From positions 1 through 64,000 of IMG/VR virus record IMGVR_UViG_3300008629_000003: a stretch of DNA of 64,000 nucleotides; one strand, given 5' to 3'. The stretch comes from a virus. The position numbers were made by a program, and so were the translations under genes. Below, one piece after another: positions 1 to 64,000 of this stretch. The notes below the pieces were generated by a model. It was not told the DNA's origin. It searched no databases and saw only the letters and a list, made by a program, of their open reading frames with translations. Positions within the stretch are counted from its first letter, which is position 1. Every line of letters starts with the position of its first letter.

Positions 1-200
1 TCGAAGAGCAAGACACCCAGGTCGATTTTGTCGGCTCGGGAGATTGGCAGATCAAGCACCTTCGTACCACCGTGCCACTCAGGAGGGACGCGACACCAGC
101 TTTCGTATGCTGGCCAGTACCCCCGGCCACGACCGGTAAGGTCTTCGATGATGCCGTCAAAGACAACTGCGAGGTCACGGGTGGGGGTCGGGTCGGTCAT
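1..200 (-). CDS. Hypothetical protein, 5' part only (runs off the left edge)
   Basis: An open frame of 66 codons starts at ATG 200-198 and runs off the window without a stop. It begins MTDPTPTRDLAVVFDGIIED and contains a W/Y-rich stretch (GYWPAYESWCRVPPEW). An AAGGAG ribosome site lies seven bases upstream (208-213), and a CCGTACGG hairpin cassette precedes it (229-258), the same arrangement as upstream of the genes at 9,200 and 12,870. No family is recognised. It is cut by the window edge, so its length is unknown. Confidence 0.72.
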   Translation of the reverse strand, partial: MTDPTPTRDLAVVFDGIIEDLTGRGRGYWPAYESWCRVPPEWHGGTKVLDLPISRADKIDLGVLLF

Positions 201-258
201 TGTGTCGCTCCTTGGTTTCACCCCCAAACCCCCGACGGCCGAACCGTACGGGGGGGGG
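201..258 (-). repeat. CCGTACGG hairpin leader cassette, AAGGAG type
   Basis: Read on the minus strand, this is a C-run, CCGTACGG, a short loop and CCGTCGGGGG, then a G/T-rich stretch and ACCAAGGAG just before the start codon. The arms form a stem with a small bulge. It matches the cassettes at 9,146 and 12,816 on the plus strand. There is no U-run after the stem, so termination would be weak. Confidence 0.7.
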
Positions 259-283
259 TGAGGCGCGCGGGCGCCGAGGTTGA

Positions 284-682
284 TCACTGCATGATCAAGG
301 TCTCGTTCTTCGGTGGAAACCCGATCCCCGGCGTCCGTCGCTCGACGTGCAGCTTTGTGGTGAAATCCGGTATGCCGTGTTGGGCGGGCTTGCGCTCGGC
401 GGTGATGAGCAGCGATGCTTCGTCACTCCCTTCGATGGAAACGTGATCCGTGTGCTGTCTCCACAGGGAGCCATTGAGGTAGTGCTCGTCGAAGACGTAG
501 CCTCCGCACAAGGTGGTAATAATGACGGAGCCGGGGTGCGTCCGTCTCGCGCGGTATACTTGCTCCAGATGCACGAGGATCGCCTCCTCGATGGTGGCGG
601 CGTCGAGGACGCGATCCTCGGCTCGCGGCGCTTCGGCGCGAAGGGTGGCGACTGCGGCGGCGGCTTGTTCGGCGATGGTCAT
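284..682 (-). CDS. Hypothetical protein (132 aa)
   Basis: I chose ATG 682 because GGAGGTTCCC sits directly upstream. Longer starts lie inside the promoter at 729-783. The protein begins MTIAEQAAAAVATLRAEAP, with an alanine-rich helical N-terminus of about 45 residues, then a region that looks like beta-strands (GSVIITTLCGGYVFDEHYL) and a charged tail. No family is recognised and no signal peptide or membrane segment is seen. It has its own copy of the repeated early promoter and is followed by a hairpin cassette, so it is probably a monocistronic early gene. Confidence 0.8.
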   Translation of the reverse strand: MTIAEQAAAAVATLRAEAPRAEDRVLDAATIEEAILVHLEQVYRARRTHPGSVIITTLCGGYVFDEHYLNGSLWRQHTDHVSIEGSDEASLLITAERKPAQHGIPDFTTKLHVERRTPGIGFPPKNETLIMQ

Positions 683-728
683 GGGAACCTCCAGATCGGG
701 AAGGGTCATCCCCCCCCTTTCTATATAC

Positions 729-783
729 ATTATAGCAGAGGGATAAGCCAGGTTCAACCGTCAATATGTAAAGAGTTTGTCAA
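729..783 (-). promoter_or_regulatory. Repeated early promoter, copy 1
   Basis: On the minus strand: box TTGACA (783-778), -35 TTGAAC (757-752), 17-bp spacer, TGC-extended -10 TATAAT (734-729). It drives the gene at 284-682. The leader continues through a G-run to GGAGGTTCCC and the start codon. Confidence 0.85.
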
Positions 784-797
784 GGGATTTCGGGCGT

Positions 798-1148
798 TTA
801 ACCTGGCTTTTCGGCGGTGGGGGCGTACAGCACTAGCAGGCCGTCGCGCGGGTCGGCGGCGTACATCACCCGAGCGCCCTGCGCCGCGGCTACCTCTTCC
901 AGGTACGGGGCTAAGAACATCAAAACTACCGCGTCGTCGCGCTGGCGGCGCTTGAGCTCCCAGCCGTCGCCAACCACCGTACCCCAGGCGCTTGAGCCGG
1001 TCTGGTCGCCGGGACACACCGCGGCTATTTGGTGGGCAACGGTCGCGGTGATTTCTCCGCTGACCTCGATCACGCGTCCACAAACGTGGACCTGCGCTCG
1101 GACTTGAATTTTGTCGGCCTTCTCAATCGCTTCTGTCAGTGTCATCAT
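798..1148 (-). CDS. Hypothetical protein (116 aa)
   Basis: The start is ATG 1148, immediately after GGAGGTTCGA. A second ATG follows at once, so the protein begins MMTLTEAIEKADKIQVRA. It has a helical N-terminus, then alternating beta-like stretches (AQVHVCGRVIEVSGEITA; DDAVVLMFLAPYLEEV; GARVMYAADPRDGLLVLY). Two cysteines (VCG, AVCPG) do not form a clear metal site. No family is recognised. It lies behind a hairpin cassette rather than a promoter, so it is probably transcribed by read-through from the genes at 1,455-1,892. Confidence 0.8.
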   Translation of the reverse strand: MMTLTEAIEKADKIQVRAQVHVCGRVIEVSGEITATVAHQIAAVCPGDQTGSSAWGTVVGDGWELKRRQRDDAVVLMFLAPYLEEVAAAQGARVMYAADPRDGLLVLYAPTAEKPG

Positions 1149-1213
1149 TCGAACCTCCATGAGGGTGCATCCCCCTACCCGAAAGCCCCCGTCGGCCGAA
1201 CCGTACGGGGGGG
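1149..1213 (-). repeat. CCGTACGG hairpin leader cassette, GGAGGTTC type
   Basis: Minus-strand copy of the cassette seen at 6,233, 6,581, 8,579 and 11,326: C-run, CCGTACGG, TTCGG, CCGACGGGGG, a GGGTAGGGGG stretch, then GGAGGTTCGA and ATG. The hairpin arms lie at about 1,186-1,213. Confidence 0.75.
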
Positions 1214-1233
1214 AGAAAGGGAGGACGGGTAGA

Positions 1234-1455
1234 CTATTTCGGACGCCGGCCCGCCTGCCAGCCCTTGTCCCACGCGGGGCGCGCTCGACTTCCTTCCGGG
1301 TAGGGGTTTTGGTCGCGCCCCCAGCCTTGCCGGGCGGCGTCTCGCCCCCAGCTCCAAAATAGCTGTCCCATTTCCGCGGCCTCCGCAGCGGTCATGTCGT
1401 TGTTTCTAGCAAACCGACGATCGGCGCGTGTCAGTTGGAACATTGCTTTAATCAT
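1234..1455 (-). CDS. Small RMF/CrpP-like protein (73 aa)
   Basis: The start is ATG 1455 after a G-run ribosome site (GGGGGGGAGC). The C-terminal half has the spacing typical of ribosome-modulation-factor/CrpP-type small proteins: G-x2-AA-x2-G, then NPY, then W-x2-GW (WGRDAARQGWGRDQNPYPEG, followed by AWDKGWQAGRR). In bacteria RMF dimerises 70S ribosomes, and several phage and plasmid proteins share the domain. A role on host ribosomes is inference. The gene lies 11 bases after the stop of the 141-residue gene upstream, so the two probably share a transcript. Confidence 0.72.
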   Translation of the reverse strand: MIKAMFQLTRADRRFARNNDMTAAEAAEMGQLFWSWGRDAARQGWGRDQNPYPEGSRARPAWDKGWQAGRRPK

Positions 1456-1466
1456 GCTCCCCCCCC

Positions 1467-1892
1467 CTACCACTCGGTCCACTGTGGTTCTTCTTGCTCG
1501 GAAATGTACCGATTGGCCGCGGCCAAGGCCAACCCCCTGCTTTCGTGCGACTCATACCCGGCCTCCACCTCGTACGCCTTGACGGCGTAGGCGCTGGCGC
1601 CCGCTTCTACGTCCACGTCTGCGCACCAGCGCACGCCGTCACGGTCCACCCAAATGTCCGCGCCGCTGTCGGCGTCAAAAATGAGCACGTTGCGGCCGTA
1701 GACGAACGCCGGGCGCTCGTCGGACGCGTAGCCCATGCGGGCAAGATTGCGCCGCACAGATGGGCGCTCCCAGAGCGGCAAACTAAGCGGGTCCACGGCG
1801 TTGTAGCCGGGGATCTTCACCCCGTTGACCACGCCGCGCGCAACCCACTCGCGTCCGCTTTTCCCCACCATCCTCGGGTTTTTGAATTTCAT
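1467..1892 (-). CDS. Hypothetical protein (141 aa)
   Basis: The start is ATG 1892 behind GGAGGTTCCA; the longer in-frame reading is promoter and leader. It begins MKFKNPRMVGKSGREWVARG and includes a W/D-rich patch (FDADSGADIWVDRDGVRW) and a helical C-terminus (AYAVKAYEVEAGYESHES) ending EEPQWTEW. No family is recognised. It is the first gene of the leftward unit driven by promoter copy 2 and is followed closely by the RMF-like gene. Confidence 0.82.
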   Translation of the reverse strand: MKFKNPRMVGKSGREWVARGVVNGVKIPGYNAVDPLSLPLWERPSVRRNLARMGYASDERPAFVYGRNVLIFDADSGADIWVDRDGVRWCADVDVEAGASAYAVKAYEVEAGYESHESRGLALAAANRYISEQEEPQWTEW

Positions 1893-1936
1893 TGGAACCT
1901 CCAGGCCGGGAGGGTCATCCCCCCGGGTCTGTACAC

Positions 1937-1991
1937 AGTATAGCACACCCAAAACCCAGGTTCTAAGGTATAAATGTAAAGAAAACGTCAA
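1937..1991 (-). promoter_or_regulatory. Repeated early promoter, copy 2
   Basis: On the minus strand: box TTGACG (1991-1986), -35 TAGAAC (1965-1960), 17-bp spacer with the conserved CTGGGTTTTGGGTGTGC, -10 TATACT (1942-1937). Both hexamers are further from consensus than in the other copies. It drives the leftward unit 1892-1234. Confidence 0.8.
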
Positions 1992-2005
1992 GGGATTTTA
2001 GGGGT

Positions 2006-2033
2006 TTGCGGGCCGGTTTCGGTGTGCTATGGT
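2006..2033 (+). promoter_or_regulatory. Weak divergent promoter candidate
   Basis: TTGCGG, 16 bases, TATGGT, with the GTGTGC extended -10 context shared by the repeated promoters. It would drive the PP-loop gene at 2,059. It matches consensus poorly, and the call rests mainly on position and the shared GTGTGCTAT string. Confidence 0.4.
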
Positions 2034-2058
2034 GGTTGGCGTAACTCGGAGGTTCAAG

Positions 2059-3045
2059 GTGCTAACTACATTAAATCTAGGACTCGGGCGCGACTCCATG
2101 GCGATGCTGCTCCTGCTCATTGAGAAGGAGCTGATCGTGGACTGCGAAGCCATCGGCCCCGAGGCCGTGGACGCGATTATCTTTTCGGACACCGGCGCAG
2201 AATGGCCGCACACCTACGGCCTGATCCCCCGCGTGCGAAAGCTGTGCGCTCGCCACGGCCTACGCTTCTTGTGGCTGCGCAAGCCCCGCAAGACCGGACC
2301 CCTCGGGTGGGCTCGCAACCGCCGCGCGAAAGGCTCCCGAGAGACCCCGGCGTGGGTGATTGGCGGAAGCATCGAGGCCAAGGCCCGAAACGGCAGCTAC
2401 CACCTTCGCCTCCCGATTTTGGACGAATACGAGCGCTTCGAAAAGCTCGCGATTCGGAACAACTCTTCATGTACATCGAACCACAAGGTTGGCCCGATTC
2501 GTCGGGCGATGAATGACCTCAGCCTGGAGAAATACGGGATCAACAATCGCCAATGGTCGCACCGCATCAAGACCCAGGGATACCCTCAGCATCGGGTGTT
2601 GATTGGCATCGCCGCCGACGAGGCCGCGCGAGCTATCGACACCGGCCGACCGGCGTATGAGCGTCCCGTGTACCCCTTGGTCACTATGGGTATCGACAAA
2701 GCAGGCGAGGCCGCGATCCTCGCGCGACACGGGTTCGCACATGTCCAAAAATCCGGGTGCTACATGTGCCCTTTTCAAGGCGCTGGATGGTACTGGGTGC
2801 TTCGCGACCATCACCCCAAGCTTTGGGATCGCGTCGTGGCCTACGAGCGCACGGCGCTGGCCAAAAATCCTAAAATGAACGTCGTGGGCAAGACCCCGCT
2901 CCCCCAAGCGGTGGCGGCGTGGCGGCAGCGCAACCCCCACGCGACCGCCGAGGCCGTGATCAACAAGAGCTATTCCCGGTGCCGGTCTATTGCCCCACCT
3001 GACCCCAACCAACTGGCCATGTTTGCCGATGCCGGCGCCGAGTGA
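2059..3045 (+). CDS. PAPS-reductase/DndC-like PP-loop ATPase family protein
   Basis: The start is GTG 2059, six bases after GGAGG; an in-frame ATG at 2029 overlaps the promoter region and lacks a ribosome site. The protein has 328 residues. It shows a modified PP-loop (LNLGLGRDSMAM, about residues 5-16; usually SGGxDS), SDTGAEWPHTY, a Cys-Lys motif (SCTSNHKVGPIRR), an IGIAADEAARA motif and KSGCYMCPFQ, all hallmarks of phosphoadenosine-phosphosulfate-reductase-like adenine nucleotide alpha hydrolases. Relatives reduce PAPS or activate sulfur for DNA phosphorothioation (DndC). No dnd partner genes are visible, so the substrate is unknown. It stands alone ahead of a separate promoter at 3,055. 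Confidence 0.88.
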   Translation: MLTTLNLGLGRDSMAMLLLLIEKELIVDCEAIGPEAVDAIIFSDTGAEWPHTYGLIPRVRKLCARHGLRFLWLRKPRKTGPLGWARNRRAKGSRETPAWVIGGSIEAKARNGSYHLRLPILDEYERFEKLAIRNNSSCTSNHKVGPIRRAMNDLSLEKYGINNRQWSHRIKTQGYPQHRVLIGIAADEAARAIDTGRPAYERPVYPLVTMGIDKAGEAAILARHGFAHVQKSGCYMCPFQGAGWYWVLRDHHPKLWDRVVAYERTALAKNPKMNVVGKTPLPQAVAAWRQRNPHATAEAVINKSYSRCRSIAPPDPNQLAMFADAGAE

Positions 3046-3054
3046 TTGTCCACC

Positions 3055-3083
3055 TTGCAGGGCCTTGCGGCCTCTGCTATACT
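3055..3083 (+). promoter_or_regulatory. Early promoter outside the repeat family
   Basis: TTGCAG (3055-3060), 17 bases, TGC-extended TATACT (3078-3083). It overlaps the end of no gene and precedes the GGAGGTTCC ribosome site of the gene at 3,117. It lacks the upstream TTGACA box and the TGGGTTTTGGG spacer. Confidence 0.7.
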
Positions 3084-3116
3084 GTACCCGCGGCCGGCGC
3101 GCCGCTTGGAGGTTCC

Positions 3117-3626
3117 ATGTTGCTTATTCGAAACTCACGCGAACGATATTTGTACCTTGAAGGCGTGCGGAGCTCGGGAGCTCCCGGGCACATCATGACT
3201 CAAGCCGAAGCCGAGGCCGACGACGCTCTCAAAGCGTGGCAAGAGTCGTCGTCCGAGGACAAGAAGAAAATCACGAAGGCTTTCGGGCCTGCCCCTCTGG
3301 CTAACCCCGCCTGGGGCATCGTTAACGCCCACCCGCGCGACGCGCTGGCGGTCTATGGAGCGCGAGCCATTGACCACGGTTCCGTTTTCGACATTCTGTG
3401 GGACCGCGCGGAATACCTAGCCCGCTCCCATTGCCGGCAAGCGTTTGGCCGGTGGCTGAATGCCGTCGGCGCCAAGCTCCTGCGCGACGCCTACGCGGAA
3501 AAATTGCCGCAAGGCCCGTACGCTGAGGAAATCTTGCGGGTCTCGACCGACGAGGGACTTGTCGTGGGCCTTGCGCGGCCGTGTGGGGGCTACGTCCATT
3601 TGGTCGTTTGGCTTGAGCCCGCGTGA
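3117..3626 (+). CDS. Hypothetical protein (169 aa)
   Basis: The start is ATG 3117 behind GGAGGTTCC; the open frame extends upstream only through the promoter. It begins MLLIRNSRERYLYLEGVRSS, has an acidic helical stretch (MTQAEAEADDALKAWQES) and a C-terminal half rich in Arg/Ala helices, ending in a hydrophobic strand (GGYVHLVVWLEPA). No family is recognised. The gene at 3,671 follows 44 bases downstream and probably shares the transcript, which ends at the terminator at 3,875. Confidence 0.82.
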   Translation: MLLIRNSRERYLYLEGVRSSGAPGHIMTQAEAEADDALKAWQESSSEDKKKITKAFGPAPLANPAWGIVNAHPRDALAVYGARAIDHGSVFDILWDRAEYLARSHCRQAFGRWLNAVGAKLLRDAYAEKLPQGPYAEEILRVSTDEGLVVGLARPCGGYVHLVVWLEPA

Positions 3627-3670
3627 TCCCTTCCTCCCTAGTCGCCACACCCTTACCACTGAGGTTCCAA

Positions 3671-3865
3671 ATGACCTATGAAGTACGATTCCAGACCGAG
3701 CGCGGACAGGACGCGCTGATTGTCCACGCCTTTACCGAGCTGGAGGCCGTGGCCATTGTCGAGCGGCATCTTCGCCTCCGCGGCGACAAGGCCACATGCC
3801 CGATGAAGGTGCAGCGCTGCACCGTCGCAGGGCGGCGCCTTTCCGGTATCGCGAAGAGCCAGTAG
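3671..3865 (+). CDS. Hypothetical small protein (64 aa)
   Basis: The start is ATG 3671, preceded by GAGGTTCCAA. The sequence MTYEVRFQTERGQDALIVHA is followed by a helix (FTELEAVAIVERHLRLRG) and a basic strand-like end. The compact alpha/beta pattern resembles many small early phage proteins, but no family is recognised. It is the last gene before a strong rho-independent terminator. Confidence 0.75.
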   Translation: MTYEVRFQTERGQDALIVHAFTELEAVAIVERHLRLRGDKATCPMKVQRCTVAGRRLSGIAKSQ

Positions 3866-3874
3866 CTACCCCCT

Positions 3875-3904
3875 CCCCGCACGGTGCGCCCTGCGGGGTT
3901 TTTT
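3875..3904 (+). terminator. Rho-independent terminator
   Basis: A perfect 7-bp stem, CCCCGCA (3875-3881) with TGCGGGG (3892-3898), a 10-base loop and six T's (3899-3904). It ends the 3,117-3,865 unit just before promoter copy 3. Confidence 0.92.
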
Positions 3905-3928
3905 GTGTTTCTGGGTCCGGGCACGTCC

Positions 3929-3982
3929 TGACAAACTCTTTACATTGTTACGGTTGAACCTGGGTTTTGGGTCTGCTATATT
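3929..3982 (+). promoter_or_regulatory. Repeated early promoter, copy 3
   Basis: Box CTGACA (3929), -35 TTGAAC (3954-3959), 17-bp spacer, extended -10 TATATT (3977-3982). The leader carries a perfect 9-bp inverted repeat, TGAACCTCC (4002-4010) with GGAGGTTCA (4018-4026), which covers the ribosome site of the gene at 4,028. Confidence 0.9.
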
Positions 3983-4027
3983 GTATACAGATGGGGGGGG
4001 ATGAACCTCCTCAATCTGGAGGTTCAA

Positions 4028-4390
4028 ATGAACAACTTGGAAACACTCCTCGCGCACATGGCGCGCGTGCGGCCGGACCAACGAATTGCCTGTTTTGCCA
4101 CGACCGCCCAGGCGTTCGACGCCTGCCAGGCGGGTTCGCTTGAGGACGGCGACATTATCGTCGTCGAAGCGGAAGAGGTGATCGGCGTCGCCTGGACCTG
4201 GCCCATCGCCGCAACGGCGGAAGCGGGAGGGCTGCACACCGCGTCCGACCACCCCAAGCGATATGTGCAGTTCGTCACGCTGTACCGTGAATCGGAGGAA
4301 AAGCTGAAGCGTCTTAGTAGCGCTGCCGACGCGGCGGGGGCCATGGCAGTGGTGATGAATTGGACGCCTGCGAAGTGGTGGGGAACATGA
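4028..4390 (+). CDS. Hypothetical protein, paralogue A (120 aa)
   Basis: The start is ATG 4028, one base after the GGAGGTTCA arm of the leader hairpin. The core (DGDIIVVEAEEVIGVAWTWP, then GGLHTASDHPKRY) closely matches the protein at 4,746-5,159, so the two are paralogues. The function is unknown; the conserved V-GVAW-WP core and the HxxSDHPK-type segment define the family. Its stop overlaps ATGAGTCCGCTGGACCTG, an 18-base copy of the start of the gene at 5,156. That remnant reaches a stop within about 15 codons. Confidence 0.82.
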   Translation: MNNLETLLAHMARVRPDQRIACFATTAQAFDACQAGSLEDGDIIVVEAEEVIGVAWTWPIAATAEAGGLHTASDHPKRYVQFVTLYRESEEKLKRLSSAADAAGAMAVVMNWTPAKWWGT

Positions 4391-4404
4391 GTCCGCTGGA
4401 CCTG

Positions 4405-4459
4405 CTGACAAACTCTTTACATTGTTACGGTTGAACCTGGGTTTTGGGTCTGCTATATT
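4405..4459 (+). promoter_or_regulatory. Repeated early promoter, copy 4
   Basis: Box CTGACA (4405-4410), -35 TTGAAC (4431-4436), 17-bp spacer, extended -10 TATATT (4454-4459). It abuts the truncated gene start left after paralogue A. Its leader does not form the anti-ribosome-site hairpin. Confidence 0.9.
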
Positions 4460-4501
4460 GTATACAGATGGGGGATGACCTTTCCCGATCTGGAGGCACT
4501 T

Positions 4502-4735
4502 ATGAACCAGATACACAGAATCATTGGCAAGGCTCACGTCGAAGGCACGCAAAGGGGATTTGTCGTGTGGGTCGAGACGAACAAGCGCAAGAAAGCGCAA
4601 CTGACCGACGCGACCGAGGACTTCGCAGCCGCGCAAGCGACTGCAAACTCGATCGACCTTGGCCGGTGGGTCGGACGCCGCAAAGGCGCGACCATTCACA
4701 TTCGCGGGCGGGCTTTGACCGTCGAAAAATTCTAA
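4502..4735 (+). CDS. Hypothetical basic small protein (77 aa)
   Basis: The start is ATG 4502 after GGAGGCACTT. It begins MNQIHRIIGKAHVEGTQRGF and is lysine/arginine-rich (ETNKRKKAQ, WVGRRKGATIHIRGR), with a strand-like middle. No family is recognised; a nucleic-acid-binding role is possible from charge alone. It is first in a unit with paralogue B and the 185-residue gene, with 10 bases to the next start. Confidence 0.78.
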   Translation: MNQIHRIIGKAHVEGTQRGFVVWVETNKRKKAQLTDATEDFAAAQATANSIDLGRWVGRRKGATIHIRGRALTVEKF

Positions 4736-4745
4736 GGAGGTTCAC

Positions 4746-5159
4746 ATGTCACAGCACGAAGAAATCGAGCGCCAGGAAGAAATCGAGCGCCAGGAGTTTC
4801 TCGCCCTTTTGGCGGCTATCCGCGCGGCACGACCGGAGGTCATCGTGGAGGCCGAAACGACGGCGTCGGCTTATGCGCGGTGTATGACTGGCGAGATCGA
4901 CGACGCCACGATCATCGTGGTGGAGAGCGAAAAGGTAGTCGGGGTCGCGTGGGCGTGGCCATTTGCGATGACCAAAAACTCGGGGGAGCTTCACTCCCTC
5001 CACCACCACCCAAAAGACTGGGTCGATACTGACGCCCATCCGTACGCGTTCGCCGCCGAAGGAGCCGTCCGCCTGTCCACCTCGGCTAATGTCGCGACCT
5101 GCGTGGCCATCGGTCTTGGGTGGGACTTGGCCGACTGCGCGCTGTCCGGGCTCCGATGA
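4746..5159 (+). CDS. Hypothetical protein, paralogue B (137 aa)
   Basis: ATG 4746 follows GGAGGTTCAC. The N-terminus holds a direct repeat (HEEIERQEEIERQEF). The rest aligns with the protein at 4,028: DDATIIVVESEKVVGVAWAW, then GELHSLHHHPKDW. The C-terminus diverges. Its stop is fused ATGA-fashion to the next gene, implying translational coupling. Function unknown. Confidence 0.83.
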   Translation: MSQHEEIERQEEIERQEFLALLAAIRAARPEVIVEAETTASAYARCMTGEIDDATIIVVESEKVVGVAWAWPFAMTKNSGELHSLHHHPKDWVDTDAHPYAFAAEGAVRLSTSANVATCVAIGLGWDLADCALSGLR

Positions 5160-5713
5160 GTCCGCTGGACCTGTTTGCGCCCGACCGGCATCTGTGCAGG
5201 CTCGCGCGGGAGGCGTTGCGGGATGACCCCTTCTTCTTGGGTGACAGCTTTGTGGTCTTGGACCTCATGGGCGCAGCGGTCTACCCGCCCCGCACAATTT
5301 TGACCGAGTGGGCAGCGAAGCCATCGCCACCCTACCCCCTTGGAAGCGGTGGATGGTTGCAGACCGAGCGCGGCACCATCGCCATCGTTCACGTACAGAG
5401 CATCGAGCGCGCCGGGGATACGGAGTGCAAGTTAGTCGGGGAGGTGTTGGCGTTCAACGGATCGCGCTTGCGGCGGTGCGTCGAGGTCTGGAAAGAGCTG
5501 GCAAATAATCGGACGGCATCACAGCACTTAACGGGAATTCGGTGGGTCGCGCGGTTTTCGGATTGTATCCGCGGGCATTCGAGCATCGGCCTGTCCGTTC
5601 CGTACGACCGGCTCAGCGCGGTGGCCGGGTGGCAAGCGCCCATCGCTTTCCGCGCGCCGTTGGAGCTCTGCGAGTGGACCGAGCCGAACCACGGGGAGAA
5701 CCGAGGCCCGTAA
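5156..5713 (+). CDS. Hypothetical protein (185 aa)
   Basis: The start is ATG 5156, overlapping the stop of paralogue B (ATGA). It begins MSPLDLFAPDRHLCRLAREA. It looks mixed alpha/beta with conserved-looking W and G positions (GSGGWLQTERGTIAIVHVQS) and a C-terminal WTEPNHGENRGP. No family is recognised. The same 18-base start sequence occurs at 4,387 without the rest of the gene. Confidence 0.82.
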   Translation: MSPLDLFAPDRHLCRLAREALRDDPFFLGDSFVVLDLMGAAVYPPRTILTEWAAKPSPPYPLGSGGWLQTERGTIAIVHVQSIERAGDTECKLVGEVLAFNGSRLRRCVEVWKELANNRTASQHLTGIRWVARFSDCIRGHSSIGLSVPYDRLSAVAGWQAPIAFRAPLELCEWTEPNHGENRGP

Positions 5714-5717
5714 TCCC

Positions 5718-5772
5718 TTGACAAACTCTTTACATTGTTACGGTTGAACCTGGGTTTTGGGTATGCTATATT
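5718..5772 (+). promoter_or_regulatory. Repeated early promoter, copy 5
   Basis: Box TTGACA (5718-5723), -35 TTGAAC (5744-5749), 17-bp spacer, -10 TATATT (5767-5772). The leader hairpin is perfect: TGAACCTCC (5791-5799) with GGAGGTTCA (5807-5815) and a 7-base loop. An ATG at 5,790 lies nine codons upstream, in frame with the gene start. Confidence 0.92.
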
Positions 5773-5816
5773 ATATACAGATGGGGGGGATGAACCTCCC
5801 CGGTCTGGAGGTTCAA

Positions 5817-6212
5817 ATGGAGTTTGGAAAGCTGGCAGGGATGGAGGGACCGTTCAAGTACCCCCAAGGCGTGTTGTACTACGACCCCGCGGAGGGGAGC
5901 TATTACGACCGACGCCGCGACTTGTACGTGGAGCTGGAGCCTACCCAAGACCCGCCCAAAGAGAACTACTGGGCACGTTTGGAAATGAACGATTTCAGCG
6001 AGTTTTACGACGAAGGCCCCGGGCGTTGCGCTCGCATTTTTGAGAGTCGCGCCGTTGGGACGCGTGGACAAAAGCTGGTGATTTTCGGACGCAAGCTCCG
6101 AACGACGCGGGGCTTCGGCTTCGTCAAGGCAGAGGAAAAACCGTCGAAGCGCTACGCCGACGACGAAGCCGCGCACCGCGCGGCCGTGGCCTGGGTCTAC
6201 CGCGCCCAGTAG
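5817..6212 (+). CDS. Hypothetical protein (131 aa)
   Basis: The start is ATG 5817 behind GGAGGTTCAA. It begins MEFGKLAGMEGPFKYPQGVL and is rich in Tyr and acidic residues in the first half (YYDPAEGSYYDRRRDLY) and basic in the second (GRKLRTTRGFGFVKAEEK). No family is recognised. A downstream CCGTACGG cassette separates it from the next gene. Confidence 0.82.
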   Translation: MEFGKLAGMEGPFKYPQGVLYYDPAEGSYYDRRRDLYVELEPTQDPPKENYWARLEMNDFSEFYDEGPGRCARIFESRAVGTRGQKLVIFGRKLRTTRGFGFVKAEEKPSKRYADDEAAHRAAVAWVYRAQ

Positions 6213-6232
6213 CGCGCGCCGCGCATAGCTCG

Positions 6233-6299
6233 CCCCGTACGGTTCGGCCGTCGGGGCTTTCGGGGTAGGGGAATCGACCCCCTGGAGGTTCAAATGAAA
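6233..6299 (+). repeat. CCGTACGG leader cassette; 67-bp perfect direct repeat, copy 1
   Basis: Identical over 67 bases to 6,581-6,647. It consists of a CCCCGTACGG/CCGTCGGGG hairpin, a G-rich stretch, a small GGGG/CCCC hairpin, then CTGGAGGTTCAAATG. The last bases are the start of the following gene. Confidence 0.9.
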
Positions 6300-6554
6300 A
6301 GCTCAATGTGTCCGGTCTTCGCAGGGAAAGTCAGATGGTTGATCGTTCAGTGCGAAACCCCCCACATGTTCGACGGCGGGTGCGGTGTCGCCTGCTATGT
6401 CTGGGCGACTGGCCCTGGGGTCACGGCCTCGGGGAACAAATCGCGGCGCACTTTTAAAAAGGTTTTTGGGAGTCAAAGTCTCGACGTGTCGAAGTTTCGC
6501 CGGCTTGTAAAAATGCTCGACGGATACGTCGATCACTACGTCAACTACGACTGA
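6294..6554 (+). CDS. Hypothetical protein (86 aa)
   Basis: ATG 6294 follows the cassette ribosome site directly. It begins MKSSMCPVFAGKVRWLIVQC, is Cys/Gly-rich in the middle (HMFDGGCGVACYVW) and has a basic helix (KSRRTFKKVF), ending YVDHYVNYD. The cysteines are not in a standard zinc pattern. No family is recognised. It is a single gene flanked by two identical cassettes. Confidence 0.8.
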   Translation: MKSSMCPVFAGKVRWLIVQCETPHMFDGGCGVACYVWATGPGVTASGNKSRRTFKKVFGSQSLDVSKFRRLVKMLDGYVDHYVNYD

Positions 6555-6580
6555 GGCGCTGCCCCCCCCCGGGCGCTCCA

Positions 6581-6647
6581 CCCCGTACGGTTCGGCCGTC
6601 GGGGCTTTCGGGGTAGGGGAATCGACCCCCTGGAGGTTCAAATGAAA
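6581..6647 (+). repeat. CCGTACGG leader cassette; 67-bp perfect direct repeat, copy 2
   Basis: Second copy of the 67-base repeat at 6,233-6,299, ending in the start of the gene at 6,642. The two copies flank one small gene, so recombination between them would delete it exactly. Confidence 0.9.
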
Positions 6648-7127
6648 TTCGATGTATTGCACTTGTGCGCTGGTTTCAGCGTCATCAACGCCACCTATGG
6701 TCCCGAGACCATTTCGAACCAGCTAAAATATGCAGGAGTCGAGCTTTCGCCGGGTGACATACGCTGGGAGCTAGAACAGCGCGCACGGCCGCGGTCGGCG
6801 TTTGGGCCACCGCCCGCGATCGTTCGGAACTCTTTCGATTTCATCGTGCGCCATCCATCGCACAAAAAGGCCCGAGCTGGAATCGACGCGGTCTACGACG
6901 TGACGGATACCTTGCCGCGGATTTCCGTGGTGACGCCCAGCGGATACGAGATAGAGCAGATTCGGCCCCGAGCTTGGGCGGTGTGCGTCGGCCATCTCCG
7001 TGCGCGTTGGATGCGCGGCAACTTCGCCACGCCGCGGGCAAGCACGATCAAACGCTGGTGTCTCACCAACCCCACGGTCATCAAGAGACTGTCCAGCGTG
7101 AACCAGGAGGCATCATGGTACAACTAA
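6642..7127 (+). CDS. Hypothetical protein (161 aa)
   Basis: ATG 6642 follows GGAGGTTCAA. It begins MKFDVLHLCAGFSVINATYG. The C-terminal part is basic (VGHLRARWMRGNFATPRAS). No family is recognised. The next gene starts 13 bases before its stop, and three more overlapping genes follow, forming a five-gene unit to 7,981. Confidence 0.8.
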   Translation: MKFDVLHLCAGFSVINATYGPETISNQLKYAGVELSPGDIRWELEQRARPRSAFGPPPAIVRNSFDFIVRHPSHKKARAGIDAVYDVTDTLPRISVVTPSGYEIEQIRPRAWAVCVGHLRARWMRGNFATPRASTIKRWCLTNPTVIKRLSSVNQEASWYN

Positions 7128-7474
7128 GCATGTGGGCGGGCCGCTCCCCGGCGCCCTGGCCCAGCGAGAGAGGAGGGCAAACGATCGACCAACGCTTTGC
7201 TGCTTTCCACTATCAAAACCCCCAAGTGTTTCGACTTTTCGAACGGTACACTTTGGACCTCATAGCGGCAGGCGCCGAGCGCGGTGGAGCCAAGAGCGTC
7301 ATCGAGCGCATTCGGTGGGACGTGGCCGTCTCGACCTGGGGAGAAAAATGGAAGGTAAACAACGACTACACGGCATGTTACGCGCGACTTTTCCATATGA
7401 CCTACCCCGAGTATGCCGGATTTTTCCGCCTACGCAAGCGACCAAGCACAGCCGAGCCAGAGCGCGTCCGATGA
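7115..7474 (+). CDS. Hypothetical phage protein (119 aa)
   Basis: The start is ATG 7115 behind AGGAGGCATC; the open frame further upstream is the shadow of the preceding gene. The sequence (QRFAAFHYQNPQVFRLFERY, WDVAVSTWGEKWKVNNDYTA, YARLFHMTYPEYAGFF) has the layout of a small conserved protein I recall from many phages, with an NP-V-F start, a variable R-W segment, an NN-Y-AR motif and an F-R end. Its function is unknown to me. Its stop overlaps the next start (ATGA). Confidence 0.82.
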   Translation: MVQLSMWAGRSPAPWPSERGGQTIDQRFAAFHYQNPQVFRLFERYTLDLIAAGAERGGAKSVIERIRWDVAVSTWGEKWKVNNDYTACYARLFHMTYPEYAGFFRLRKRPSTAEPERVR

Positions 7475-7749
7475 CTCCACCAACCGTAAAGAAATTGGCG
7501 GAAAGACTTGCCACGCGGGAATTTATGGAGGTCATGGCGCTGGTGAAGGACCGCGTCGATTGCGTGGAGCGCGAACTAGCAGTCATCCGAAGCGCTCTCC
7601 ACCAAAAAACCGCCGATTTGGTAGAAGCACTCCTCGAAATTCAAGAGCTGAAGACGGAGCGTATGCTTCAGGGCCAGCAAATCCGCGATTTAGAGGCGAC
7701 CCTCCAGGCTCGCGACGCAATGATCTCGGAGCTTTTCGATGCTGCTTAG
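7471..7749 (+). CDS. Coiled-coil protein (92 aa)
   Basis: ATG 7471 overlaps the preceding TGA. Almost the whole protein is predicted helix with heptad-like hydrophobics (VKKLAERLATREFMEVMALV; then ADLVEALLEIQELKTERM). It probably forms a coiled-coil oligomer; no family is recognised. Its last 11 bases overlap the next gene. Confidence 0.78.
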   Translation: MTPPTVKKLAERLATREFMEVMALVKDRVDCVERELAVIRSALHQKTADLVEALLEIQELKTERMLQGQQIRDLEATLQARDAMISELFDAA

Positions 7750-7981
7750 AGACTCGATCCTACGAGTACAGGACCACCAGCTCGTCTACGATCCAACGCT
7801 TCGCACTATGATCACCATTCGCACCGCCGCCAGCCGACACGGGGTCGACGTGTGCTTCCAGCGTGCGAAGCGCCGCGTAGAGCTCCACGGCACCAGCGCA
7901 GCGGTGGAAGCCGTCTCCCGCGCTCTTGTTAGGCTGTGCATCGTGACGCGAAAACCCAGGAATAACCCCGGTTTTCCTTGA
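7739..7981 (+). CDS. Hypothetical small basic protein (80 aa)
   Basis: ATG 7739 has GGAG eight bases upstream inside the preceding gene. It begins MLLRDSILRVQDHQLVYDPT and carries a basic patch (FQRAKRRVELHG). The end (KPRNNPGF) runs into the next promoter box. No family is recognised. Confidence 0.68.
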   Translation: MLLRDSILRVQDHQLVYDPTLRTMITIRTAASRHGVDVCFQRAKRRVELHGTSAAVEAVSRALVRLCIVTRKPRNNPGFP

Positions 7982-8032
7982 CAAACTCTTTACATTGTTG
8001 CGGTTGAACCTGGGTTTTGGGTGTGCTATATT
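7978..8032 (+). promoter_or_regulatory. Repeated early promoter, copy 6
   Basis: Box TTGACA (7978-7983, overlapping the upstream stop), -35 TTGAAC (8004-8009), 17-bp spacer, -10 TATATT (8027-8032). The leader pairs CCTCC with GGAGG over 5 bp only. Confidence 0.9.
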
Positions 8033-8076
8033 ATATACAGATGGGGGGGGATGAACCCTCCCAGTCTGGAGGCCCG

Positions 8077-8304
8077 ATGTCTGTTCTTCCCGCGTCCCTT
8101 GCAAAGCTCGTTGACCGTCCCCTCGCTTTCTTTCAAGAGTGTGATCGCCTTGGCGCCATCCCGATGACGCGCGAGGAGCGCGCACGCTGGAAGACGCTGC
8201 GCGCCGCCGCTCGGACGGTTGGCCTGGCTGGCGCGGAGCGCGCCGAGTTTATACTTCTGAACAGCCGCCGATGCCGTAAAGTCGTTGCTTACGACAAGGG
8301 CTAA
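8077..8304 (+). CDS. Hypothetical protein (75 aa)
   Basis: The start is ATG 8077 after GGAGGCCCG. It begins MSVLPASLAKLVDRPLAFFQ; mostly helical and basic (TREERARWKTLRAAARTV), ending SRRCRKVVAYDKG. No family is recognised. A gene with the standard GGAGGTTCAA start follows after 35 bases. Confidence 0.78.
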   Translation: MSVLPASLAKLVDRPLAFFQECDRLGAIPMTREERARWKTLRAAARTVGLAGAERAEFILLNSRRCRKVVAYDKG

Positions 8305-8339
8305 CCGCACCCGCACCCGCTCACACCTTGGAGGTTCAA

Positions 8340-8558
8340 ATGGACAACACCACCGACATCGCCACCCTGAAGAAAATCGTTTCGATGGCCGTAGAGGCGC
8401 GCGGACACGAGGTCCGCTCGATTCGCATCGCCTTCGACGGGGCACTTGTGCAAGCGTTCAGCGTGAAGAGCGTTCCCGGCACGCTCGGCCACCCGGTAGT
8501 CATCGCCGAGCTTCGCGACAACGGCGAGGGACAGTTTGTTTTTTCGGTCGAAGAATAG
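8340..8558 (+). CDS. Hypothetical protein (72 aa)
   Basis: ATG 8340 follows TTGGAGGTTCAA. It begins MDNTTDIATLKKIVSMAVEA, a helix, then a strand-rich part (RSIRIAFDGALVQAFSV; VVIAELRDNGEGQFVF). It is a compact alpha/beta protein of unknown function, second in the unit from promoter copy 6. Confidence 0.78.
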   Translation: MDNTTDIATLKKIVSMAVEARGHEVRSIRIAFDGALVQAFSVKSVPGTLGHPVVIAELRDNGEGQFVFSVEE

Positions 8559-8578
8559 CGCGCCCCGCGCATAGCTCG

Positions 8579-8639
8579 CCCCGTACGGTTCGGCCGACGG
8601 GGCTTTGGGGGTAGGGGAACCAACCCCCTGGAGGTTCAA
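8579..8639 (+). repeat. CCGTACGG leader cassette
   Basis: Variant of the 67-base repeat (CCGACGGGG second arm, GGGGGTAGGGGAACCAACCCC), ending CTGGAGGTTCAA before the gene at 8,640. The sequence upstream of the hairpin (CGCATAGCTCG) is also shared with 6,220-6,232. Confidence 0.85.
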
Positions 8640-9128
8640 ATGTCCTACATGCAGCGCGCCGCGCTTGAAAACCACAACTACTGGAACGACCCCCGCGTCA
8701 TTCGCAGCCTTCAGCGCAGCGTCTACACGGTAAACGTGGAGGGTGGCTTCGTGGAACTTCGCGAGGGCATAGCAGATCAGATCGAAGACGCGGCCGAAGA
8801 GGGCGAACCGTTGCCGGCTTGGTACGAAGAGCATGGGTCAGAATTGCCCGCGCGCATCTTGCGAAGTCCATGCCAGGGTTGCGGCGGCACGCGGCGAATG
8901 GTCAACCCGTCTATCGATTGTGGGGGATTCGACCCCCAATCTGACCAAGACCTTGAAGACTACATGGGCGGCGTCTACGACGTGACTTGCTCGTACTGCG
9001 ACGGCACGGGAGCGCACTATGAGGTCATCATTCTGAACGCGGAGGCCAGGCGCTTCGTCCGGGAGTGGGAGCAGGAGGAGGCCGACTTTGCCTCCCTGTG
9101 CGCCGCTGAGCGCGCTTTCGGCTGCTAA
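8640..9128 (+). CDS. Zinc-binding protein with DnaJ-type cysteine motifs (162 aa)
   Basis: The start is ATG 8640, at the end of the cassette. Two CxxC motifs of DnaJ central-domain style occur at about residues 79-122: PCQGCGGTRRM and CSYCDGTGAHYE, separated by a D/G-rich linker. They probably bind one zinc ion. There is no J domain, so it is not a DnaJ. The N-terminal half is acidic (EDAAEEGEPLP). The partner or target is unknown. Confidence 0.83.
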   Translation: MSYMQRAALENHNYWNDPRVIRSLQRSVYTVNVEGGFVELREGIADQIEDAAEEGEPLPAWYEEHGSELPARILRSPCQGCGGTRRMVNPSIDCGGFDPQSDQDLEDYMGGVYDVTCSYCDGTGAHYEVIILNAEARRFVREWEQEEADFASLCAAERAFGC

Positions 9129-9145
9129 TTCGTCACAGCGCCCCT

Positions 9146-9199
9146 CCCCCGTACGGCACGGCCGACGGGGGGTGTGGTGGTGGAACCAAGGAGCAAACC
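9146..9199 (+). repeat. CCGTACGG hairpin leader cassette, AAGGAG type
   Basis: CCCCCGTACGG, loop CACGG, CCGACGGGGGG: seven pairs plus three with a one-base bulge, then a G/T-rich stretch and ACCAAGGAG before ATG 9200. Confidence 0.82.
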
Positions 9200-9421
9200 A
9201 TGAACAAGATTCTAACGATTTTCACATTCGCGGAACACACCACATGGCCGGGAGACATTGCGCTGCACGTGGAAAATCCAGACGAGACTCTAGGCGTCGA
9301 ACACCTGATCCACGTGGGAACCCGTGAACAACTGATCGCCGGCGCGCGGCGTTTGGTGGCGTCGGACTCTGCATTCCGGCGCCGCACGGGCCGCGCGCTG
9401 TTGTCCTACCTGGACGCGTAG
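9200..9421 (+). CDS. Hypothetical protein (73 aa)
   Basis: ATG 9200 follows AAGGAGCAAACC. It begins MNKILTIFTFAEHTTWPGDI with beta-like alternation and ends in a helical basic segment (FRRRTGRALLSYLDA). No family is recognised. The next gene begins three bases after its stop. Confidence 0.78.
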   Translation: MNKILTIFTFAEHTTWPGDIALHVENPDETLGVEHLIHVGTREQLIAGARRLVASDSAFRRRTGRALLSYLDA

Positions 9422-9424
9422 CCC

Positions 9425-9622
9425 ATGCGATTCGCACCGAGACCGCACCGCGGCGACACCACGTTTCACAAGGACGGCACCGTCACCGTTTGGGACGTGT
9501 ACCGGCAAACGTGGCGCCGCGGGTCAAACCCCTGCGACGAACTTCTTGCCAGCCTTGACGAGACCACCCGCACCAAAATCATTCAGCACACAGGACAAGA
9601 CAATGACAAAGCCAACGACTGA
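9425..9622 (+). CDS. Hypothetical small protein (65 aa)
   Basis: ATG 9425 lies just downstream of the preceding stop, with no clear ribosome site, so translational coupling is likely. It is short and Trp/Arg-rich (GTVTVWDVYRQTWRRGSNP). Its end overlaps the following start by 20 bases. No family is recognised. Confidence 0.65.
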   Translation: MRFAPRPHRGDTTFHKDGTVTVWDVYRQTWRRGSNPCDELLASLDETTRTKIIQHTGQDNDKAND

Positions 9623-10457
9623 ATTTCCGAGCTGTTTTTATTGCTGCCCCACCTGTCCAGGGTGGGGTGTCTTTGAGACCGGCCGGGGAACCACTGAACT
9701 CCAGCGCTGCGACGATTGCGATCTCTACCCGACGGACGAAGACGCGTGGATCGCCGCGCTTCGCGTCGTCAAAGGCGAGACGGCGCCGGGAAAACTGTAC
9801 CCGCCACCCCGGTCCATTCGTATCGCAATCATCGGCGATTTGATGACAGGATTATTTGCCCTCCCGTCTTACGTGGCTGGGGTCCAACGTCTACTCGACG
9901 CCGACCCGTTGGCCGACGGGTCCGACTTGGAGCCGCCCACCGGCCTGACAGACCGTCAGATGCGAAAAATTGAGGCGCTAGGCTGGATCTTTGTCGAGAA
10001 CGACGGCTATGGCACGTATTTGGGGGAACCGGGATCGGACCAATGGGAAATCTTCATCCCCGCCGACGAGTACCACCAAGTCGACGACTACGTACCCGGC
10101 TACAAGCGGGATATTGCCGATTTGACTCCACTTGGGCGCCTGGTGCAGGCCGTTATTTGCAACGCGGCTGAGGGAGGCTCGACTCATTGGGGCTTGATCC
10201 GAAACTATCGCCACCATGTCGATGGCGTCGAGGTGCCCGCGTCTTTTGAGGTGAGAGACATGGAAGACCCTGCGGATCCCTGGAATACCATCACCTCCGA
10301 AAAAATCACGGAGGCTTTGAAGCGGTGCGCGGCAACCGGCCCGCGAGCTTTCCGGTACCGCCAAGCGCTACGCAATCCAGACGACGCAGACTTTGACGCC
10401 GAGGACGCCGACGTCCTTGTGCAGGTCGCGGCGTACGGATCGGTCACCTTCGCATAA
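9603..10457 (+). CDS. Hypothetical protein with N-terminal zinc ribbon (284 aa)
   Basis: The start is ATG 9603, with ACAGGACA upstream; the upstream in-frame ATG lies deep inside the previous gene. The N-terminus has CFYCCPTCPGWGVF followed by LQRCDDCDLYPTDEDA, a two-CxxC zinc-ribbon arrangement (residues about 10-50). The remainder is acidic with strands and a helical end (ITSEKITEALKRCA), and no family is recognised for it. The ribbon suggests nucleic-acid or protein binding. It is the last gene before promoter copy 7. Confidence 0.82.
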   Translation: MTKPTTEFPSCFYCCPTCPGWGVFETGRGTTELQRCDDCDLYPTDEDAWIAALRVVKGETAPGKLYPPPRSIRIAIIGDLMTGLFALPSYVAGVQRLLDADPLADGSDLEPPTGLTDRQMRKIEALGWIFVENDGYGTYLGEPGSDQWEIFIPADEYHQVDDYVPGYKRDIADLTPLGRLVQAVICNAAEGGSTHWGLIRNYRHHVDGVEVPASFEVRDMEDPADPWNTITSEKITEALKRCAATGPRAFRYRQALRNPDDADFDAEDADVLVQVAAYGSVTFA

Positions 10458-10470
10458 TGCCCCTTATCCC

Positions 10471-10525
10471 TTGACAATCTCTTTACATTGTTACCTTTGT
10501 AACTGGGTTTTGGGTGTGCTATAAT
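10471..10525 (+). promoter_or_regulatory. Repeated early promoter, copy 7
   Basis: Box TTGACA (10471-10476), -35 TTGTAA (10497-10502), 17-bp spacer, perfect extended -10 TATAAT (10520-10525). Confidence 0.92.
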
Positions 10526-10570
10526 GTATATAGAACGGGGGGGATGACCCCCCCCGGTCTGGAGGTTCAA

Positions 10571-11044
10571 ATGAAGGCAGTGCAGAAAAAGTGGGCGGGC
10601 GTGTTCTCAACGGCGGCGGCGGGCCTGGACGTAGGCGAGCATCGGCGACTGATTGACCCCGCGGGGTCATTCATGGACCTTTCGGTAGAGAGGCTTGGAC
10701 ATAACCTTTTTTCTTTCAGCCACTACGGACTCCAGAACGGAGACCTCATGGCAGACCCGGACATGGAGTTTTTTCGGCCGGAGCCAGGGACTTCCCCGAA
10801 TGTCTGGCTCCCTATTACGTACCGCAACGACTACATGAGAAAGTTTGACCGGGCGGTAGTCGATTGGCAAAACGGAGAACCGCTGCGATACCACCGGCGC
10901 CTCCAAGCTTCCCTCGCGAAGTTTGCAAACACTTGGGCCGAAAACATCCAATTCCAACAGAGCGACGCGTTGGCCCTGCTGAAGAGCGGAAATTGCTGGA
11001 AGGGGCGCGCTCAGCCCGGCCGCAAGTTGTGGGACTTGGCGTGA
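10571..11044 (+). CDS. DUF6908-like protein (157 aa)
   Basis: ATG 10571 follows GGAGGTTCAA. The core SFSHYGLQNGDLMADPDMEF matches the signature of a domain (I believe DUF6908) found widely in phages and integrative elements: QNGDL-DP-M-F followed by a P-x-xY-ND segment (WLPITYRNDYM). Its function is not known. The C-terminus (about residues 95-157) is helical and basic. Its stop overlaps a GTG start (GTGA) of the next gene. Confidence 0.82.
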   Translation: MKAVQKKWAGVFSTAAAGLDVGEHRRLIDPAGSFMDLSVERLGHNLFSFSHYGLQNGDLMADPDMEFFRPEPGTSPNVWLPITYRNDYMRKFDRAVVDWQNGEPLRYHRRLQASLAKFANTWAENIQFQQSDALALLKSGNCWKGRAQPGRKLWDLA

Positions 11045-11310
11045 GCGCCGCCCACGACGGCAACACCGTGTGGTTTACTCGCGAGGTTGCCAAGTATGCG
11101 GAGGTATACGCGGACGCCTTCAATCGCGCGGCGTATGCGGTGCGGGGATGGGACGGAAAGGTTCCGCCCGAGACCCGGCGCGACGTGGACGAAATGGTGG
11201 AGCACTTCCGCCGATGGTACGCGCGAGCGTTTGAGGCGAACGCGAACCCGGCCCAGGTAGCCAAGGTCATGACATACCGATGGTGGCAACACTTGAGCCG
11301 CCGCCGCTGA
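11041..11310 (+). CDS. Hypothetical helical protein (89 aa)
   Basis: The start is GTG 11041, overlapping the preceding TGA; the open frame upstream is the shadow of the DUF6908-like gene. It begins MSAAHDGNTVWFTREVAKYA and is almost wholly helical with aromatic residues (HFRRWYARAFEANANPAQ; VMTYRWWQHLSRRR). No family is recognised. Coupling to the upstream gene suggests joint function. Confidence 0.75.
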   Translation: MSAAHDGNTVWFTREVAKYAEVYADAFNRAAYAVRGWDGKVPPETRRDVDEMVEHFRRWYARAFEANANPAQVAKVMTYRWWQHLSRRR

Positions 11311-11325
11311 TCGCTCTTCCCGCAT

Positions 11326-11391
11326 CCCCCCCCGTACGGTTTGGCCGTCGGGGCTTTGGGGGTAGGGGAATCACCCCCTTTGGAGGTTCAA
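11326..11391 (+). repeat. CCGTACGG leader cassette
   Basis: CCCCGTACGG, TTTGG, CCGTCGGGG, then GGGGGTAGGGGAATCACCCCC and TTTGGAGGTTCAA ahead of ATG 11392. Confidence 0.85.
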
Positions 11392-12360
11392 ATGGACTTA
11401 AACAACTTGCCGCGGCGCTGGCGAATGGTGGCCATCGAGGCAGTGCTTGAGCACTGCCTCAAGACGACACATGGGCCGGCAACGCCCACCGAAACACTGT
11501 CAGCGCTGCCCGGCGCGGACGTGGCCGAAGCGGCCTACACGGTGATCAAAAAGCGAGAACAAGAGATCGACAAGTTGACCAGTTTGGTGGAGGTGTACGG
11601 CCAAGACGCCGAAATGGCCACGCGACGGTGGATCGTGGCTGTCGATCAGGTGTTGGACAACTCGGTAGCCTGGGAGGACTTTGGAGGAGGCGCCCGGGTC
11701 GGTTGGATCGCTGTTACGGCTGCTGACGCCGCCCCGCGGTGGCGGCACGTTATGAACGCGATCGGTGTGGAGGAAGGCGACGCGCGGGATCTAGCGCGTG
11801 AGTTTTACAGCGTCCAAGGCGACTACGACGAGGAGGAGTTGGTGGTCGTGATTCCCGGGATCGCGCGGCCCTTGAAGCCGGCGGAGAACGACCCGGGACA
11901 ACGCGGGAGCCTCTTGTGGGATCACACGCTTAACTCCATGAAAAAGGCGGTGCAATATCACCTCCGCGAAATCTCCAACACCAACGGGGTTTCGTGTCGA
12001 TTCGACAACCTGGATAACCCGATATCCAACGACGCCGCCCTGGCGCAGTCGCTAATCACGCATTGGATTGAATGGTGGGACTATAACCAAAAGGGGTGGC
12101 GGTACACCTACCTCTTTCTGAAGACCGACGCCGAGGCCCGATCGATCGTGTCGTCGTTTTCGGTCGCCGATTATTCGGACTGCCACCACATTGCCGAGGT
12201 GAAGGTGGTTTCGGGACGTTTCGGCACCTACTACCGCACGGGAGCCGCCGACACGCCCAAAGTTGTCAAACACCTACGTCCCCTCGACGAACATATCAGC
12301 CTTTTGGCAATCGACGGGACGCACATTGTGACATTGTCCTACTATGGGCCTGGCCAATGA
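11392..12360 (+). CDS. Hypothetical protein (322 aa)
   Basis: ATG 11392 follows GGAGGTTCAA. It begins MDLNNLPRRWRMVAIEAVLE. A short coiled-coil segment (KKREQEIDKLTSLVEVYG, about residues 60-80) is followed by an acidic region and a C-terminal half rich in aromatic strands (WRYTYLFLKTDAEARSIV). No family is recognised. Its stop overlaps the next start (ATGA), coupling it to the YkgJ-like gene. Confidence 0.82.
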   Translation: MDLNNLPRRWRMVAIEAVLEHCLKTTHGPATPTETLSALPGADVAEAAYTVIKKREQEIDKLTSLVEVYGQDAEMATRRWIVAVDQVLDNSVAWEDFGGGARVGWIAVTAADAAPRWRHVMNAIGVEEGDARDLAREFYSVQGDYDEEELVVVIPGIARPLKPAENDPGQRGSLLWDHTLNSMKKAVQYHLREISNTNGVSCRFDNLDNPISNDAALAQSLITHWIEWWDYNQKGWRYTYLFLKTDAEARSIVSSFSVADYSDCHHIAEVKVVSGRFGTYYRTGAADTPKVVKHLRPLDEHISLLAIDGTHIVTLSYYGPGQ

Positions 12361-12791
12361 GCCGCACGTGTGGCGACTGCACGCGATGCTGCACCATGCT
12401 GTCAGTGCATGGGGACGGGTGGTACAAGCCGCCCGGGGTGCCTTGCGCTTCACAGGCCGACGGTGGGTGCAGCATCTACGCACAGCGGCCGGCAGCGTGC
12501 CACGCTTACCGTTGCATGTGGCTGGGCGGGTTCGGCACCCTTGACGACCGCCCCGACCGCGGACGGGCAATTTTTGAGCTCCAGAAGACGCATCTCAGCA
12601 CAAAGCCCACCGTCCTGATTCGTATGCACCGCGCAACGCTAGAGCAGATCGAGCGCGTGATGGCGCTGGCAAAGGTCGCAGGACGCAAGCGGCTGGTCAT
12701 TCTCATGACCGACAACGCCCGGCAAATCGTGGGCGGCCCCCCGAAAGTCGTAAAACAAGCCCGCAAAAAATTGGCCAGCGTCAACGAGTAG
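12357..12791 (+). CDS. YkgJ-like CxxCxxCC metal-cluster protein (144 aa)
   Basis: ATG 12357 overlaps the preceding TGA. The N-terminus MSRTCGDCTRCCTMLSV carries the CxxCxxCC signature of the YkgJ family, followed by PCASQADGGCSIYAQRPAAC and YRCMWL, as expected for this putative zinc/iron-chelating fold. The C-terminal third (RKRLVILMTDNARQIVGG) is an additional strand-turn-helix part. The family has no settled biochemical role; phage copies may modify or chelate a cofactor. The gene is short compared with some bacterial YkgJ proteins but the motif is complete. Confidence 0.87.
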   Translation: MSRTCGDCTRCCTMLSVHGDGWYKPPGVPCASQADGGCSIYAQRPAACHAYRCMWLGGFGTLDDRPDRGRAIFELQKTHLSTKPTVLIRMHRATLEQIERVMALAKVAGRKRLVILMTDNARQIVGGPPKVVKQARKKLASVNE

Positions 12792-12815
12792 CGCGGCGGC
12801 GCGCTCCTCACCTCA

Positions 12816-12869
12816 CCCCCGTACGGCACGGCCGACGGGGGCTTTTGGGTGTCACCAAGGAGAAACGAC
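12816..12869 (+). repeat. CCGTACGG hairpin leader cassette, AAGGAG type
   Basis: CCCCCGTACGG, CACGG, CCGACGGGGGC, then TTTTGGGTGTC and ACCAAGGAG before ATG 12870. The short T-run after the stem could give partial termination. Confidence 0.82.
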
Positions 12870-13286
12870 ATGACCACCAAACCATCCACCGACCGTTATT
12901 TCGCTTTACGCGCTTTGATCACTGAGGCCAAAAACAATTGGGAGGACGCTTGCGCTGAACTGCATTTAGACTGTCTAGACAGCGCGGTAGACGACTTGTT
13001 GAACTTTGAAAACATCGCTAATCGCGTGCGATACATCGCAGCGATTTCCGATCTCGACCCTCACGATTATACGGACGCGGCCGACGCGCTTTATCTTGTG
13101 GTCGACGAATCCAACGACGCATTACAAGAGATCGCCGACGCAACCGAAGATCAGCCGACGGCGGAAAGGATCACGGCCGTTTTGGAAATCATGGAAAACG
13201 AAATCCTGCCCAACCTGGAGCAAGCGTTCGTCGACTTCGAACAAACGTGGGACGACACGTTGGCACTGGCCCAAAACCCAGGTTAA
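12870..13286 (+). CDS. Hypothetical acidic helical protein (138 aa)
   Basis: The start is ATG 12870 after AAGGAGAAACGAC. It is strongly acidic and helical throughout (MTTKPSTDRYFALRALITEA; VVDESNDALQEIADATED; NEILPNLEQAFVDFEQTW). The size and charge would suit a DNA mimic or a protein-binding inhibitor, but no family is recognised and this is speculation. Confidence 0.78.
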   Translation: MTTKPSTDRYFALRALITEAKNNWEDACAELHLDCLDSAVDDLLNFENIANRVRYIAAISDLDPHDYTDAADALYLVVDESNDALQEIADATEDQPTAERITAVLEIMENEILPNLEQAFVDFEQTWDDTLALAQNPG

Positions 13287-13300
13287 ACCCGCCGAATCCC

Positions 13301-13355
13301 TTGACAAACTCTTTACATTGTTACCTTTGTAACTGGGTTTTGGGTGTGCTATAAT
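13301..13355 (+). promoter_or_regulatory. Repeated early promoter, copy 8
   Basis: Box TTGACA (13301-13306), -35 TTGTAA (13327-13332), 17-bp spacer, extended -10 TATAAT (13350-13355). The leader pairs GAA-CCTCC with GGAGG-TTC around a two-base bulge. Confidence 0.92.
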
Positions 13356-13399
13356 GTATACAGATGGGGGGGATGAACCCCTCCACTCTGGAGGTTCCA

Positions 13400-13675
13400 A
13401 TGAAACTCAGACTCACACGGACGACCGCACGCAGCATCATTTTAATGGGCTTGGACCACAGTGAGAAAGCGTTTGTACCAGGCCGAGACGCCAAAACCCG
13501 CACCGAGGCCCGCGCGTACATGCGCGCGGCATACGACGCGGCCGTGTCGTCGCTGGCTAGGATGTACGAAATCTCGCCGCGCGAGGTCCGCAAAATTACC
13601 GGCGCCATGCTGCGGAGCGCACAAGACGATTTCATCGCCTACGTGGGCGCCGAGCTCGACGGGGGTGCCCGATGA
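13400..13675 (+). CDS. Hypothetical basic protein (91 aa)
   Basis: ATG 13400 follows GGAGGTTCCA. It begins MKLRLTRTTARSIILMGLDH and is basic and helical (TRTEARAYMRAAYDAAVS; PREVRKITGAMLRSAQDD). The character would fit DNA or RNA binding; no family is recognised. Its stop overlaps the following start (ATGA). Confidence 0.78.
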   Translation: MKLRLTRTTARSIILMGLDHSEKAFVPGRDAKTRTEARAYMRAAYDAAVSSLARMYEISPREVRKITGAMLRSAQDDFIAYVGAELDGGAR

Positions 13676-14595
13676 ACCGGATCGAATTGATGATCGAGGC
13701 CGCCGTTCGACGGTCATTTGGCGAATTCTTCAAGGCAGAGAGAAACCATCGGGTTGAGTCTGCAATCTCCTGGGCCATCGACGAGGCGTCACACATGGCG
13801 CTCGACCACTTCGACCCCGACGTCGTCATGGACGTTTTGGAATTCTACAGCGACTTTGAGATGTCATCTGGGGAGCTCGTAGAGTACATCGAAGACAACA
13901 GCACGGGCCCGGGTGATACGACTGCCCTGTGCACCGTTGCACGCTCGATGGTCTACCACGTCCTGGCTTACCAGATTACCAAGCGCGTTCGATTTTTGGC
14001 GACGGAGTACGAGAAGATCGAAGCTGCGGCGACACATTGGCACTACTACCGCAACCGTACAGTCGAGCGTCGCGAAAGCTGCCCAACGGCATGGGATACA
14101 CTCGTCCACAACGCCCACACCGACGCGGCAATCACCAACACGACCAAGCCGGTTTGGTCCATCCCACGCAGTCACGATGCGCTGGTGTTCTTTTTGGCCG
14201 GTACGGCTCTTCGATCGGATACCGCAGACATCTCGCCAACATCCAGTCCTATGGATTGTGCGAACAAGGCGGTGGAGAATCTTTTGCCAAGCTTGACGCA
14301 GGCGGAAGCTGCGCACATCTTGGAAAAAACAGAGCACCTACCAGAGGCCGCGGCGGCCTTCGCAAAGAGCGCCACGTCGGATGGAGCCTATGGCAATCCA
14401 CGAGCTGGACGCGCGGTGGGACTCTTGGCCCGCTTTGCCCTATTCGAGGATGTTTTTGATTATGTGCGGTTGGCACAGGAATTGGCCAAGGACGAACCCA
14501 TTACGTTCGGACATCTCGACGCCGATGGCAAGCTGATCAACTTTGGACCACAGACTCGCGTTCATAACGTGCCTGTTGTCCTTGTGGACGTGTAG
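13672..14595 (+). CDS. Hypothetical protein (307 aa)
   Basis: ATG 13672 overlaps the preceding TGA. It begins MNRIELMIEAAVRRSFGEFF; largely helical, with an acidic first third (VLEFYSDFEMSSGELVEY) and a helix-rich middle. The end (ITFGHLDADGKLINFGPQ) is strand-like. No family, signal peptide or membrane segment is recognised. It is the second gene of the unit from promoter copy 8. Confidence 0.82.
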   Translation: MNRIELMIEAAVRRSFGEFFKAERNHRVESAISWAIDEASHMALDHFDPDVVMDVLEFYSDFEMSSGELVEYIEDNSTGPGDTTALCTVARSMVYHVLAYQITKRVRFLATEYEKIEAAATHWHYYRNRTVERRESCPTAWDTLVHNAHTDAAITNTTKPVWSIPRSHDALVFFLAGTALRSDTADISPTSSPMDCANKAVENLLPSLTQAEAAHILEKTEHLPEAAAAFAKSATSDGAYGNPRAGRAVGLLARFALFEDVFDYVRLAQELAKDEPITFGHLDADGKLINFGPQTRVHNVPVVLVDV

Positions 14596-14606
14596 GACCG
14601 CGATGG

Positions 14607-14634
14607 CCCCCGTACGGCGCGGCCGTCGGGGGCC
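14607..14634 (+). repeat. CCGTACGG hairpin
   Basis: CCCCCGTACGG, CGCGG, CCGTCGGGGG, followed by CCTTAACC. It lies between the 307-residue gene and the ribbon-helix-helix gene, whose ribosome site is CGAGGTGAT rather than the usual GGAGGTTCAA. Confidence 0.8.
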
Positions 14635-14661
14635 TTAACCATCCCACCCCCCCGAGGTGAT

Positions 14662-14850
14662 ATGAGTAAAGTCATGCGAGGCCGTTCCAAGGCCGGCAAA
14701 AAACTATTGTCCATCTGGCTTAGTCCAGAAGAGATCGAAACACTGGACGAGTTAGCACTCCAAAATTTGCGAAGTCGTTCCTCTCAAGCCGCTTGGATCA
14801 TTTTGCAAGCACTGTCCGCGGCAGCCACCGCGGCCGATAACAAAACTTGA
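14662..14850 (+). CDS. Ribbon-helix-helix-like DNA-binding protein (62 aa)
   Basis: The start is ATG 14662 behind GAGGTGAT. The sequence KKLLSIWLSPEEIETLDELA then RSRSSQAAWIILQALSA fits the Arc/CopG/MetJ pattern: a beta strand, a first helix, a turn with small residues and a second helix. The N-terminal tail is basic (RGRSKAGKK). Such proteins bind operators as dimers of dimers. Placed at the end of the early block, it could regulate the eight repeated promoters, but that is inference; an inverted repeat follows the gene at 14,859-14,907. Confidence 0.78.
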   Translation: MSKVMRGRSKAGKKLLSIWLSPEEIETLDELALQNLRSRSSQAAWIILQALSAAATAADNKT

Positions 14851-14858
14851 CTTCGGGT

Positions 14859-14907
14859 GAGCTCGGACGGGCGATGGGTTGAACCTCCAGCAAGCCCGGC
14901 CGAGCTC
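14859..14907 (+). promoter_or_regulatory. Inverted repeat enclosing a segment complementary to early ribosome sites
   Basis: GAGCTCGG (14859-14866) and CCGAGCTC (14900-14907) are perfect 8-bp arms. The loop contains TTGAACCTCCAG (about 14,879-14,890), the exact reverse complement of CTGGAGGTTCAA found at many early gene starts. Immediately downstream CTCCC (14907-14911) can pair with GGGAG (14916-14920), covering the ribosome site of the gene at 14,925. This could be an operator, a cis leader structure or an antisense element. Confidence 0.5.
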
Positions 14908-14924
14908 TCCCCTTTGGGAGGACT

Positions 14925-15410
14925 ATGCGAGTGTTGACCATTGAAGGGCGCGTCGTCGTACCCGTAAAAAACGACAACGGATACCGGTTCAGTTTTGTGG
15001 ACATACAACAAGTAGCGCCCGGCCGATTGGCCGATCTAGCCGAGCGGACGACTTCTCCTTTCGAGATTGCGCAAGCGCTAGGCAACGAAGACCTCGCCCC
15101 CGTTATCTTGCAAGACGTGGCCTGGCTCCAACCCCTTCCCGTCGGGACGAAAGTTAGAGTCTGCCAAACTGGTGAGCTTGTCACCTACGTTTACGATCGA
15201 GACTGGTATGCGGCCGACGTGAGCTCATGGGCTGCTGAAAAACGCGCCGAGGGTTTGGCTCCCCTGATCATCCGTATGCCCAAGACAGGGTGGAAAGCGG
15301 TAGCCATTGGGGCGAACATTCCGCCGCCACCGGTGGACTACTCCGTTCTGCTTGATGTGGTGCGAGGCTACGACGGAATGAAATCGGCCCGGGAGGTTAT
15401 GCTGTTGTGA
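14925..15410 (+). CDS. Hypothetical protein (161 aa)
   Basis: ATG 14925 follows GGGAGGACT. It begins MRVLTIEGRVVVPVKNDNGY and is strand-rich at the start, with a central helix (AERTTSPFEIAQALGNED) and a tryptophan-containing strand region. No family is recognised. It is the last rightward gene. Its final 43 bases overlap, tail to tail, the last gene of the leftward late block, with no terminator between them. Confidence 0.8.
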   Translation: MRVLTIEGRVVVPVKNDNGYRFSFVDIQQVAPGRLADLAERTTSPFEIAQALGNEDLAPVILQDVAWLQPLPVGTKVRVCQTGELVTYVYDRDWYAADVSSWAAEKRAEGLAPLIIRMPKTGWKAVAIGANIPPPPVDYSVLLDVVRGYDGMKSAREVMLL

Positions 15411-15634
15411 TATTTGACCGGCTGTGCGGGCATTTCACACGCCAGCGGCTCCCCGGGAGCGCCACACGCCGGGCACTCCAGCGGCCCGTCGTAGACGTTC
15501 GGGCAATCCATGCACGCGCGACGCGGGATCGGCTGCTTGCGCCTTTCCTCAAGAACCGCGCGCATTTTGGCGGCATTATCCCCGCCAAGCTCGGTCAACA
15601 CAAGCATAGCCATAGCCGAAACTAATTGATTCAC
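15368..15634 (-). CDS. Small zinc-ribbon protein (88 aa)
   Basis: I chose GTG 15634, which has a GGGGG stretch four bases upstream and begins MNQLVSAMAMLVLTELGGDN; longer readings fall inside the tail-tip gene. The C-terminal half holds RRACMDCPNVYDGPLECPAC and a further Cys (PLACEMP), a two-CxxC zinc ribbon. It is the last gene of the late block, nine bases after the tail-tip stop. Function unknown; it could assist tail-fibre assembly, as genes in this position often do. Confidence 0.68.
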   Translation of the reverse strand: MNQLVSAMAMLVLTELGGDNAAKMRAVLEERRKQPIPRRACMDCPNVYDGPLECPACGAPGEPLACEMPAQPVKYHNSITSRADFIPS

Positions 15635-15642
15635 GGTGCCCC

Positions 15643-17514
15643 CTAGAAATCTGCGTCGTGGTGCGGTGCGGCCATCGCCGCGGTGAACGAGTGATGGCAC
15701 ACCTTAGACGTCGAGGTGTTGAAGGGGAAAACAAGGTGATATCCGCCCGGCTTGGCCTGACAGATTCCGATTTGCTCTTCAAGCTGAGCCATCGTGCCGG
15801 TGTAGGCGGCGACGAATTCAGTACCTACAGCAACGACCGGAGATTGCGACACGTCGAGGCGCGTTGTGACGATTTGGCCGCCAACGCTGATCACCTGCAA
15901 GTCTCCATCAGGCGAGACCACCGCCGCTAAGTTTTCCTTCCCGGTTGTCGATAGCGTAAAGACGGCCAAGTTTGGGTCAGACGTTGGGCTCGACGGCGCC
16001 GGTTCTAGCTCCGTCTGCCCCTTGGCCACACCTACAGTCCCGCCCGTCGAGGTGTCGAGGAAAATGGTGTAGATGCTGCCGTCTGGAAGCTGACAGAGCT
16101 TCGCGCCATGATACCGAATTCCAGATCCGCCCGCGGGCGTTGCTATGGCATAACCTGCGGTCGTGTTGTGGTTCCATGTGGCGCCGTAGTCGTCGCTGTA
16201 GATGTACCGCACCTCACACGGCACCGTGACCCCGCTCATCGCATGATACCCGCCGACCAACACTAGGCGACCCTTCTTGAGAAGGACGAAGTCGTGGACG
16301 GCATCAATTCGGGCGGTGCCAGCCGGATCCCACACGGTCGAAATGAACACCCAGCTCGCGCCGTTGTTCGTGCTCCCGTACAGTTTGATCGCTTGGCCGT
16401 CGGTGCTTGGCGACGTGCGGAAGGCCGCTAAATGTGTGTGGGTAGACGCATTGGCGGGCAGCCGCACAACAGCGCACGAAGGGTATGTAGTGTCCCCCGA
16501 GTCAATCGTCACCGGAGACCCCCACTGGCCCGTCGGGGGGATGGCGTCGTACACGGCCGCCCGTAGCTCCCCGTTTGTTTCGTCTCCGTAGACACACACG
16601 ACCTTTTTGGCAGTCGGGGCCACGTCCGCACAAAGAGAATTGATCGAGCCAGCCACGGTCATCTCTCGCGACGGCACCAAATTCATGAGCGGAGCGTTTA
16701 GAGCTCTCCGACGGAGCCGGCTTGCCTGGCGTAAGTCAATGACATCCACCTTTGGACTTGTCGCGTCGTTGCGGCGAACATCGGCCAACAGCATGTACCC
16801 GGTTGCGGGGTTGCGGGTCCGCGTCACGACGGTGATTTCTGCGTACGCTCGCGCGTGGATGTCGGGGTCGGCTGGCGGTGTGCTCAAGAAGTCACCCGCG
16901 GCGGTGAACTTCACGCCGCTTTCGGCCGCAGGTGGAACCGACGTTAACGTCAACGAGGTGTCGGAGGCGACGCTGGTTACCTCATAGGTGCCGGCGTTGC
17001 CCGCGCTTGTGTCGGCCGCATCGACCCGGATCTTGGTACCGCGATTAAATCCGTCGGTAGTCTTGCCCGCATAGCGGGTAAATTTGCTTTGTGCGCTTCC
17101 AACGACCACCGCCGAAACTCCGTCGAATGTCAGCGTCCCGGGTTCGTAATCCGTAACCACCCGCCGCATGACAACGGTTCGCCAGGTGTTGTCGTTCGCC
17201 AGCGCGATGTCCTGAAAAAGAACCTCGTTCGCGGTTAAAACAAAGGGGTTTCCGTGTTGATCGACGGCATACGCAACACCATCATCGGCCCCGCCCTTAA
17301 CCCCGATACTTCCGTCGTCGTTGTCGTCGTGCACCTTCCACGCATCGCCGCGCGCATTGCCGGAAATCCGGGTGTAAACGATGCCCGGGAAGCCTTCAAA
17401 AAGCTGCCGCACGATATACCGGACCTGTTCTTGTCGATCCTCTTGGAGCCACTGTAGTTCGTCGACGCCCAACTGAAGGTCGAGCAGGTATTTCAAGCCG
17501 GTGGATGTGATCAT
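15643..17514 (-). CDS. Tail-tip protein with sialidase-like beta-propeller
   Basis: ATG 17514 has GGGAAACA upstream. The protein has 623 residues. The N-terminal part (about 1-230) is baseplate-attachment-like and strand-rich. From about residue 330 there are Asp-box-type repeats: YGSTNNGASW (about 380) and YSDDYGATW (about 440), matching the S-x-D-x-G-x-T-W signature of BNR/sialidase-type propellers. It probably forms the distal receptor-binding or glycan-cleaving fibre. Catalytic residues of a true sialidase were not identified, so an enzymatic role is uncertain. It is last of the large tail genes. Confidence 0.8.
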   Translation of the reverse strand: MITSTGLKYLLDLQLGVDELQWLQEDRQEQVRYIVRQLFEGFPGIVYTRISGNARGDAWKVHDDNDDGSIGVKGGADDGVAYAVDQHGNPFVLTANEVLFQDIALANDNTWRTVVMRRVVTDYEPGTLTFDGVSAVVVGSAQSKFTRYAGKTTDGFNRGTKIRVDAADTSAGNAGTYEVTSVASDTSLTLTSVPPAAESGVKFTAAGDFLSTPPADPDIHARAYAEITVVTRTRNPATGYMLLADVRRNDATSPKVDVIDLRQASRLRRRALNAPLMNLVPSREMTVAGSINSLCADVAPTAKKVVCVYGDETNGELRAAVYDAIPPTGQWGSPVTIDSGDTTYPSCAVVRLPANASTHTHLAAFRTSPSTDGQAIKLYGSTNNGASWVFISTVWDPAGTARIDAVHDFVLLKKGRLVLVGGYHAMSGVTVPCEVRYIYSDDYGATWNHNTTAGYAIATPAGGSGIRYHGAKLCQLPDGSIYTIFLDTSTGGTVGVAKGQTELEPAPSSPTSDPNLAVFTLSTTGKENLAAVVSPDGDLQVISVGGQIVTTRLDVSQSPVVAVGTEFVAAYTGTMAQLEEQIGICQAKPGGYHLVFPFNTSTSKVCHHSFTAAMAAPHHDADF

Positions 17515-17521
17515 TGTTTCC

Positions 17522-19525
17522 CTACGATTTAGCTAGAACCTTGCGCAAAACATCGGTCGCGACCCAACTGTTGACGGTCAATTGGACATCGATCTGAGTA
17601 GCAGAGACAACCCCCACCACCGTCGTCTCTTCTAGCACAGTGTTGGCCGCGTTACGCACCTCTACCGTGTCACCGGTACCAAACCCCTTCGTCGTCGCTA
17701 CGGTCAAGCGCGTGGACGTTGGGATCGGGTTTGTATCGGGTCCAGTCATTGCTGACGCCAGCGCGATCTCGTACTGCATGTCCACAGTCGAGATCGGGAG
17801 CAAGTTTTTCGCCGCCCAATACGCGATCTGTTCAGGTGTCAAAAGGGGCGCGGTGTTCGGAAACTCCAGGCAAAGGTCCAGAAGTGTCTGAGCGCTGTCT
17901 AGGTACACCGGGCTGACTTGTGGCCAAGTCTTCTCAAGGTTCCATCCGGCCAATGTTGCGACCTGTTGGTACGCTGGCAACTCCGAACAGCAAATCCGTT
18001 GGAGCTCTATCTCTGCGCCTCGTTTGGTTCCGCGCATTTCGGCGACGGCATATTGGTGGCGCATCCATAGGTCTTTTTCGTCGTTGAGACTGCACCCGCC
18101 GTCGATGAAGTTGGCCTCTACCCACGCCTGTAAAAATAACGGTCGGCGGCTGTTGTCCGACATCCGGTACCCTGCCGACGCGTGGCTTACGTATAGGGTG
18201 GTCGTGGTGTCCTGTGCCGCACCAATCCGCACCAAATCGGTACCCAAAGCGCCGGTGAAAACGCTGTATAGAACGCGATCGACAATGTACCCGTCGACAA
18301 CGAGGTACACAACCGACCGCCCGAACACGAGGACTTCGACCGTGTGTTCTGCTCCAACATCGACCCTCCACCCTTGGCCCACCTCCCCAAAGGTCGCCGC
18401 CGAGTCCGCATTCTTTGATAGTCGCCATTCGTATTGGCTGCCGGCCACGACTTCACGCAGGTACGCGTAGACCCCGCGGTGGCCGTTGTGGAGCTCTAGC
18501 ATTGGCCCGACTCGCTTCTCGGCGTCGGCCGTGAAGCTTTCCACCAAAAAAGTCGCACGCGCAACATACTGGACACGATTTGGCTTTGGCGTCGCCGGCG
18601 TCGTCGCCTGCATGTAATGAGGCGACGCACCGCCCGAGGGTGACATCTTGATCCGTTGACGCGTGACCGCTATGGTACCGCCAACCTGTGTCCATGCCGG
18701 CACCTCAGCCGAGGGCAAGCGATCGCCTAGAGCGTGCAACGCAAACACGTCTACCGTTGCCGCGGTGATAGCCGAGGGCACCTCTTCAAAGTCACTTTGT
18801 ACGCTCTCGAATACTCCGAGGGTGGCACGCGCCCCCGCTTCCGCAATTTCGGTCCATTGATCTCGGAGAGCTTTTGGCACCGTATTTTTGAGGCGTTCAA
18901 TTTGCCACGGTCTCGGGATCGGGCGGTTTAGGCCCGCCTCAACATCAAAGAGGCGCACCTTGCCCGCGCTGGCCCGCAAAATCCCAAGGCCGTACACGGG
19001 CTTGGACACCGACGGCGCAACCCCGAGGCCGTAAGGGATCGCGGCTTTCCATTCGTCATCAACGAACAACACCCAGCGCCTTGCGCGATCTTTCCTCAAC
19101 TTGTACCGGTGGCGCTGGTTCCACGACCAGCCGGTGGCGACTTCTGAAATCACCGTCCCCGCGGTGGGGTCAATGAATTGCAGCGTCGCCCCTACGGACA
19201 CACCGATTTCTCTCATCCCGTCAGAAATCGCCAAGACAATAGCCGACGCACCCGTTGAATAGGTCGGCTGGCTTACCCCCTGGAGGCTTACCTGAATCTC
19301 TGCCGCGTCTTGAGTCCTGACTACTCCGTTGGAGTCCACCTCGTGCAGCTTGTGAACAAACGCCGCAAGTGTAGCGCCCGAGGACTCGACAACGACCTCC
19401 GTGTCGTCATTGGCCAACAACGGCGCAACGCCCCCCGTATATGTCCACGGGTCTGGGGACGCCGCGGCGTTTGGAAGGTACCCCTTGGTCGGGCTGTAGT
19501 ATACGGTTCGGCGGTTGCTCGGCAC
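17522..19525 (-). CDS. Baseplate/tail protein with lectin-like domains (667 aa)
   Basis: The start is GTG 19525, two bases upstream of... the stop of baseplate J at 19,526, so the genes abut. The first ~390 residues contain two segments with concanavalin/laminin-G-like alternation (RYKLRKDRARRWVLFVDD; HTVEVLVFGRSVVYLVVD), a layout used for ligand display. The C-terminal 200 residues resemble tail protein I-type baseplate parts (AYQQVATLAGWNLEKTWP). Position after J, where gpI-like proteins usually lie, supports a wedge-to-fibre connector. The domain calls are by pattern only. Confidence 0.75.
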   Translation of the reverse strand: MPSNRRTVYYSPTKGYLPNAAASPDPWTYTGGVAPLLANDDTEVVVESSGATLAAFVHKLHEVDSNGVVRTQDAAEIQVSLQGVSQPTYSTGASAIVLAISDGMREIGVSVGATLQFIDPTAGTVISEVATGWSWNQRHRYKLRKDRARRWVLFVDDEWKAAIPYGLGVAPSVSKPVYGLGILRASAGKVRLFDVEAGLNRPIPRPWQIERLKNTVPKALRDQWTEIAEAGARATLGVFESVQSDFEEVPSAITAATVDVFALHALGDRLPSAEVPAWTQVGGTIAVTRQRIKMSPSGGASPHYMQATTPATPKPNRVQYVARATFLVESFTADAEKRVGPMLELHNGHRGVYAYLREVVAGSQYEWRLSKNADSAATFGEVGQGWRVDVGAEHTVEVLVFGRSVVYLVVDGYIVDRVLYSVFTGALGTDLVRIGAAQDTTTTLYVSHASAGYRMSDNSRRPLFLQAWVEANFIDGGCSLNDEKDLWMRHQYAVAEMRGTKRGAEIELQRICCSELPAYQQVATLAGWNLEKTWPQVSPVYLDSAQTLLDLCLEFPNTAPLLTPEQIAYWAAKNLLPISTVDMQYEIALASAMTGPDTNPIPTSTRLTVATTKGFGTGDTVEVRNAANTVLEETTVVGVVSATQIDVQLTVNSWVATDVLRKVLAKS

Positions 19526-20908
19526 TTAGAAGCTCTGGGAGAGGGATGCGTTGACTGTCGTTGCCGTGGCGGTGTCCAGCAAAGACAACCGGACAAGGTG
19601 TGGGAGGCTATCGGCGGCCACGACGACGTTAGCCGCGGGAAGAAATGCCGCGGTGTCTACAGACGAAACCCCCGGCGTATCGACCAGCAAAGACAACAGC
19701 TTGGCCTCGTCAACGTCGGCACCAAAGTCCCATTTTCGGTAATCCAGATAATCGGCCAACCTACCCGACGCCGACTTCCAGACAGCCTCCAGGGTGGTGT
19801 CTGTGTCGATCGTGATTTGGGCCTCGACTTCCACCGCCGTCAAAGTGATGTTTTGGAGGCTGACAGTCATGTGAGACCGTGAGCGTTGGCCGATGTAGAG
19901 CTCCAGCGCATCTAAGGCCGCGGTGGTAAAGACGTTACCCGACCGATGGAGTACCTTGGCCTCCATTTGCCCAGAAACCGTCGACGCTACTTGCACAACG
20001 CGTAGCACGTCGATGTTCCCGAGCTTGGCTATTGACTCCAACCAACTACGCGTCTCTTGAGACAGACCGGAAGGGCCGTGCACCGCGCGGTACTTCAGAT
20101 CAAAGTCGGTTTCTGTATCGGCGCCGCCTGTTGCCCGCTCGGGGTTTGAAACCGACAACAGGCCAGCGACCGACGGCGCCAAGTCTTCCGCGCTTAGCGC
20201 GTCCACATTTCCCGACGCCCCCGCCACCACCGCCTCAGCCCAGACCTTGTCGGCTAGAGATAGGGACGAGCTTTCGCCATCCAGCACGGCGTTCGCGTCG
20301 CCCGTCGTAACACTTGCCAACGTCTCGAAATTTACCCCGGCCGATGTGCTCAGCGTGGAGCCTATCGGGATCGTTTTTCGCAGAAGTATGTCCACATCAT
20401 CCGTCGACGGCGCATAGGTTCCCGACAAGGTGGCCACCTCGATCTCATCCCCCCCACCTGGCCCGGTGCCAGAGGTCACCGCAATGATGGTCGCCGTCTC
20501 GGTAACCGTTCCCGCCCCGTTGCGAATTCTGATCGAATTCGTTGCCGTAAAGCCCGCGCTATCGTCTACCTCAATCTTGTCGGTGCCCGCGCTGGTTATC
20601 GCTTGTACGTTTGCGCTGGTTGGCGTAAAAATGACCAACATCTTGGCGCGCTGAGCTCCAAACCGCTCCGCGCCGCGCTCGGCGGCGACCTCTGTTGCAA
20701 CGTCATCGCTGGCAGACAACAGCGTAAACCGGCGCAGCAATGCAGTATATAAGAGGTGTGAGTTGTAGGCCAAACCCGCCGTCGCGCCTGCCCATGCCCG
20801 CGCGACCGAGTTGCGGCCAAACCAAGTCACTTGGTCGGTGTATCGCCGAAACCTCTTGATCCACTCTTCCGTGTATTGCTCGGGCTTTCTAAGCTCTGGG
20901 ATTGACAC
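19526..20908 (-). CDS. Baseplate J-like protein
   Basis: The start is GTG 20908, overlapping the previous TAG by one base. The 460 residues follow the baseplate_J plan: helical N-terminus (SHLLYTALLRRFTLLSAS), a strand-rich central part with SIRIRNGAGTVTETATI, the segment GNVDALSAEDLAPSVAGLLS and the ATGGADTETDFDLKYRAVH motif typical of this family, then a C-terminal alpha/beta part with TPGVSSVDTAAF. It builds the baseplate wedge with the gp25-like protein upstream. Confidence 0.92.
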   Translation of the reverse strand: MSIPELRKPEQYTEEWIKRFRRYTDQVTWFGRNSVARAWAGATAGLAYNSHLLYTALLRRFTLLSASDDVATEVAAERGAERFGAQRAKMLVIFTPTSANVQAITSAGTDKIEVDDSAGFTATNSIRIRNGAGTVTETATIIAVTSGTGPGGGDEIEVATLSGTYAPSTDDVDILLRKTIPIGSTLSTSAGVNFETLASVTTGDANAVLDGESSSLSLADKVWAEAVVAGASGNVDALSAEDLAPSVAGLLSVSNPERATGGADTETDFDLKYRAVHGPSGLSQETRSWLESIAKLGNIDVLRVVQVASTVSGQMEAKVLHRSGNVFTTAALDALELYIGQRSRSHMTVSLQNITLTAVEVEAQITIDTDTTLEAVWKSASGRLADYLDYRKWDFGADVDEAKLLSLLVDTPGVSSVDTAAFLPAANVVVAADSLPHLVRLSLLDTATATTVNASLSQSF

Positions 20909-22656
20909 TAGGCGCCCCCGCTGCGGATTGTCCCGCCGTTGATCGTAGATGCTGAAACGGACACGTCGAACGCCCCGTCAACAACCTGGACACCAATCTT
21001 TTGGATGTTCGTAAGACGCGGATCAGTAGACAACACGCCGGTCAGACGATCGGCAATATATGCCTCCCGCACTTCTGGCGGGATCTCGCTTATTCCATCC
21101 ATGACGTACTCCGAAAACTCGGCAATGATGACCTCCACGCCTTGCAGTATACAGTCGCCGCCGCTCACCACGTCGATGTCCCCCGACGCGGTTTGAGTCA
21201 TGTCTATACGCATGTCGACCCCCCACGCACTCTTCCCAACGTGCGAACCAAACGTCGGCAACCCTTCGACGGGTGAAGGACGTGGTCGCAGGCTCGGTAT
21301 TTTCAGCACACGGCCCGCGCGGAGCGCCTCTTGTGGCGTTAGGCGATTTCCCTCCAAGATCGTCGCCCATGCCACCCCAAAGATTCCCTCAATCGACTGC
21401 GCCGTGTCGGTGTCGAGCACGGTGTGATCGACTGAGCCAGTGTACGGCCCCACCCCCTGCCCACCGCTCGATAAATACGCCTGGAAATCGCGGTCGGACA
21501 TGCCAAAAAACATCCCGCCCACCGCTTGCTGAGCCGCCTCGGCTTCGATCTCCGCAAACATTGCCACCGTGTCGGCCACCTTGAGGGCCGCAAGCCCCCC
21601 CGCCTGTGAGCTCCAATCAACGCGCCCCCGGTCGATTGCTATTTCTTCGACATGGACCGCCGCGATCACTTCCCGGGCCGTGTTGGAGAGGCTCTCGGCC
21701 GTCGTCAGGAAATCCGCAGCGCTTGACGCGACCCCAATGTCGGCACCCTGCGCCCCGGCGCCTGTAGGTAGCGTTGCGGTTGCGCTGGCGGCGTCCGTGG
21801 TGTTGGATGTCGTTGGACCGCTGTTCGCTGTTTTGCCCACGGCTTGGTTAGTGCGTTTTGCAGCGCCACCGGCCATCACATTCGCCGCGCTGTTCTTCTG
21901 TGCTTGAAACGCCGCCACGCTGCCCTCGGCTTGGCTGGCCAAGATTCCTACCGGTTGACCAACTAGCGCGTCGGCCAAGGTTTCCAGGGTCAGCGACGAA
22001 ATCAGAGAGTTGGCGTTGCTCCAGGCGTTAAGCCCTGCCATCAAGCCCGATAATAGAGCTTGCATAAGGCCACCGGTAACGAGCGGTCCAACTTCGCGAG
22101 CTGTAATCGAGTACCACACGGCCCCAGACGCCGACGATCGGCGCGCGGATCGCTCGTACCGCACGTCGGCGATCAGCGCCTCAAATTTGTTGTTATTCCA
22201 AAAATCGTAGAAGTTAAGGAAAAACGTGGATTTTTCGGGGTCGAAGTCTGTAAGCTTCAAAGCCAACAACGGCGTGCCGGTCAGCCAATTGATGCACGCG
22301 TCCACATCTTCGCGGCTGATAGCTTCCGATAGTCTAACGATTTCGTCGTCAAACCGCTGGAAGCGCATACTCCCATCCCCAAAAAACAAGCCAAGGCCGC
22401 GCGGCGCTACTCCGAATGTTCCCTGAAACGAATACGCGACAAGAGCCCGGCCACCACGGGTCAGAAGGGTGCCACCCGTCGTCCGATCGACCGCTGAACG
22501 ACTCCCCCCAGATATCGCAATGGTATTCGGAACGACGACCAACGGGTGCACCGCCAAGCTTTTAACTACGACGTCCCCGTTGGATTGCGTTGTCCGCATT
22601 CCAAGCTCAAACAGAAAGAGGCTTAGCTGGCCCCCGGCGTTATTTGCGGCAGGCAT
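20908..22656 (-). CDS. Baseplate fusion: LysM domain plus gp25/W-like domain (582 aa)
   Basis: ATG 22656 follows three bases after the stop of the proline-rich gene. The N-terminal 190 residues are strand-rich (LAVHPLVVVPNTIAISGG; RALVAYSFQGTFGVAP). A central Ala/Gly/Thr-rich linker leads to a LysM-like segment (about 408-456: DTDTAQSIEGIFGVAWATIL, then NRLTPQEALRAGRVLKIP). The last 110 residues (SGDIDVVSGGDCILQGVEV; EVREAYIADRLTGVLSTD) resemble gp25/Mu gp46-like baseplate W proteins. In Mu- and T4-like phages the LysM protein and gp25 are separate, so here they appear fused. Confidence 0.8.
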   Translation of the reverse strand: MPAANNAGGQLSLFLFELGMRTTQSNGDVVVKSLAVHPLVVVPNTIAISGGSRSAVDRTTGGTLLTRGGRALVAYSFQGTFGVAPRGLGLFFGDGSMRFQRFDDEIVRLSEAISREDVDACINWLTGTPLLALKLTDFDPEKSTFFLNFYDFWNNNKFEALIADVRYERSARRSSASGAVWYSITAREVGPLVTGGLMQALLSGLMAGLNAWSNANSLISSLTLETLADALVGQPVGILASQAEGSVAAFQAQKNSAANVMAGGAAKRTNQAVGKTANSGPTTSNTTDAASATATLPTGAGAQGADIGVASSAADFLTTAESLSNTAREVIAAVHVEEIAIDRGRVDWSSQAGGLAALKVADTVAMFAEIEAEAAQQAVGGMFFGMSDRDFQAYLSSGGQGVGPYTGSVDHTVLDTDTAQSIEGIFGVAWATILEGNRLTPQEALRAGRVLKIPSLRPRPSPVEGLPTFGSHVGKSAWGVDMRIDMTQTASGDIDVVSGGDCILQGVEVIIAEFSEYVMDGISEIPPEVREAYIADRLTGVLSTDPRLTNIQKIGVQVVDGAFDVSVSASTINGGTIRSGGA

Positions 22657-22659
22657 GAG

Positions 22660-23031
22660 TCAGTCCAGAGGGCAAAAGAGATCGACGGAAAACGTGGGGA
22701 GCTCGGGCAAAGCTGGAAGCGGTGGCACCGGCAAGGCCACCGGAAACGACGGAAGTGGGATCGGAGGGATGGCGCAATTTCCCGCCCCGAGCGGACACGA
22801 CAAATCGATGGAAAAAAACGGGAGCTCTGGCAAGGCCGGCAACGGGGGAACGGACACCGCAAGCGGAAACGCGGGAAGCGGGATCGGGGGAATGGCACAA
22901 TTCCCCGCCCCGAGCGGACACGACAAATCGACGGAAAAGGACGGGAGCTCGGGCAAGGCCGGTAACGGGGGCAACGGTAACGACACCGGGAACGCGGGAA
23001 GCGGAATCGGAGGAATGGCACAACGAGTCAT
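22660..23031 (-). CDS. Proline-rich protein made of three 41-residue repeats (123 aa)
   Basis: The gene fills the gap between spike and LysM genes with no overlap, which supports this strand over the Gly/Ser-rich reading opposite. After MTR it consists of three near-identical units of 41 residues: CAIPPIPLPAFP, then PPLPALPELP, then FSVDLSCPLGAGN. Each unit has two cysteines at the same spacing. The PxP/LPxLP texture suggests a polyproline-type rod. No family is recognised with certainty. A role at the tail tip with the spike or in the baseplate is inferred from position. Confidence 0.78.
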   Translation of the reverse strand: MTRCAIPPIPLPAFPVSLPLPPLPALPELPSFSVDLSCPLGAGNCAIPPIPLPAFPLAVSVPPLPALPELPFFSIDLSCPLGAGNCAIPPIPLPSFPVALPVPPLPALPELPTFSVDLFCPLD

Positions 23032-23070
23032 CTACGCGTCCCTTGTTTCCCCCACTATCGCACATTTCGG

Positions 23071-24012
23071 TCAATGCCCCGCGATGACTTTGGAGAGGTA
23101 GATGTTGGCGGCGGTTGGGAGGGTTAGTTTTGTCGCCATTGCCGTCGCAAGAGGAGCGACCCCGGAGGGTGCCGTAGCAACGCCCACGGCCAGCTCTGAA
23201 AGAACCGCGGCAAGGTCAGAGAAAAACTGCCCCGACAAGATGTACGGATCGCCCGGTGCTGCGTTCCCGTTGCCAAGCTGCACCTCAGACCCGAACACCT
23301 GAGCTTTGGCTGCCATCGTTGTCGCCTTGCCATCCGACAATCGAAACATTTCCGCCCCCCCTTGGCGAATCATCGTGATGCCCGAGGCTTTGTCGGCCTG
23401 CATCGTAAACCAATCACCCCCCGAGGTATTGATCGCGACGTCCGTTTTGCCAACGACAAGTCTCGATCCCGAGCTTGTGGAAATCGAAAGCTCGTCCCGG
23501 TCAGCGTCCAGACTGACGTAGAACCGCGCGGCCGTGTCCATGTCGCGACCGATGGACAAACGAAACGTCCCACGGTCATCATAGGCAGCCTCCCACTCGA
23601 TCACGGCTTGCTGTTCACCGGCTGCATTCAACGGTCTCAGACGTCCTGCTAAGCGATTGGGTGATGATCCTGCGCTGTCGTTGCGCGGCTTCAAGAAATC
23701 CGTAGAGCTCAACGAGCGCACGCCCCCGCGTACGATTGGGAGCTTCGGATTCCCGTGGAGAAAATCGATCAAGACGTGATCGCCTTTGACGATTTCCTTG
23801 CCAATGTCGTCGTACACCGCGGGACGCGGGAGCTTTTGGATCCCCTCGTCGTTGAAGCCCCACGACCCCTGACAGATTTGTACCCACTCGATCGGCCACG
23901 TCTCCCCAGAAAAATCCGTCAACACAACCACGTCGCCGACCTGTACGAATCGGCCGGCGCGCGTCGCCGTACTTCGGCCGTGTGGTGCAGCGCTGATCGG
24001 GATTGAGCTCAT
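23071..24012 (-). CDS. Baseplate spike protein, gpV/gp5-like (313 aa)
   Basis: ATG 24012 overlaps the hub stop (ATGA). The N-terminal third has the OB-fold features of gpV/gp5 spikes (FVQVGDVVVLTDFSGE; KGDHVLIDFLHGNPKLPIVR). The middle is a repetitive strand-rich stalk (FYVSLDADRDELSISTSS; DVAINTSGGDWFTMQADK), and the end is Ala-rich (SELAVGVATAPSGVAPLA). It would puncture the outer envelope at the tip of the tail tube. No lysozyme domain is present. Confidence 0.88.
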   Translation of the reverse strand: MSSIPISAAPHGRSTATRAGRFVQVGDVVVLTDFSGETWPIEWVQICQGSWGFNDEGIQKLPRPAVYDDIGKEIVKGDHVLIDFLHGNPKLPIVRGGVRSLSSTDFLKPRNDSAGSSPNRLAGRLRPLNAAGEQQAVIEWEAAYDDRGTFRLSIGRDMDTAARFYVSLDADRDELSISTSSGSRLVVGKTDVAINTSGGDWFTMQADKASGITMIRQGGAEMFRLSDGKATTMAAKAQVFGSEVQLGNGNAAPGDPYILSGQFFSDLAAVLSELAVGVATAPSGVAPLATAMATKLTLPTAANIYLSKVIAGH

Positions 24013-25532
24013 GGGTCCACAAACGTGTAGTTTTGAGGGTTCAAGGTTGGCGCTGTCGCTTTGATCTCTGCTTTCAAGGTTTCTACCATGCTGTCGTTGT
24101 GGCCGCGCTCAAGGCGTAGGGTGGTGAGATAGTGTTGCCCGTAGCTCCAACGGTGCGTGACCCCGGTGCAGTAGAACCTAACGCCATCGGCGCGCTCCCC
24201 GCGGGAAGGGGTGGCCCATGGAAGCAAGACCGGATCCCCGACGCGGTAATGGTCGGCACCAACGACGGTCATCGAGCCGCTTTCGAAAAATGGATTTAAT
24301 CGGTACCAGTTAAAAAGCCGATTCCGAAACTCGCGAACCTCGCCGCCTACGTCGTCGGCCGATACTCCGTCAACTTTGGACGCAACATCCCCACCAATAA
24401 GGGTCAGACCGCTCTGGTACGAACGCATTCCGAACTTTCCCGCGGCCCAGAGGTCAAGCAACGGAAAAAAGATCCCCTCCTCCAACATGGCCTCATTTCC
24501 GACGAGCGCGTGCTGACTTGTGGTCAGGTAGTAGGACAACGCCTCAGAATCGCCATAGCCTAGATCGTCGCTCACAACATGGCGCTCCTCGATCACGTGG
24601 TTTTTGTCTGGGTGCGTGACAAATGTGGTCAAGCCATCCCATCCCGCAGACTGTTCAACTACCGGGGCAAAGTCGAGCGCGGGTTCATCAAAAGGCTTGG
24701 GCCTGAGAATTAGGTGAATCTCAGGAATTGGATCATCATCTCTAGGCTTCGTGTCGATCCGTACTTCGTAAAAATCGGAATCGACGATCGAATTGAGAAA
24801 CCCCCATATGGTACCCTGGAAGTTTCGCGGCGTTTCCGAATAGATGCGCTGGTCACCCCACCCACCAACGACGTTCACGGTCGAAATGATCTCTCGCACC
24901 TCGCCGGTTTGACCCGCAAATGGCCCCTTTAGCAACGGAAAGCGCATCGATGGGCAAGCATCCAAGATCCAGTCAGCCACATCTTTCAGCGTCGCGCCCG
25001 AGAACAGGTTGGAGGCTTGCTCGCCGACGCCTGTTGCCGGCCCCCATGTGCCGGGAAGGTTCATCAAGAGAGGATGACCCGGCCCGAACGCTTCCTCCAC
25101 GTCCGAGCGAAACACCCGCTCCCCGTTGACGGTCAAAAACGCTTTGACGATGTGATCATTCACCAGGATTTTACCCATATCCATGCCGCTTAGCTTGATC
25201 GTTTTTCTGATTCGTTGACCGATACGGGACCGAGACCGAGACACGCGCGAAACAAATCCAAAGGTGATCCCTCCAGGTACATCGAAACCAATAGAGATCG
25301 GCGTGTTGGGGCCTATGGCTTGATAGATCGACTCGTACCGATTGAGGTTAGCGGCTTGCTTGTGATCGGGCGTGTCGCGCGGCAGCAACACAACCGACCA
25401 AGAGCCGGCCCCGCCCTGGATCCCCTTATCCGCTGTGAACGACACACATTCAGCACTTAAATCGTACACATCGGAACGATCGTCCGTCACCCAAACGAAA
25501 ACCCGCGGCGTCGCGTTTCGAACCGTGGTCAC
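24009..25532 (-). CDS. Baseplate hub protein, gp27/gpD-like (507 aa)
   Basis: The start is GTG 25532, overlapping the tape-measure stop. The N-terminus RVFVWVTDDRSDVYDLSAEC and the beta-rich first 130 residues (GITFGFVSRVSRSRSRIG), the helical insert, and the C-terminal MTVVGADHYRVGDPVLLPW segment match tail hub proteins of the gp27/Mu gp44/lambdoid gpD type. It sits between tape measure and spike, the expected position. It contains several W/Y-rich loops but no enzymatic motif. Confidence 0.86.
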   Translation of the reverse strand: MTTVRNATPRVFVWVTDDRSDVYDLSAECVSFTADKGIQGGAGSWSVVLLPRDTPDHKQAANLNRYESIYQAIGPNTPISIGFDVPGGITFGFVSRVSRSRSRIGQRIRKTIKLSGMDMGKILVNDHIVKAFLTVNGERVFRSDVEEAFGPGHPLLMNLPGTWGPATGVGEQASNLFSGATLKDVADWILDACPSMRFPLLKGPFAGQTGEVREIISTVNVVGGWGDQRIYSETPRNFQGTIWGFLNSIVDSDFYEVRIDTKPRDDDPIPEIHLILRPKPFDEPALDFAPVVEQSAGWDGLTTFVTHPDKNHVIEERHVVSDDLGYGDSEALSYYLTTSQHALVGNEAMLEEGIFFPLLDLWAAGKFGMRSYQSGLTLIGGDVASKVDGVSADDVGGEVREFRNRLFNWYRLNPFFESGSMTVVGADHYRVGDPVLLPWATPSRGERADGVRFYCTGVTHRWSYGQHYLTTLRLERGHNDSMVETLKAEIKATAPTLNPQNYTFVDP

Positions 25533-27298
25533 AGTCCCGTCCCCCCGCCATACCTCTGAATAATCAAATCTCTTTTGGCTTCCTTTGCTTGTTCATTAGC
25601 CTCCCACCGAGCCCTCTCTGCCGGGGTGGCCGTGCCCATATGCACTTTCCCAGATAGACCGTCACCCAATACGGTGTCCATGGCGTTCTGTATGCCCCCG
25701 ACGGTTTTAATGGCCCCCGACGCCTCCTTGAACGTCGCCGTCAGCTCGACCAGGCTTTCGGCTATGTCTTCTGTTGACTTCTGCCAATCGATATTTACCA
25801 GCAACCCCATCCCTTCGGCTAGGTTTTGGAAGCTTTTCTGTAAACCGCTCATAACCGTGGAAACGGTTCGGCCGACGCCCATCATCATTTCCTCAGACGT
25901 CAACCCGTAGCCTTCGCCCCTGCTCACGGTAGCCGCCCCGGTAGCAACGAAGCCGCCGCGTTTGTACGCGCTCTGCTCCCCGCGGTTTTTCCGCGCTTGC
26001 AAAGCCGCCGCCGCGCTACGGTCGCCACCCGCGCCGACCTCCGCTTTGTATGCCGCCAGCCCTTCGGCCGAGCCAAGGTTCTGGACCAGCGCCTCCAACT
26101 CATGGGCTTTTAGCTGCCCCCCGCTTACGGACTCCAGGCCCATAAACATCTGAGTGTTTGAATACCCGGCCGCTTGAAACTCTCCGAACAGATCGCCGAT
26201 GTTGTCGGGGTTGTAGATCCCCTCCTCCAGGCGTTTGCGCATGTCGATGTACGACGGCCCGCCCTTGCGGCCAAAACCCATCACCCGCATCATATACGAT
26301 TTCATCGGGCCACCCCCCGTCATCGTTCCCTGAAGCCGGTGCAAGAACCCCGTCGCCGCTTGCCCGCGGCCCCGTTCATCATCCGACCCGTTCAACGTGC
26401 CGAAAACAAGGCCCGGCAGCGCTTGAGCTACCCGGAGCCCTTGACGGTCAACGTGGCCAGTCGACGCGAACATATCGCTCACTAGCCCCGTCCGTTGCTC
26501 CATGAATTCGCCGTGGCGCCCTTCGCTCATCCCTAGCCGCGCCGCAAGGCCGGACATTTCCTCCATGTAAGCCGTCCGCGCCGGGGCTCTGCGTAGAGCT
26601 CCAATCAGCTTGCGGGCCGTCCCCATGCTTCGCATCGTGGTGGACGGGTCAATGCCAAACGTCCGTCCGTACCCAAGGAATTCCTGAGCCTCACCTCGCC
26701 CCACGGTGTTGGTCTGACCGCCTAAAATCTCCATAAATTGCCCGGTTTGCGCGATGGTATAGCCAAGCGCACTCCCATAATTGGTCACGGACCCCGCGGC
26801 CGATGCAAACCTCGCGTCGAGTTGCGCGATTATTTTGCTGAGCTCCATGTACTTGTGGCCCGACTGAAGCAAAAAACCGGTAATCGACGAACCAAGCCCC
26901 ACACCAAGCGCCGTCGAGGCCGCGCGGCTTACGAAGGATCCCCCCATCCGGTTGGCTTGACCAAAGGCCGCCCCAATTTGAGACCGGTCCCGCTCTTTTG
27001 TATGAGCCTTGGCTCGGTCCGCGTTCGCTTGGACAACACCCGCCGCCCTGTTCTCTTCGTTTCGCCCTCGATCAGCGTCTAGCCGTTGCTGATAGCGCAG
27101 ATGCGCCCCGAGCCCGGGCGAGCTTGTGGTCTGGGCGGCGTGGTGTGTTTTCGCGTCCCGCCCGAACGTATCGGGCGACCAGACGACGACATCTTGAAAC
27201 TCACGTACGGCGGCCGTGGCGTCCCTCACCTTTCGCGAGTAATCGACAATGGCTTGCACGTCGGCCTGCGCGCGGACTCGGATTGTTTGTTCGCTCAT
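25529..27298 (-). CDS. Tail tape measure protein (589 aa)
   Basis: ATG 27298 overlaps the stop of the frameshift extension (ATGA). The protein is helical, begins MSEQTIRVRAQADVQAIVDY and has a Gly/Ser-rich hydrophobic segment at about 130-160 (AASTALGVGLGSSITGFLLQ) that may cross the host membrane during ejection. The C-terminal 100 residues hold a coiled-coil-like stretch. At about 0.15 nm per residue its length would give a short tail of roughly 90 nm. Position after the assembly chaperones confirms the call. Confidence 0.88.
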   Translation of the reverse strand: MSEQTIRVRAQADVQAIVDYSRKVRDATAAVREFQDVVVWSPDTFGRDAKTHHAAQTTSSPGLGAHLRYQQRLDADRGRNEENRAAGVVQANADRAKAHTKERDRSQIGAAFGQANRMGGSFVSRAASTALGVGLGSSITGFLLQSGHKYMELSKIIAQLDARFASAAGSVTNYGSALGYTIAQTGQFMEILGGQTNTVGRGEAQEFLGYGRTFGIDPSTTMRSMGTARKLIGALRRAPARTAYMEEMSGLAARLGMSEGRHGEFMEQRTGLVSDMFASTGHVDRQGLRVAQALPGLVFGTLNGSDDERGRGQAATGFLHRLQGTMTGGGPMKSYMMRVMGFGRKGGPSYIDMRKRLEEGIYNPDNIGDLFGEFQAAGYSNTQMFMGLESVSGGQLKAHELEALVQNLGSAEGLAAYKAEVGAGGDRSAAAALQARKNRGEQSAYKRGGFVATGAATVSRGEGYGLTSEEMMMGVGRTVSTVMSGLQKSFQNLAEGMGLLVNIDWQKSTEDIAESLVELTATFKEASGAIKTVGGIQNAMDTVLGDGLSGKVHMGTATPAERARWEANEQAKEAKRDLIIQRYGGGTGL

Positions 27299-28193
27299 TT
27301 GTCGGCCTGTGATTTAGGAGAAATCGATCCCATTCGTAGAGTCATGGGCGCGCTTCGCTCCTGCTTTTTCTTGTGGATGTACTTGAGGCGTTTCTGTACG
27401 TCTGCACTGTTCAAGAAATCCAGATTCCGCGTCGTCATCTTCTCACCCAGGGACGGATCCGCTTGGACATCGCTGGCAAACACCGCGGTCGGGTTTGATC
27501 GTTCGTGCAGTCGTCGCTCTTGGTATGCCGACATGAGGAGGTCTCTTAGAATTTCGGGGTCTGTAGCGCTGAGGTATCGTTCGTCCCGAACTGAATAGCC
27601 ATAGCGCTGGCGCCATACCTCTCGAAAGTTGCTTGATTCGTGCCACGCCTGAACGATGACAGGGTGATCACTGTGTCGCGGGATTTGCGCAACGCCCTCC
27701 ACATTCAAGACGTGGAGGGCCGCTCGTTTCCCGGCACTTCGGCCTCGCTTGCCCCATCCATAGCGGCCTGAAATGCGGCGGTGATCGTTCGGTATGTATC
27801 GTTGGATACCACGCGGTCGGCGATAGACCGCCAACCTTCTGGTCCCGACACAAAAAGAACGGTCCAGCGCGCCTGGAACTCTAGGGAACGGTTCAAGTCG
27901 TGGAGCTCGGACCAACACGCGCGAAGATCGGCGGGAAGATCGAGCCATGCCGCGTCTAGCGTGGACGCATACACCTCGTTTTCCACCTCGGGGACGAGGC
28001 TGTAAATCATCGCCGTGATCTGATCGATTTCTGTGCGAAGATCGGCGTATGCTTTGACCCCGCCCGCTAACTCGTGGAGCTTGCGTTGGAGCTGTAGCCG
28101 TTCGCGGATTGTGGGTTCCACGTGGAACACAAACACGGCCTCCGCATCGGTTTCTAACTCCACGCGGACGTCTATTGTTTTTCGCTGGTCCAT
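27295..28193 (-). CDS. Tail assembly chaperone G-T fusion made by -1 frameshift (299 aa)
   Basis: Ribosomes that slip back one base at GGGAAAC (27732-27726) read 156 codons of the upstream frame and then 143 residues of the second frame (RAALHVLNVEGVAQIPRH onward) to the stop at 27,295. The extension is helical and basic at its end (KRLKYIHKKKQERSAP). In lambda the equivalent gpG and gpGT bind the tape measure during tail assembly. No good independent start exists for the extension, and its stop overlaps the tape-measure start. Confidence 0.87.
27694..27732 (-). other. Programmed -1 ribosomal frameshift site
   Basis: Slippery heptamer G GGA AAC (27732-27726), a five-base spacer GAGCG, then a perfect 9-bp hairpin: GCCCTCCAC (27720-27712), nine-base loop, GTGGAGGGC (27702-27694). 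The zero-frame stop TGA lies in the loop. Heptamer, spacer and stimulatory stem together match the tail-chaperone shift sites of lambda-like phages. Confidence 0.93.
27705..28193 (-). CDS. Tail assembly chaperone, zero-frame product (162 aa)
   Basis: ATG 28193 has GGAGAGA upstream. It begins MDQRKTIDVRVELETDAEAV, with a strand-rich N-terminus and helices (IRERLQLQRKLHELAGG). It lies between tube and tape measure, where gpG-type chaperones are found. It is the normal product; a fraction of ribosomes shift at 27,732 to give the longer fusion. The protein is not expected in the finished virion. Confidence 0.88.
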   Translation of the reverse strand: MDQRKTIDVRVELETDAEAVFVFHVEPTIRERLQLQRKLHELAGGVKAYADLRTEIDQITAMIYSLVPEVENEVYASTLDAAWLDLPADLRACWSELHDLNRSLEFQARWTVLFVSGPEGWRSIADRVVSNDTYRTITAAFQAAMDGASEAEVPGNERPSTS

Positions 28194-28228
28194 ATTCTCT
28201 CCGGTTGGTTACTGCCGGAGACATAGTA

Positions 28229-28708
28229 TCAGACGCCGCCGAGCTCGGCCCATTGCTTCCCGTTGTAGCGGGTGCCATAGACAAAGCCGAGATCAATGGT
28301 CTTGTTCCCTCGTGCTCCCTGGCTCTGCGCGTGTCGATTGATCTTACACCCGGTGTAAGCATTCAAAATCGTACCCGCTCCAGGCCGATGCTCGGCTACG
28401 CGCTCCAAAATCGTGTATTCTTTTCCGAGAAAGGTGTCCGCCGATGGTAGGGAATCGTTCCACGCTGGGGTGAAAAACGCCGGCACGTTGCACCCGCCGT
28501 CGTGGCGGCCTTGCACGTGCTCATTCACTTTGTGGTCGCCGGCCTCTTCGACCGGGTTGGTTTCGAAGTTGTCGGTCATGTTTATGCCGGTTGTCGCTCC
28601 GATAACCACATCCGACGGATCGTCCGCATTGAGAATAATTACCTCTACAGCCGCCCCCGCCACCTTGCTGACGTAGGCGTCTTGGCCTTGGAAAGTTGCG
28701 TAAGACAT
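28229..28708 (-). CDS. Tail tube protein (159 aa)
   Basis: ATG 28708 has GGAGAATAGAC upstream. It follows the sheath gene directly, and its size is typical. It begins MSYATFQGQDAYVSKVAGAA, with strand-rich alternation (VEVIILNADDPSDVVIGA) and a C-terminal GNKTIDLGFVYGTRYNG. It polymerises into the inner tube of the contractile tail. The assignment rests on position, length and beta content rather than on a diagnostic motif. Confidence 0.85.
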   Translation of the reverse strand: MSYATFQGQDAYVSKVAGAAVEVIILNADDPSDVVIGATTGINMTDNFETNPVEEAGDHKVNEHVQGRHDGGCNVPAFFTPAWNDSLPSADTFLGKEYTILERVAEHRPGAGTILNAYTGCKINRHAQSQGARGNKTIDLGFVYGTRYNGKQWAELGGV

Positions 28709-28711
28709 TGT

Positions 28712-30493
28712 CTATTCTCCGATATTCACATAGGTGGTCACGGTTATGAAATCCGTGGTTGTGGGCAACTTGACACCCCACACGACGTTGTACCCGTTGC
28801 CGCTTGCGTCAAGCGTGATCGAGCTGATGCTGAAATCTTCAATCAGGCCACGCTTATCCTTCAAGAATAGGGCGCGCTTTATGATGACTGCCGAGATCGT
28901 GGACGGGTCGACCTTGTCTGCTCCGAGCTGGGAACCGTCCAGATCCTCCTTCAGCACACGATCGACAAAATCGGCCTGATCTCGCTGCATGATCAAACAA
29001 GTATCGGCGGTGTCCACATTCCAACTCTGGGTATTTGCTTGTAGCGTGTTCAAGCCCTGGCTCACGACAAAGCGATAGGGCCGACTTCCCGAAAGCCTGT
29101 AGACACCGACGCCAGCCTTGTGAAGGGTGGTCAGGTTGCCGCTTACGCGCTCGTCCCATTTGATTTCGAGCGTAGAGTAGGAGAGCGCGTCGTTGGTCAG
29201 GTTGTGCGCGATGCCCCCGGCAATACGCATCCCGAACACCGCGGGCGCCAACGACTTGTAAGCATCCAGGTAATCCATACCACCGGCCCAAAGGTCGATG
29301 TCTTGGTTGTCGAGCGCCGTTGCGCGCACCTTCGGATTGGTACTTCCGGCGCCGGCCAAATTGGTGTCGCCCCAATCACAGCCCGTCGTGATGCTGACAG
29401 GATAGCCCGCCGCGCGCTTGGTGATCGCCCAATCGCGCCAAGCTGCGTGAACGGTCGTCAGGCTTTCCACCAAAAGAAACGCACGGGGTACGATTTGCTC
29501 ACGAAGCAAAAACGCGTCCCACTCTTTCGAGTCCAGATCAGAAATAAAATCGTTGTGTTCGGTAAGCGTGCCAGCGGGCGATGCGCCGGGGACAACGGTG
29601 CCCCACGCGCTAACCTCTTTCATAGGCTTTTCAGCCTGAGTCAAGAGCGCCGCGTTGCTGAATGTTGCGGCCTTGGAGGCGCCGATGTGCTTCGATGTGT
29701 CATTGAGCCAATCGACCAAAGCCTGGCCATTTGCTAGGGTGCCGCTCGTCTCTTGTCGCGTGGTGTCGTACTCCACGATCATCCCGTAGCCGCTCGCCGC
29801 GGTTTCCGCGGCAGAAACCGCGGCGCTGGCGGTGGTGGTGATGTCCACCCAGAACACCTCTTGACCGTTGGCGTCAAACTCCGTCCCTTTGCCGTCCGTG
29901 GCTTTGACCAAATAGGCGACGTTGGCGCTGTTGTTATCTCCAAGCTCAATAGCTTGGCCGTCTTTGACCCAGGTGTTGTCACGCACATAGATACGCGTGT
30001 CGCCAACGCTCACGTCCTGGGCCAAGCGTGCAAAATGCTTCAGCGGGGTGACCACCACACCCGAACCGCTCACAGCAATTTTAATGTGCCCCCCGGGTGC
30101 GCCGAACTTCTTGGAGTAAATGTTCATTTCAACCACTGGGCCGGTGGAGTGAGCGGGGACCGAACACCGAACAAGCGCAGAACAGGACACGTAATAAGCA
30201 AACGGCAATCCGTGACGCTTCGCGTACTTGGCCGCGATCGCAATGTCGGACGCTGGGCCGTATTCATCGGCGACGGCACTGGCCGTCCCAAGCGCAACGA
30301 ACGGCGAAAATTCCGCCTCATCGCTATACTTCAAGTCGTTGGCGTTGTATGGCACCCCCCAATCCGCGTCACCGATGACCACGGGGACGTGGAATTCGGG
30401 CAAGGGTCCGGGGAGACTGCTGCGCACACGGATATCCGTGTAGACACCGGGTATATACTTCGTGGTCCCGTCGGGGGCGGTAACGGAAGGCAT
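28712..30493 (-). CDS. Contractile tail sheath protein (593 aa)
   Basis: ATG 30493 follows AAGGAGTAACAT. The start PDGTTKYIPGVYTDIRVRSS is the classic sheath N-terminus (PGVY). The protein has the expected size and ends with SSITLDASGNGYNVVWGVKL and a C-terminal strand (DFITVTTYVNIGE), as in sheaths where the terminal arms link neighbouring subunits. Internal regions include LVDWLNDTSKHIGASKAA and IAGGIAHNLTNDALSYST. It identifies the phage as a myovirus. Confidence 0.93.
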   Translation of the reverse strand: MPSVTAPDGTTKYIPGVYTDIRVRSSLPGPLPEFHVPVVIGDADWGVPYNANDLKYSDEAEFSPFVALGTASAVADEYGPASDIAIAAKYAKRHGLPFAYYVSCSALVRCSVPAHSTGPVVEMNIYSKKFGAPGGHIKIAVSGSGVVVTPLKHFARLAQDVSVGDTRIYVRDNTWVKDGQAIELGDNNSANVAYLVKATDGKGTEFDANGQEVFWVDITTTASAAVSAAETAASGYGMIVEYDTTRQETSGTLANGQALVDWLNDTSKHIGASKAATFSNAALLTQAEKPMKEVSAWGTVVPGASPAGTLTEHNDFISDLDSKEWDAFLLREQIVPRAFLLVESLTTVHAAWRDWAITKRAAGYPVSITTGCDWGDTNLAGAGSTNPKVRATALDNQDIDLWAGGMDYLDAYKSLAPAVFGMRIAGGIAHNLTNDALSYSTLEIKWDERVSGNLTTLHKAGVGVYRLSGSRPYRFVVSQGLNTLQANTQSWNVDTADTCLIMQRDQADFVDRVLKEDLDGSQLGADKVDPSTISAVIIKRALFLKDKRGLIEDFSISSITLDASGNGYNVVWGVKLPTTTDFITVTTYVNIGE

Positions 30494-30496
30494 ATG

Positions 30497-30766
30497 TTAC
30501 TCCTTGATCTTCTTAGTCGGCTTGGATTTTTTTGGAAGCACTAGCGCCACCGGGTTGTCGCTGTCGCGCGCTGCTTTCCATTGCTTGCGATTCCACGCCC
30601 TGATCCGGTCTATGACCTTGGGCCAGTCTTTGGCGCTGAACTGGACCGCCTGGGGCGCACAGCAATCGAACAACAGATCAACACAACGCGCGTCGCCTGT
30701 TCTTTGTTTTGCTTCGGTCGCATCCGTGGCGGGTGGCATTTGGGCGATGTATTCCAAAAAGGTCAT
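30497..30766 (-). CDS. Hypothetical protein between connector and sheath (89 aa)
   Basis: ATG 30766 has AGGATCCC upstream. It has a helical N-terminus (MTFLEYIAQMPPATDATE), a Cys pair (RCVDLLFDCCAPQ), a WNRKQWKAARD segment and a lysine-rich tail (PKKSKPTKKIKE). No family is recognised. Conserved spacing with its neighbours suggests a virion or tail-assembly role. Confidence 0.78.
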   Translation of the reverse strand: MTFLEYIAQMPPATDATEAKQRTGDARCVDLLFDCCAPQAVQFSAKDWPKVIDRIRAWNRKQWKAARDSDNPVALVLPKKSKPTKKIKE

Positions 30767-30773
30767 GGGATCC

Positions 30774-31460
30774 TCAGTTGCTATATGTCACGCTCTGCGA
30801 CATTTTGAAAGCTACCCGCTCTCTTTGGGACGTTTGGTGTTGGGTCCATTCCATGGACATGGACATTACCGGCACATAGGCAACATGTGGCGTCAAGTCA
30901 GAGGATACCTCAAACCCGCCGTCCGATAGGGTGATGTTGAGAACCCCGGCGCTCTGGAGGCGTCCCTTGTCACGCATTAGAACATTTCGGACAGCTTCAT
31001 GCAGTAACAGAGACCCCTCCGGGGCGATCGCCCATGATCCGATCTGAATTTGGGTCGTTTGGTCTGAGCCAATGATCGTGTGCTCGACATGTCGGAGCTT
31101 TTCGCCTGCTCCGAGCTTTTCGACGCGCCGGTGCATGACATCCCCCATGGTCGCCTGGCCCACATCTTCGCTACCCGAGGCAACCAAAACCGAGACCCAG
31201 GGCAATGACAACTCTGTCCGTGGATAGGTCACCCCAACGCGCACCGCGCCGGCGCTGCCATAGGAGACCAATCGCTTGAGGTGATCCTTCAAGTCTTGGG
31301 TCCATTGGTCTTGCGTCCCGTCTCGCAAGTCATCAAAGCGCTGGTAGAGCTCGGAGAGTCGAACGTCATCAGACGCGAGCTCTACCAGTCCCTTGATCAA
31401 CACCTCGCGCACCAACAGGCTCGGAACAATGCCCGCACCAGACCCGAGCGGCTTTGGCAT
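30774..31460 (-). CDS. Head-tail joining or tail terminator protein (228 aa)
   Basis: ATG 31460 abuts the preceding stop. The helical N-terminus (SLLVREVLIKGLVELASD) is followed by a strand-rich domain with SLPWVSVLVASGSEDVGQ and a GGFEVSSDLTPHVAYVPV end. The gene precedes the sheath, where tail terminators usually lie, and that is the main support. No direct motif was found. Confidence 0.72.
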   Translation of the reverse strand: MPKPLGSGAGIVPSLLVREVLIKGLVELASDDVRLSELYQRFDDLRDGTQDQWTQDLKDHLKRLVSYGSAGAVRVGVTYPRTELSLPWVSVLVASGSEDVGQATMGDVMHRRVEKLGAGEKLRHVEHTIIGSDQTTQIQIGSWAIAPEGSLLLHEAVRNVLMRDKGRLQSAGVLNITLSDGGFEVSSDLTPHVAYVPVMSMSMEWTQHQTSQRERVAFKMSQSVTYSN

Positions 31461-32432
31461 CTAGCCCCCCCCGATTACGGCATTTACACCGGCCATTATG
31501 TGAGCCTCTAGGCGGCCGTTGCGCATTGTCGCTTGCATGACGCGACGCGCGACGTACTTTCCTTGGCGCGCTGGGATGTTCCAGCCCTGAGAGTTTTCGG
31601 TCATTGTTCGAATGGTCATATAAGTGGTGTGCCTTCGCGTTCCCGTCTTAAACATGCCGTGAAATTTTGAAGCACTCCAGGCCGGGTTAACCATCGGGCC
31701 GTGTTTGTTTTTGCCCACTAGCCGCGCTGTACGCCTTTCATCGACCGACATGTTGTGGGCGCCTTGCCCGCCGCCCAGAGCGATCCCCGTTCGAACGTGG
31801 GATCGGTCCAGCGCTCGGCGGTGGGGGGTTTTCGGTCTCACATATCGATCGGCTTGAACATACTGGCGCTTGCCGGATGGCATCGTGCGATATACCGGCC
31901 CAACACCGAGGCGCTTGTGATGGGAAAGCTGCCGCTTGGCCGTCAAGTAAATGTCCCGGGGCATCATATTACGAAGAGCCGTCCGAGTTTGGCCGCCATC
32001 CCGCCGCGCCCCGGGCTCTTTAAATGCATAATGCCGAAACGGGACGTGCATGTATCGCACACCATCGGCAGATTTTTTAATTCTGCCGGTGGCCTTCCCC
32101 CAATTTACGACCGATGGTAAGTGGAACGCGGGGTGTCCATCTTCAACGATCGACGCATGTTTCGCCGTATTCGTAACCGAAAACACAACAGACCAGACGC
32201 TTCCGCTCATAGCCACCTGTTCGACTTCAAGCCGGCCCTCGGCTTGAATGCCGTTGATGTATCCCCCGCGGTCGCTGATCTGCATTGCGTGGGCGGCGGA
32301 AATCCACGTCCCTTGGATGTATTGTGCCGCGCGCAAAGCCCCGCGGTTAAATGCTCGTTTCATGGTGTCGAGATCGGGGGTCATATCGTCCCACGACGCC
32401 CCCTCGATTTGCAAGCTGAACTCCAAGGTCAT
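31461..32432 (-). CDS. HK97 gp10-like neck/tail-completion protein (323 aa)
   Basis: The start is ATG 32432, overlapping the preceding stop (ATGA); upstream ATGs lie in the previous gene. The segment SVTNTAKHASIVEDGHPAFH with its NxA-x2-A-x-VE-G pattern is typical of gp10-like/minor-tail Z proteins. The protein is long for the family and has a basic middle (YVQADRYVRPKTPHRRALDR). It would lie at the head-tail interface. Confidence 0.8.
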   Translation of the reverse strand: MTLEFSLQIEGASWDDMTPDLDTMKRAFNRGALRAAQYIQGTWISAAHAMQISDRGGYINGIQAEGRLEVEQVAMSGSVWSVVFSVTNTAKHASIVEDGHPAFHLPSVVNWGKATGRIKKSADGVRYMHVPFRHYAFKEPGARRDGGQTRTALRNMMPRDIYLTAKRQLSHHKRLGVGPVYRTMPSGKRQYVQADRYVRPKTPHRRALDRSHVRTGIALGGGQGAHNMSVDERRTARLVGKNKHGPMVNPAWSASKFHGMFKTGTRRHTTYMTIRTMTENSQGWNIPARQGKYVARRVMQATMRNGRLEAHIMAGVNAVIGGG

Positions 32433-33214
32433 CGCCGCTCTTCCTCCCCGCGCGTCCATTGGTCCAGCCGACTGACCGAACACCGGTAGGGGTAAGCCGT
32501 CCCGGCTTCCGCTCGAAACATACCGGGGTCATACTCCACAACATAGGCCGCGGGAGCTCGATATCGCACCGTGTACCCCCGGGCCGGGGATGGCCCGCAC
32601 CCCTCGCGCCATTCAATCCTCTGGCCGGTGCGGGTGTATTCTACGCCCTCCACGGCCTCCAGAATTGCACGCGTCCCGGCCTGTTCGTAAAACACCGCCT
32701 CCACTTCCGAGACGCGTGGATACTTCAACCGATCCGGGGTTGGTGATTGCTCGGGGACGCGGTAGTCGCCAATCGAATCGCGGAACCGTATGTCAGAGCC
32801 GCTGAGCTGTTGATGCGCGCGATAGATCACCTCCTGAACGATGTGGGTCTCGTTGTCGGGTAAAATCATGTCACCAGGCGCCGCAATAATCGGCCGGGGA
32901 AACGTCGCCTGAGCATCACCGTGGATCAATTGGCCCGCGGCTTGGTCCTCTCGTTTGTTGCTGCGATTCTGCAACAACACGACAATCGGCTCCCGGTGCT
33001 TTTGTGGGTGTAAATACCCGCGACCGAAACAGCTTGGACAACCAATAGCCGGGAGGCCGGTTTCGAGGCGCAAGCATGGGCATTTGATGCCCCTCCTCAA
33101 CTCGGCACTTTGCCCGTGTTGCTCGATCAAATCGTCGAGCTCGGCCGGGTCCACGTGAATCAGGGGAAACCTATCGGTCCCGACCACCTGGAGGCTTTTC
33201 CTTCGGGCGGCCAT
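32429..33214 (-). CDS. Neck/connector protein with zinc ribbon (261 aa)
   Basis: I chose ATG 33214, which overlaps the stop of the previous gene (TGATG). It begins MAARRKSLQVVGTDRFPLIH. Early cysteines (CPCLRLETGLPAIGCPSCFG, about 45-65) form a CxC...CxxC zinc site. The rest is strand-rich (PGDMILPDNETHIVQEVI). Its position between two connector genes suggests a neck or adaptor role; no family is certain. Confidence 0.75.
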   Translation of the reverse strand: MAARRKSLQVVGTDRFPLIHVDPAELDDLIEQHGQSAELRRGIKCPCLRLETGLPAIGCPSCFGRGYLHPQKHREPIVVLLQNRSNKREDQAAGQLIHGDAQATFPRPIIAAPGDMILPDNETHIVQEVIYRAHQQLSGSDIRFRDSIGDYRVPEQSPTPDRLKYPRVSEVEAVFYEQAGTRAILEAVEGVEYTRTGQRIEWREGCGPSPARGYTVRYRAPAAYVVEYDPGMFRAEAGTAYPYRCSVSRLDQWTRGEEERR

Positions 33215-34131
33215 CAATAGCCGTACATCATGACCGGGAGGCCACGCTTGTACGATCGCAGGCTTTTCCAATTGATCCGCTTGGTCGCTTCATCCAAGAC
33301 GTGCTCAAGTGCTGAATTCAAACCGTAGATCGCCGACGCCTGAAGACCAACGGATCGACTCACGCCGTCCATGCTTATCGACGCACTTGTTAGCCCTTGC
33401 GACTGCGCCAAACCACCAATCGACAAGAGGGTGATCCCTGCCACGCAATAGCACCAATGCGCCAAAACCGCCTCGATCTCACCCGTCGCGCCGCCCTGTT
33501 TCGAAATCGGCCCGCGCGTAAAATCGACGGCCCAAAAATCCGGCACCGGGCTCTGGTGGATGTTGATCGTATGCCACACGCCGTAATTCGAACCGCCACC
33601 GTCGGCGTTGTTGGTGATCACTACCGACAACAGATCGGTCGGAATGATGTGGAGCGTTCCCTGCTCCCCCCACTCCAATTTCACAAAATTCATATTTCCG
33701 TTGGCTTCGGAAAACTCCCAAACCAACACGTCGAAATAATACGCGCGGATCCGGTCAACCGATATGACAGAAGCCGAGGGCAAGTCAATCCGAAACCACG
33801 TATTTGTCGCCGCCCGATTGTACGGCAAGCGTGACACCAGGCGGTCAAAATGGACTCCCTGAATCAAGCCGTCGTCAGCGGGGCGAGCCTTGCAAACCTC
33901 GATCCCCATAGGGACGCCAAGCTTGGCCTCCAGCTCGGAGATCGCCGCGCGCATGTGCCACCGAATCGTCTCGTCTGGTATCGCCCCTAGAACACCGGTC
34001 AGATCATCTTGTGAACTTGGGTCGAGCCCAGCCGCCAAACCCGGCGCGTACCTCCTTCTCCATAAATCTGGATCAAGAAGCTCCGCAACAGGGACACTCA
34101 GACCGAGTGTGCGATAAGACGGCCGACTCAT
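33214..34131 (-). CDS. Head-tail connector-like protein (305 aa)
   Basis: ATG 34131 is preceded by GAGGGGAT. The segment IPDETIRWHMRAAISELEAK (about 50-70) resembles the helix of gp6-type head-tail connectors, and the beta-rich part (WFRIDLPSASVISVDRIRAY; FVKLEWGEQGTLHIIPTD) is long for that family. The C-terminal half is helical. Its position after capsid and decoration genes is as expected. The call is moderate. Confidence 0.75.
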   Translation of the reverse strand: MSRPSYRTLGLSVPVAELLDPDLWRRRYAPGLAAGLDPSSQDDLTGVLGAIPDETIRWHMRAAISELEAKLGVPMGIEVCKARPADDGLIQGVHFDRLVSRLPYNRAATNTWFRIDLPSASVISVDRIRAYYFDVLVWEFSEANGNMNFVKLEWGEQGTLHIIPTDLLSVVITNNADGGGSNYGVWHTINIHQSPVPDFWAVDFTRGPISKQGGATGEIEAVLAHWCYCVAGITLLSIGGLAQSQGLTSASISMDGVSRSVGLQASAIYGLNSALEHVLDEATKRINWKSLRSYKRGLPVMMYGY

Positions 34132-34142
34132 ATCCCCTCACG

Positions 34143-34619
34143 TTATCGGCGCTGACAGTACAGGTAAGCGCTGGCGCCGACCACATCACCGGAACCTGTA
34201 CCAACGACGGACAACGCGATGGTCGCGTTGTAGTCTACGTCGGCCTTGCCCGTTTCTGGAGCGACACGTTGACCGGTGCCCGCGCCCGTCTTGATGTCTT
34301 CTGGCGCGTCCAAGATCGTGGCGCCCGCCACCAAAACGTCGGCAGTCGCCGCCGAACCCGCCGCCGACTCACAACCAAGATCCGCGGCCCAGATGGTAAG
34401 CGGCCAAGGCGCCTTCACTGCGAGGCTGACCTTCGTGTTGTTGTTGGCCGCGGTATGCAGCATCAACGGAATGACAAAGAACGAAGCCGGAAACTCGTGC
34501 AAACGAGCATGGCCGGCATAGCCGAGGGCCTTGTCGTAGCGCCGCAAGTCGAAAAGTTGGTCACTAGTAGGGCGAACACTGAACGCCCCAACTACGGCAG
34601 AGTTGCTAATTTCAGCCAT
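34143..34619 (-). CDS. Putative capsid decoration or head structural protein (158 aa)
   Basis: ATG 34619 has AAGGAGCCACC upstream. It is strand-rich with alternating small residues (SAATADVLVAGATILDAP; YNATIALSVVGTGSGDVV) and begins MAEISNSAVVGAFSVRPTSD. Size, composition and place two genes after the capsid fit a decoration protein. No motif gives direct proof. Confidence 0.72.
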   Translation of the reverse strand: MAEISNSAVVGAFSVRPTSDQLFDLRRYDKALGYAGHARLHEFPASFFVIPLMLHTAANNNTKVSLAVKAPWPLTIWAADLGCESAAGSAATADVLVAGATILDAPEDIKTGAGTGQRVAPETGKADVDYNATIALSVVGTGSGDVVGASAYLYCQRR

Positions 34620-35460
34620 TGGTGGCTCCTTCTGTCAGTCGAATGATCGCGTCTCGTTGGGCTACCGAAACAGTCGGAAGACCTTCTCGACGCAAATAGT
34701 AATTGATACGATTTGGGTGCGGGTGACTCTCTTGGGTCTTTTTTCGCAGATCGCTGATGATTTTCTGCGCGGACTCTAAGTCTTCCGCCGATCCCCATTC
34801 TTGCAGTAGTTCTACCGCGTCGGCCGCGGTGACGATCGGATCCAAATGCACAGGATCGGCCACGTCCGAGCCGGCCGCCTCGGTGCTCGGGCTATGCTCG
34901 GGCTCCTCTTCCACAGGCTCGACAACAGGAGGCGCCTTGCGCTTCTTTTTGCTAGGGGGTCGTGGCGGGCGCCATCCGTCGGCCGGCGTCTTCCATCCCG
35001 TAACTTCCCACGGGTACGCCTTCCCTCGCATTTTCGCCCAATCCACCGGAGGAACGGACAATAGCATTTCTGCCAGCGTTAGGCCGGTAGCCAAACTTCG
35101 CCCACCCGCTTCTCCTGGGTTGCCGTGGTTGAATACTCCAACCAAGTCGTCGGTCGACCATCCGAGCTCTATAGCTCGATCCAGAGGCGTGGTGGCCGTG
35201 GGTGGTACGGGCCGCAATGTTGGACGAGATTTAGGGGCAGTGGAGAGAACCTCGTCCTCCCGTACCACCCGAAACCGGCCATCCGACTGCACCACAGCCG
35301 CCCGAACCGCCGCCAACGCCGGCGCGTCCTCCGGCATGGTGGCCACCATCACATACTCCCCGGATACAAGCTCGCGTTTAACGAACTCCACCGGTTCCCC
35401 CCCCATCCAGAAGATCGAAGAGTCGCGTAGGCGGCCACCATGTCGGACGATCCACACCAT
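34612..35460 (-). CDS. Hypothetical head-region protein (282 aa)
   Basis: The start is uncertain: ATG 35460 lies seven bases after the capsid stop, while ATG 35499 overlaps the capsid end. Neither has a good ribosome site. The N-terminus (VWIVRHGGRLRDSSIFWMGG) is strand-like; the middle is Pro/Lys-rich (PPRPPSKKKRKAPP) and acidic (EEEPEHSPSTEAAGSD), and the end is helical. A flexible linker separates two domains. No family is recognised. Its stop overlaps the next gene's start region. Confidence 0.72.
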   Translation of the reverse strand: MVWIVRHGGRLRDSSIFWMGGEPVEFVKRELVSGEYVMVATMPEDAPALAAVRAAVVQSDGRFRVVREDEVLSTAPKSRPTLRPVPPTATTPLDRAIELGWSTDDLVGVFNHGNPGEAGGRSLATGLTLAEMLLSVPPVDWAKMRGKAYPWEVTGWKTPADGWRPPRPPSKKKRKAPPVVEPVEEEPEHSPSTEAAGSDVADPVHLDPIVTAADAVELLQEWGSAEDLESAQKIISDLRKKTQESHPHPNRINYYLRREGLPTVSVAQRDAIIRLTEGATNG

Positions 35461-35467
35461 CGACGGC

Positions 35468-36979
35468 TTAGGCCCGGCCGATGTTGTAGAAATACACATT
35501 CTGGAGGGCGTTGCGCACCTCGGGAACGCAAGCCGAATACATCAGAGGCCGGTCCACTTCAGCCAGAATCGACGCCAGCGCCATGATCCCCATTGATGGC
35601 CCCAGGCTTGCGACGGCCACGGTGTTCGTCGGCGTGTCACCACCGGTCAAGAAGCTGGCCGCATTGTCACGCGCCGCCCAGTATGCCCCGGGCTGCCCAT
35701 TGTGCAGAGCGCGCTCGGAAGCGGAAGTCACCCGCAGACCAAAGGCGTGCGAGGTGTTCGGACGGTAATGGTTCAGATCGTAGGATGTTACTGCGCCACC
35801 GCCCCCGGTGTTCGCTACCTCGAAAATGAACCACGCATCGGTCGAAGCCGAGTCCGCGTCCGTGCCGCGGTAAACCTTGAACGAGTCGGCCAAGGGGTTG
35901 CCCGGGGTGATCGTCAGAGTCACCTCTTGAGTCGCCGCGACGGTCGTGTAGCCCGTTGAAGGCGCACGCGTCCCGAGACTTTCGAGCTCTTCGACGGTCT
36001 CTGTGATCACCCAGAAAATCTCCCCGGCGCTTGCTGCATCCCACTTGGATACCCGGCTACCGCCCGGTGAGCCCGCGGAAGGCGCCGCAACCGTTGGACT
36101 CGTTGTCGGTGCACCAGTAATCAGCGCGCTGCTGTACTGCGGCGCTGCATAGATGGGGGACAAGGTGTTGTCCGACTCAAACCAAATTACCCGGCCCTGG
36201 GTCTGGATGCCTGCAATCTGCTGACCGACCATGTATGGCTTCGCAGAGATCGGCATCGGGAGACGCTGGGCGCCGTCCATAGAGCTCTCAAAGGTCTCGC
36301 GAGTCATCGGATCCATACAAAAGCAATTGAACACACCAAACAGCGTCGCGCTCTTGGCGGCCCGTTCGCGGATCGTGTCAATGGTCAGGGGTGATCCCTG
36401 CATGTCGATTGCGTGGGAGCCATAGGGAGACGTGCCCGTCGTTCCGTCTGTGCCTTCGCGGATCTGCTGTGCCAGTCCTTCGAATCGCAGTCCACTCGCT
36501 CCGAGGCGCGTCTGCGACGTGTCGGAAAAATAGAGGTTCCGGTTCTTCTTGAACAACATATTTTTGCGCAAGGCTACGCGCTCAATGTTCTGAGCGCCCG
36601 TGGTGCCGAGGGCGCGCTGCGTCTTCTCAAGCGCCGCCAAGAGAAAGGTCGGCCCAATCTCGCCCATGAGCTTGATGTTCTTGATCACGCGCTCGGTGCC
36701 GAAGTTGGTCTCAGGGGGCAAGCTCCGCTCCCCAAAAAAACCACTATTCCGGCTGAAGCCATAGGAGGTCACCTTGGTGAATTCGTGCTTGATGCTTGTG
36801 GCGGGCACGGACGGCAGCAACTTCATGAGCGTGAGCTCACCCGGGTCGCTTTCGTTCCAAAGTGTATTGTGGGCCTCGATTTCGAGGTCCTCTGGAACGA
36901 TATCCGTAATGTTTCCGCTGTGAACCGCCTTTTCCAGTGCTTGAAGCAGTTGGGCGGTCTGGGCTCCGTTGATTGACAT
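35468..36979 (-). CDS. Major capsid protein (503 aa)
   Basis: ATG 36979 has AGGACC upstream. It follows protease and scaffold genes. It begins MSINGAQTAQLLQALEKAVH, then a long helical N-terminal arm and a segment with VALRKNMLFKKNRNLYFSD. The C-terminal half contains an Ig-like strand-rich stretch (PSTGYTTVAATQEVTLTITP) that may be a surface-exposed insertion, then FLTGGDTPTNTVAVASLGP and MYSACVPEVRNALQNVYFYN. The HK97 fold is presumed. The length exceeds a plain HK97 capsid, in line with an added domain. Confidence 0.88.
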   Translation of the reverse strand: MSINGAQTAQLLQALEKAVHSGNITDIVPEDLEIEAHNTLWNESDPGELTLMKLLPSVPATSIKHEFTKVTSYGFSRNSGFFGERSLPPETNFGTERVIKNIKLMGEIGPTFLLAALEKTQRALGTTGAQNIERVALRKNMLFKKNRNLYFSDTSQTRLGASGLRFEGLAQQIREGTDGTTGTSPYGSHAIDMQGSPLTIDTIRERAAKSATLFGVFNCFCMDPMTRETFESSMDGAQRLPMPISAKPYMVGQQIAGIQTQGRVIWFESDNTLSPIYAAPQYSSALITGAPTTSPTVAAPSAGSPGGSRVSKWDAASAGEIFWVITETVEELESLGTRAPSTGYTTVAATQEVTLTITPGNPLADSFKVYRGTDADSASTDAWFIFEVANTGGGGAVTSYDLNHYRPNTSHAFGLRVTSASERALHNGQPGAYWAARDNAASFLTGGDTPTNTVAVASLGPSMGIMALASILAEVDRPLMYSACVPEVRNALQNVYFYNIGRA

Positions 36980-37038
36980 TTTTCGGTCCTTCTAAAGTAA
37001 GGTTTAGAGATTCGCTAACGCTACAAACGCTATAGCGG

Positions 37039-37782
37039 TTAGGCTTGAAGAGTCTTCACCGCCTCAATGATTCGCGTGTTGTTGGCGTCGTCGTATGCGT
37101 CGAACTTGCCCGTGTGCTGGTAGCTGCGCAGCTCGTCAGTTGATACGACATGACCCATCCGAGCCTTCGCTAGAACGTCCTTCGGAAACCCTGGCCCTTC
37201 GGCACGCTTGATCTCCTGACGCCGCCGATTCGACACGCGCGGGCGAGCGGGAGCAGTGAAACCCGTGTCCGGTACCGACATGAGAGCCTCATGCGTAGCG
37301 ACCACCGCTTTCCCCATGGGTGCCAGCGTTCCAGCCAACCCGCGGGCGAGCTGTTGATTGCTCTTGACCAGTCCCTTGATCAGCTTGCGGTCGAGCGCGC
37401 GGCCCTTCTCCAGTCGCTCGATTCGCTTGGACATAGCCGTCAGAAATTCCGTAGCGTCGATCGCGCCTTGATCGTAGTCGTTGAACTGACGAGACATTTG
37501 CATGTCTTCGAAGCCTGGCTCGTCGTCCTCTTCGTCTTCGTCGATCTCCTCTTCGTCTTCGTCGATCTCCTCTTCGTCTTCGTCGATCTCCTCTTCGTCT
37601 TCGTCGATCTCCTCTTTGGCCTTGGCCATGGGCTTAACAACCACGCCGAGCAAAGTGTTGAGGCCATCGACCAAGCCCTTCGCCATGGTTTGCATAGCTC
37701 CGTCGGTGTCGTCGGCGAGCTTGCCGATCTCTTCGATTTCGGCCGCTAGGGTGTCGGGATTGATTTTATCCAAGTTAGGCAC
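37039..37782 (-). CDS. Capsid scaffold-like protein with acidic tandem repeat (247 aa)
   Basis: I chose GTG 37782 because AAGGAG sits seven bases upstream; ATG 37806 has no ribosome site. Residues about 60-90 hold four copies of EEIDEDE from a 21-bp DNA repeat. The rest is helical, with coiled-coil potential (AMSKRIERLEKGRALDRKLI) and a basic C-terminal part (RPRVSNRRRQEIKRAE). Position between prohead protease and capsid, acidic repeats and helices fit a scaffold removed by the protease. Confidence 0.82.
   Translation of the reverse strand: MPNLDKINPDTLAAEIEEIGKLADDTDGAMQTMAKGLVDGLNTLLGVVVKPMAKAKEEIDEDEEEIDEDEEEIDEDEEEIDEDEEDDEPGFEDMQMSRQFNDYDQGAIDATEFLTAMSKRIERLEKGRALDRKLIKGLVKSNQQLARGLAGTLAPMGKAVVATHEALMSVPDTGFTAPARPRVSNRRRQEIKRAEGPGFPKDVLAKARMGHVVSTDELRSYQHTGKFDAYDDANNTRIIEAVKTLQA
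37527..37610 (-). repeat. Four 21-bp tandem repeats in the scaffold gene
   Basis: On the plus strand CCTCTTCGTCTTCGTCGATC is part of a 21-base unit starting at 37,527, 37,548, 37,569 and 37,590, followed by a partial unit. The unit is a codon multiple and encodes EEIDEDE. The number of copies is likely to vary by slippage without breaking the frame. Confidence 0.93.
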
Positions 37783-38653
37783 TTTGGCGCTCCTTGTGGT
37801 TTGCATATTGAAGGCACCAGCGAATCGCCTCCCGTCGGGAGATTTTAAATCTTCGCCGTACCTGTCGGATCAAGTGTTCCATCTTTTCGGTTTTGGTGTC
37901 GCCTGATACGCCTTCCAAATCTTCCTTAACGACTGCGCCGGTTCCCGCGCCACCCGCGGTAACCGCTTTGGCGAGTGTGCACCGCGCACCTTTGGGGCAT
38001 TTGCAGTTGCGGCAGGCATCGGCGCCGACCATCCCCTTGCGCAGAAAGGCTAACTCCATCGGCTCCAAGGTCGTGTCTGGATTGACCGGAACCTCGCACA
38101 CGGCCGCACAGGTCACCTTAGCGTAGAGGACACGCTTTCGACATGGCGACAACGCCATAGAACCCTCAGCGCTCAAGCCTAGAGGCCGCGGGGTGCCCTT
38201 GAGAAGCTGTGACAAGCTCCAGAAATGATCCGCACGATCAAGCTCGCCCGGGCTAGGCCATTTGTCGGGGGGCAGAAACTTCTGCCATGATTGGGGGTCC
38301 GTCCGGTCAAACAGGTGACCCGTAGTCCAAAATCCGACTTTGCCGTGCGACTTGCTCAACTCTGTGTCGCCGGCGTGAAACTCCAAGGTTGTCGGAACGC
38401 CAACAATGATCGGCTTTCCATCTGGGCCGACTATGTGGGTGTCGTTCCAGAATCCGCCTTTTATGTACTCTTCCCAATTGATATGTCCGAGCTCGCGCGC
38501 TGCGTCCATGATCTGATCGTCGCGATCGACGGTGGGTACCACGCCACCATCTGGGCCGATCTTCCCATAGGTCATCAGCCAACCCCCGAGCGGGCGCGTT
38601 GGTCGCCATCCGGCGCCGCGGCTTTTGACCAAGGGTACAACTTCGCCTTTCAT
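37775..38653 (-). CDS. Prohead protease, S78/XkdF-like (292 aa)
   Basis: I chose ATG 38653, which begins MKGEVVPLVKSRGAGWRPTR; earlier starts lie in or upstream of the terminator, though this start lacks a good ribosome site. The pattern fits a prohead serine protease: SKSHGKVGFWTTGHLF (His near 103 or 113) and PLGLSAEGSM (Ser161), as in XkdF-like S78 peptidases. A cysteine cluster (ACRNCKCPKGARC) and a basic helix are added at the C-terminus, unusual for the family. It should cleave scaffold and perhaps the giant head proteins. Confidence 0.83.
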   Translation of the reverse strand: MKGEVVPLVKSRGAGWRPTRPLGGWLMTYGKIGPDGGVVPTVDRDDQIMDAARELGHINWEEYIKGGFWNDTHIVGPDGKPIIVGVPTTLEFHAGDTELSKSHGKVGFWTTGHLFDRTDPQSWQKFLPPDKWPSPGELDRADHFWSLSQLLKGTPRPLGLSAEGSMALSPCRKRVLYAKVTCAAVCEVPVNPDTTLEPMELAFLRKGMVGADACRNCKCPKGARCTLAKAVTAGGAGTGAVVKEDLEGVSGDTKTEKMEHLIRQVRRRFKISRREAIRWCLQYANHKERQSA

Positions 38654-38701
38654 GCGAAAACTGTGTTTGTGGATTGGCGGATTCTGTGACGCTTCACACC
38701 T

Positions 38702-38747
38702 CAAACAAAAAAAGACCCACCATCCGAGAGCGAAAAAGGATGGTGGG
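38702..38747 (-). terminator. Rho-independent terminator inside the late block
   Basis: Read on the minus strand: CCCACCATCC (38747-38738), a 12-base loop, GGATGGTGGG (38725-38716), then TCTTTTTTTG. A perfect 10-bp stem with seven T's. It lies between the Com-like gene and the protease, about 50 bases before the protease start. Confidence 0.93.
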
Positions 38748-38796
38748 CCGTAGCTGTCGAGAGCCCGCACTCTCATAGCCGCACGCCTACATGTGA

Positions 38797-39072
38797 TCAC
38801 GTTTGTGGAGGATTGTCAACAACTCGGCGCACAATTACCCTTCTGCGGGCTTTGGGCGTGGCGGCGGCGGGCTCTTTTAGCGGCGCGGAGCTCAACAGCG
38901 GAACCTCTATGTCTGCGCCACAGCCACCGGGGCACAGCGCCACCACCCGGCCGTCGCTTCCAACCTTGATGATCCTGTTGGCCAACGTCCACTCCCCGCG
39001 TCGCTTTTTCCACAGCGATTTGTCGCAGGTGTGGCATTTCACCTCCACCGCGGCCGGATCAATCGCGGCCAA
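38797..39072 (-). CDS. Com-like zinc-finger protein (91 aa)
   Basis: The start is TTG 39072 with TAGAGG six bases upstream. It contains VKCHTCDKSLWKK and later ALCPGGCGADIEVPL, two Cys pairs in the arrangement of phage Mu Com, a small RNA-binding zinc protein that activates mom translation. The C-terminal tail is basic (KARRRVIVRRVVDN). No mom-like gene is visible here. It is the last gene before the internal terminator, whose RNA hairpin it might contact; that is a guess. Confidence 0.75.
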   Translation of the reverse strand: MAAIDPAAVEVKCHTCDKSLWKKRRGEWTLANRIIKVGSDGRVVALCPGGCGADIEVPLLSSAPLKEPAAATPKARRRVIVRRVVDNPPQT

Positions 39073-39301
39073 TGATTGCCTCTAGTCGAGCGCGCTCCGC
39101 TAGAAGAGCCCTGAGACGGCGGTGCGTAAAGATGCCGCCGACGTCTTTGCTCAGGGCTTCTTGGGCCTTCTGTATTGCTGGCCCCATCGTGTCGAGCTGG
39201 GCCTTCGCTCGGGCGATCAGCTTCTTGCGCTGCGCGTCCGACTGAAGCCGGTGGGTTTTAAGGCGTACCAGATGACCGACTGCTTGTTGGTGCTGACTCA
39301 T
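39059..39301 (-). CDS. Small helical protein (80 aa)
   Basis: ATG 39301 overlaps the stop of the 2135-residue gene (ATGA). It is basic and helical (LQSDAQRKKLIARAKAQLDT; LRALLAERARLEAIIG), likely a coiled coil. No family is recognised. Coupled translation with the giant kinase/helicase gene suggests it is a partner or assembly factor of that protein. Confidence 0.78.
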   Translation of the reverse strand: MSQHQQAVGHLVRLKTHRLQSDAQRKKLIARAKAQLDTMGPAIQKAQEALSKDVGGIFTHRRLRALLAERARLEAIIGRD

Positions 39302-42300
39302 GCTGCCCCTTTGTGCTTTTCTTGGAGGGCCTTTTGGTACGCGAAGGCGACCCCGTGCTCGTCTAGGTTAGCGAGCGGGCTTTGGAATACATCGGCAAGC
39401 CCGCTTTTACGGCGCAATCTGCGGCGCGCGGACGTGTCGAATTCTGTGTCTGTGTGCCAATCGTGGACGTCCACATTTCCCGTTTGGCCTTGCCGGTACG
39501 CACGGCCGGATCTCTGGGCGTGACTCTTCATCGTTTGCGGGACGTCGTAGTGGTGGATCGCTTTCCCTCGCTGAAGATTGAGCCCCGCCTCTCCCGACGC
39601 CGTGGATACAATGACGTCGTGCTTCGGCGGGCCGCTCCCCTTCGGGTCGAATCCAAGCCTCACCGAATCGCGAGCCGACGCGGTGAGTCCCCCATGGTAC
39701 AGCGCGGAACGTAGACCGCGGCGGCGAAGCTCTTCGTGGATAAGTTTCGCGCCTGCCAGAGAATCGGAGAACACAATCGAAGGTTTCCCCTTTTGGCTGT
39801 TGCCGTCACGGTCCACATAGAGCCCGTGGTTTACGTCGTGCTCCAGCACGTCGGCCATTTGCTTGAGTTTTTGGTTGTGCTCTACCGGGGCCAGGTTTAC
39901 CGCGCGGCGCATAGCGGACTCTCGAATGATTCCGAGGCTCCGCGACAAGTCACGCGCTACGCGTTCGTGGTCGGCGGCGGGAATATCGAACTTTCCAGGC
40001 GCCGCCAAGAACTTCATCGCTTCCACATCTACGCCCCCACGTTGCCGGGCGGCCCTTGCTCGCTCGTACATTTTTTTGGTCTTGTCTACCAACGCCGCGT
40101 GCTTTCCCGTTAGCTTGATCGGTCCTTCGCCGGGCACCTTCCGTCCCTCTACGATCCGCGGGTTGGAGCTATCCAGACGCTTGACCCCTTCTGGCTTCAC
40201 GTGGGCCGTGTAAGTCATGTGGGCCATCTCGCGGCGGATCGCGTCTGGATTGTGCGCGAGGTCTTGTCCATATGCCTGCATGAATTCGTGAGCGTCTTGG
40301 TACTTCACGGGATCGAGCTTCGATGCCATGGCGAAGACTTCGCGCTCATCGTTTTTGTGCGGCGTAGCCGTCCCGGCCAAGTAGTGTGTACGATTGATCG
40401 GGTGACTTACGGCGCTATTCATCATCGCGACCCCGCTTGGGTTGTCTCTCCACGTCCCAAGGTGCGCCTCATCCTCATACACCATGTGCTTTGGGATCCC
40501 GTGGGCATCGAAAGCCTCACGCATCCACCGGGCGCGGGTCTCGGGCGTGGCGCTTTCCATGTCGGTCCTCATTTGCTTGGGTGTTCGGCCATGGTGTTCG
40601 CTCATGAGCTGGAGGGCAGTGTCGCGGAATGCCTGGTGTGTCATCACCCGCATGTGCAACGAATCGTCTTTGAGCATTGCCACGCGGTCGGCGTGCTTTT
40701 TGCCAACGCCTGTGCTCCAATTGTATTGGCCCGGCTCGGTAAATTGAAGCATTGCGCTATCAAATTGCGATTGGACGGCAGCGGGCACCAGAAACAAACC
40801 GTGCTTTGTGTCGCCAGCGCTGTGTAGGTGTGTGAATCCCCCGATCCCGATCGCCGTCTTACCCGTACCAGTCCCAAGGAACGCTCCAACCGATCCAGAT
40901 TCCTGCAACATCTTGATCACGCGCTGGCCGTGGACACGCTCTTTATCCATGCGGATACCAAACAGCGGCACTTTTTGGCCAGCTTTGAAGCCCTTGCCGA
41001 CCTTGCTTACCATGGATGTTAGCTGCTCTTCGGCTTGTTTGCCGAGCGTGTGGCGCTCGCCTTTGCCGGGGTCCGGTAGCTTCCGCGCTTCTTTTTGGGG
41101 CGGCGGTTTTGCGCTGAACATCGCCATTTGGTTTTGCCTGTCGATCTCCTCGTGAACCAAATGCTCAGACGCTTTGCGCTTTGCCGCGCCCTTTCCGCCC
41201 ATATCCGCGAATCCGCCGCGCTCACGTTTTTGCACCTTGGCGTACATGCTTCGTTGTTCCGATAGATACTGGTCCAGCTCATCCGGCGTCGACGTGCCTT
41301 TTATGTGCCGCTCTTTGTTCGGGATTTCTTGAACGCCAACGCGCAACGATCGGCCCGTGAGCTGACCGTGGTGGCGCTGCATCGTTTTTGCGAAGTCGCC
41401 GCGGATCTCGTGCTGCATAGCGGTCTGGGCGAGCTCCAGAGACGTGTGCGCGTTTACAAACTTCCCCCACGCGGTTGGCTGCTTGGCGACCTCGTCTTTG
41501 ATTTCACGAACCCGAGCGGGATCTGGGTTGTCTCCGAGCGCGGAGATCGCATCTTGCAAGCTGGCGCGGCGGTATTTTTTGAGAACTTCGTCACGGTCGC
41601 GCGCCCAGTCCTTCCACTCTGGGGACGGCCCCGGCGCCATGAAGGACATACTCAGCGTCCCCCGATCCGGGTTTGGCTCGGGGCCTAGCTTTTGCATTTC
41701 GGCCATGTATCGGGTTTCATCGACCTTTGTTTTCTTGTCGATCCCCATTCGGTCATAGTAAAAATCTCGGAGCGCGGCCTTGTCGTCGTGCGTCATTTCC
41801 GCCAACGGCTTGAAGGCTGCGACCGCGGTTGGGTGTTCCGCAAGCGACCGAAATACCGCCTCGTGGGTATTTGGGTCGTTCACCTGCAAATCTTGGGAGT
41901 GGATAGCCCCGGCCGTTTTGCCGTAGGTCTTCTCCATGAACCGATCCGAAAGCCCCTCGAAATGTTCCGACACCTCCTCATACTTGACCTTTTTCCCGTC
42001 CTCCCCTCTCATCGGAAAGAGCTCACGCACGTGATCGATGTATTGCTGACGGTCGGGTGCTCGTTCTATGTTCTGCGGGCTCAACAGGTCGGTCATTACG
42101 GCCGACGGGTGCTCGCCCTCTGCCAGCCTAGATCCAATGTGGTCCTCTAAGCCTTGCCGCACGTCTGAACCCAGGTCCAAATCCTGATACAACGGAGGCG
42201 ACTCGGGGACCGGGTCATTAAACGACGAATTTGCACGGCGCGCGATTCCCGTTGGTAACCAGCCCTCCTCGTCGTGTTCGCCGTTACGAATCGCAACGGC

Positions 42301-45300
42301 ACGCGCCCGCTTTTCCATTTCGGCCTTCGGCGTCTTTGTGATCAAATTATCCCAGGAACCGCTCGGGATACTGACCTTTTTCTGCTTGTGGTCGACTTGG
42401 TAATGCTCGGGCCGCAATCCAACGGAATGAAGCCACTGGAGCGTCGTTGCTGTGTCGCCCTTGACTTCTAGTTGGTCGGGTAGACGCGTACGAAATGCGT
42501 GGCCCATGGTTGCCGTCGCTTCCATCTTGCCAATTGCCGCCCCGACGGCCGACTGTGCGTCGTCGATGTCTTGGTTGTAGGCGTCAAGCTGCAACAACGC
42601 CGTCTCAATATCCCCGGCCGTCTCCACCGCTGTTGACAGGTCGGGGACGATCTTGTTTGCGGTGGCGATGGCATCGGCCGCCACCGGTTCCAATCGGTCG
42701 GCGTGATACCCCTCCAGCGCGTGCAAGACCGTGGATCCGTCGTGGCCGTCGGACTCCAGCGCAAACCGAGTCAGAATCGCCGCATTTTTCAATCCTATGG
42801 CCTCGACTGTGCTTCGGTCTAGATAGCGTTGACCACCAATACCAAGAGACACATCGGCGATTTCTGAATAATGCGCCTGGGCCACGGAGTTTAACGCCAC
42901 CGAGCTACCCGTATCGTGCAGACCCAAAAGCTGATTAGTGAGCGACCGCTGGGTCTGCTCTCGTATGGATTCGGTTGTTTTAGTGTCTAGCGCCTCGCTC
43001 ACGTCGATCTTGAAAGCCGACCGAGCCGCTAGATAGTCGCCCTTCTCGATCTCCTTGTTGAGCTTGCGGAACTCTTTCGACTTCTGGGCGAGCTCCACCG
43101 CGTCCGACAACACCTCGCGCATTTCTGCGAGCTCCACCGGCTGGGGGGGGGCTTTTTCTGCCTCAAGCAACCCCAGACGTTTGGCCGTCCCGGCCGCGCG
43201 GGCAAATGACCCGACCATGTCTCCATGCGCCAGGGCCTTCATTGCGGTGTGAGGCGATTCTTCTTTTTCAATTTCTGCAAAACGCTTTGCGCGCGACTTC
43301 TCCACCTCAAACCGGCGCAGCTTGGCGGCGGCGGCGCGCTGGAGCTCTTCTTTGCCGTCGTCGGCCGTTTCTTCCAACCCTCGCCGCTTCATTTCCTCAC
43401 GTACGGCCGGGTGCTTTAGCGCCGCGGCGTCGCCTTCTGATGCGGCCTTTAGCAGTCGCGCGTCTTGCAGGGCTTGAAGCGACCGTCGGGTCACCTCGTC
43501 GCTGGCTTTTGGTGGCGTCGAAGGTATTCCGCCTTTGTCATCCCGACCGCCTAATCGCTCCAGCTTTTTGTCGGGGCTTGGTTGAGAGTCGATGATCTCC
43601 AGCGCAGCCTCAGCCGCTTTGGACCCAACTTCCGACTTTCCCGCTGATCGACGTTGCTTGCGTTTTCGCCGGTCGATTTTTCTCTCTTCTCGTTCGCGGT
43701 TATCTAGTTGCAACGCCAACGTCGCCAACTCTTGCGCCTTTGCCGCTACGGCCGGCGTTTCTTTCATCGCTTGCGCGACGTTGGCTTTCCAACCCGCTTG
43801 CTGGCCTTTTGCTTCGGCCACCTTCTCGGCAATCTCGCGCGCTTGCGCCTTTGCTTCTCGTAGCTGTTTGGCATGGTGCCGCGAAAGCACCAGATTTTTG
43901 GCACCCTTCGGCATGTGGATCAAGTTGGATTCGTCTAGATCCTCGGATACGTTGCCAGCTTTGGCGCGAACCTTTTCGATAAAATCCCGCTCGGCGCCGC
44001 GCTTGGCATCTTTGACCTTTTGCTTGGCCTGCTTTTCGTCCTCAATAGCCGCCGCGCTCATTTTGCTTTTGCGCTTTTTCTCTTCGACGGCCTTCTTCTT
44101 TCGCCGGCCTTTGGCCTCTTTCTTGTACTCCTCCTCCGATTTAATGTCCTTGAGTTTGAGGTAGCTTAGCTTTCCACCGGCGCCGCCGACAATACGGTGA
44201 ACCCCTTCGCCGGCCGGCTCAATGATCACCGGCACCCCGCGCTCATCTTTGCCATTCGGGTGCACGGTGATCCACCGCTGGCCAGGCTTGAGAGGGAGTG
44301 AAGCTTTTCGCATGGGTTGCGGCAACAGACCCGAAAGCTTGTCATAAGTCGCCTGGTATTTCTCGGTCTCCTCTTCGGACGCAAGAAACCACATGACGCT
44401 GGACAGGTGGTCAGCCCACAAACGCCACCGACGCGACGCTCTTTCGATCCGCCCCGGGTCTCTTGACTCCAACGCGCTCTCTAGGATTTTTCGGCGGGGT
44501 CGCTCTTGCTTCTGTAGCTCTTGGACGTTTTCTGGAAACAGGGCGTGGTCGTGGCGATAGTAGAACGAAGAGAGCTCCTCCACGTCGGTGGCTTCGTCGC
44601 CCCCCTCAACTGCTTGGCCTAGATCCATCATCTGGAGGTGACCGTTTGCATCTCGGCCGACCTGGATCTGATCGTTGATTGTCCAGCCGTGGTCGTGCAT
44701 GTGCAACACAGCGTCGCGGACGTGGTCTAGCTCGTCGGGGGTCAGGTCTTTGGCTTCGTCCAAATACGGCCGAATCATCCAAAACCGGCCGTCGTAGACG
44801 CCGCCGCTTGCCTTTTGCACCATCGGCAAATCTTGCAACGCTTTGCGAGCGAGGTATTCGTTGCGCAAATGATCGATCGCTTCGGCTGGCGTTCGGTGGC
44901 CGTCGCTTTCGGCCTGAAACGGCGTCGTGGTTGAAACCTTAACGACGTGGCCGCCCACCCGATACACGACCCCGTCCTGCCCTTTTCCTAGATACTTGCC
45001 GCCACCGCTCAACAGCTTTTTGATTACGGGGTGTGGAGCTCCCTCGGGGTCGTGGTGGAGCTCTTTACGCATGTCGTGAATATGGTGCGGGACCGATTGT
45101 GTCGGCACCTTGTACGGCCGGCTAGTGTGCTCCCCGCCGTGGGTAAACGAGCGCTTACGGGTGAGCCATGTATGATTTTCGTCCTGCTTGTGAACATGAA
45201 TCGACCCGCCGCCGTACGCGTTCGGAGTTTCCCACGACGCGCCGGGCTTGACGTCATTTTCGTGGACCTTTTGCCAGCGCTTGACGCCCGTCTTGGTGGT

Positions 45301-45705
45301 CTTGAGTACAAGCCCCGGCCGGTTTTTTAGGCGCTGGCCTTTCTGCAACGCCTTTGGCACCCACGCCCGCCAATTCTTGATCGCCGACACTGGGAACCGC
45401 TTTTCCCCCTTTGGCGAATGTGCGTCGTGGACCGTGTATTGGCCGTGTTCGATCCGGTGGGATGACCCATCCTCGGCAATGGCCCGCACGCCCGCGGCGC
45501 CCGACGATTGGCTCAGGCCACGGTACGCGTTCCCGTTTGCATCGGCCCAGCGTAGATAAGCGCGACGGCCCCAGCCAACTGACGCATAGCGGTGCTTGTG
45601 GGGCACCTTGACCGAAAACGATTCTCCGCTATCTCCGCAGGTTATGTCCAGCTCGACGTGGCTTGGCCTTGCTGTCGTGCAACACCTACAAGGACGAAAG
45701 GGCAT
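39298..45705 (-). CDS. Giant virion protein: protein-kinase-like domain plus SNF2 helicase (2135 aa)
   Basis: ATG 45705 has AAGGTGACAC upstream. The N-terminus has an EHGQYTVHD module (about 85-95) and a GVKRWQKV module (140-147). Residues 236-400 look like a protein kinase: Gly loop YLGKGQDGVVYRV (238-250), Lys256 (HVVKVS), Glu283, HMHDHGWTINDQ with Asp345, and MDLGQA with Asp361 in the DFG place. After MRKAS (465-469) comes a small beta module shared with the 1273-residue helicase, then ~1000 helical residues. The C-terminal ~530 residues are a SNF2 helicase: LGTGTGKTAI, YEDEAHLG, LAGTATPHKN, STASGEAGLNL, QRSGRAYRQG. It resembles DarB-like proteins delivered by P1, without a methylase. Confidence 0.88.
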   Translation of the reverse strand: MPFRPCRCCTTARPSHVELDITCGDSGESFSVKVPHKHRYASVGWGRRAYLRWADANGNAYRGLSQSSGAAGVRAIAEDGSSHRIEHGQYTVHDAHSPKGEKRFPVSAIKNWRAWVPKALQKGQRLKNRPGLVLKTTKTGVKRWQKVHENDVKPGASWETPNAYGGGSIHVHKQDENHTWLTRKRSFTHGGEHTSRPYKVPTQSVPHHIHDMRKELHHDPEGAPHPVIKKLLSGGGKYLGKGQDGVVYRVGGHVVKVSTTTPFQAESDGHRTPAEAIDHLRNEYLARKALQDLPMVQKASGGVYDGRFWMIRPYLDEAKDLTPDELDHVRDAVLHMHDHGWTINDQIQVGRDANGHLQMMDLGQAVEGGDEATDVEELSSFYYRHDHALFPENVQELQKQERPRRKILESALESRDPGRIERASRRWRLWADHLSSVMWFLASEEETEKYQATYDKLSGLLPQPMRKASLPLKPGQRWITVHPNGKDERGVPVIIEPAGEGVHRIVGGAGGKLSYLKLKDIKSEEEYKKEAKGRRKKKAVEEKKRKSKMSAAAIEDEKQAKQKVKDAKRGAERDFIEKVRAKAGNVSEDLDESNLIHMPKGAKNLVLSRHHAKQLREAKAQAREIAEKVAEAKGQQAGWKANVAQAMKETPAVAAKAQELATLALQLDNREREERKIDRRKRKQRRSAGKSEVGSKAAEAALEIIDSQPSPDKKLERLGGRDDKGGIPSTPPKASDEVTRRSLQALQDARLLKAASEGDAAALKHPAVREEMKRRGLEETADDGKEELQRAAAAKLRRFEVEKSRAKRFAEIEKEESPHTAMKALAHGDMVGSFARAAGTAKRLGLLEAEKAPPQPVELAEMREVLSDAVELAQKSKEFRKLNKEIEKGDYLAARSAFKIDVSEALDTKTTESIREQTQRSLTNQLLGLHDTGSSVALNSVAQAHYSEIADVSLGIGGQRYLDRSTVEAIGLKNAAILTRFALESDGHDGSTVLHALEGYHADRLEPVAADAIATANKIVPDLSTAVETAGDIETALLQLDAYNQDIDDAQSAVGAAIGKMEATATMGHAFRTRLPDQLEVKGDTATTLQWLHSVGLRPEHYQVDHKQKKVSIPSGSWDNLITKTPKAEMEKRARAVAIRNGEHDEEGWLPTGIARRANSSFNDPVPESPPLYQDLDLGSDVRQGLEDHIGSRLAEGEHPSAVMTDLLSPQNIERAPDRQQYIDHVRELFPMRGEDGKKVKYEEVSEHFEGLSDRFMEKTYGKTAGAIHSQDLQVNDPNTHEAVFRSLAEHPTAVAAFKPLAEMTHDDKAALRDFYYDRMGIDKKTKVDETRYMAEMQKLGPEPNPDRGTLSMSFMAPGPSPEWKDWARDRDEVLKKYRRASLQDAISALGDNPDPARVREIKDEVAKQPTAWGKFVNAHTSLELAQTAMQHEIRGDFAKTMQRHHGQLTGRSLRVGVQEIPNKERHIKGTSTPDELDQYLSEQRSMYAKVQKRERGGFADMGGKGAAKRKASEHLVHEEIDRQNQMAMFSAKPPPQKEARKLPDPGKGERHTLGKQAEEQLTSMVSKVGKGFKAGQKVPLFGIRMDKERVHGQRVIKMLQESGSVGAFLGTGTGKTAIGIGGFTHLHSAGDTKHGLFLVPAAVQSQFDSAMLQFTEPGQYNWSTGVGKKHADRVAMLKDDSLHMRVMTHQAFRDTALQLMSEHHGRTPKQMRTDMESATPETRARWMREAFDAHGIPKHMVYEDEAHLGTWRDNPSGVAMMNSAVSHPINRTHYLAGTATPHKNDEREVFAMASKLDPVKYQDAHEFMQAYGQDLAHNPDAIRREMAHMTYTAHVKPEGVKRLDSSNPRIVEGRKVPGEGPIKLTGKHAALVDKTKKMYERARAARQRGGVDVEAMKFLAAPGKFDIPAADHERVARDLSRSLGIIRESAMRRAVNLAPVEHNQKLKQMADVLEHDVNHGLYVDRDGNSQKGKPSIVFSDSLAGAKLIHEELRRRGLRSALYHGGLTASARDSVRLGFDPKGSGPPKHDVIVSTASGEAGLNLQRGKAIHHYDVPQTMKSHAQRSGRAYRQGQTGNVDVHDWHTDTEFDTSARRRLRRKSGLADVFQSPLANLDEHGVAFAYQKALQEKHKGAA

Positions 45706-45708
45706 GTG

Positions 45709-45933
45709 TCACCTTGGGAGATCAGACGCATCATGGCCGGTCACGGGGCTATATCGGATCGCGCCGGCTGTTTCTTTCAAGTCGTGCAGGAGCTTCCGGT
45801 AGCGTTCCCGCTCTAGCGGAGAGCTAGAAGACTGGATCGCTTTTTCGACGCGACCAACCGCCGCCTCTAGTTTTCCGCTCGATTTTTGAAGCTTGATCTC
45901 TGCCAAAATCGACTCAGCATGTAGCGCTTTCAT
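45709..45933 (-). CDS. Small coiled-coil protein (74 aa)
   Basis: ATG 45933 starts three bases before the end of... the helicase gene's stop at 45,937, and its own stop lies three bases before the kinase/helicase start. It is helical (ESILAEIKLQKSSGKLEAAV; RERYRKLLHDLKETAGAI). No family is recognised. It probably assists one of the two giant neighbours. Confidence 0.75.
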   Translation of the reverse strand: MKALHAESILAEIKLQKSSGKLEAAVGRVEKAIQSSSSPLERERYRKLLHDLKETAGAIRYSPVTGHDASDLPR

Positions 45934-45936
45934 ATT

Positions 45937-48900
45937 CTACCCCCGAAACCAAAACGTCCCCACACGGCGCAGCGGGCGGGCCTCCCGAGTGGGACGCGCC
46001 GGTGCAGCTTTTACGAATACAAGGCGCCGCCCCTTGGCCATTTTCTTGGCCCCCTCCACAAACATCCCGGGCGCGGTCGCCTTCAACACCTTGAGTTGCC
46101 TGTGCAGGCCGTTCCAATGGTGATGCTCAAACGGGCTGTCACCATATCGATAGGTGTGGATCTTGAAATCGCCGACGCGGTTTGACCGACCAAGCCGGCC
46201 GTGCGCTTGTAGCATTTGCGCGGCGTCGTCGGGATTGCCCAAGACGTGAAGGTGGTCTCCTTCCGCCAAGTTGTGGCCGCTGGCGCTTGTTCGGTCGATC
46301 AAGAGATAGCCGCCCTTTGTCCCTTTCCACGCGCGCTTACGCTCCTCGATAGCAGCGACCGGCTTTCCATCTCGCTTGACCGTTGCACCCTTCGCGCTCT
46401 GGGTGATGTTTCGCACGTTCGCGCGGTCCACACCCATCCCGTGAAGCATAGCCGTAACCGACCGACGCTGATCTGCGCTGTCCACAAAAATGACGTGTCG
46501 TTCGTCTTTCTTCGCGCCCTGTATCTTTTTTTGCAGGGTGGAAAGCTTTGGATTGTGGCTCACATCGCCACCCCCTAGATTTGCCCGATGCTCTTTTTCC
46601 ATTTGAGCCATCGCCTTCTCTGTTGCTTTCTTGCGTAGAGCTCCAAAGGAGGTCTCGGCATACCCCCGCACGCCTGCACGCTTCTTGTCGTAAAACTGAT
46701 CGATCGTTGCTTGAACGTGCGCCCCGACGCGCGCCTCGATCCGTTTCTGCGCCCGTAGCTGCGGTTTCGACATTTTGACCGGGTTGTCCGTGTGCTCGAT
46801 GTTGTAGTGCGGCGCGACCTGTCGATCTGCGGACATGTGCGGCTTTAGCTCGTCGTACATCATTCGTTGGATCGCGGCGTCCTGTGCGTTCGTTCCGCCA
46901 CCAAACCCACTGAACGCCCGTTCGAACCGCGTTCGATAGCCAAGAACGCCCGGGCGAGCCCAGTTGACAATATCGTAAGCCTCAACCGGGTGCTCGGTCG
47001 CCGGCGTGGCGGTCAAGGCGTGGCGGTTCTTTGCTGGGATTTTAAAAATCCGTTTCGCACCCGCTGACATTTTGCCGCTTCCGCTTTTGCTGCGAAGCTC
47101 TTGCGGCTCGTCAATCCCTACGCTGTCCCACTCGTGAGCCTCCGCTAGGGCTGCGTGGTCGTACCTGCCGGCGTGCGTGTGGCCTACGATCACAGTTGAC
47201 CCCTCTGGGGCTGCCGCTAAAATGGCGTGCCTTTCTGCTTTGGTGCTTTTCGCAGGCAAAACGACGACCGGGATATTGGTAAACGATTCGATCTCTGCTT
47301 TCCATTGTGCTTGACGTCCATCTGGGACGATCCGTAAATGGCGGCCTTTCGGGTTGTCTTTCAGCATTTTGCCCGCGACGCCGACCGACACCAGCGTTTT
47401 CCCACCGCCCGTCCTCATGGTCAACAGGCCACCGCCCGAGCCATGTAGCCACTCGGTGTTGTTGCGCTGGTCGGCCATCAGGCTGATCTTTTTCCCGGCC
47501 ATGTGCTTGAGGTCACTTGGCAACATTGAAGCGTCTGGGAACGTGTCTCGAAACCCGTGGACCTTGTAGTCGTGGACCCACTCTCGCCCCTCCGCGTCTT
47601 TGGCGATCCCGTCTGTGTTTCGCTTTACCGAGTCCCATTTTGCGTTATCCGCTCGGTCGGCCTCTGTGCGCGTCACGAACTTTCGGAGCGCTTGACTGTC
47701 GGTGTGAATCTCGTGCATTCCCGTTTGCAGATTATACCGGACTTTCTTCTTAAATCGGCCAAGCCGCGCCAACTTATCCTCTAGGGCTATCTTCGACGCG
47801 ACCTTGATCACCACCGGGTGATGCTTTCGCCAACCCTCGCCCAAGGCCATCTCACCAAAGTGATACATCGACGCGGACACCTGCATACTCCCGAGCGCAC
47901 CCCCAAGGTTTTCGCGCTGCTCCATGAGGTTGCGCGCTCGGAGCATTTCGATCGTTATTTCGGATTGTAGGTCGCCCTTCTCGACCTGCCTTTCTAGATC
48001 GTCCGCTTGGTTTTGTAGCTCTGCGTGGCGGGCTAGGGCTTTCTTCTCGGTGTCGCGCTGGCCTTTTACGTTGTCGCTTCCCAGCTTCGACACCCATTGC
48101 GCGAAATCACGATCGGACATCTCGCTGCGCATCCGTTGTACCACCGCCACAGATGCGGCCTCGGGGCCTAGCGCGTCGATCAGCTTTTTGACATCGTATC
48201 GGACGGCCAACTCGTCGCCGATCAAGCCCGCGATCGCCGTGGACGCTCCATTGGTGACCGCGCCGTTCAGCTTGTTGCCGATGTGCTCGTTCCAATGTGG
48301 CATGATCGCTTGGTAAAACGCACCATCTGACCCCGCGGACATCGCTTGCTCTCGAAAGTCGATCGCGAAATTTTCGAGCTCTTCGTCGGTTAGGGACCGC
48401 GCCTCGATTTTGAGAGCCTCAAGCGCTGTCGGTGAGGCGTTCTCAGCTTCGGGCAACGCTTCCAAGGTTGCGGCGATTTCCTTTGAGTCCCGGCGAGCTA
48501 CAACGAGCTCCCGAAACCTCTCGACGGCCTCTTCTGCGGCCTCGTGCGACATGATCGGGCGCGTCTCGGGCTCGGGCTCGGCGTCCTCTCCAGCGTCATC
48601 CTCGGCGGCACCATCCTGAATCGGGCCATCTTCGCCGCCGATCGTTATCATCGGCGGCGAAGATGTATCTCCCGGGTCTCCCTCCTGATCCTCGGGTGCG
48701 CCATCGGGCGCGTGCTCCTTGGCCCAGGAGGCCGGGTCGGCGTCGGGGTCGCTTTCGCTTTCGACTTCGTCTTCAGTGCTTCCCACTGTATCAGGACCGC
48801 CGGTTGTTGTCGGCGTGGTTTCTACTTCCGCCTCTGCGGGGACAAAAGGGGCGCCGTCGTCTGGTACGTCGTTCTCCTCAAACCGACTGTCCTCTCGGGC

Positions 48901-49758
48901 TTCTTGGTCGGCCTTGGCCTCTTGGTCGTCGAGCCAATTTTGGATCTCATTCTCTTGTTCGGCGGGCGCCATTTCCGACAAGCCGGGGATGTCGTTCTCG
49001 TCGGGGAGCCGAACTTGGAACGGCGCAACTTCTGGGCCGGCTTCCGCGTGCGCCTGCTCTGGGGTGAGACCTAAGTTGAGCAACTTTGCGCGATCAAACG
49101 CCGCCGCCACTTTCTTTTTCTTTCTTTCGCGCTCTTTCCGAGCAATACCCCGGGCAATGTTGCGGCCGTACTGCTTCGCCTGTTTTTCGTCCATACCCAT
49201 CGCCTCACCATGAGCGACGGCCGTGTTTTGAACGATTTGCCTATCTTCTTGGGATAGCCCCCGCTTTTTGATGCCCACCGCCTCCATAAAGCGGTTTTCG
49301 GCATCTTTTCGGATCTTCCGCTCCTTCCGGCGCTTTTCTTTGAGCGCGGCCTTCTTGGGCGCGTTGCGCTTTTCGACTTCTTTTCGCTCGGCCAACGCGG
49401 CCTCGTCCACTTCGCTGGCCTTGACGCGACCGGTATTCATCACCATATGACGCCGGCCTTGGATGTGCTTGGCCCCACTTCCCCCCGTCAATGCAAACGA
49501 ATGGTCGGGCCGTTTTGTGATCTTAATCGGCCGCCCATGCAGCGGGCTGGTCTCTTTTGTCACCGTGACCCAAATGGTGGCACCAATCGGGACCGAATCA
49601 TAATCGACCGATCCGTCTTTCATCGGTGTGCTGATCGTGGCTTTCGATAGAGATCGACTCAATCGGGACCGCGGCCGACTCTTTTTCAGTACCACAACGC
49701 TCGGGGTCCACGGTCGCGTGTGACGCTCTAGCCAGGGCTGGCTCAGTGTGATGTTCAT
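45937..49758 (-). CDS. Giant virion protein with SNF2-like helicase domain (1273 aa)
   Basis: ATG 49758 overlaps the preceding stop (ATGA). Residues about 55-105 form the small module shared with the kinase/helicase protein (IGATIWVTVTKE, then FALTGGSGAKHI). A highly charged helical stretch and a strongly acidic region (about 270-400) follow. Residues about 740-1240 are a helicase: Walker A MRTGGGKTLV (781-790), motif II GIDEPQEL (DEPQ instead of DEAH), HALTATPATEH, ERHVIFVDSADQRRSV, SASGHNLAEGD and AQMLQAHGRLGRSNR. The last ~50 residues are basic. Likely a translocase acting on host or incoming DNA. Confidence 0.87.
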   Translation of the reverse strand: MNITLSQPWLERHTRPWTPSVVVLKKSRPRSRLSRSLSKATISTPMKDGSVDYDSVPIGATIWVTVTKETSPLHGRPIKITKRPDHSFALTGGSGAKHIQGRRHMVMNTGRVKASEVDEAALAERKEVEKRNAPKKAALKEKRRKERKIRKDAENRFMEAVGIKKRGLSQEDRQIVQNTAVAHGEAMGMDEKQAKQYGRNIARGIARKERERKKKKVAAAFDRAKLLNLGLTPEQAHAEAGPEVAPFQVRLPDENDIPGLSEMAPAEQENEIQNWLDDQEAKADQEAREDSRFEENDVPDDGAPFVPAEAEVETTPTTTGGPDTVGSTEDEVESESDPDADPASWAKEHAPDGAPEDQEGDPGDTSSPPMITIGGEDGPIQDGAAEDDAGEDAEPEPETRPIMSHEAAEEAVERFRELVVARRDSKEIAATLEALPEAENASPTALEALKIEARSLTDEELENFAIDFREQAMSAGSDGAFYQAIMPHWNEHIGNKLNGAVTNGASTAIAGLIGDELAVRYDVKKLIDALGPEAASVAVVQRMRSEMSDRDFAQWVSKLGSDNVKGQRDTEKKALARHAELQNQADDLERQVEKGDLQSEITIEMLRARNLMEQRENLGGALGSMQVSASMYHFGEMALGEGWRKHHPVVIKVASKIALEDKLARLGRFKKKVRYNLQTGMHEIHTDSQALRKFVTRTEADRADNAKWDSVKRNTDGIAKDAEGREWVHDYKVHGFRDTFPDASMLPSDLKHMAGKKISLMADQRNNTEWLHGSGGGLLTMRTGGGKTLVSVGVAGKMLKDNPKGRHLRIVPDGRQAQWKAEIESFTNIPVVVLPAKSTKAERHAILAAAPEGSTVIVGHTHAGRYDHAALAEAHEWDSVGIDEPQELRSKSGSGKMSAGAKRIFKIPAKNRHALTATPATEHPVEAYDIVNWARPGVLGYRTRFERAFSGFGGGTNAQDAAIQRMMYDELKPHMSADRQVAPHYNIEHTDNPVKMSKPQLRAQKRIEARVGAHVQATIDQFYDKKRAGVRGYAETSFGALRKKATEKAMAQMEKEHRANLGGGDVSHNPKLSTLQKKIQGAKKDERHVIFVDSADQRRSVTAMLHGMGVDRANVRNITQSAKGATVKRDGKPVAAIEERKRAWKGTKGGYLLIDRTSASGHNLAEGDHLHVLGNPDDAAQMLQAHGRLGRSNRVGDFKIHTYRYGDSPFEHHHWNGLHRQLKVLKATAPGMFVEGAKKMAKGRRLVFVKAAPARPTREARPLRRVGTFWFRG

Positions 49759-50132
49759 AGTTTAAACGTCCCAGGGTACCGGGTGACGGGGGCAGCATAG
49801 GACCGAAAGACTCCGCGGTCGGGAACCTTGCCCTCTCGGAATTGTGCCACAAGTTGAGGCGCTAGAGCTCGGGCCGCTTTCATCGTTGGGCAAATGATAT
49901 GGTAGGGGAGCGCGTGGTTCGGTGTTTCAACCGACAAAACGCCGACACCCGCCGCGGACTTCACGAACCGAAACATCAACCCGTCAACGCGGAACGAACG
50001 CCCACCCTGCGACGCTCCGGCCCCGCCCGTTGGAGACCAAACCGTCTCCACCGCTTTGGCGAGCTTGGCCAAGCCGATGCGGCGTCGAATGGTCAGCCTT
50101 ACCGGAATCCCGTATCCATCAACTAGCTTCAT
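49755..50132 (-). CDS. Hypothetical protein (125 aa)
   Basis: ATG 50132 overlaps the topoisomerase gene stop and its own TGA overlaps the helicase start (ATGA both sides). It begins MKLVDGYGIPVRLTIRRRIG; basic, with a strand-rich middle (RSFRVDGLMFRFVKSAAGVG) and helical end. No family is recognised. Tight coupling on both sides marks it as part of the giant-protein unit. Confidence 0.78.
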   Translation of the reverse strand: MKLVDGYGIPVRLTIRRRIGLAKLAKAVETVWSPTGGAGASQGGRSFRVDGLMFRFVKSAAGVGVLSVETPNHALPYHIICPTMKAARALAPQLVAQFREGKVPDRGVFRSYAAPVTRYPGTFKL

Positions 50133-53100
50133 TTTTTGCCTCGTTTAAACGGGTTGTGCTTTTTGAGCTTTTCCAGGTATTTGGCGAACGCGCTCTCCTC
50201 TTTGGACAATACCCCGCGCGCCTTTTCCATAGTCTTGCTCCCTGATATCGTGAGACCTTGCCGGTAAGCTTCCACCACGGTGGGGTCGATGTAATTGTCG
50301 AGCGCGGTCTTTACTATGTGGCCCCATTCCGTCTTAACTTTCGGGCCATCTTTGGCCGCTACGACCTTGTGGTCGGTGTCTCCCAGAGCCTTCTGGTACG
50401 CCTTGCGCTCCTTTGCCGAGTGAAACCCCACGTGGCCGCCCGCGTAGACCTTGCCCCCGTGCTTCTTTGCCATTGCTCGATCTGGCTCTGCGTGCTTGAC
50501 GAAGTGCTTCCGCGTTTTCCCTTTTTTGTGCCCTAGCGCTTTCGCTGCTGCCATTGCGGCCTTCTCGATCTTGACCTCTGCGTCTTTGGCGCTTGTTGGC
50601 GGTCCAAGCTTGTCGGCTGCTTGCGCGAACAAATTCGACGCATGGAACGTCCGAAAGTCTTTGACTGTGCCGCCGTTGGTGTGAGCTCGGACATAATTTC
50701 GAAGAACCGCCGCGCTAACCGGCGCGGATGTGCCGTTCGCCCGAACATATTGGAACAGGTTTTTAGACGCGCCTGGCTGCTTTAGAAGGTGCGCCACGAT
50801 CCGCGCCACCTTTGGGTCTTTCATCGTTTTAACCTGCGGCACGCCTGCCTTGCCGGCGTATCGCATGGTCACCGTGTCACCATTGACCCGCACATGCGAG
50901 GATTTTAGGGTCGTCACCCCATACGATCCCTTGGCGGCGCTCGACGTGTTTCCCGCGCGAATTAGGGTCGCATCAACCAGCGCCACCATCGCCGCCGAAA
51001 CGGCATCTCTCGACGTTGGCGCTAGGTCTAGGTGGTCCTGTATGATGCCCCTCGCGTGCCCGAGACCCGTGGTGAAACGGGCCATTTTACGGAACTTTTC
51101 CTCCGCATTTTTTACTAGGTACGCATTCCGATAGCTGTTGACCTTTTTCCCCTGGGCGTTGCGCCAACTCATAGAGCTGTTCTCTTCCGGCTTAGAGATC
51201 GTGACCTTTGTTCCGAGGGGTGGATACTTGCTGTGCTCTGGAAATCGCTTTTGCAGATCGGCAAGGTACTTCTTGTCGGCGCTCTTTTTCTTCGCGGCGC
51301 GACGCTCGGCCGGCGTCGCCTCTTTTTCACCGGTGGCGGCTTTTCGCGCCGCGACGGCCGGGTGGCTGTCTTGGTGCTTCGCGTAGTGCCCATGGTCGAC
51401 CTGCTCTTGCTGGCCGGTTTTTTTGTCGATGACCGTGACGCCCTTTTCGCCGGAGCTCATGGTCACGCCGCGGCGCACCTTACCAGATTTGGAGCGGTAC
51501 TTTACGACTTCGCCCTTTGGTTTTCTCGGCTCTTTTTTTTTTTCAGTCTTGGGCGGGCGCGCTTGTGCTTGTGGGTCTTGCCCCGTCTTTTGCCACCGAC
51601 GGACGCCCGGGTTTTTCTTTGATGCGACAAGCTGTTGGCCCTGGTGCTTACCTGCGCCGGCCTGGGCCGGGTCCACCTTGGGCTGACCGTTGCCGACGGC
51701 CTTTCTCATTACAAGCCGGAGCCCAAACCGGATCCGCGCTTTGTTGAGCTCTTCCCAAGCATCGTGTTTAGCCCACGCGCGAGACTCCGCGGCCGTTTGC
51801 CTTTTTTCGCCGCGCCTGTAATCTGCCTCCTTCACTTCTTGGCGCATCTTTTTGTAATGTTTGGTTTCCAGTGCTTTGAGGCGCTTCTTTTCAGCGGGAC
51901 TCAACACGCGCTCGGTTTTCACGCGGGTGATGACGGTTTGCTTGTCGCCTCGCCATTCGTCGTGTTTCTTGATCGTGCCGTGCAGCTTGTACGAATGGCC
52001 GACTTTGAACGGCGCTCGGCCTTTGGGTGCGTTTTCATATGGCTGGGCGGACGGAGCGTGATCGTAGGTGGGCGAGCTTGAGAAGTATTTTAACGTTTGC
52101 CCGCTTTTCGTCTTGAAGGTCAACAGGGTGGTCGTGCCATATTGCCCGTGGATGTCGCGCGTTGACACCAGCGTCGCCTGTTGTGCCGGTGTGGGCGGCT
52201 TGACCCCTTTCTTGCGCTGTGCCTGGGTCATTGCCAACTCCCCAAACTTTTCGCCGGGCTTCCCTATGTGCTTTTGCGGTGGCGGGGCCTTCTTTGCGGG
52301 CGCGGCTTTTTCTGTTGCCTTCTTTTCGGCCTCTCTCTTTAGGTGGTTGTCGTACGCGTTAACCGCTGACACCGCCACGCCCATGTGGTTCTCGGGCACG
52401 CCCGTGTTGCCTGCTCCATGGTTTTCGCCCAAGGCGCGTAATTTTTGATAGTACCCAGAACGGCTATATGCCGGGATCTTTTTCATCCACGCGATCACCT
52501 TTTTGGCTTTCTCGGCGGCTTTCTTGTCTGTTCGGGCCGATGACCATACTCCGACGCTCTGCTGGCTTTTCAGGAAACTACTTGTGCTCTTGACTTCCGA
52601 TCCCGGCCGGGAATTCGCATCCGCGCGGGCGGCCGACATATACCCATCGTGCGGGTTTCCTGGGTGGTCCAACCAGTGAGCCGTCGCCTGTATGATTGCA
52701 GGAAGGGCAACCTCTAGTTTCCCGCGCGGCTCCTTCGCGTAACTGTCAAACTCTTTTGTGTCCCAACTGGATAACCACTCCGCAGCCGTCGCGGCGGTTT
52801 TGGGGTCTTGACCGAAAAAATCACCTAGACACGTTCGGCCGACTTGGACGTGCTTGTTGTGGTCATCCTTTAGGACGTGCAGCTTGGACCGTTGGCGGTT
52901 TTTTCCGCAAAAATCACAATGTGAGCCCGACTTGTGAAATTGGTGCGGCACTTTTTGGCCGCGGTGGTGGTTGACCATGTTTCGCTTCGCGCCGGGCTCA
53001 AAGCTTCCCACGTAAGCCCAGCCGTGGGACTTCATTTCCGGCCCGGTGATTTTGACCGCCACGACCGGCACCTTTTGTCGCACCTGTTTCGTGTCGCGTT

Positions 53101-53950
53101 CGCCCATCATGGAGTAGCTACCCTCCACGGGTTCCCCGGGATGCTCCCACGGCACCGTCCGCAACATCGTGGCCATTTTCTTGCCCAAGATTTCCATATG
53201 CGGCGGCTGTAGTCCTAGCTTGATCGCTCGCTTTTGCATTCGAGCAAATTTCTTTTTAACCGTCGCTAAGTTTTCTTGTGGAATAGCGTGCAGGCTAGAG
53301 CGCGGCCCTTCATTAGCCGCCTGGATCGCCTTCTCTTTGGCGTCTTTTAACTTCCCGTGGCCAACGCTGACCCACTCCACATGATCGTCGTCGAAGACGT
53401 GGCCGACCTTCCACTTCTTCCCGGCCTTCTCAATGACCGTCGTGTTGTCGCCGACGGTGACTAGGTAGCCCCCTTTGCCGTCGCGCTTCGTTTTCGACTT
53501 GATCGGCGCCGGCTCCTCTACATCACCCTCAGTGTACCGCTGCCTAGCCTGGGCACGCTGGGCCTTAATCTTGGCCCAGACGTCGTCTTCCTTTTTCTCG
53601 GGCGCTGTCTTTTTGGCCGGTGCCTTTTTCTTCGCCGCGGCTTTCTTCTTCGCCGCGGCTTTCTTCTTTACCGGTGCTTTCTTCTTCGCCGGCGTGGCGG
53701 CTTTGGGCTCGTCGTCGAAAATCTCGGGAAACAGAATCCGAAAAGGATCCATCTCTTCCGGCTTCTCGGCCGGCTTCTCGGCCGGCTTCTTCTTGGGCTT
53801 CTTCTTGGCGGCTGGCTTGACCTTGTCTGGATACTCGTAGCGCCATTTTCCGCTCGGGAGCTTTTTCTTCCACCCGCCTTTGTTGCCGCGGGTGACGCGT
53901 TGCCAGCCAACGCCCGGGGGCTTTGCCGATTTCAGGAGAATGATCTTCAT
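50129..53950 (-). CDS. Giant virion protein with type IB topoisomerase domain (1273 aa)
   Basis: I chose ATG 53950, overlapping the previous stop (ATGA). The N-terminus carries a GKWRYEYPDK module and a histone-H1-like K/A/P tail (about 43-120). A zinc motif CDFCGKNRQRSKLHV, then HVQVGRTCLGDFFG lies at about 345-380. Further modules are GVRRWQK (783-789) and VDHGHYAKH (851-859). Residues about 890-1235 are a type IB topoisomerase: LIRAGN (Arg998), YAGKAG (Lys1034), KDFRTFHAS (Arg1100, His1103) and DNYIDPTVVEAYRQG (Tyr1220). About 70 extra residues separate the LGH segment from the tyrosine motif. It may relax or bind DNA during or after ejection. Confidence 0.87.
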   Translation of the reverse strand: MKIILLKSAKPPGVGWQRVTRGNKGGWKKKLPSGKWRYEYPDKVKPAAKKKPKKKPAEKPAEKPEEMDPFRILFPEIFDDEPKAATPAKKKAPVKKKAAAKKKAAAKKKAPAKKTAPEKKEDDVWAKIKAQRAQARQRYTEGDVEEPAPIKSKTKRDGKGGYLVTVGDNTTVIEKAGKKWKVGHVFDDDHVEWVSVGHGKLKDAKEKAIQAANEGPRSSLHAIPQENLATVKKKFARMQKRAIKLGLQPPHMEILGKKMATMLRTVPWEHPGEPVEGSYSMMGERDTKQVRQKVPVVAVKITGPEMKSHGWAYVGSFEPGAKRNMVNHHRGQKVPHQFHKSGSHCDFCGKNRQRSKLHVLKDDHNKHVQVGRTCLGDFFGQDPKTAATAAEWLSSWDTKEFDSYAKEPRGKLEVALPAIIQATAHWLDHPGNPHDGYMSAARADANSRPGSEVKSTSSFLKSQQSVGVWSSARTDKKAAEKAKKVIAWMKKIPAYSRSGYYQKLRALGENHGAGNTGVPENHMGVAVSAVNAYDNHLKREAEKKATEKAAPAKKAPPPQKHIGKPGEKFGELAMTQAQRKKGVKPPTPAQQATLVSTRDIHGQYGTTTLLTFKTKSGQTLKYFSSSPTYDHAPSAQPYENAPKGRAPFKVGHSYKLHGTIKKHDEWRGDKQTVITRVKTERVLSPAEKKRLKALETKHYKKMRQEVKEADYRRGEKRQTAAESRAWAKHDAWEELNKARIRFGLRLVMRKAVGNGQPKVDPAQAGAGKHQGQQLVASKKNPGVRRWQKTGQDPQAQARPPKTEKKKEPRKPKGEVVKYRSKSGKVRRGVTMSSGEKGVTVIDKKTGQQEQVDHGHYAKHQDSHPAVAARKAATGEKEATPAERRAAKKKSADKKYLADLQKRFPEHSKYPPLGTKVTISKPEENSSMSWRNAQGKKVNSYRNAYLVKNAEEKFRKMARFTTGLGHARGIIQDHLDLAPTSRDAVSAAMVALVDATLIRAGNTSSAAKGSYGVTTLKSSHVRVNGDTVTMRYAGKAGVPQVKTMKDPKVARIVAHLLKQPGASKNLFQYVRANGTSAPVSAAVLRNYVRAHTNGGTVKDFRTFHASNLFAQAADKLGPPTSAKDAEVKIEKAAMAAAKALGHKKGKTRKHFVKHAEPDRAMAKKHGGKVYAGGHVGFHSAKERKAYQKALGDTDHKVVAAKDGPKVKTEWGHIVKTALDNYIDPTVVEAYRQGLTISGSKTMEKARGVLSKEESAFAKYLEKLKKHNPFKRGKK

Positions 53951-56900
53951 GCTTCGTCCCCAATGTGGACATAGTGTCCATGTTCGACCCGGTGGAGCTC
54001 TCCGGTCTTGTGGTCCATAACCGACACGCCGTCCAATCCTGACGCGTGCAGGTCGCCCGTACAGGGCTCTCCGGTCTTGGGGTGGCGGTACCTCACCCCC
54101 TTGCCCTTGGAACCCCCTGGGGTGCCGCGGTGCGCCTTGCGCAGCATGACACGGGCTTTCTGTAGACTGCTTGGGCCAAGCTTTTTGTTTTTCGCCAGGT
54201 ATTTCAACACCGCGGCGCGATCGCTCCACTTGGCTTTGGGCAGGTGAATCTGAAAGAAACTTGCCCCCGAGTCTTTGTCCACCGCCGAAACAAACCACTT
54301 GTCGGGCTTGTCCACAACGTACGCGTGGATCTCTCCGTCGGCAAACGTCCCCAACAACTCCATGCCGGCCACATTTGGCACGTTGGGCGCTGGCGGGTGG
54401 GCGGACATAGGCCCGTGGTACTGCGGCGTTACTTTTGGCTTGGCGTGCCCGCTCGTTTCCTTCCACGGCCTCGTATGCTCCGCGTCGGCCCATTTACCCC
54501 CGCGGGGTCCGAGGAAGGGTCCAGCGCTGGCCTTACGCAGCATGACACGGGCTTTCCGTAAACCGTGCTCATACTCGTAATCTTCGCGGGCATCTTTTGC
54601 GTCTCGGTATGCGTTGACGTTCGCTAGTAGCGATTTCCTGCTAAACGCGACGACCTCAGACGCTTTTGAGGTAGCAGCGCCCGGGTTCTTTACGATGATC
54701 CCGTCGTGCCCCTGACTTATCAGCTTGCGAACGTCGGCGTGCGTTAGGTCTTTTGGGCTGATTTCTCCCTTGTTTTCTACTACCTTGGGGTTGCTTAGGG
54801 CTACGTGGGTTTTGTGTAGGTTGGGTCCGTATCGGTTGGCATATTTCCGGCGTGGAGACAGGTAAATGCCGGCCTCGGACCCAGCGTCCGCTCCGTGAAT
54901 AGTTCGACCGTGGTTCGCCTGATAGACCGTCAACGGCCCGCCGTCTTGACCCGTTAAAGGGATCGGCGGTCCATGTTGTTTATAGACGCTCGACAAGTCG
55001 TGATCGGCGGCGGGGTGTGACGCAGCGGCGGTGGATTCCTTCCACGGCCTTGTGTGCTCCGCGTCGGCCCACTTACCACCGCGGGGTCCGAGGAAGGGTC
55101 CAGCGCTGGCCTTACGCAGCACAAACCGAGCGCGGCGCCCCTTGGTCCGCATTCGCTTGTCGAGCTCTGCGTCTAGAGCGGTCTGGAGTAGGCTGTGCGC
55201 TTTTCTCATGTTGCCACCGCCCACGGCCTTGACCCTCACTTCGTACGTCCCGTCTTTTCGCCGCTTGACCTTTTCCACCTGAATTTTTCCGCCGACCACC
55301 ACCTCATGCTCGGCGTGGAACGTGGACAGCCCGCTAATGTCCGTCCCTCGTTTTGTCTTCATGGTCAGGATAACCGGGTGACGTTTTGTCGGTTTGGTGT
55401 GGCCCTCGTCCTTTTGCTCGGTTGCTGCGAAGGTTTCGGCGGCGGATCTCTGCTTAGACCAACTCGACATCTCGCGCAAGTCTATCTCTGCCCCTTTGGC
55501 TAGGCCCTTTATTGCCCCGGGTGGTAAGCGCACGCCGCGGTGGAGCTCTACGGCGTAATCACCCTCCACCTTGGCCAGCGTCTTGAGCACTTTGTAAGCT
55601 TGCTGGTGTAATTGCTTCGTGCTTTCGGCTTTCCATTGAAGGGTCTGGACTGGCTTTGCAAGCTTTTTTTGCCATTGCTTCGGGTCGCGCACGGACTTCA
55701 CATTGCCGGCCGTCCATAGCGTTAGCGCATCGAGCAAGGCCGCGTGCGTAGCAGGCAACGCGGCGCGGTGCCATTGAAATTTGAGCGCCTCTTCGCCGCC
55801 GTGGTACCTCGCGAGGCTAAACAGCTTCCACACGGTGTCGGGGTCTTTTCCTGACTTGCGCGCGGCCTCTTTGACCGATTTTCTTCCTGCGGCAACACAG
55901 TCGTCAAATGTCGCGCCCCCGGCGTTCTGCGCTCTCTTAAACGCCATCCGATAATGGAGACTCAACCCATGAAAATCATATCCAACATGCTTGAGGGCTT
56001 GTTTTGCTTCCTCGTTGGGAACGTGCGACATATTCGAAACAGGGTGATATTTCTTTTCCTCTTCAAGCTCGAAATAGGCTGCCTCTAGTCCTTTGGTGGT
56101 CCAGTTTACGGCGCCCCCCGGGGGCATGGTTCGCACCCGAATCTCTTGGTCTGGATACCAGACCTGCGTGTGCGTGCTCCACTTGCCCTGGAAGACTCGA
56201 CTATAGCCAAGCCCATCACCTAACGGCTTCCATTCGCTTGCGGCTCCCGTGCGTTGGGCTTCATCGGCCGGGGGTCGGGCAAGGTCGGCGGCTTCTTTTA
56301 GGTCCGACGCGCGGACTTTTTCGTGGTGAGCTTTATACTTTTCGAGGAATTCGGCCTCTGTCAGCTTGAGCTTTTCCCGGTATGGCTTGAGAAATCCATG
56401 GTCCTGCGCGTCTTTGTAGTGTCGCCACAACCCGACGGACATACTGTCCAGACCATTCCCTTCGTAATCGTGGTAGGCGTCTTGTATCCATTCGTTTAGC
56501 GCTGCCTCGTGGGCGGCTGGGCCGGCTTCTAGCGCGGCCTGGCGCTTTGCTTCCGTCTGCTTGTCGCGCGCAGTCTTCCACGCGCCACGCATCGCCTTTA
56601 GGATGTCACTCCGCGCCACCCCCTTGATCTCCTTTCCGATGACAGGCAAAAGATCGGCAATCTTGCCACCCCGCAGGAGCAACATTTGCGTTTTGCCCTC
56701 GTTCAAATCTGGCACCAACTTTTCCATTTCGGGCCATTTCTTTACTAAGAACATCTCAAGGCGTCGGCGGGCCTCTACGTCTTCTTTGTGGTGGTGGTGG
56801 TGGCTTTTGTAATAGGCGAGCGCATGTTTCCAAGCCCCCGCGGCGTCGTCCCCCCATTCTTCGGGGAGGCTTGGCTTCATGTCGTCGAAACGCATGTGAA

Positions 56901-57096
56901 AGTCTTTGCGGTTGCTATCTTCCGACCAGAACTGTCTATATTTCCATTTCTGCGCCCATTTTCTAGCCGCTTTGGGCGCCGGCTTAAACGACTTGTCGCC
57001 GACGCGGGTGTGTTCCTTCACTCTCACCACCTTGCCGCTCGGCAGGGTGCGAAAGTGAGACTTTACTTGGTGGGCTTTACCAAGAACAATCCGCAT
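53947..57096 (-). CDS. Giant virion protein with two ADP-ribosyltransferase-like domains (1049 aa)
   Basis: ATG 57096 has ATAGGTGATCG upstream. After an N-terminal helical region (with a natural HHHHH at about 99-103), residues 505-630 look like an R-S-E ADP-ribosyltransferase: VELHRGVRLP (Arg520), MSSWSKQRSAAETFA (SSWS 544-547) and FHAEHEVVV (Glu596, Glu598). Residues 720-825 resemble the polyvalent-protein ART family: LTVYQANHGRTIHGAD, GIYLSPRRKYANRYG, GHDGIIVKN, SEVVAFSR. LRKASAGPFLGPRGGKW linkers (660-676, 853-869) and MLRKA (985-989) separate the parts. The C-terminus ends VEHGHYVHIG. It lies just after the head genes, as T4 Alt-like injected enzymes might. Confidence 0.85.
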   Translation of the reverse strand: MRIVLGKAHQVKSHFRTLPSGKVVRVKEHTRVGDKSFKPAPKAARKWAQKWKYRQFWSEDSNRKDFHMRFDDMKPSLPEEWGDDAAGAWKHALAYYKSHHHHHKEDVEARRRLEMFLVKKWPEMEKLVPDLNEGKTQMLLLRGGKIADLLPVIGKEIKGVARSDILKAMRGAWKTARDKQTEAKRQAALEAGPAAHEAALNEWIQDAYHDYEGNGLDSMSVGLWRHYKDAQDHGFLKPYREKLKLTEAEFLEKYKAHHEKVRASDLKEAADLARPPADEAQRTGAASEWKPLGDGLGYSRVFQGKWSTHTQVWYPDQEIRVRTMPPGGAVNWTTKGLEAAYFELEEEKKYHPVSNMSHVPNEEAKQALKHVGYDFHGLSLHYRMAFKRAQNAGGATFDDCVAAGRKSVKEAARKSGKDPDTVWKLFSLARYHGGEEALKFQWHRAALPATHAALLDALTLWTAGNVKSVRDPKQWQKKLAKPVQTLQWKAESTKQLHQQAYKVLKTLAKVEGDYAVELHRGVRLPPGAIKGLAKGAEIDLREMSSWSKQRSAAETFAATEQKDEGHTKPTKRHPVILTMKTKRGTDISGLSTFHAEHEVVVGGKIQVEKVKRRKDGTYEVRVKAVGGGNMRKAHSLLQTALDAELDKRMRTKGRRARFVLRKASAGPFLGPRGGKWADAEHTRPWKESTAAASHPAADHDLSSVYKQHGPPIPLTGQDGGPLTVYQANHGRTIHGADAGSEAGIYLSPRRKYANRYGPNLHKTHVALSNPKVVENKGEISPKDLTHADVRKLISQGHDGIIVKNPGAATSKASEVVAFSRKSLLANVNAYRDAKDAREDYEYEHGLRKARVMLRKASAGPFLGPRGGKWADAEHTRPWKETSGHAKPKVTPQYHGPMSAHPPAPNVPNVAGMELLGTFADGEIHAYVVDKPDKWFVSAVDKDSGASFFQIHLPKAKWSDRAAVLKYLAKNKKLGPSSLQKARVMLRKAHRGTPGGSKGKGVRYRHPKTGEPCTGDLHASGLDGVSVMDHKTGELHRVEHGHYVHIGDEA
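54459..54542 (-). repeat. 84-bp direct repeat coding the linker, copy 1
   Basis: Nearly identical to 55,038-55,121 at DNA level; codes LRKASAGPFLGPRGGKW and the HTRPWKE that follows. The adjacent CAGCATGACACGGGCTTTC also occurs at about 54,145. Recombination between copies could shuffle domains in frame. Confidence 0.88.
55038..55121 (-). repeat. 84-bp direct repeat coding the linker, copy 2
   Basis: Second copy of the linker repeat, between the two transferase-like domains of the 1049-residue protein. It differs from copy 1 at only a few positions, so duplication or gene conversion is recent. Confidence 0.88.
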
Positions 57097-57103
57097 CGAT
57101 CAC

Positions 57104-57475
57104 CTATCGCGCGTCGGCCCACACGTTAACCGTCGTGGTCTCACCACCGCCCGGGGCAGCGTTGAGCGTTACGACAACCCCGCCAGATGCGTTCGCGTCG
57201 GCGGCCGAGACGACGTAGCCCGTGGACGATCCGCCCGACTTCGCCGCAATTGATGCGACACACTTTGCTCCCGCAAATGTGGTCCCCAGCGCAAGCGTGC
57301 CGCTCGTGTTGCTTTCACCGATTACAATCGTGCCGGTCGTGACCTTGGCCACCTCGTTGAGGCGTGTTCCGAGGCCGACCGCCGTTGCCTTGTACTGAGG
57401 TACGATTGGCGATCCGGCGCGGGCGCCGTTGAGAAATGCGAGATTTTCTGACGAAAGGGTGGGTAGCTGAGCCAA
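57104..57475 (-). CDS. Putative capsid-associated structural protein (123 aa)
   Basis: The start is TTG 57475 with a perfect GGAGG five bases upstream. It begins MAQLPTLSSENLAFLNGARA and is Gly/Ala/Thr/Ser-rich with strands (TGTIVIGESNTSGTLALG; GGVVVTLNAAPGGGETT), as in head decoration or fibre proteins. No family is recognised. It precedes the giant proteins. Confidence 0.75.
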   Translation of the reverse strand: MAQLPTLSSENLAFLNGARAGSPIVPQYKATAVGLGTRLNEVAKVTTGTIVIGESNTSGTLALGTTFAGAKCVASIAAKSGGSSTGYVVSAADANASGGVVVTLNAAPGGGETTTVNVWADAR

Positions 57476-57487
57476 CTTGGCCTCCTT

Positions 57488-57859
57488 CTATGGTTTCTCT
57501 ATGATCCAGATTTCTAGATCGCTGGGTGTGACAGTGTTTCCGCTTAGCAAAACAGACGTAGCCAATACACCATCAACGGTATCATCGGCCAAAATCTCAA
57601 ACTTTCGCAGGTTGGCCATTAAGGTCTCCCCGGCCGCTAGGCGAAGTTTAAACGGGTTGTCGTGGCTGTAGATGAACAAGCCGATCGCGCTTGTGAAGCT
57701 GATCGCAACATCTGAGCCGGCCGCCGCTAGGAGCATTTTCTTCACCGTGTACCCGGTGAGGCTTGCTAAAGAGAGCGCCGCCTCGTCGAATTCTTTGCTA
57801 GGCTGCTCCCCGGCTTCGTTCGTATACTCGATCGTCGTTTTGCTCGTAAATGTCGCCAT
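57488..57859 (-). CDS. Hypothetical head-region protein (123 aa)
   Basis: ATG 57859 has AGGGTAAA upstream. It begins MATFTSKTTIEYTNEAGEQP and is strand-rich (SDVAISFTSAIGLFIYSH; SDLEIWIIEKP). Length and composition suit a structural head protein. No family is recognised. Confidence 0.75.
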   Translation of the reverse strand: MATFTSKTTIEYTNEAGEQPSKEFDEAALSLASLTGYTVKKMLLAAAGSDVAISFTSAIGLFIYSHDNPFKLRLAAGETLMANLRKFEILADDTVDGVLATSVLLSGNTVTPSDLEIWIIEKP

Positions 57860-57860
57860 T

Positions 57861-59021
57861 TTACCCTCTATAGTGCTGCATAATTTCCGCGACGGTCTCG
57901 TCGATCGATTCTACCAGACCCTCGGCCCAATACTGAAGTGGACCACACGTACAGTTTGGATGTATCGGTCCCACCGTCGGCCCCCACGCCGCGCGGGGCT
58001 TTTTGAAGTTGCCGCCCCCCGCCTCGCGTTTCTCTATAGTAGACAGACGATACCGCTTGGAGGCGCCGGTCTCGCCCCAGATGCGCCGACACTCTTTGCA
58101 GCTCTGCGGGCTCGCCATCTTGAACACCCACGGGTCATCCTCCCCAGCGGCACGCGCGTCTGTCTTGAGCTTTTCATAGGCGCCGTGGTTATGCGCGAAC
58201 ACTAGCTCAGTTCGGGCCACCCGGTCGAAATCATTTTGTAGACTCGGGCCTTTGGTGACGGCCCTTAGCTCTTGAGCTAACCGCCCCGCACCCCATCGTT
58301 TTTCGACCGCCTTCTCGGTGGCGCCGCGGATCGCGGAATGTTCCGCCTCCGTTAAAATGCGCTGGATTTCCGTGGTAACGCCCTCCGCAGGGCGGCGCAT
58401 ATAGACCGCGGCTTTTCGCTTCGCGTAGTCCATGCTGGCCAGGTCTGTGTCGGACAACTCGGTGGACATTGCCTGCTCTATGATCTTCGCAAGGGGGGGC
58501 GTTTTCCGTATCTGATACGCCTTCAATTGCTCCAATCCCCGTCCAACGCGATAGCTCAAATCAATGAGGGAGCGATGCTTGACGTTTGGTTGGACCAGAC
58601 CCTTGCGAACAAGCTCGTCGAACCGCGGATAATTGGGCGGCACGCGCCCGGTAATTTTTGCGACTAGCGCCACCTCATGATCTTGGAGTAGCTCTAGCAG
58701 AGCGCCCTCTGTCGTCGTGGACATAGGCAACAGGCGCCCGCCGTCCAACAAGGTACGCACCTCTTCGACAAGGCGCGTACCCCACTCGCTCCAAGACTTG
58801 CGCGCGAGACCGATCAGGCGGTGGAGCTCGGGGAATCGTGGATCCTCGCCCTCACCAGTAGGGACCAACGCCTTGCGTAACGGCGACGGATCAAATCCTA
58901 GATGAACACCGATCGCAGAAATGACGGCCGGGTGGTGGGCCGAGTCGATTTCGCTCAAGCCGTTTGTTGTGATGTGGAGGCGCCCCTTCCGCATCTTTAC
59001 CTGGCACTGGACGCACGCCAT
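57861..59021 (-). CDS. MuF/SPP1 gp7-like minor head protein (386 aa)
   Basis: ATG 59021 overlaps the preceding TAA. The C-terminal third has the MuF signature: DRVARTELVFAHNHGAYEKL, then CKECRRIWGETG and GPIHPNCTCGPLQYW. The N-terminal two-thirds is helical, as usual for the family, which bridges portal and capsid and is often injected. It is directly followed by genes of the giant-protein block, a common neighbourhood for injected enzymes. Confidence 0.92.
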   Translation of the reverse strand: MACVQCQVKMRKGRLHITTNGLSEIDSAHHPAVISAIGVHLGFDPSPLRKALVPTGEGEDPRFPELHRLIGLARKSWSEWGTRLVEEVRTLLDGGRLLPMSTTTEGALLELLQDHEVALVAKITGRVPPNYPRFDELVRKGLVQPNVKHRSLIDLSYRVGRGLEQLKAYQIRKTPPLAKIIEQAMSTELSDTDLASMDYAKRKAAVYMRRPAEGVTTEIQRILTEAEHSAIRGATEKAVEKRWGAGRLAQELRAVTKGPSLQNDFDRVARTELVFAHNHGAYEKLKTDARAAGEDDPWVFKMASPQSCKECRRIWGETGASKRYRLSTIEKREAGGGNFKKPRAAWGPTVGPIHPNCTCGPLQYWAEGLVESIDETVAEIMQHYRG

Positions 59022-59443
59022 TAGCCTGCCGGTGGGGGATCGTTTCGGAACTGATAATAGAGCTCCACAGGCGTCCCCGAGCCAATACCCGCCGCCGTTG
59101 ACACATACGCCCCCACATCTCCGTCGCCCCGCATAAGCTTGGGCACGATCACATTGCCGGAAGGAACAACCAGCTCCCCCTCTTCAACCCACCCGTCAAG
59201 CGTTGTCATCCCTTTGCCGGGTGATGACTGAACCCACCGACCAAACTTGACGGTCACGCCTGTTACACCTGCGGGCACCTTGACTATCCACATAAGCGAA
59301 GAGCGCCTCCACGATTTTATGCAATGGAGCACGTCTGTTGGCGGTGACTCCACGGCCACCACCTTCTTGTACGGTTCGGCCACGTCGGCCGCTGACTGCC
59401 CCTGATAGCGGGGAAACTGTGTGCCTGATTGTGCGCTACCCAT
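59021..59443 (-). CDS. Hypothetical head-region protein (140 aa)
   Basis: ATG 59443 overlaps the portal end by eight bases. It is strand-rich (SLMWIVKVPAGVTGVTVKFG; GELVVPSGNVIVPKLMRG) and begins MGSAQSGTQFPRYQGQSAAD. It is located between portal and MuF-like genes. No family is recognised; a head or portal accessory role is inferred from position. Confidence 0.77.
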   Translation of the reverse strand: MGSAQSGTQFPRYQGQSAADVAEPYKKVVAVESPPTDVLHCIKSWRRSSLMWIVKVPAGVTGVTVKFGRWVQSSPGKGMTTLDGWVEEGELVVPSGNVIVPKLMRGDGDVGAYVSTAAGIGSGTPVELYYQFRNDPPPAG

Positions 59444-61286
59444 GGATGTCCTCTACGTAGATTGTGATCGGTCGGGCCTTTGTCATACCCGGGTCTTCGC
59501 CGAAAGGGTACGACGGCGCCGACTGGCCATAGCCGTCGTCCTCTTGCCCGCCCGCTGGCTGGCCATAGCCGTCGTCCTCGGGCGGCGGCCCTTGCGCGGC
59601 GTCCTCTTGCCCGGCCGCTGGCTGGCCATAGCCGTCGTCCTCGGGTGGCTGGCCTTGCTCTTGCTGCTCTTGCTGCATCGCCTCTTGCTGCTCTTGCTGC
59701 TCTTGCATCGCCTTCTGTTGCTGATAATTCACGAAGGTGGGATCCGTTGGCATGTTCCACACGTTCGCGTCGAACTTCGCTTGATCTTTTTCCGAAAGGC
59801 TATCCATCTTTTCGGGCTCAACCCAGAACCCCATCGGGCTTAACCCTTCCAACAACCTGACCTCGTTTCGGGTGATCGACGTTCGCGCACGCGTGGACAG
59901 AAGGTTGGCCTGGCTGGCCTGATCGTCCTCTGGATAAACGAATTCAAACAGAAGATCGGGGTGGCAACGCTGGACCAGGGGAGTGAGCACTGTTTGACCA
60001 AGGTGTTCCAAATCACCCTTGAGCCCCTCCTCCTTCGCGCTGGCTATTTCGTCCCCGCGGCTGGCCTCGCCAAGACGGCTACCCTGCCCGCCGTCCCACG
60101 GTTTCGCGTTGACTGTGCTTGGGTCCATTCGGTAGATAGCCGTAGAGAGCGCGATCAATAGACTGAGCCAAACCTCGTACATCATGTCTTTGTTCGGCGC
60201 CTTGAGGTCAATCTTCTGGATGGCTCCAGTGTCGGGCAGCGGCATGATCGGCGGCTGGTGGGCGCGTCGTACGCCTTGCGTAGACTCTCGAAACATATCG
60301 ACGAACGCGGCCATATCATCCGGGTGCACGTCGCCCGACACGCCGAGAATGAACTCTGACAACATGCCCTTGGTAAAAAATGATTCGTTGTAGTCCCACG
60401 CATTGATGAAGGCCAAAATCACTTGGATCGCCATTTCGACGCGGCTGGGCGGATAGCCCGCGAGGTCTATACTCGTGCGATTGACGATCGGCGCAACGAT
60501 TAGCCGGTGCCTTGGGTACACCTGCTCAAGCACGCCCTCACGCACCAAACAGAACTCCGATCCGTGCAGGTCAAAGTCTAGGGTCTCGCACGCAAGATCC
60601 AGCACGTCGGCCGTCGTGAGCTCGTTCGGGTCGTAGTGCTTGAACCATTTTGGATTATCCTCGCGCCATTTTTCCACCCATTCAAGGGTCGGCCAAATCA
60701 TCTCACCGTCAACCGCGCGGACACCAACGACGCGACGCTGGTCAAACATGCTGTGTAGCACCTCCACGACCGGCCTGTTGATCGTCAACAGGTCGTCTTC
60801 TAGCTGCATCATCAACTGAGTGAACGTCGGACAATACGTTGCGCTAGGCCGTTCAATGATCCTCTCGGCCTTTTTAATAAATCGCTTGATCTCCTCTGGC
60901 GGTTCGCGGCGGTGATCGGTATGGTCTCGGTGGATGACGCGCCAACCAACCCCGCCCGGTACGCCCCGAAATTTTCCCGACATGGCGCGAACCTGCGTCG
61001 CTCGCGCCTCGTGAATGGCTTGCAAGATCGGCGCACGCTCGCGCACACTTCGCAGCATTTTCAACGAGAAGGTCTCGAAACGGCCGTGGCCCTTTCGAAC
61101 GCCAACGCCACCGCCGTCCCTCATCATATGCCGCGGGGTGGATGGCACTGCGCTAACGGTCATATTCCGCGCGGCTTCCGAGCGAATTCGGCGCATAGCA
61201 TCGGGGGGGATAGAATACCCCCCGTCCGGGGTGCGCTCTACCCCCAGCTTGACCAGCGCATCGAGCGGGCTCTGCTTACCTGCCAC
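59436..61286 (-). CDS. Portal protein (616 aa)
   Basis: The start is GTG 61286, with GGGGAGATCC upstream. The sequence follows a phage portal pattern: SVRERAPILQAIHEARATQV, EDDLLTINRPVVEVLHSM, VGVRAVDGEMIWPTLEWVEK, HPDDMAAFVDMFRESTQG and STAIYRMDPSTVNAKP. The C-terminus is a Gln/Glu-rich run (QEQQEQQEAMQQEQQEQ) and four EDDGYGQP-like repeats, an unusual low-complexity tail. It forms the dodecameric ring through which DNA is packaged. Confidence 0.93.
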   Translation of the reverse strand: MAGKQSPLDALVKLGVERTPDGGYSIPPDAMRRIRSEAARNMTVSAVPSTPRHMMRDGGGVGVRKGHGRFETFSLKMLRSVRERAPILQAIHEARATQVRAMSGKFRGVPGGVGWRVIHRDHTDHRREPPEEIKRFIKKAERIIERPSATYCPTFTQLMMQLEDDLLTINRPVVEVLHSMFDQRRVVGVRAVDGEMIWPTLEWVEKWREDNPKWFKHYDPNELTTADVLDLACETLDFDLHGSEFCLVREGVLEQVYPRHRLIVAPIVNRTSIDLAGYPPSRVEMAIQVILAFINAWDYNESFFTKGMLSEFILGVSGDVHPDDMAAFVDMFRESTQGVRRAHQPPIMPLPDTGAIQKIDLKAPNKDMMYEVWLSLLIALSTAIYRMDPSTVNAKPWDGGQGSRLGEASRGDEIASAKEEGLKGDLEHLGQTVLTPLVQRCHPDLLFEFVYPEDDQASQANLLSTRARTSITRNEVRLLEGLSPMGFWVEPEKMDSLSEKDQAKFDANVWNMPTDPTFVNYQQQKAMQEQQEQQEAMQQEQQEQGQPPEDDGYGQPAAGQEDAAQGPPPEDDGYGQPAGGQEDDGYGQSAPSYPFGEDPGMTKARPITIYVEDIHG

Positions 61287-61668
61287 GGATCTCCCCCTTG
61301 ACGCGCTGCTCTACTGACCATGTTGTACCGCACTCTGGGCACTCATGCCTAGACGGAAGTGAGAGCAAGTGCAGCCTCCGGTCAAGCGTTTGCAGGAATA
61401 AAACACAGCATAACCGACCGTCAACAGTAGGGACGCGTCGACCGAGACCCGCGGCCCCTTGACGTTGCGCCTTGAGCCAAGCGTTCGGGGGGCGCTCCAC
61501 TGGTCCGTCCTGTATGACATTCGCCAGCGCCATCAGGTCGGATAGCGGATCCTCAACCTGGACCGCGACCGGGCGCGATTGTGCTTTTGTGATCCTTGTG
61601 TCACTGGCTCCGCGCGGCGCCTCAAGCGATTGAAGTTGTCGCCGGCTGGCGTCCGAAAGTCTGTCCAT
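61276..61668 (-). CDS. Small zinc-finger protein (130 aa)
   Basis: ATG 61668 has GGGAGAAGAC upstream. It carries HECPECGTTWSVEQ near the C-terminus, one CxxC pair with a second pair not evident. The N-terminal part is hydrophilic. It lies between the large terminase and portal genes and overlaps the portal start by 11 bases. No family is recognised. Confidence 0.75.
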   Translation of the reverse strand: MDRLSDASRRQLQSLEAPRGASDTRITKAQSRPVAVQVEDPLSDLMALANVIQDGPVERPPNAWLKAQRQGAAGLGRRVPTVDGRLCCVLFLQTLDRRLHLLSLPSRHECPECGTTWSVEQRVKGEIRGR

Positions 61669-61677
61669 GTCTTCTCC

Positions 61678-63552
61678 CTACAGTCGGGGGCGGCCGACGC
61701 GCGCCACCGCCACGTCGGCGTACAGGTTCGCGTGTGCGAAATGTGGGTCGAGCCCAACGTGTTCGGCTATGATCTTTTTCTTTCCTTCGCGCTTCTTTTG
61801 CTCGTTGTCCTCGTATTCGTCGCGAAATGCCACCTTGGTCTGGTGGACCCAGTATACGTCGCGGCAAATGGGCACCGGTACCATTTCCCCGACTCGCAGA
61901 CCCGACGTGAGCGCTACCTTGCCCCCCTGAACTGGTAGCGTCTGAATGAGCGTTCGCGGATCTGGGGTCTCGTTGCCCCGCTTGACCCATCGCCCCAAGC
62001 TCCACATCAACCCTTTGGTCCGGTGGATGGAGACCGACCATTTAAACCGCGTCTCTTCTCCTTTCTGGTTTGGCTTTTTACCCGTGTCGTGCCACGTGAC
62101 CATCGGCTTTTGTTCATCCCCGCCGACGTAGCCAGCCAAAAACACACGGCCGCGAAACGCCAACGCGAATCGGTGGGCCTCGTTCCAATGGGGCAAACAG
62201 TCAATCACGGCATAGCGGACGTCGTATTCGTACATGAGCTTTCCAACCCGCTTCCACGGATCGACCGACGTACCTTCTCCGTCGTGCGCTACCTCTATGT
62301 GGATCGTCCGGTGCTTTCCGTTTGGCGCCATTTCTTTGATCACGACGCAGTTGTATCCCGCTTGAGCATCCATCCCGAGCGCCGTGTTCTTGACGTTGCG
62401 CTTGCGCCATCGGTGCGACATGTTTGCGGGCCACGGCAACGACTTGTCGACGCAACTGTGTAAATGATCCAGCGTTACCGGTTGCCGCGTCGCGTCGAGG
62501 TATGGCAACCCAAAAACGGAATTATGAACCTCTTGGATATTCACCGGCTCGGTTGGCTTGTCGATCTTTGCGATCACCCGTGACGCGGGGTAGGTGGGAC
62601 TCAAAAGCTGCGGCATCTGCCAACTATGCGCGTAATTTCCGGGGCGCTCCGGCTCCCACCATCCGTCGCGCGGCCGGGTGATGATCTCCCCGCACTTAGG
62701 GCAATAGTAGCAGGCCGGGGTCGTCCTGTATTGCTCGATCGCCCTGCCCACTAAGCCCAGGTATGGGACGCGGTCTCGGTGAAACGCGTGCTCCACTTTT
62801 CTCTTCATCATGGGCGTCGCGTTTGCCAGCTTCAAGATGCAGTCCTCGGCCTTCCGGCTTAAAACAATACCCTCGGGGCACCCGCATCCCGTATGGAACC
62901 ATCGTTGATCGCCCCTTAAAAAGTACAGATGGATGTCACTGTCGGGGTAGTTGGCGGTGCTCACCTTGATGTCGATCGGGTCTGTCTGGGCGCTGTACCG
63001 CTCCTCAGCTAGTTGAATGCTATGGTACGACATGCGGCGCACCTCATCGAACAAACACCCCCTCAACGGTAGGCCCTCTGTTGAGGTCTTGCCTTCAATG
63101 GTCAAGAAGTAGGTCGTCGACGCTCCGAGCGAGCGAGCCAATACGCGGTCGGTTCCCTTGCCGTCCCTCATGTCTTTGCCGACCCACTGTCGCAATGCTT
63201 CCGAGCCTTTGAGGAACGGGGCGTAGCGCTGCGCTGAAAACGCGGCCGGTAGACGCTCGTCTGGGAAGTAGTAGCCGAACAATGAGCCCCAATGAGCGAT
63301 GTTTGCTCGCGCTAGATAAGCCAACAACCGGCCGGTTTTACCTGTTTGGGCGCCGGCCATAAACACCTGGAATGGATGTTCGTCTTGGTACATTGGCACC
63401 ATGTGACTGTACCGCACCCAATCAAAGGGCTGACGATCGAGCCGGAGGTTGTAGTGCTGCACGAATTCGTAGCTATTCGCGCGGGGGTCTATTGGTGAAC
63501 TGCCGCCGCCCATCCCTCCGAACGCAGCGCGAGCCATTGGACCGAGGTTCAT
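61678..63552 (-). CDS. Terminase large subunit, GpA-like (624 aa)
   Basis: ATG 63552 overlaps the preceding stop (ATGA). Walker A is AGAQTGKT (66-73) and Walker B ends in LFDE (Asp169, Glu170). A zinc-ribbon-like CYYCPKCGEI lies at about 287, and the nuclease part begins at LGMDAQAGYNCVVIKE and continues with RYAVIDCLPHWNEA and HANLYADVAVARVG. This layout is closest to the lambda gpA family. It pumps DNA into the prohead through the portal encoded next. Confidence 0.93.
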   Translation of the reverse strand: MNLGPMARAAFGGMGGGSSPIDPRANSYEFVQHYNLRLDRQPFDWVRYSHMVPMYQDEHPFQVFMAGAQTGKTGRLLAYLARANIAHWGSLFGYYFPDERLPAAFSAQRYAPFLKGSEALRQWVGKDMRDGKGTDRVLARSLGASTTYFLTIEGKTSTEGLPLRGCLFDEVRRMSYHSIQLAEERYSAQTDPIDIKVSTANYPDSDIHLYFLRGDQRWFHTGCGCPEGIVLSRKAEDCILKLANATPMMKRKVEHAFHRDRVPYLGLVGRAIEQYRTTPACYYCPKCGEIITRPRDGWWEPERPGNYAHSWQMPQLLSPTYPASRVIAKIDKPTEPVNIQEVHNSVFGLPYLDATRQPVTLDHLHSCVDKSLPWPANMSHRWRKRNVKNTALGMDAQAGYNCVVIKEMAPNGKHRTIHIEVAHDGEGTSVDPWKRVGKLMYEYDVRYAVIDCLPHWNEAHRFALAFRGRVFLAGYVGGDEQKPMVTWHDTGKKPNQKGEETRFKWSVSIHRTKGLMWSLGRWVKRGNETPDPRTLIQTLPVQGGKVALTSGLRVGEMVPVPICRDVYWVHQTKVAFRDEYEDNEQKKREGKKKIIAEHVGLDPHFAHANLYADVAVARVGRPRL

Positions 63553-64000
63553 TCCGAATCCACCACGGACGTCTGAATTTCTCCAATGGACGCGCGGACT
63601 CTAGCCTCAACCATTTTCAAAAACTCGCGCCGCGCGGCCTCGTCTGGAATGTACCGCAGGCTCAAATCTGTGATCGCTTGCCCAAATCGTTCGAACACTG
63701 GCAGAGCATACGCAGTCAAGAGCTCCCCGCGGGCGGCCTGACGGTGCGCCGCGTGCTGCTGCTTTCCTAGCATGTCGGCGATCTTGGCCGTGTCGTTGAC
63801 TAGGCGCTGCCGAGCAACGATCAATCCCTCCGCGTCCACTGGCTGACCGGCCGGCACTTGTTCTTGGGCCAACTCCCAAATCTCCTCGGCCGTTGGAGTG
63901 AGCGGTTGTTGTTGCAACATGTACGTCAAGACCGCCACCGGCCGGCGTGCGTCCAAGAGCTCGGGGTCATCGAGTAGATGTCCGATCGCCTGTTGACCGT
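63549..64000 (-). CDS. Protein before the large terminase, possible small terminase (5' end outside)
   Basis: The frame is open to the window edge; a TTG at 63,956 is internal (it reads LLDARRPVAVLTYMLQQQPL), so the real start lies beyond 64,000. About 149 residues are visible, helical throughout (AEEIWELAQEQVPAG; YIPDEAARREFLKMVEARVR). Its stop overlaps the terminase start. Position suggests the small terminase subunit, but no helix-turn-helix is visible in this part. Confidence 0.68.
   Translation of the reverse strand, partial: GQQAIGHLLDDPELLDARRPVAVLTYMLQQQPLTPTAEEIWELAQEQVPAGQPVDAEGLIVARQRLVNDTAKIADMLGKQQHAAHRQAARGELLTAYALPVFERFGQAITDLSLRYIPDEAARREFLKMVEARVRASIGEIQTSVVDSE

What the first reader, a model, noticed from the sequence alone, without database searches (positions are those of the whole stretch)
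39298..57096. Four coupled giant proteins form a likely head-packaged host-takeover set
The sequence shows 1049-, 1273-, 1273- and 2135-residue proteins, mostly joined by ATGA overlaps, with small companions. They hold two ADP-ribosyltransferase-like domains, a type IB topoisomerase, two SNF2 helicases and a kinase-like domain, and lie between the MuF-like gene and the prohead protease. Families: T4 Alt-type injected transferases, P1 DarB-type helicases and the 'polyvalent proteins' of phages and conjugative elements. Inference: they are packaged in the head and ejected with the DNA. I am not aware of this exact combination being described in one virion.
Basis: partly seen in the sequence, partly recalled or inferred. 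Interest (0 to 1): 0.87.

Follow-up and report, generated by a model that had tools for sequence, protein, structure and literature searches.

The report
Giant cleavable cargo of phage heads
Four giant enzyme-bearing proteins of this bacterial virus carry, at their start and between their domains, the same short sequence that marks where the virus shell protein is predicted to be cut during assembly, so they are most likely packed into the virus head, cut into smaller enzymes and injected with the DNA.

Summary
Proteins of 1049, 1273, 1273 and 2135 residues lie between the MuF-like gene and the protease, with ATGA overlaps. TopoIB and two SNF2 ATPases are solid. The two ARTs have weak profile scores but plausible motifs. 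The 'kinase' has no profile support, though it belongs to a cassette family that recurs in head genes.

The main new result is a motif, h-x-K-[A/S/G]. P5 and P6 begin with it; it sits at an inner domain junction of P1, P5 and P6, near the P3 N-terminus, and at the N-terminal arm of the capsid protein. In relatives, 54 of 55 capsid proteins and 54 of 59 helicases carry it. Unrelated cargo genes in the portal-protease slot start with a leader like (M)..PILFLK|A/S. Across IMG/VR, 77 of 86 GPRGGKWAD modules have it just upstream (11% expected), and 66 of 80 such loci carry head or slot-helicase genes. HK97's shell protein has K-S at its cleavage site.

Best reading: head-packaged 'polyvalent' proteins, addressed and cut by the maturation protease, probably ejected with the DNA. 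A giant ART protein with this leader is labelled particle-associated in Yersinia phage fHe-Yen8-01. Packaging, cleavage and ejection are unproven in this phage. The leader/junction code appears undescribed.

The parts
53947..57096 (-). P6, 1049 aa: N-terminal domain of unknown kind, ART-like domain 1, ART-like domain 2, small C-terminal modules
55234..55617 (-). P6 ART-like domain 1 (residues 494-621)
   Evidence: PF01129 E 0.021; LHRG/SSWS/HAEHE; L139 match 9e-12
54637..54999 (-). P6 ART-like domain 2 (residues 700-820)
   Evidence: PF18760 ART-PolyVal E 0.016; motifs
57076..57096 (-). P6 N-terminal leader MRIVLGK|A (predicted head address and cleavage site)
55063..55131 (-). P6 junction FVLRK|ASAGPFLGPRGGKWAD (residues 656-678)
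54484..54552 (-). P6 second junction VMLRK|ASAGPFLGPRGGKWAD (residues 849-871), part of a 93-nt direct repeat with the first
54136..54156 (-). P6 third junction VMLRK|A (residues 981-987)
50129..53950 (-). P5, 1273 aa: phrog_2319 domain plus type IB topoisomerase
53927..53950 (-). P5 N-terminal leader MKIILLK|S
51911..53287 (-). P5 phrog_2319 region (residues 222-680), with CxxC...GxTCLxDF
   Evidence: (9.5e-49)
51698..51721 (-). P5 internal junction LVMRK|A (residues 744-751); near here the separate topoisomerase gene of L206 starts
50276..51226 (-). P5 type IB topoisomerase domain (residues 909-1225)
   Evidence: PF01028 4.9e-25; PDB 2f4q 7.8e-18
49755..50132 (-). P4, 125 aa, homologous to part of an InPase-TopoIB protein in L023
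45937..49758 (-). P3, 1273 aa SNF2-type ATPase
49639..49707 (-). P3 N-terminal leader-like VVVLKK|S...SLSK|A
46177..47622 (-). P3 helicase core (residues 713-1194)
   Evidence: phrog_62 1e-24
45709..45933 (-). P2, 74-aa companion after P3
   Evidence: no homologue found
39298..45705 (-). P1, 2135 aa: N-terminal module, kinase-like cassette, DarB-type helicase
44506..45051 (-). P1 kinase-like cassette (residues 219-400), absent from the closest P1 relatives
44251..44319 (-). P1 junction PMRK|ASLPLKPGQRWITVHPNG (residues 463-485), equivalent to the true N-terminus of helicases in PHB04 and Mecenats66
39331..40926 (-). P1 helicase core (residues 1594-2125)
   Evidence: phrog_62 5e-58
39059..39301 (-). 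80-aa companion in the position of P1-phage Ulx, conserved in L022, L023 and L091
37775..38800 (-). probable maturation protease
   Evidence: phrog_1028 E 0.024; L023 homologue 5e-84
37039..37806 (-). scaffold-like protein rich in h-x-K-[ASG]
36920..36946 (-). major capsid N-arm with ALEK|AVHSG
57861..59021 (-). MuF-like protein
   Evidence: phrog_2468 1e-4
59436..61286 (-). portal, with C-terminal GMTK|ARPI

Best explanation
The four giants are late-made, multi-domain 'polyvalent' cargo proteins of the phage head. A short hydrophobic leader ending in Lys, then Ala or Ser (h-x-K|A/S), brings cargo into the prohead and is cut by the maturation protease that also trims the capsid and scaffold proteins. 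The same site recurs at domain junctions because the giants grew by fusing formerly separate cargo genes. They would therefore be cut in the head into separate enzymes: ART1 | ART2 | small modules; phrog_2319 | topoisomerase; kinase-like | helicase. These pieces leave with the DNA and act in the first minutes: DarB-like ATPases and the topoisomerase on the incoming genome (anti-restriction, untangling), the ARTs on host proteins. Shown by sequence: order, domains, motif, its conservation and enrichment. Inferred: cleavage, packaging, ejection and targets.
For: Slot: portal-MuF-helicase-small gene-protease-capsid order in Morganella Mecenats66; the same slot in Bordetella PHB04; helicase-small gene-protease-capsid in Thermus Cumys. 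The slot in relatives holds swappable enzymes: RelA/SpoT, phosphatase, N6 and C5 methylases, InPase, TopoIB, LPD1, RadC. Motif: K-[A/S] before WITVHP in 54/59 helicases and in the capsid N-arm in 54/55 capsid proteins. It is the actual N-terminus of the unfused helicases (MKPILFLK|AS, MKRLMIK|AS). Leader consensus from 88 distinct proteins: P3 is F or L in 83, P2 is L in 42, though the search imposed neither. PHB04: leader in 4/12 slot genes versus 1/112 others, p=2.5e-4. Clustered IMG/VR genes: 27/232 in the slot versus 11/272 outside, p=0.002, with K-[AS] well above nine control dipeptide classes. GPRGGKWAD module: 77/86 with K[ASG] within 6 residues upstream versus 11% in random windows, P3 Leu 58/77; 66/80 of those loci carry portal, MuF, protease, capsid or slot-helicase genes. 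HK97 gp5 reads TFNK|SLGS at residues 103/104. Junctions as former gene ends: P1 K467 and P5 K750 match starts of unfused homologues. Direct support: the 2146-aa ART protein of fHe-Yen8-01 begins MLVLAK|A and is labelled phage particle associated in its record. P1 phage DarB is a head protein with an N-terminal capsid-targeting sequence (PMC9024508).
Against: No virion proteomics or cleavage data exist for this phage. The fHe-Yen8-01 label list is broad and includes replication proteins, so contamination is possible. The leader is found in only some slot genes. P1 phage DarB lacks h-x-K-[AS]. The window's own protease is recognised only weakly by profile. Some h-x-K-[AS] matches inside domains must be chance; only P6 exceeds shuffles on a strict test (p=0.0005), while P1, P3 and P5 do not. 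Loci share ancestry, so the counts are not fully independent.
Confidence: 0.75

Rival explanations
1. The proteins are packaged and ejected, but h-x-K-[A/S] is only a docking strand for scaffold or capsid and is not cut; the giants travel whole, like P1-phage DarB.
For: P1-phage DarB is packaged as a ~250 kDa protein with an N-terminal targeting sequence (PMC9024508). The hydrophobic stretch before Lys is itself conserved.
Against: The Lys-Ala/Ser pair is conserved where the capsid arm is expected to be cut and matches HK97 K103-S104. P4-P8 are unconserved at GPRGGKWAD junctions while P3, P1 and P1' are, as expected of a protease site.
Confidence: 0.15
2. The genes are late and head-linked, but the proteins act in the cytoplasm of the producing cell (for example in packaging, DNA maturation or superinfection exclusion) and are not in the virion.
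For: Position alone does not prove packaging; terminase and other non-virion proteins share such operons. No direct data for this phage.
Against: The shared leader with capsid and protease, the particle-associated giant ART in fHe-Yen8-01, and known packaging of P1-phage DarB. Terminases (0/9) and tail sheaths (0/13) lack the leader.
Confidence: 0.08
3. The shared motif reflects common ancestry of short linker modules, with no function in targeting or cutting.
For: Modules such as GPRGGKWAD and RWITVHPNG are clearly re-used, and loci are related.
Against: The leader precedes several unrelated module types, and capsid proteins share it without the modules. Flanks vary while L-x-K-[ASG] stays.
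Confidence: 0.05

Closest known systems
Polyvalent proteins of phages and conjugative elements (Iyer et al. 2017, PMC5512222)
   Same: Large multi-domain proteins next to virion genes; ART, SNF2/DarB, kinase, InPase, ParB, LPD domains; proposed to be delivered during invasion.
   Different: The passages of that paper read here do not describe TopoIB as cargo or a common N-terminal or junction leader; its one 'topoisomerase' occurrence is in a reference title. P1 and P3 here lack the methylase usually paired with SNF2.
Phage P1 Dar system (DarB, Ulx)
   Same: Homologous helicase (phrog_62 family), small gene after it, near portal and protease; P1 phage has a capsid-targeting N-terminus; a related polyprotein (L149) carries DarA_C and ddrB-ParB.
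   Different: No methylase domain in P1 or P3; different cargo (TopoIB, two ARTs); P1-phage DarB has no h-x-K-[AS] leader and its capsid protein is cut at E120|S121; no common consensus was found among Dar N-termini (PMC9024508).
T4 internal proteins and Alt with capsid targeting sequence
   Same: A short N-terminal leader removed by the prohead protease sends unrelated proteins into the head (PMC7411985); the P3/P1 layout of T4's (L/I)xE site (own knowledge) resembles LxK.
   Different: Lys instead of Glu at P1; here the signal also recurs inside giant proteins at domain junctions; the T4 leader is not homologous.
HK97 gp4/gp5 maturation
   Same: K-S at gp5 residues 103/104 with hydrophobic P3 (cleavage position from own knowledge).
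   Different: HK97 is not known to use this site for enzyme cargo.
SPN3US ejection proteins (PMC7411985, PMC10052503)
   Same: Many head proteins carry N-terminal propeptides cut by the prohead protease at one motif (AxE) and are ejected.
   Different: Different motif, long propeptides, no multi-enzyme polyproteins with repeated junction sites reported in the passages read.

Membership tests
Polyvalent proteins | Large protein joining several unrelated enzymatic domains, encoded beside virion or transfer genes | tested here: met
Polyvalent proteins | Shares named polyvalent domains (ART-PolyVal, SNF2 of DarB type, InPase, LPD, DarA_C, ddrB-ParB) | tested here: met
   In the window SNF2/DarB clearly, ART-PolyVal weakly; InPase, LPD1, DarA_C, ddrB-ParB in cargo of relatives
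Polyvalent proteins | Delivered into the host with the DNA | not testable with these tools
   needs ejection experiments
P1-phage DarB | Methylase plus SNF2-type helicase in one polypeptide | tested here: not met
   helicase only in P1 and P3; no methylase hit. In PHB04 a separate methylase-helicase lies in the same slot
P1-phage DarB | Homology of the helicase part | tested here: met
   phrog_62 5e-58 and 1e-24
P1-phage DarB | Followed by Ulx | tested here: inconclusive
   80-aa gene in place, conserved in three relatives, no profile match to a named family
T4 Alt-type injected ARTs | Sequence membership in the Alt family | tested here: not met
   no Alt family hit in Pfam or PHROGs; weak ART and ART-PolyVal hits only
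Type IB topoisomerase | Catalytic core with Arg, Lys, Arg, His, Tyr | tested here: met
   PF01028 4.9e-25; five residues aligned and kept in L023
Polyvalent protein kinase | Kinase superfamily profile match | tested here: not met
   no kinase hit for P1 219-400 or its homologues; AlphaFold model too poor to use
Capsid-targeting leader of the T4/P1 type | Short N-terminal peptide shared by unrelated head cargo | tested here: met
   (by sequence)
Capsid-targeting leader of the T4/P1 type | Sufficient to package a reporter and removed by the prohead protease | not testable with these tools
   needs experiment

The most novel reading that the evidence does not exclude
Many tailed phages share one Lys-based code, (L/F)-x-K|(A/S/G), that serves both as a head address for unrelated enzymes and as the cutting site that turns giant fusion proteins into sets of injected single-domain effectors, including a type IB topoisomerase; the cut is hidden from ordinary tryptic proteomics because trypsin also cuts after Lys.
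Probability: 0.6. Interest if true: 0.86.

Novelty: new variant of a known kind. Interest (0 to 1): 0.75.

Why it matters
If right, one can predict from sequence which phage proteins are packed in the head and injected, across a large and mostly unannotated set of phages, and read out the repertoire of first-minute effectors. It would give a common capsid address in a group where none is described (in P1 phage, a common consensus among Dar proteins was looked for by BLAST and not found). It adds type IB topoisomerases to the likely injected enzymes, in at least four phage lineages with unrelated head genes. It also makes a direct, cheap test possible with an isolated relative.

Tried and rejected
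AlphaFold on single sequences of P1 200-470 and P6 440-850 gave pLDDT 46 and 42 and was not used. Pfam and PDB searches did not support a kinase. P6 and P5 have almost no close relatives in IMG/VR apart from a near-identical contig. No prophage relative of the capsid protein was found in GTDB genomes. A loose motif count per protein was only modestly above shuffles, so the argument rests on conserved positions, N-termini and module junctions instead. The gene-call test on IMG/VR is noisy because naive ORF calls in GC-rich DNA include false genes. The P1-phage DarB N-terminus was checked for the leader and does not have it. A paper search for the module sequence found nothing.
Full report
What is there. 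The window is part of a 72.7-kb IMG/VR virus record. The late genes run on the minus strand: terminase, portal, MuF-like, two 123-aa genes, P6, P5, P4, P3, P2, P1, an 80-aa and a 91-aa gene, probable protease, scaffold-like protein, major capsid, tail sheath.

Domains. P5 holds a phrog_2319 region (9.5e-49) and a type IB topoisomerase (4.9e-25; PDB 2f4q 7.8e-18) with the five catalytic residues kept. P1 and P3 are DarB-type SNF2 ATPases (phrog_62 5e-58 and 1e-24) with intact motifs. P6 has two weak ART hits at separate places, with R, S-x-S-like and E-x-E-like residues for the first. P1 219-400 looks kinase-like by eye but has no profile support. It is a conserved cassette that recurs in other head-cargo proteins (E down to 8e-30) and is absent from the three closest P1 relatives.

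The slot. Homologues of P1 sit in the order portal-MuF-helicase-small gene-protease-capsid in Morganella phage Mecenats66; PHB04 has the helicase in the same portal-protease slot, and Thermus phage Cumys keeps helicase-small gene-protease-capsid. In PHB04 the slot also holds a RelA/SpoT-like protein, a phosphatase, an InPase and a 2097-aa methylase-helicase. Relatives carry other enzymes there, such as C5 DNA methylase, LPD1, InPase-TopoIB and RadC. So the slot is an exchangeable cargo bay.

The motif. In the alignment of P1 with four isolate helicases, the pair K467-A468 is invariant, and in PHB04 and Mecenats66 it lies at the protein's own N-terminus: MKPILFLKAS and MKRLMIKAS. Over IMG/VR relatives it is present in 54 of 59 distinct helicases, 1-14 residues before WITVHP. 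The major capsid protein has the same K-[A/S] in its N-terminal arm in 54 of 55 distinct sequences, just before the conserved '..GY.TD...GG.AL..QSLD'. The protease also carries MLKA near its start. This is where a maturation protease would be expected to trim the shell protein; HK97 gp5 has K-S at residues 103-104 (sequence; that this is its cleavage site is my own knowledge).

The leader. Unrelated cargo genes in the slot begin with the same peptide: VIVFLKAQ (RelA-like), MIILLTKAQ (methylase), VGAVVLLKAD (InPase), MIRFLLKSQ (C5 methylase in L022), MRIVLGKAH (P6), MKIILLKSA (P5). From 88 distinct leaders, P3 is F or L in 83 and P2 is L in 42, although the search imposed neither. In PHB04, 4 of 12 slot genes have it versus 1 of 112 elsewhere (p=2.5e-4), while Mecenats66 alone is not significant (p=0.16). 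In clustered IMG/VR genes it is 27/232 in the slot versus 11/272 outside (p=0.002), and K-[AS] clearly exceeds nine control dipeptide classes. Terminases (0/9) and sheaths (0/13) lack it.

The junctions. P6 contains the leader again before two copies of ASAGPFLGPRGGKWAD and once more near its end; the leader-plus-module copies are 92% identical as DNA. I searched IMG/VR for that module alone. Among 86 distinct contexts, 77 have K followed by A, S or G within six residues upstream, against 11% for random windows of the same proteins; P3 is Leu in 58 and hydrophobic in nearly all, while P4 to P8 are not conserved. Of 80 loci, 66 also carry portal, MuF, protease, capsid or slot-helicase genes, though the search had used none of these, and all 15 capsid proteins among them carry h-x-K-[AS] in the N-arm. 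Junctions correspond to former gene starts: P1 K467 is the N-terminus of unfused helicases, and the separate topoisomerase gene of L206 starts near P5 K750; L206 has terminase-portal-MuF-TopoIB-P3-like in a row.

Direct support. Yersinia phage fHe-Yen8-01, with a related head module, has a 2146-aa protein annotated as an ADP-ribosyltransferase; it starts MLVLAK|A and is marked as phage particle associated in the record. The label list is broad, so this is suggestive rather than decisive. In phage P1, DarB is in the head and its first 30 residues suffice to package a reporter (PMC9024508).

Mechanism. I infer: synthesis late; leader binds the prohead core; the protease removes leaders and cuts the junctions; pieces (P6: about 655, 193, 132 and 62 aa; P5: 743 and 523 aa; P1: 467 and 1668 aa) stay with the DNA and are ejected. 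Cutting into domains would also help passage through the tail. Packaging, cutting, ejection and targets are not shown. A cut after Lys is hidden in tryptic proteomics, which may be why it was not noticed.

Novelty. Head-packed polyvalent proteins and capsid-targeting leaders are known kinds. The Lys-based leader that doubles as an inter-domain cutting site, shared over many phages, and TopoIB as slot cargo (also in L206, L208, L211, L212 and L214) appear undescribed in the papers I could search. Hence a new variant of a known kind.

Noticed in passing
window 4013-13402, plus strand; 67-nt perfect repeat 6233-6299 and 6581-6647: CCCCTGGAGGTTCAAATG (ribosome site plus ATG) recurs 11 times with up to 3 mismatches (9 on the plus strand; 0.07 expected), in front of small genes of the early-looking half.
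   Followed up: partly
window 54450-54542 and 55029-55121: The P6 junction module is a 93-nt DNA repeat, 92% identical, which could drive cassette exchange by recombination.
   Followed up: partly
L004:21096-21989, L019:3770-4651 compared with capsid proteins: A peptide like the capsid N-arm just after K|A (KALEASY..D...GGGA.GVQSLD) is repeated near the C-terminus of the maturation protease in the PHB04 group; perhaps a built-in substrate mimic or self-cleavage site.
   Followed up: no
L208, L211, L212, L214: Type IB topoisomerase genes or fusions sit between portal and capsid genes in phages with unrelated head genes, including a portal-MuF-topoisomerase fusion in L214.
   Followed up: partly
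L149:2285-8623: One 2113-residue open frame with MuF-like region, InPase, ddrB-ParB, DarA_C and the kinase-like cassette, separated by K|A-GPRGGKWAD-type junctions.
   Followed up: partly
window 49755-50132: P4 is homologous to part of an InPase-TopoIB protein of L023, so it may be a detached topoisomerase companion domain.
   Followed up: no
record position 69681-70499 (outside the window): A stand-alone N6/N4 DNA methylase (PF01555 4.8e-31), possibly replacing the methylase missing from the DarB-type proteins.
   Followed up: no

Follow-up and report, generated by a model that had tools for sequence, protein, structure and literature searches.

A divergent domain of predicted protein-kinase fold in a giant SNF2 motor protein encoded among phage head genes

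Results

Organization of the locus and of the 2135-aa protein

We analysed a 64-kb stretch of DNA (hereafter the window) out of an IMG/VR virus record of 72,693 bases. It encodes a polyvalent protein of 2135 aa, consisting of an N-terminal domain, a module with a kinase-like domain, an RWITVHPNG domain, a long middle part and an SNF2/SF2 motor (Table 1). Upstream and on the same strand lie the genes for terminase, portal and minor head protein, and then those for the ART-like, topoisomerase-IB and second SNF2 proteins. Downstream follow the prohead protease, a 255-aa protein, the major capsid protein and the tail genes.

Table 1 Features of the window discussed in this work; residue numbers refer to the 2135-aa protein
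Feature	Position	Strand	Basis
Major capsid protein	35468..36979	(-)	
Prohead (head maturation) protease	37775..38800	(-)	Weak profile match, conserved position
Polyvalent protein, 2135 aa	39298..45705	(-)	Domain composition given in the text
SNF2/SF2 motor, aa 1594-2125, motifs intact	39331..40926	(-)	phrog_62, Helicase_C, motif positions
RWITVHPNG domain, aa ~475-530	44116..44283	(-)	Start point of homologous helicases in other phages
Module with kinase-like domain, putatively inserted, aa ~118-465	44311..45354	(-)	Absent here from the five closest helicase relatives
Domain of predicted protein-kinase fold, aa ~224-395	44521..45036	(-)	21-sequence alignment A6, AlphaFold2, Foldseek/VIA-align kinase matches
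Asp374, invariant, near helix start after a very short post-DxG segment	44584..44586	(-)	AlphaFold2 model and alignment
D-x-G metal-binding motif, Asp361 to Gly363, both 21/21	44617..44625	(-)	A6 column counts
Catalytic loop Asp345-x-x-Gln348, both 21/21	44662..44673	(-)	A6 column counts
Lys256, beta3 lysine, 21/21, then family motif STTVP	44938..44940	(-)	A6 column counts
Glycine-rich loop LGKGQDGVVYR, aa 239-249	44959..44991	(-)	Family consensus LGKGDDGLAFxV
N-terminal domain, aa 1-110	45376..45705	(-)	Common to helicase relatives L006, L007, L075, L106, L121
Second SNF2-type motor protein, 1273 aa	45937..49758	(-)	Profile matches
phrog_2319 and topoisomerase-IB catalytic core, 1454-aa ORF	50129..54493	(-)	Profile matches
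1049-aa protein, weak ART-like matches, two linkers GPFLGPRGGKWADxxHTxPW	53947..57096	(-)	Weak matches, pattern
Minor head (head morphogenesis) protein	57861..59021	(-)	Profile match
Portal protein	59436..61286	(-)	
Terminase large subunit	61678..63552	(-)	

The motor occupies the C-terminal quarter of the 2135-aa protein. In profile searches it matched phrog_62 (E 5e-58) and Helicase_C (E 3.5e-13), and its motifs are intact, with Walker A at residue 1611, DEAH at 1745, AGTATP at 1777 and motif VI at 2065. These matches bear out the preliminary description of this DNA, which had proposed a kinase-like domain fused to an SNF2 helicase in a virion protein, as far as the helicase is concerned.

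The location in the head, which had been part of the same proposal, is well supported and probable, judging from gene order and relatives. The helicase gene of the phages PHB04, Cumys and Mecenats66 lies just ahead of the protease and major capsid protein genes (in PHB04, the intervening genes are unnamed). In most loci of the kinase-like family described below that provide enough context, the kinase-bearing ORF is situated between the portal and the minor-head gene or beside the latter, and in two of them (L141 and L147) a single ORF holds both the minor-head domain and the kinase.

The neighbouring genes have features of their own. The head module encodes two different large SNF2-type motors, adjacent to each other. 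The 1454-aa ORF of the head region combines phrog_2319 with a eukaryote-type topoisomerase I core (PF01028, E 6e-25); its true start is probably internal, at MKIILLKS. The 1049-aa protein contains twice, at residues ~658-690 and ~851-885, a linker of the pattern GP[FY][IVL]GP[RK]GGKWADxxHTxxW, a motif that is frequently preceded by Lys-Ala or Lys-Ser. The pattern was hit 17 times in loci of the kinase-like family (L135, L137-L140, L143-L145, L147) and not once in the helicase-only loci examined; a role as an interdomain signal for processing or packaging is conceivable. At the start of large head-region proteins, a few hydrophobic residues also tend to precede Lys-Ala or Lys-Ser, as in MKPILFLKAS, MKRLMIKAS, MRIVLGKAH and MKIILLKS (in helicase homologues, e.g. 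at L002 7959 and L005 7989, and in the window ORFs starting at 57096 and ~53950). By analogy to P1 DarB, this type of N-terminus is a candidate capsid-targeting signal.

A module absent from the closest helicase relatives

The distance from the N-terminal domain to the RWITVHPNG/helicase part is 11-118 aa in the five closest relatives of the helicase (L006, L007, L075, L106 and L121) and ~378 aa in the window protein, where a module of ~345 aa is found. The helicase proteins of Bordetella phage PHB04 and Morganella phage Mecenats66 begin almost at RWITVHPNG. Read most simply, this comparison points to insertion of the kinase-like module as a cassette; loss of the module from all five relatives would be less economical. 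The G+C content and GC3 of the module resemble those of the rest of the gene, and composition therefore gives no sign of a very recent import. Note that L006 has its helicase homologue in two separate reading frames (6472-8475 and 7905-12572), owing to a frameshift in the sequence or in the gene.

Identification of the kinase-like family

All residues on which the kinase proposal had been built are present in the ORF: GKGQDGVVYRV starts at residue 240, followed by Lys256, Glu283, TINDQ at 342-346 (including Asp345) and DLG at 361-363. The order of these motifs is not due to chance, since an ordered kinase pattern appeared in none of 2000 residue shuffles of the 2135-aa protein and in no other of 14,017 ORFs from related loci.

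Used alone in single-sequence searches, the kinase-like domain had no Pfam match at E ≤ 10, none in PHROGs, NCBIfam or PADLOC, and only chance-level matches among PDB sequences. Five family members had no match to the Pfam kinase profile (PF00069) in hmmscan at E ≤ 10, and the Pfam profile of the RIO family was matched neither by the domain nor by these members. Searches of phage and plasmid records by tblastn, and of viral and genome contigs for exact peptides of the domain, returned nothing usable; DNA pattern hits for the Gly loop were rejected as unrelated sequences.

The way to the family was indirect and led through alignments of the helicase part to relatives among viral contigs and genomes. 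In a MAG labelled 'uncultured proteobacterium', the helicase (L106) is 42% identical to that of the window, and an 8-kb contig of the same MAG carries the gene for a protein of 1534 aa whose kinase-like domain shares 42% identity with that of the window (E 1e-37). Seeded from this pair, the family grew to four and then to 20 viral-contig loci. Hits were collected with short peptide patterns (NDQIQ[VL]G and others) and confirmed by tblastn; several members, caught by the Gly-loop pattern alone, lack NDQIQ and have the same active-site columns. The alignment of the family (A6) comprises 21 kinase-like sequences. When 284 genomes from the phylum of the MAG were searched, the family was matched in no genome other than the MAG. 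PF00069 was absent from 20 helicase relatives, and the kinase-like family was matched in none of 50 helicase-relative records, in a search run without a positive control. Weak phmmer hits in L016 and L073 were rejected as helicase proteins lacking the kinase pattern, and matches of creatine kinase and superoxide dismutase to the family profile look like chance.

Conservation is concentrated at the active site

Conservation over the 21 sequences is concentrated at active-site positions. Among the positions counted, Gly240-Lys241-Gly242, Val255-Lys256, Pro262, Gly340, Asp345, Gln348, Gly350, Gly355, Asp361, Gly363 and Asp374 are invariant, and Asp244 and Gly245 are each conserved in 20/21. Every sequence thus has the motif set of the kinase-like superfamily (Gly-rich loop, beta3 Lys, catalytic Asp and D-x-G Asp) in the right order. 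In close pairs the family is under purifying selection, with dN/dS of about 0.04 for L137/L138 and 0.23 for L152/L153.

The canonical HRD-x-K-x-x-N loop and the alphaC Glu are missing from this picture, with D-x-x-Q in place of the former. Asp345 is preceded by Asn in 12, His in five, Arg in three and Gly in one of the sequences, and the position two before it is hydrophobic in 20/21; therefore, the family has no HRD motif. TINDQ, described earlier as an atypical HRD, is not a corrupted HRD: it belongs to a family-wide D-x-x-Q-x-G loop. Glu283 had been taken for the alphaC Glu. This assignment did not hold, because the position is Gln in 17 sequences and Glu in only two (Asp and Asn in one each), so that the alphaC Glu is not a feature of the family.

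Gln348 is located 13 residues ahead of Asp361 and three, not five, residues past the catalytic Asp. In PKA, the metal-binding Asn171 is at the same distance from Asp184. Gln348 may thus replace the metal-binding Asn in a loop shortened by two residues. As the turn that follows Gln348 lacks one residue in some members, spacing alone is no proof of the replacement.

Predicted fold

With the 21-row alignment, AlphaFold2 produced a model of the domain with pLDDT 87.1 and pTM 0.75. The single-sequence model was poor (pLDDT 47), and its structural matches, mostly helical bundles, were discarded as meaningless. In the alignment-based model, the elements appear in kinase order: beta1 to beta3, alphaC, beta4, beta5, alphaE and two short strands that flank the catalytic and DxG loops, directly followed by a helix near Asp374. 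The segment from DxG to this next conserved helix has only ~10 residues, and the later helices are of lower confidence. The position of Asp374 would be alphaF-like in this model.

Foldseek against the PDB returned 322 chains at E ≤ 0.001, and the matches listed are kinase or pseudokinase domains. VIA-align placed RIO2 of A. fulgidus (1tqi) first (Z 12.7, rmsd 3.7 over 165 residues), followed by the kinase-homology domain of RNase L (Z 12.6) and IRAK4 (Z ~12). With RIO2, RNase L, GAK, IRAK4 and PknB all scoring within about one Z unit of each other, the comparison does not favour any particular kinase family. The best match in BFVD, a protein of an uncultured Caudovirales annotated as 2'-5' RNA ligase superfamily (E 5e-16, TM 0.74), is probably a further member of the kinase-like family. 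A profile-profile comparison with 12 ordinary bacterial kinases aligned the same motifs but was weak (P 0.011, probability 3.8%); the kinase call therefore rests on the predicted fold together with the motifs. Residues ~224-395 are thus predicted to form a two-lobed protein-kinase fold, in agreement with the initial proposal; the different fold that would have spoken against it did not appear in the model.

Domain partners of the family

Family members are fused to InPase, ddrB-ParB, DarA_C, GGDEF, PAPS reductase, ART-PolyVal, sigma70 regions, GNAT and C5 methylase domains, and in L143 to an SNF2 motor. The hallmarks of polyvalent proteins, as given by Iyer et al. 2017 (PMC5512222), fit these fusions. 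The window protein itself unites at least two unrelated activities, a predicted kinase fold and an SNF2 motor, and its gene lies near virion genes, between portal/minor head and protease/major capsid protein. Two of the fusions stand out. In the 1534-aa protein of the bacterial MAG (L132, 3043-7644, minus strand), the kinase-like domain is accompanied by InPase and a C5 cytosine methylase. In L134 (3870-16823, plus strand), it occurs within an ORF of 4318 aa or more together with GNAT, ART-PolyVal and regions 2 and 4 of sigma-70, and the product of this ORF is possibly a packaged sigma factor.

Discussion

Proposed function and alternatives

The explanation that we consider probable, with considerable reservation, is that the 2135-aa product belongs to the DarB-like polyvalent proteins of phage heads, that a cassette with a divergent, apparently reduced kinase domain has been inserted between the conserved N-terminal domain and the SNF2 translocase part, and that this kinase acts on a host protein. 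The protein would most likely be packaged in the capsid and enter the cell along with the DNA; for packaging and co-ejection we draw on P1 DarB and other virion precedents. The SNF2 motor would then act on the incoming DNA. The kinase-like domain would bind ATP via the Gly loop, Lys256 and Asp361, and Asp345 would serve as the catalytic base for phosphorylating a host protein, probably a defence or gene-expression factor hit in the first minutes of infection.

Other readings of this scheme concern catalysis and the protein substrate. The conserved Lys, the two Asp and the Gly loop argue for catalysis, whereas the missing HRD His and catalytic-loop Lys, the Gln at the Asn position and the variable alphaC Glu would also suit a pseudokinase or another ATP-dependent reaction. 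A pseudokinase would transfer no phosphate; it would bind ATP or a partner protein and serve the SNF2 motor or capsid packaging as a scaffold or allosteric switch. The kinase-homology domains of RNase L and CASK indeed rank with the best structural matches. Of the Lys, the catalytic Asp and the metal Asp, one is usually lost in pseudokinases. Lys256, Asp345 and Asp361, as well as the family-specific Gln348, are all invariant here, and the domain also occurs beside unrelated enzyme domains in proteins with no SNF2 part; we therefore regard a pseudokinase as unlikely, if a serious contender. That the kinase fold performs another chemistry, such as AMPylation or phosphorylation of a small molecule or nucleic acid, seems improbable to us. 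The altered loop, D-x-x-Q-x-G, which is shorter than D-x-K-x-x-N by two residues provided that Gln348 corresponds to the Asn, would agree with it, and the InPase fusions (L132, L135, L147) would fit a pyrophosphate-releasing reaction, but InPase is generally known in phage polyvalent proteins and is present in some members only, and protein kinases are the best structural matches.

Two further alternatives concern the identity of the domain and the place of the protein. The domain could belong to Kinase-PolyVal (PF18762) and have been missed by profile searches, given that it resides in the same kind of protein and may have a reduced C-terminal lobe, as described by Iyer et al. 2017 (PMC5512222). 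However, PF18762 matched neither the window's record nor the 20 family records at E ≤ 10, and hmmscan of five family members gave no match to it. Moreover, the conserved Gln at the N-lobe end described for Kinase-PolyVal (PMC5512222) has a possible counterpart in the FQIKP strand of most members, but not in the window protein (Trp) nor in L130, L148, L136, L152 and L153. Membership is thus distinctly improbable. In 379 genomes of the MAG's phylum, PF18762 gave a single sub-threshold match, too little for an alignment of Kinase-PolyVal. Least credible of all is an intracellular, non-virion protein that stands in the head operon by happenstance: the nearest Pfam families of the motor are general helicases, yet the head-gene context is conserved across many phages, kinase and minor-head domain share one ORF in two of them, and P1 and JC1 provide precedents (PMC9024508, PMC9144972).

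A bolder generalization, rather unlikely in our estimation, would have a capsid-delivered family of kinase fold with a D-x-x-Q loop perform a non-canonical ATP-dependent transfer on host factors at DNA entry, either phosphorylation by a new geometry or AMPylation, the cassette being swapped between phage head proteins.

Returning to the packaged kinase as the preferred explanation, our analysis suggests that phages with this family bring a kinase-like enzyme into the host cell along with the DNA that they inject. Gene order and fusions tie to phage heads a family that sequence searches of Pfam, PHROGs, NCBIfam, PADLOC and the PDB miss. If active, the enzyme would arrive ready-made, ahead of any phage gene expression, and its targets could reveal which host defences or control points are the first worth attacking. 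With its invariant D-x-x-Q loop, the family also lends itself to a clean test of the limits of change in the kinase catalytic loop.

Comparison with known systems

T7 gp0.7 protein kinase offers a possible parallel in its logic, phosphorylation of host proteins early in infection; it is made after infection and is not packaged. RIO kinases, which provide the best structural match, share the fold only: the identity to RIO2 is 19%, and the catalytic loop differs. RIO kinases lack a canonical activation segment and keep an H-x-D-x-x-x-x-N loop. In the phrog_62 SF2 helicases of Bordetella phage PHB04, Thermus phages Cumys and Lalka27b and Morganella phage Mecenats66, the RWITVHPNG domain, the middle part and the motor are homologous to the window protein; these phages were among the 50 helicase-relative records in which the kinase-like family was not matched.

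Closer in kind are P1 DarB and the DarB-like gp69 of JC1, giant proteins with an SWI2/SNF2 motor encoded among head genes. P1 DarB is found in the head, a reporter reaches the capsid when it carries the first 30 residues of DarB, and DarB is believed to be delivered to the cell (PMC9024508); co-ejection of P1 Dar proteins with the DNA has been reported (PMC12810830), and JC1 virions contain the DarB-like protein (PMC9144972). P1 DarB has an adenine methylase and no kinase, whereas the window protein would carry the inserted kinase-like cassette instead: of the P1 DarB set (LPD36, adenine methylase and SNF2), the SNF2 part is present, and no profile match to a methylase was found in the 2135-aa protein.

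Polyvalent virion proteins with kinase domains (Kinase-PolyVal) and with SNF2 motors have been known since 2017 (PMC5512222), so that a kinase-helicase fusion in a head protein is less unusual than first thought; what does stand out is a family outside the curated profiles. Like Kinase-PolyVal as described there, it appears as a kinase fold, possibly with a reduced C-terminal lobe, in polyvalent proteins beside late genes. Unlike Kinase-PolyVal, it has neither a PF18762 match nor HRD, and it is marked by the D-x-x-Q loop and by motifs of its own, LGKGDDG and VVKVSTTVP. On sequence grounds, this divergent kinase-like family appears to be new, set apart from Kinase-PolyVal by the PF18762 profile, within a known kind of system.
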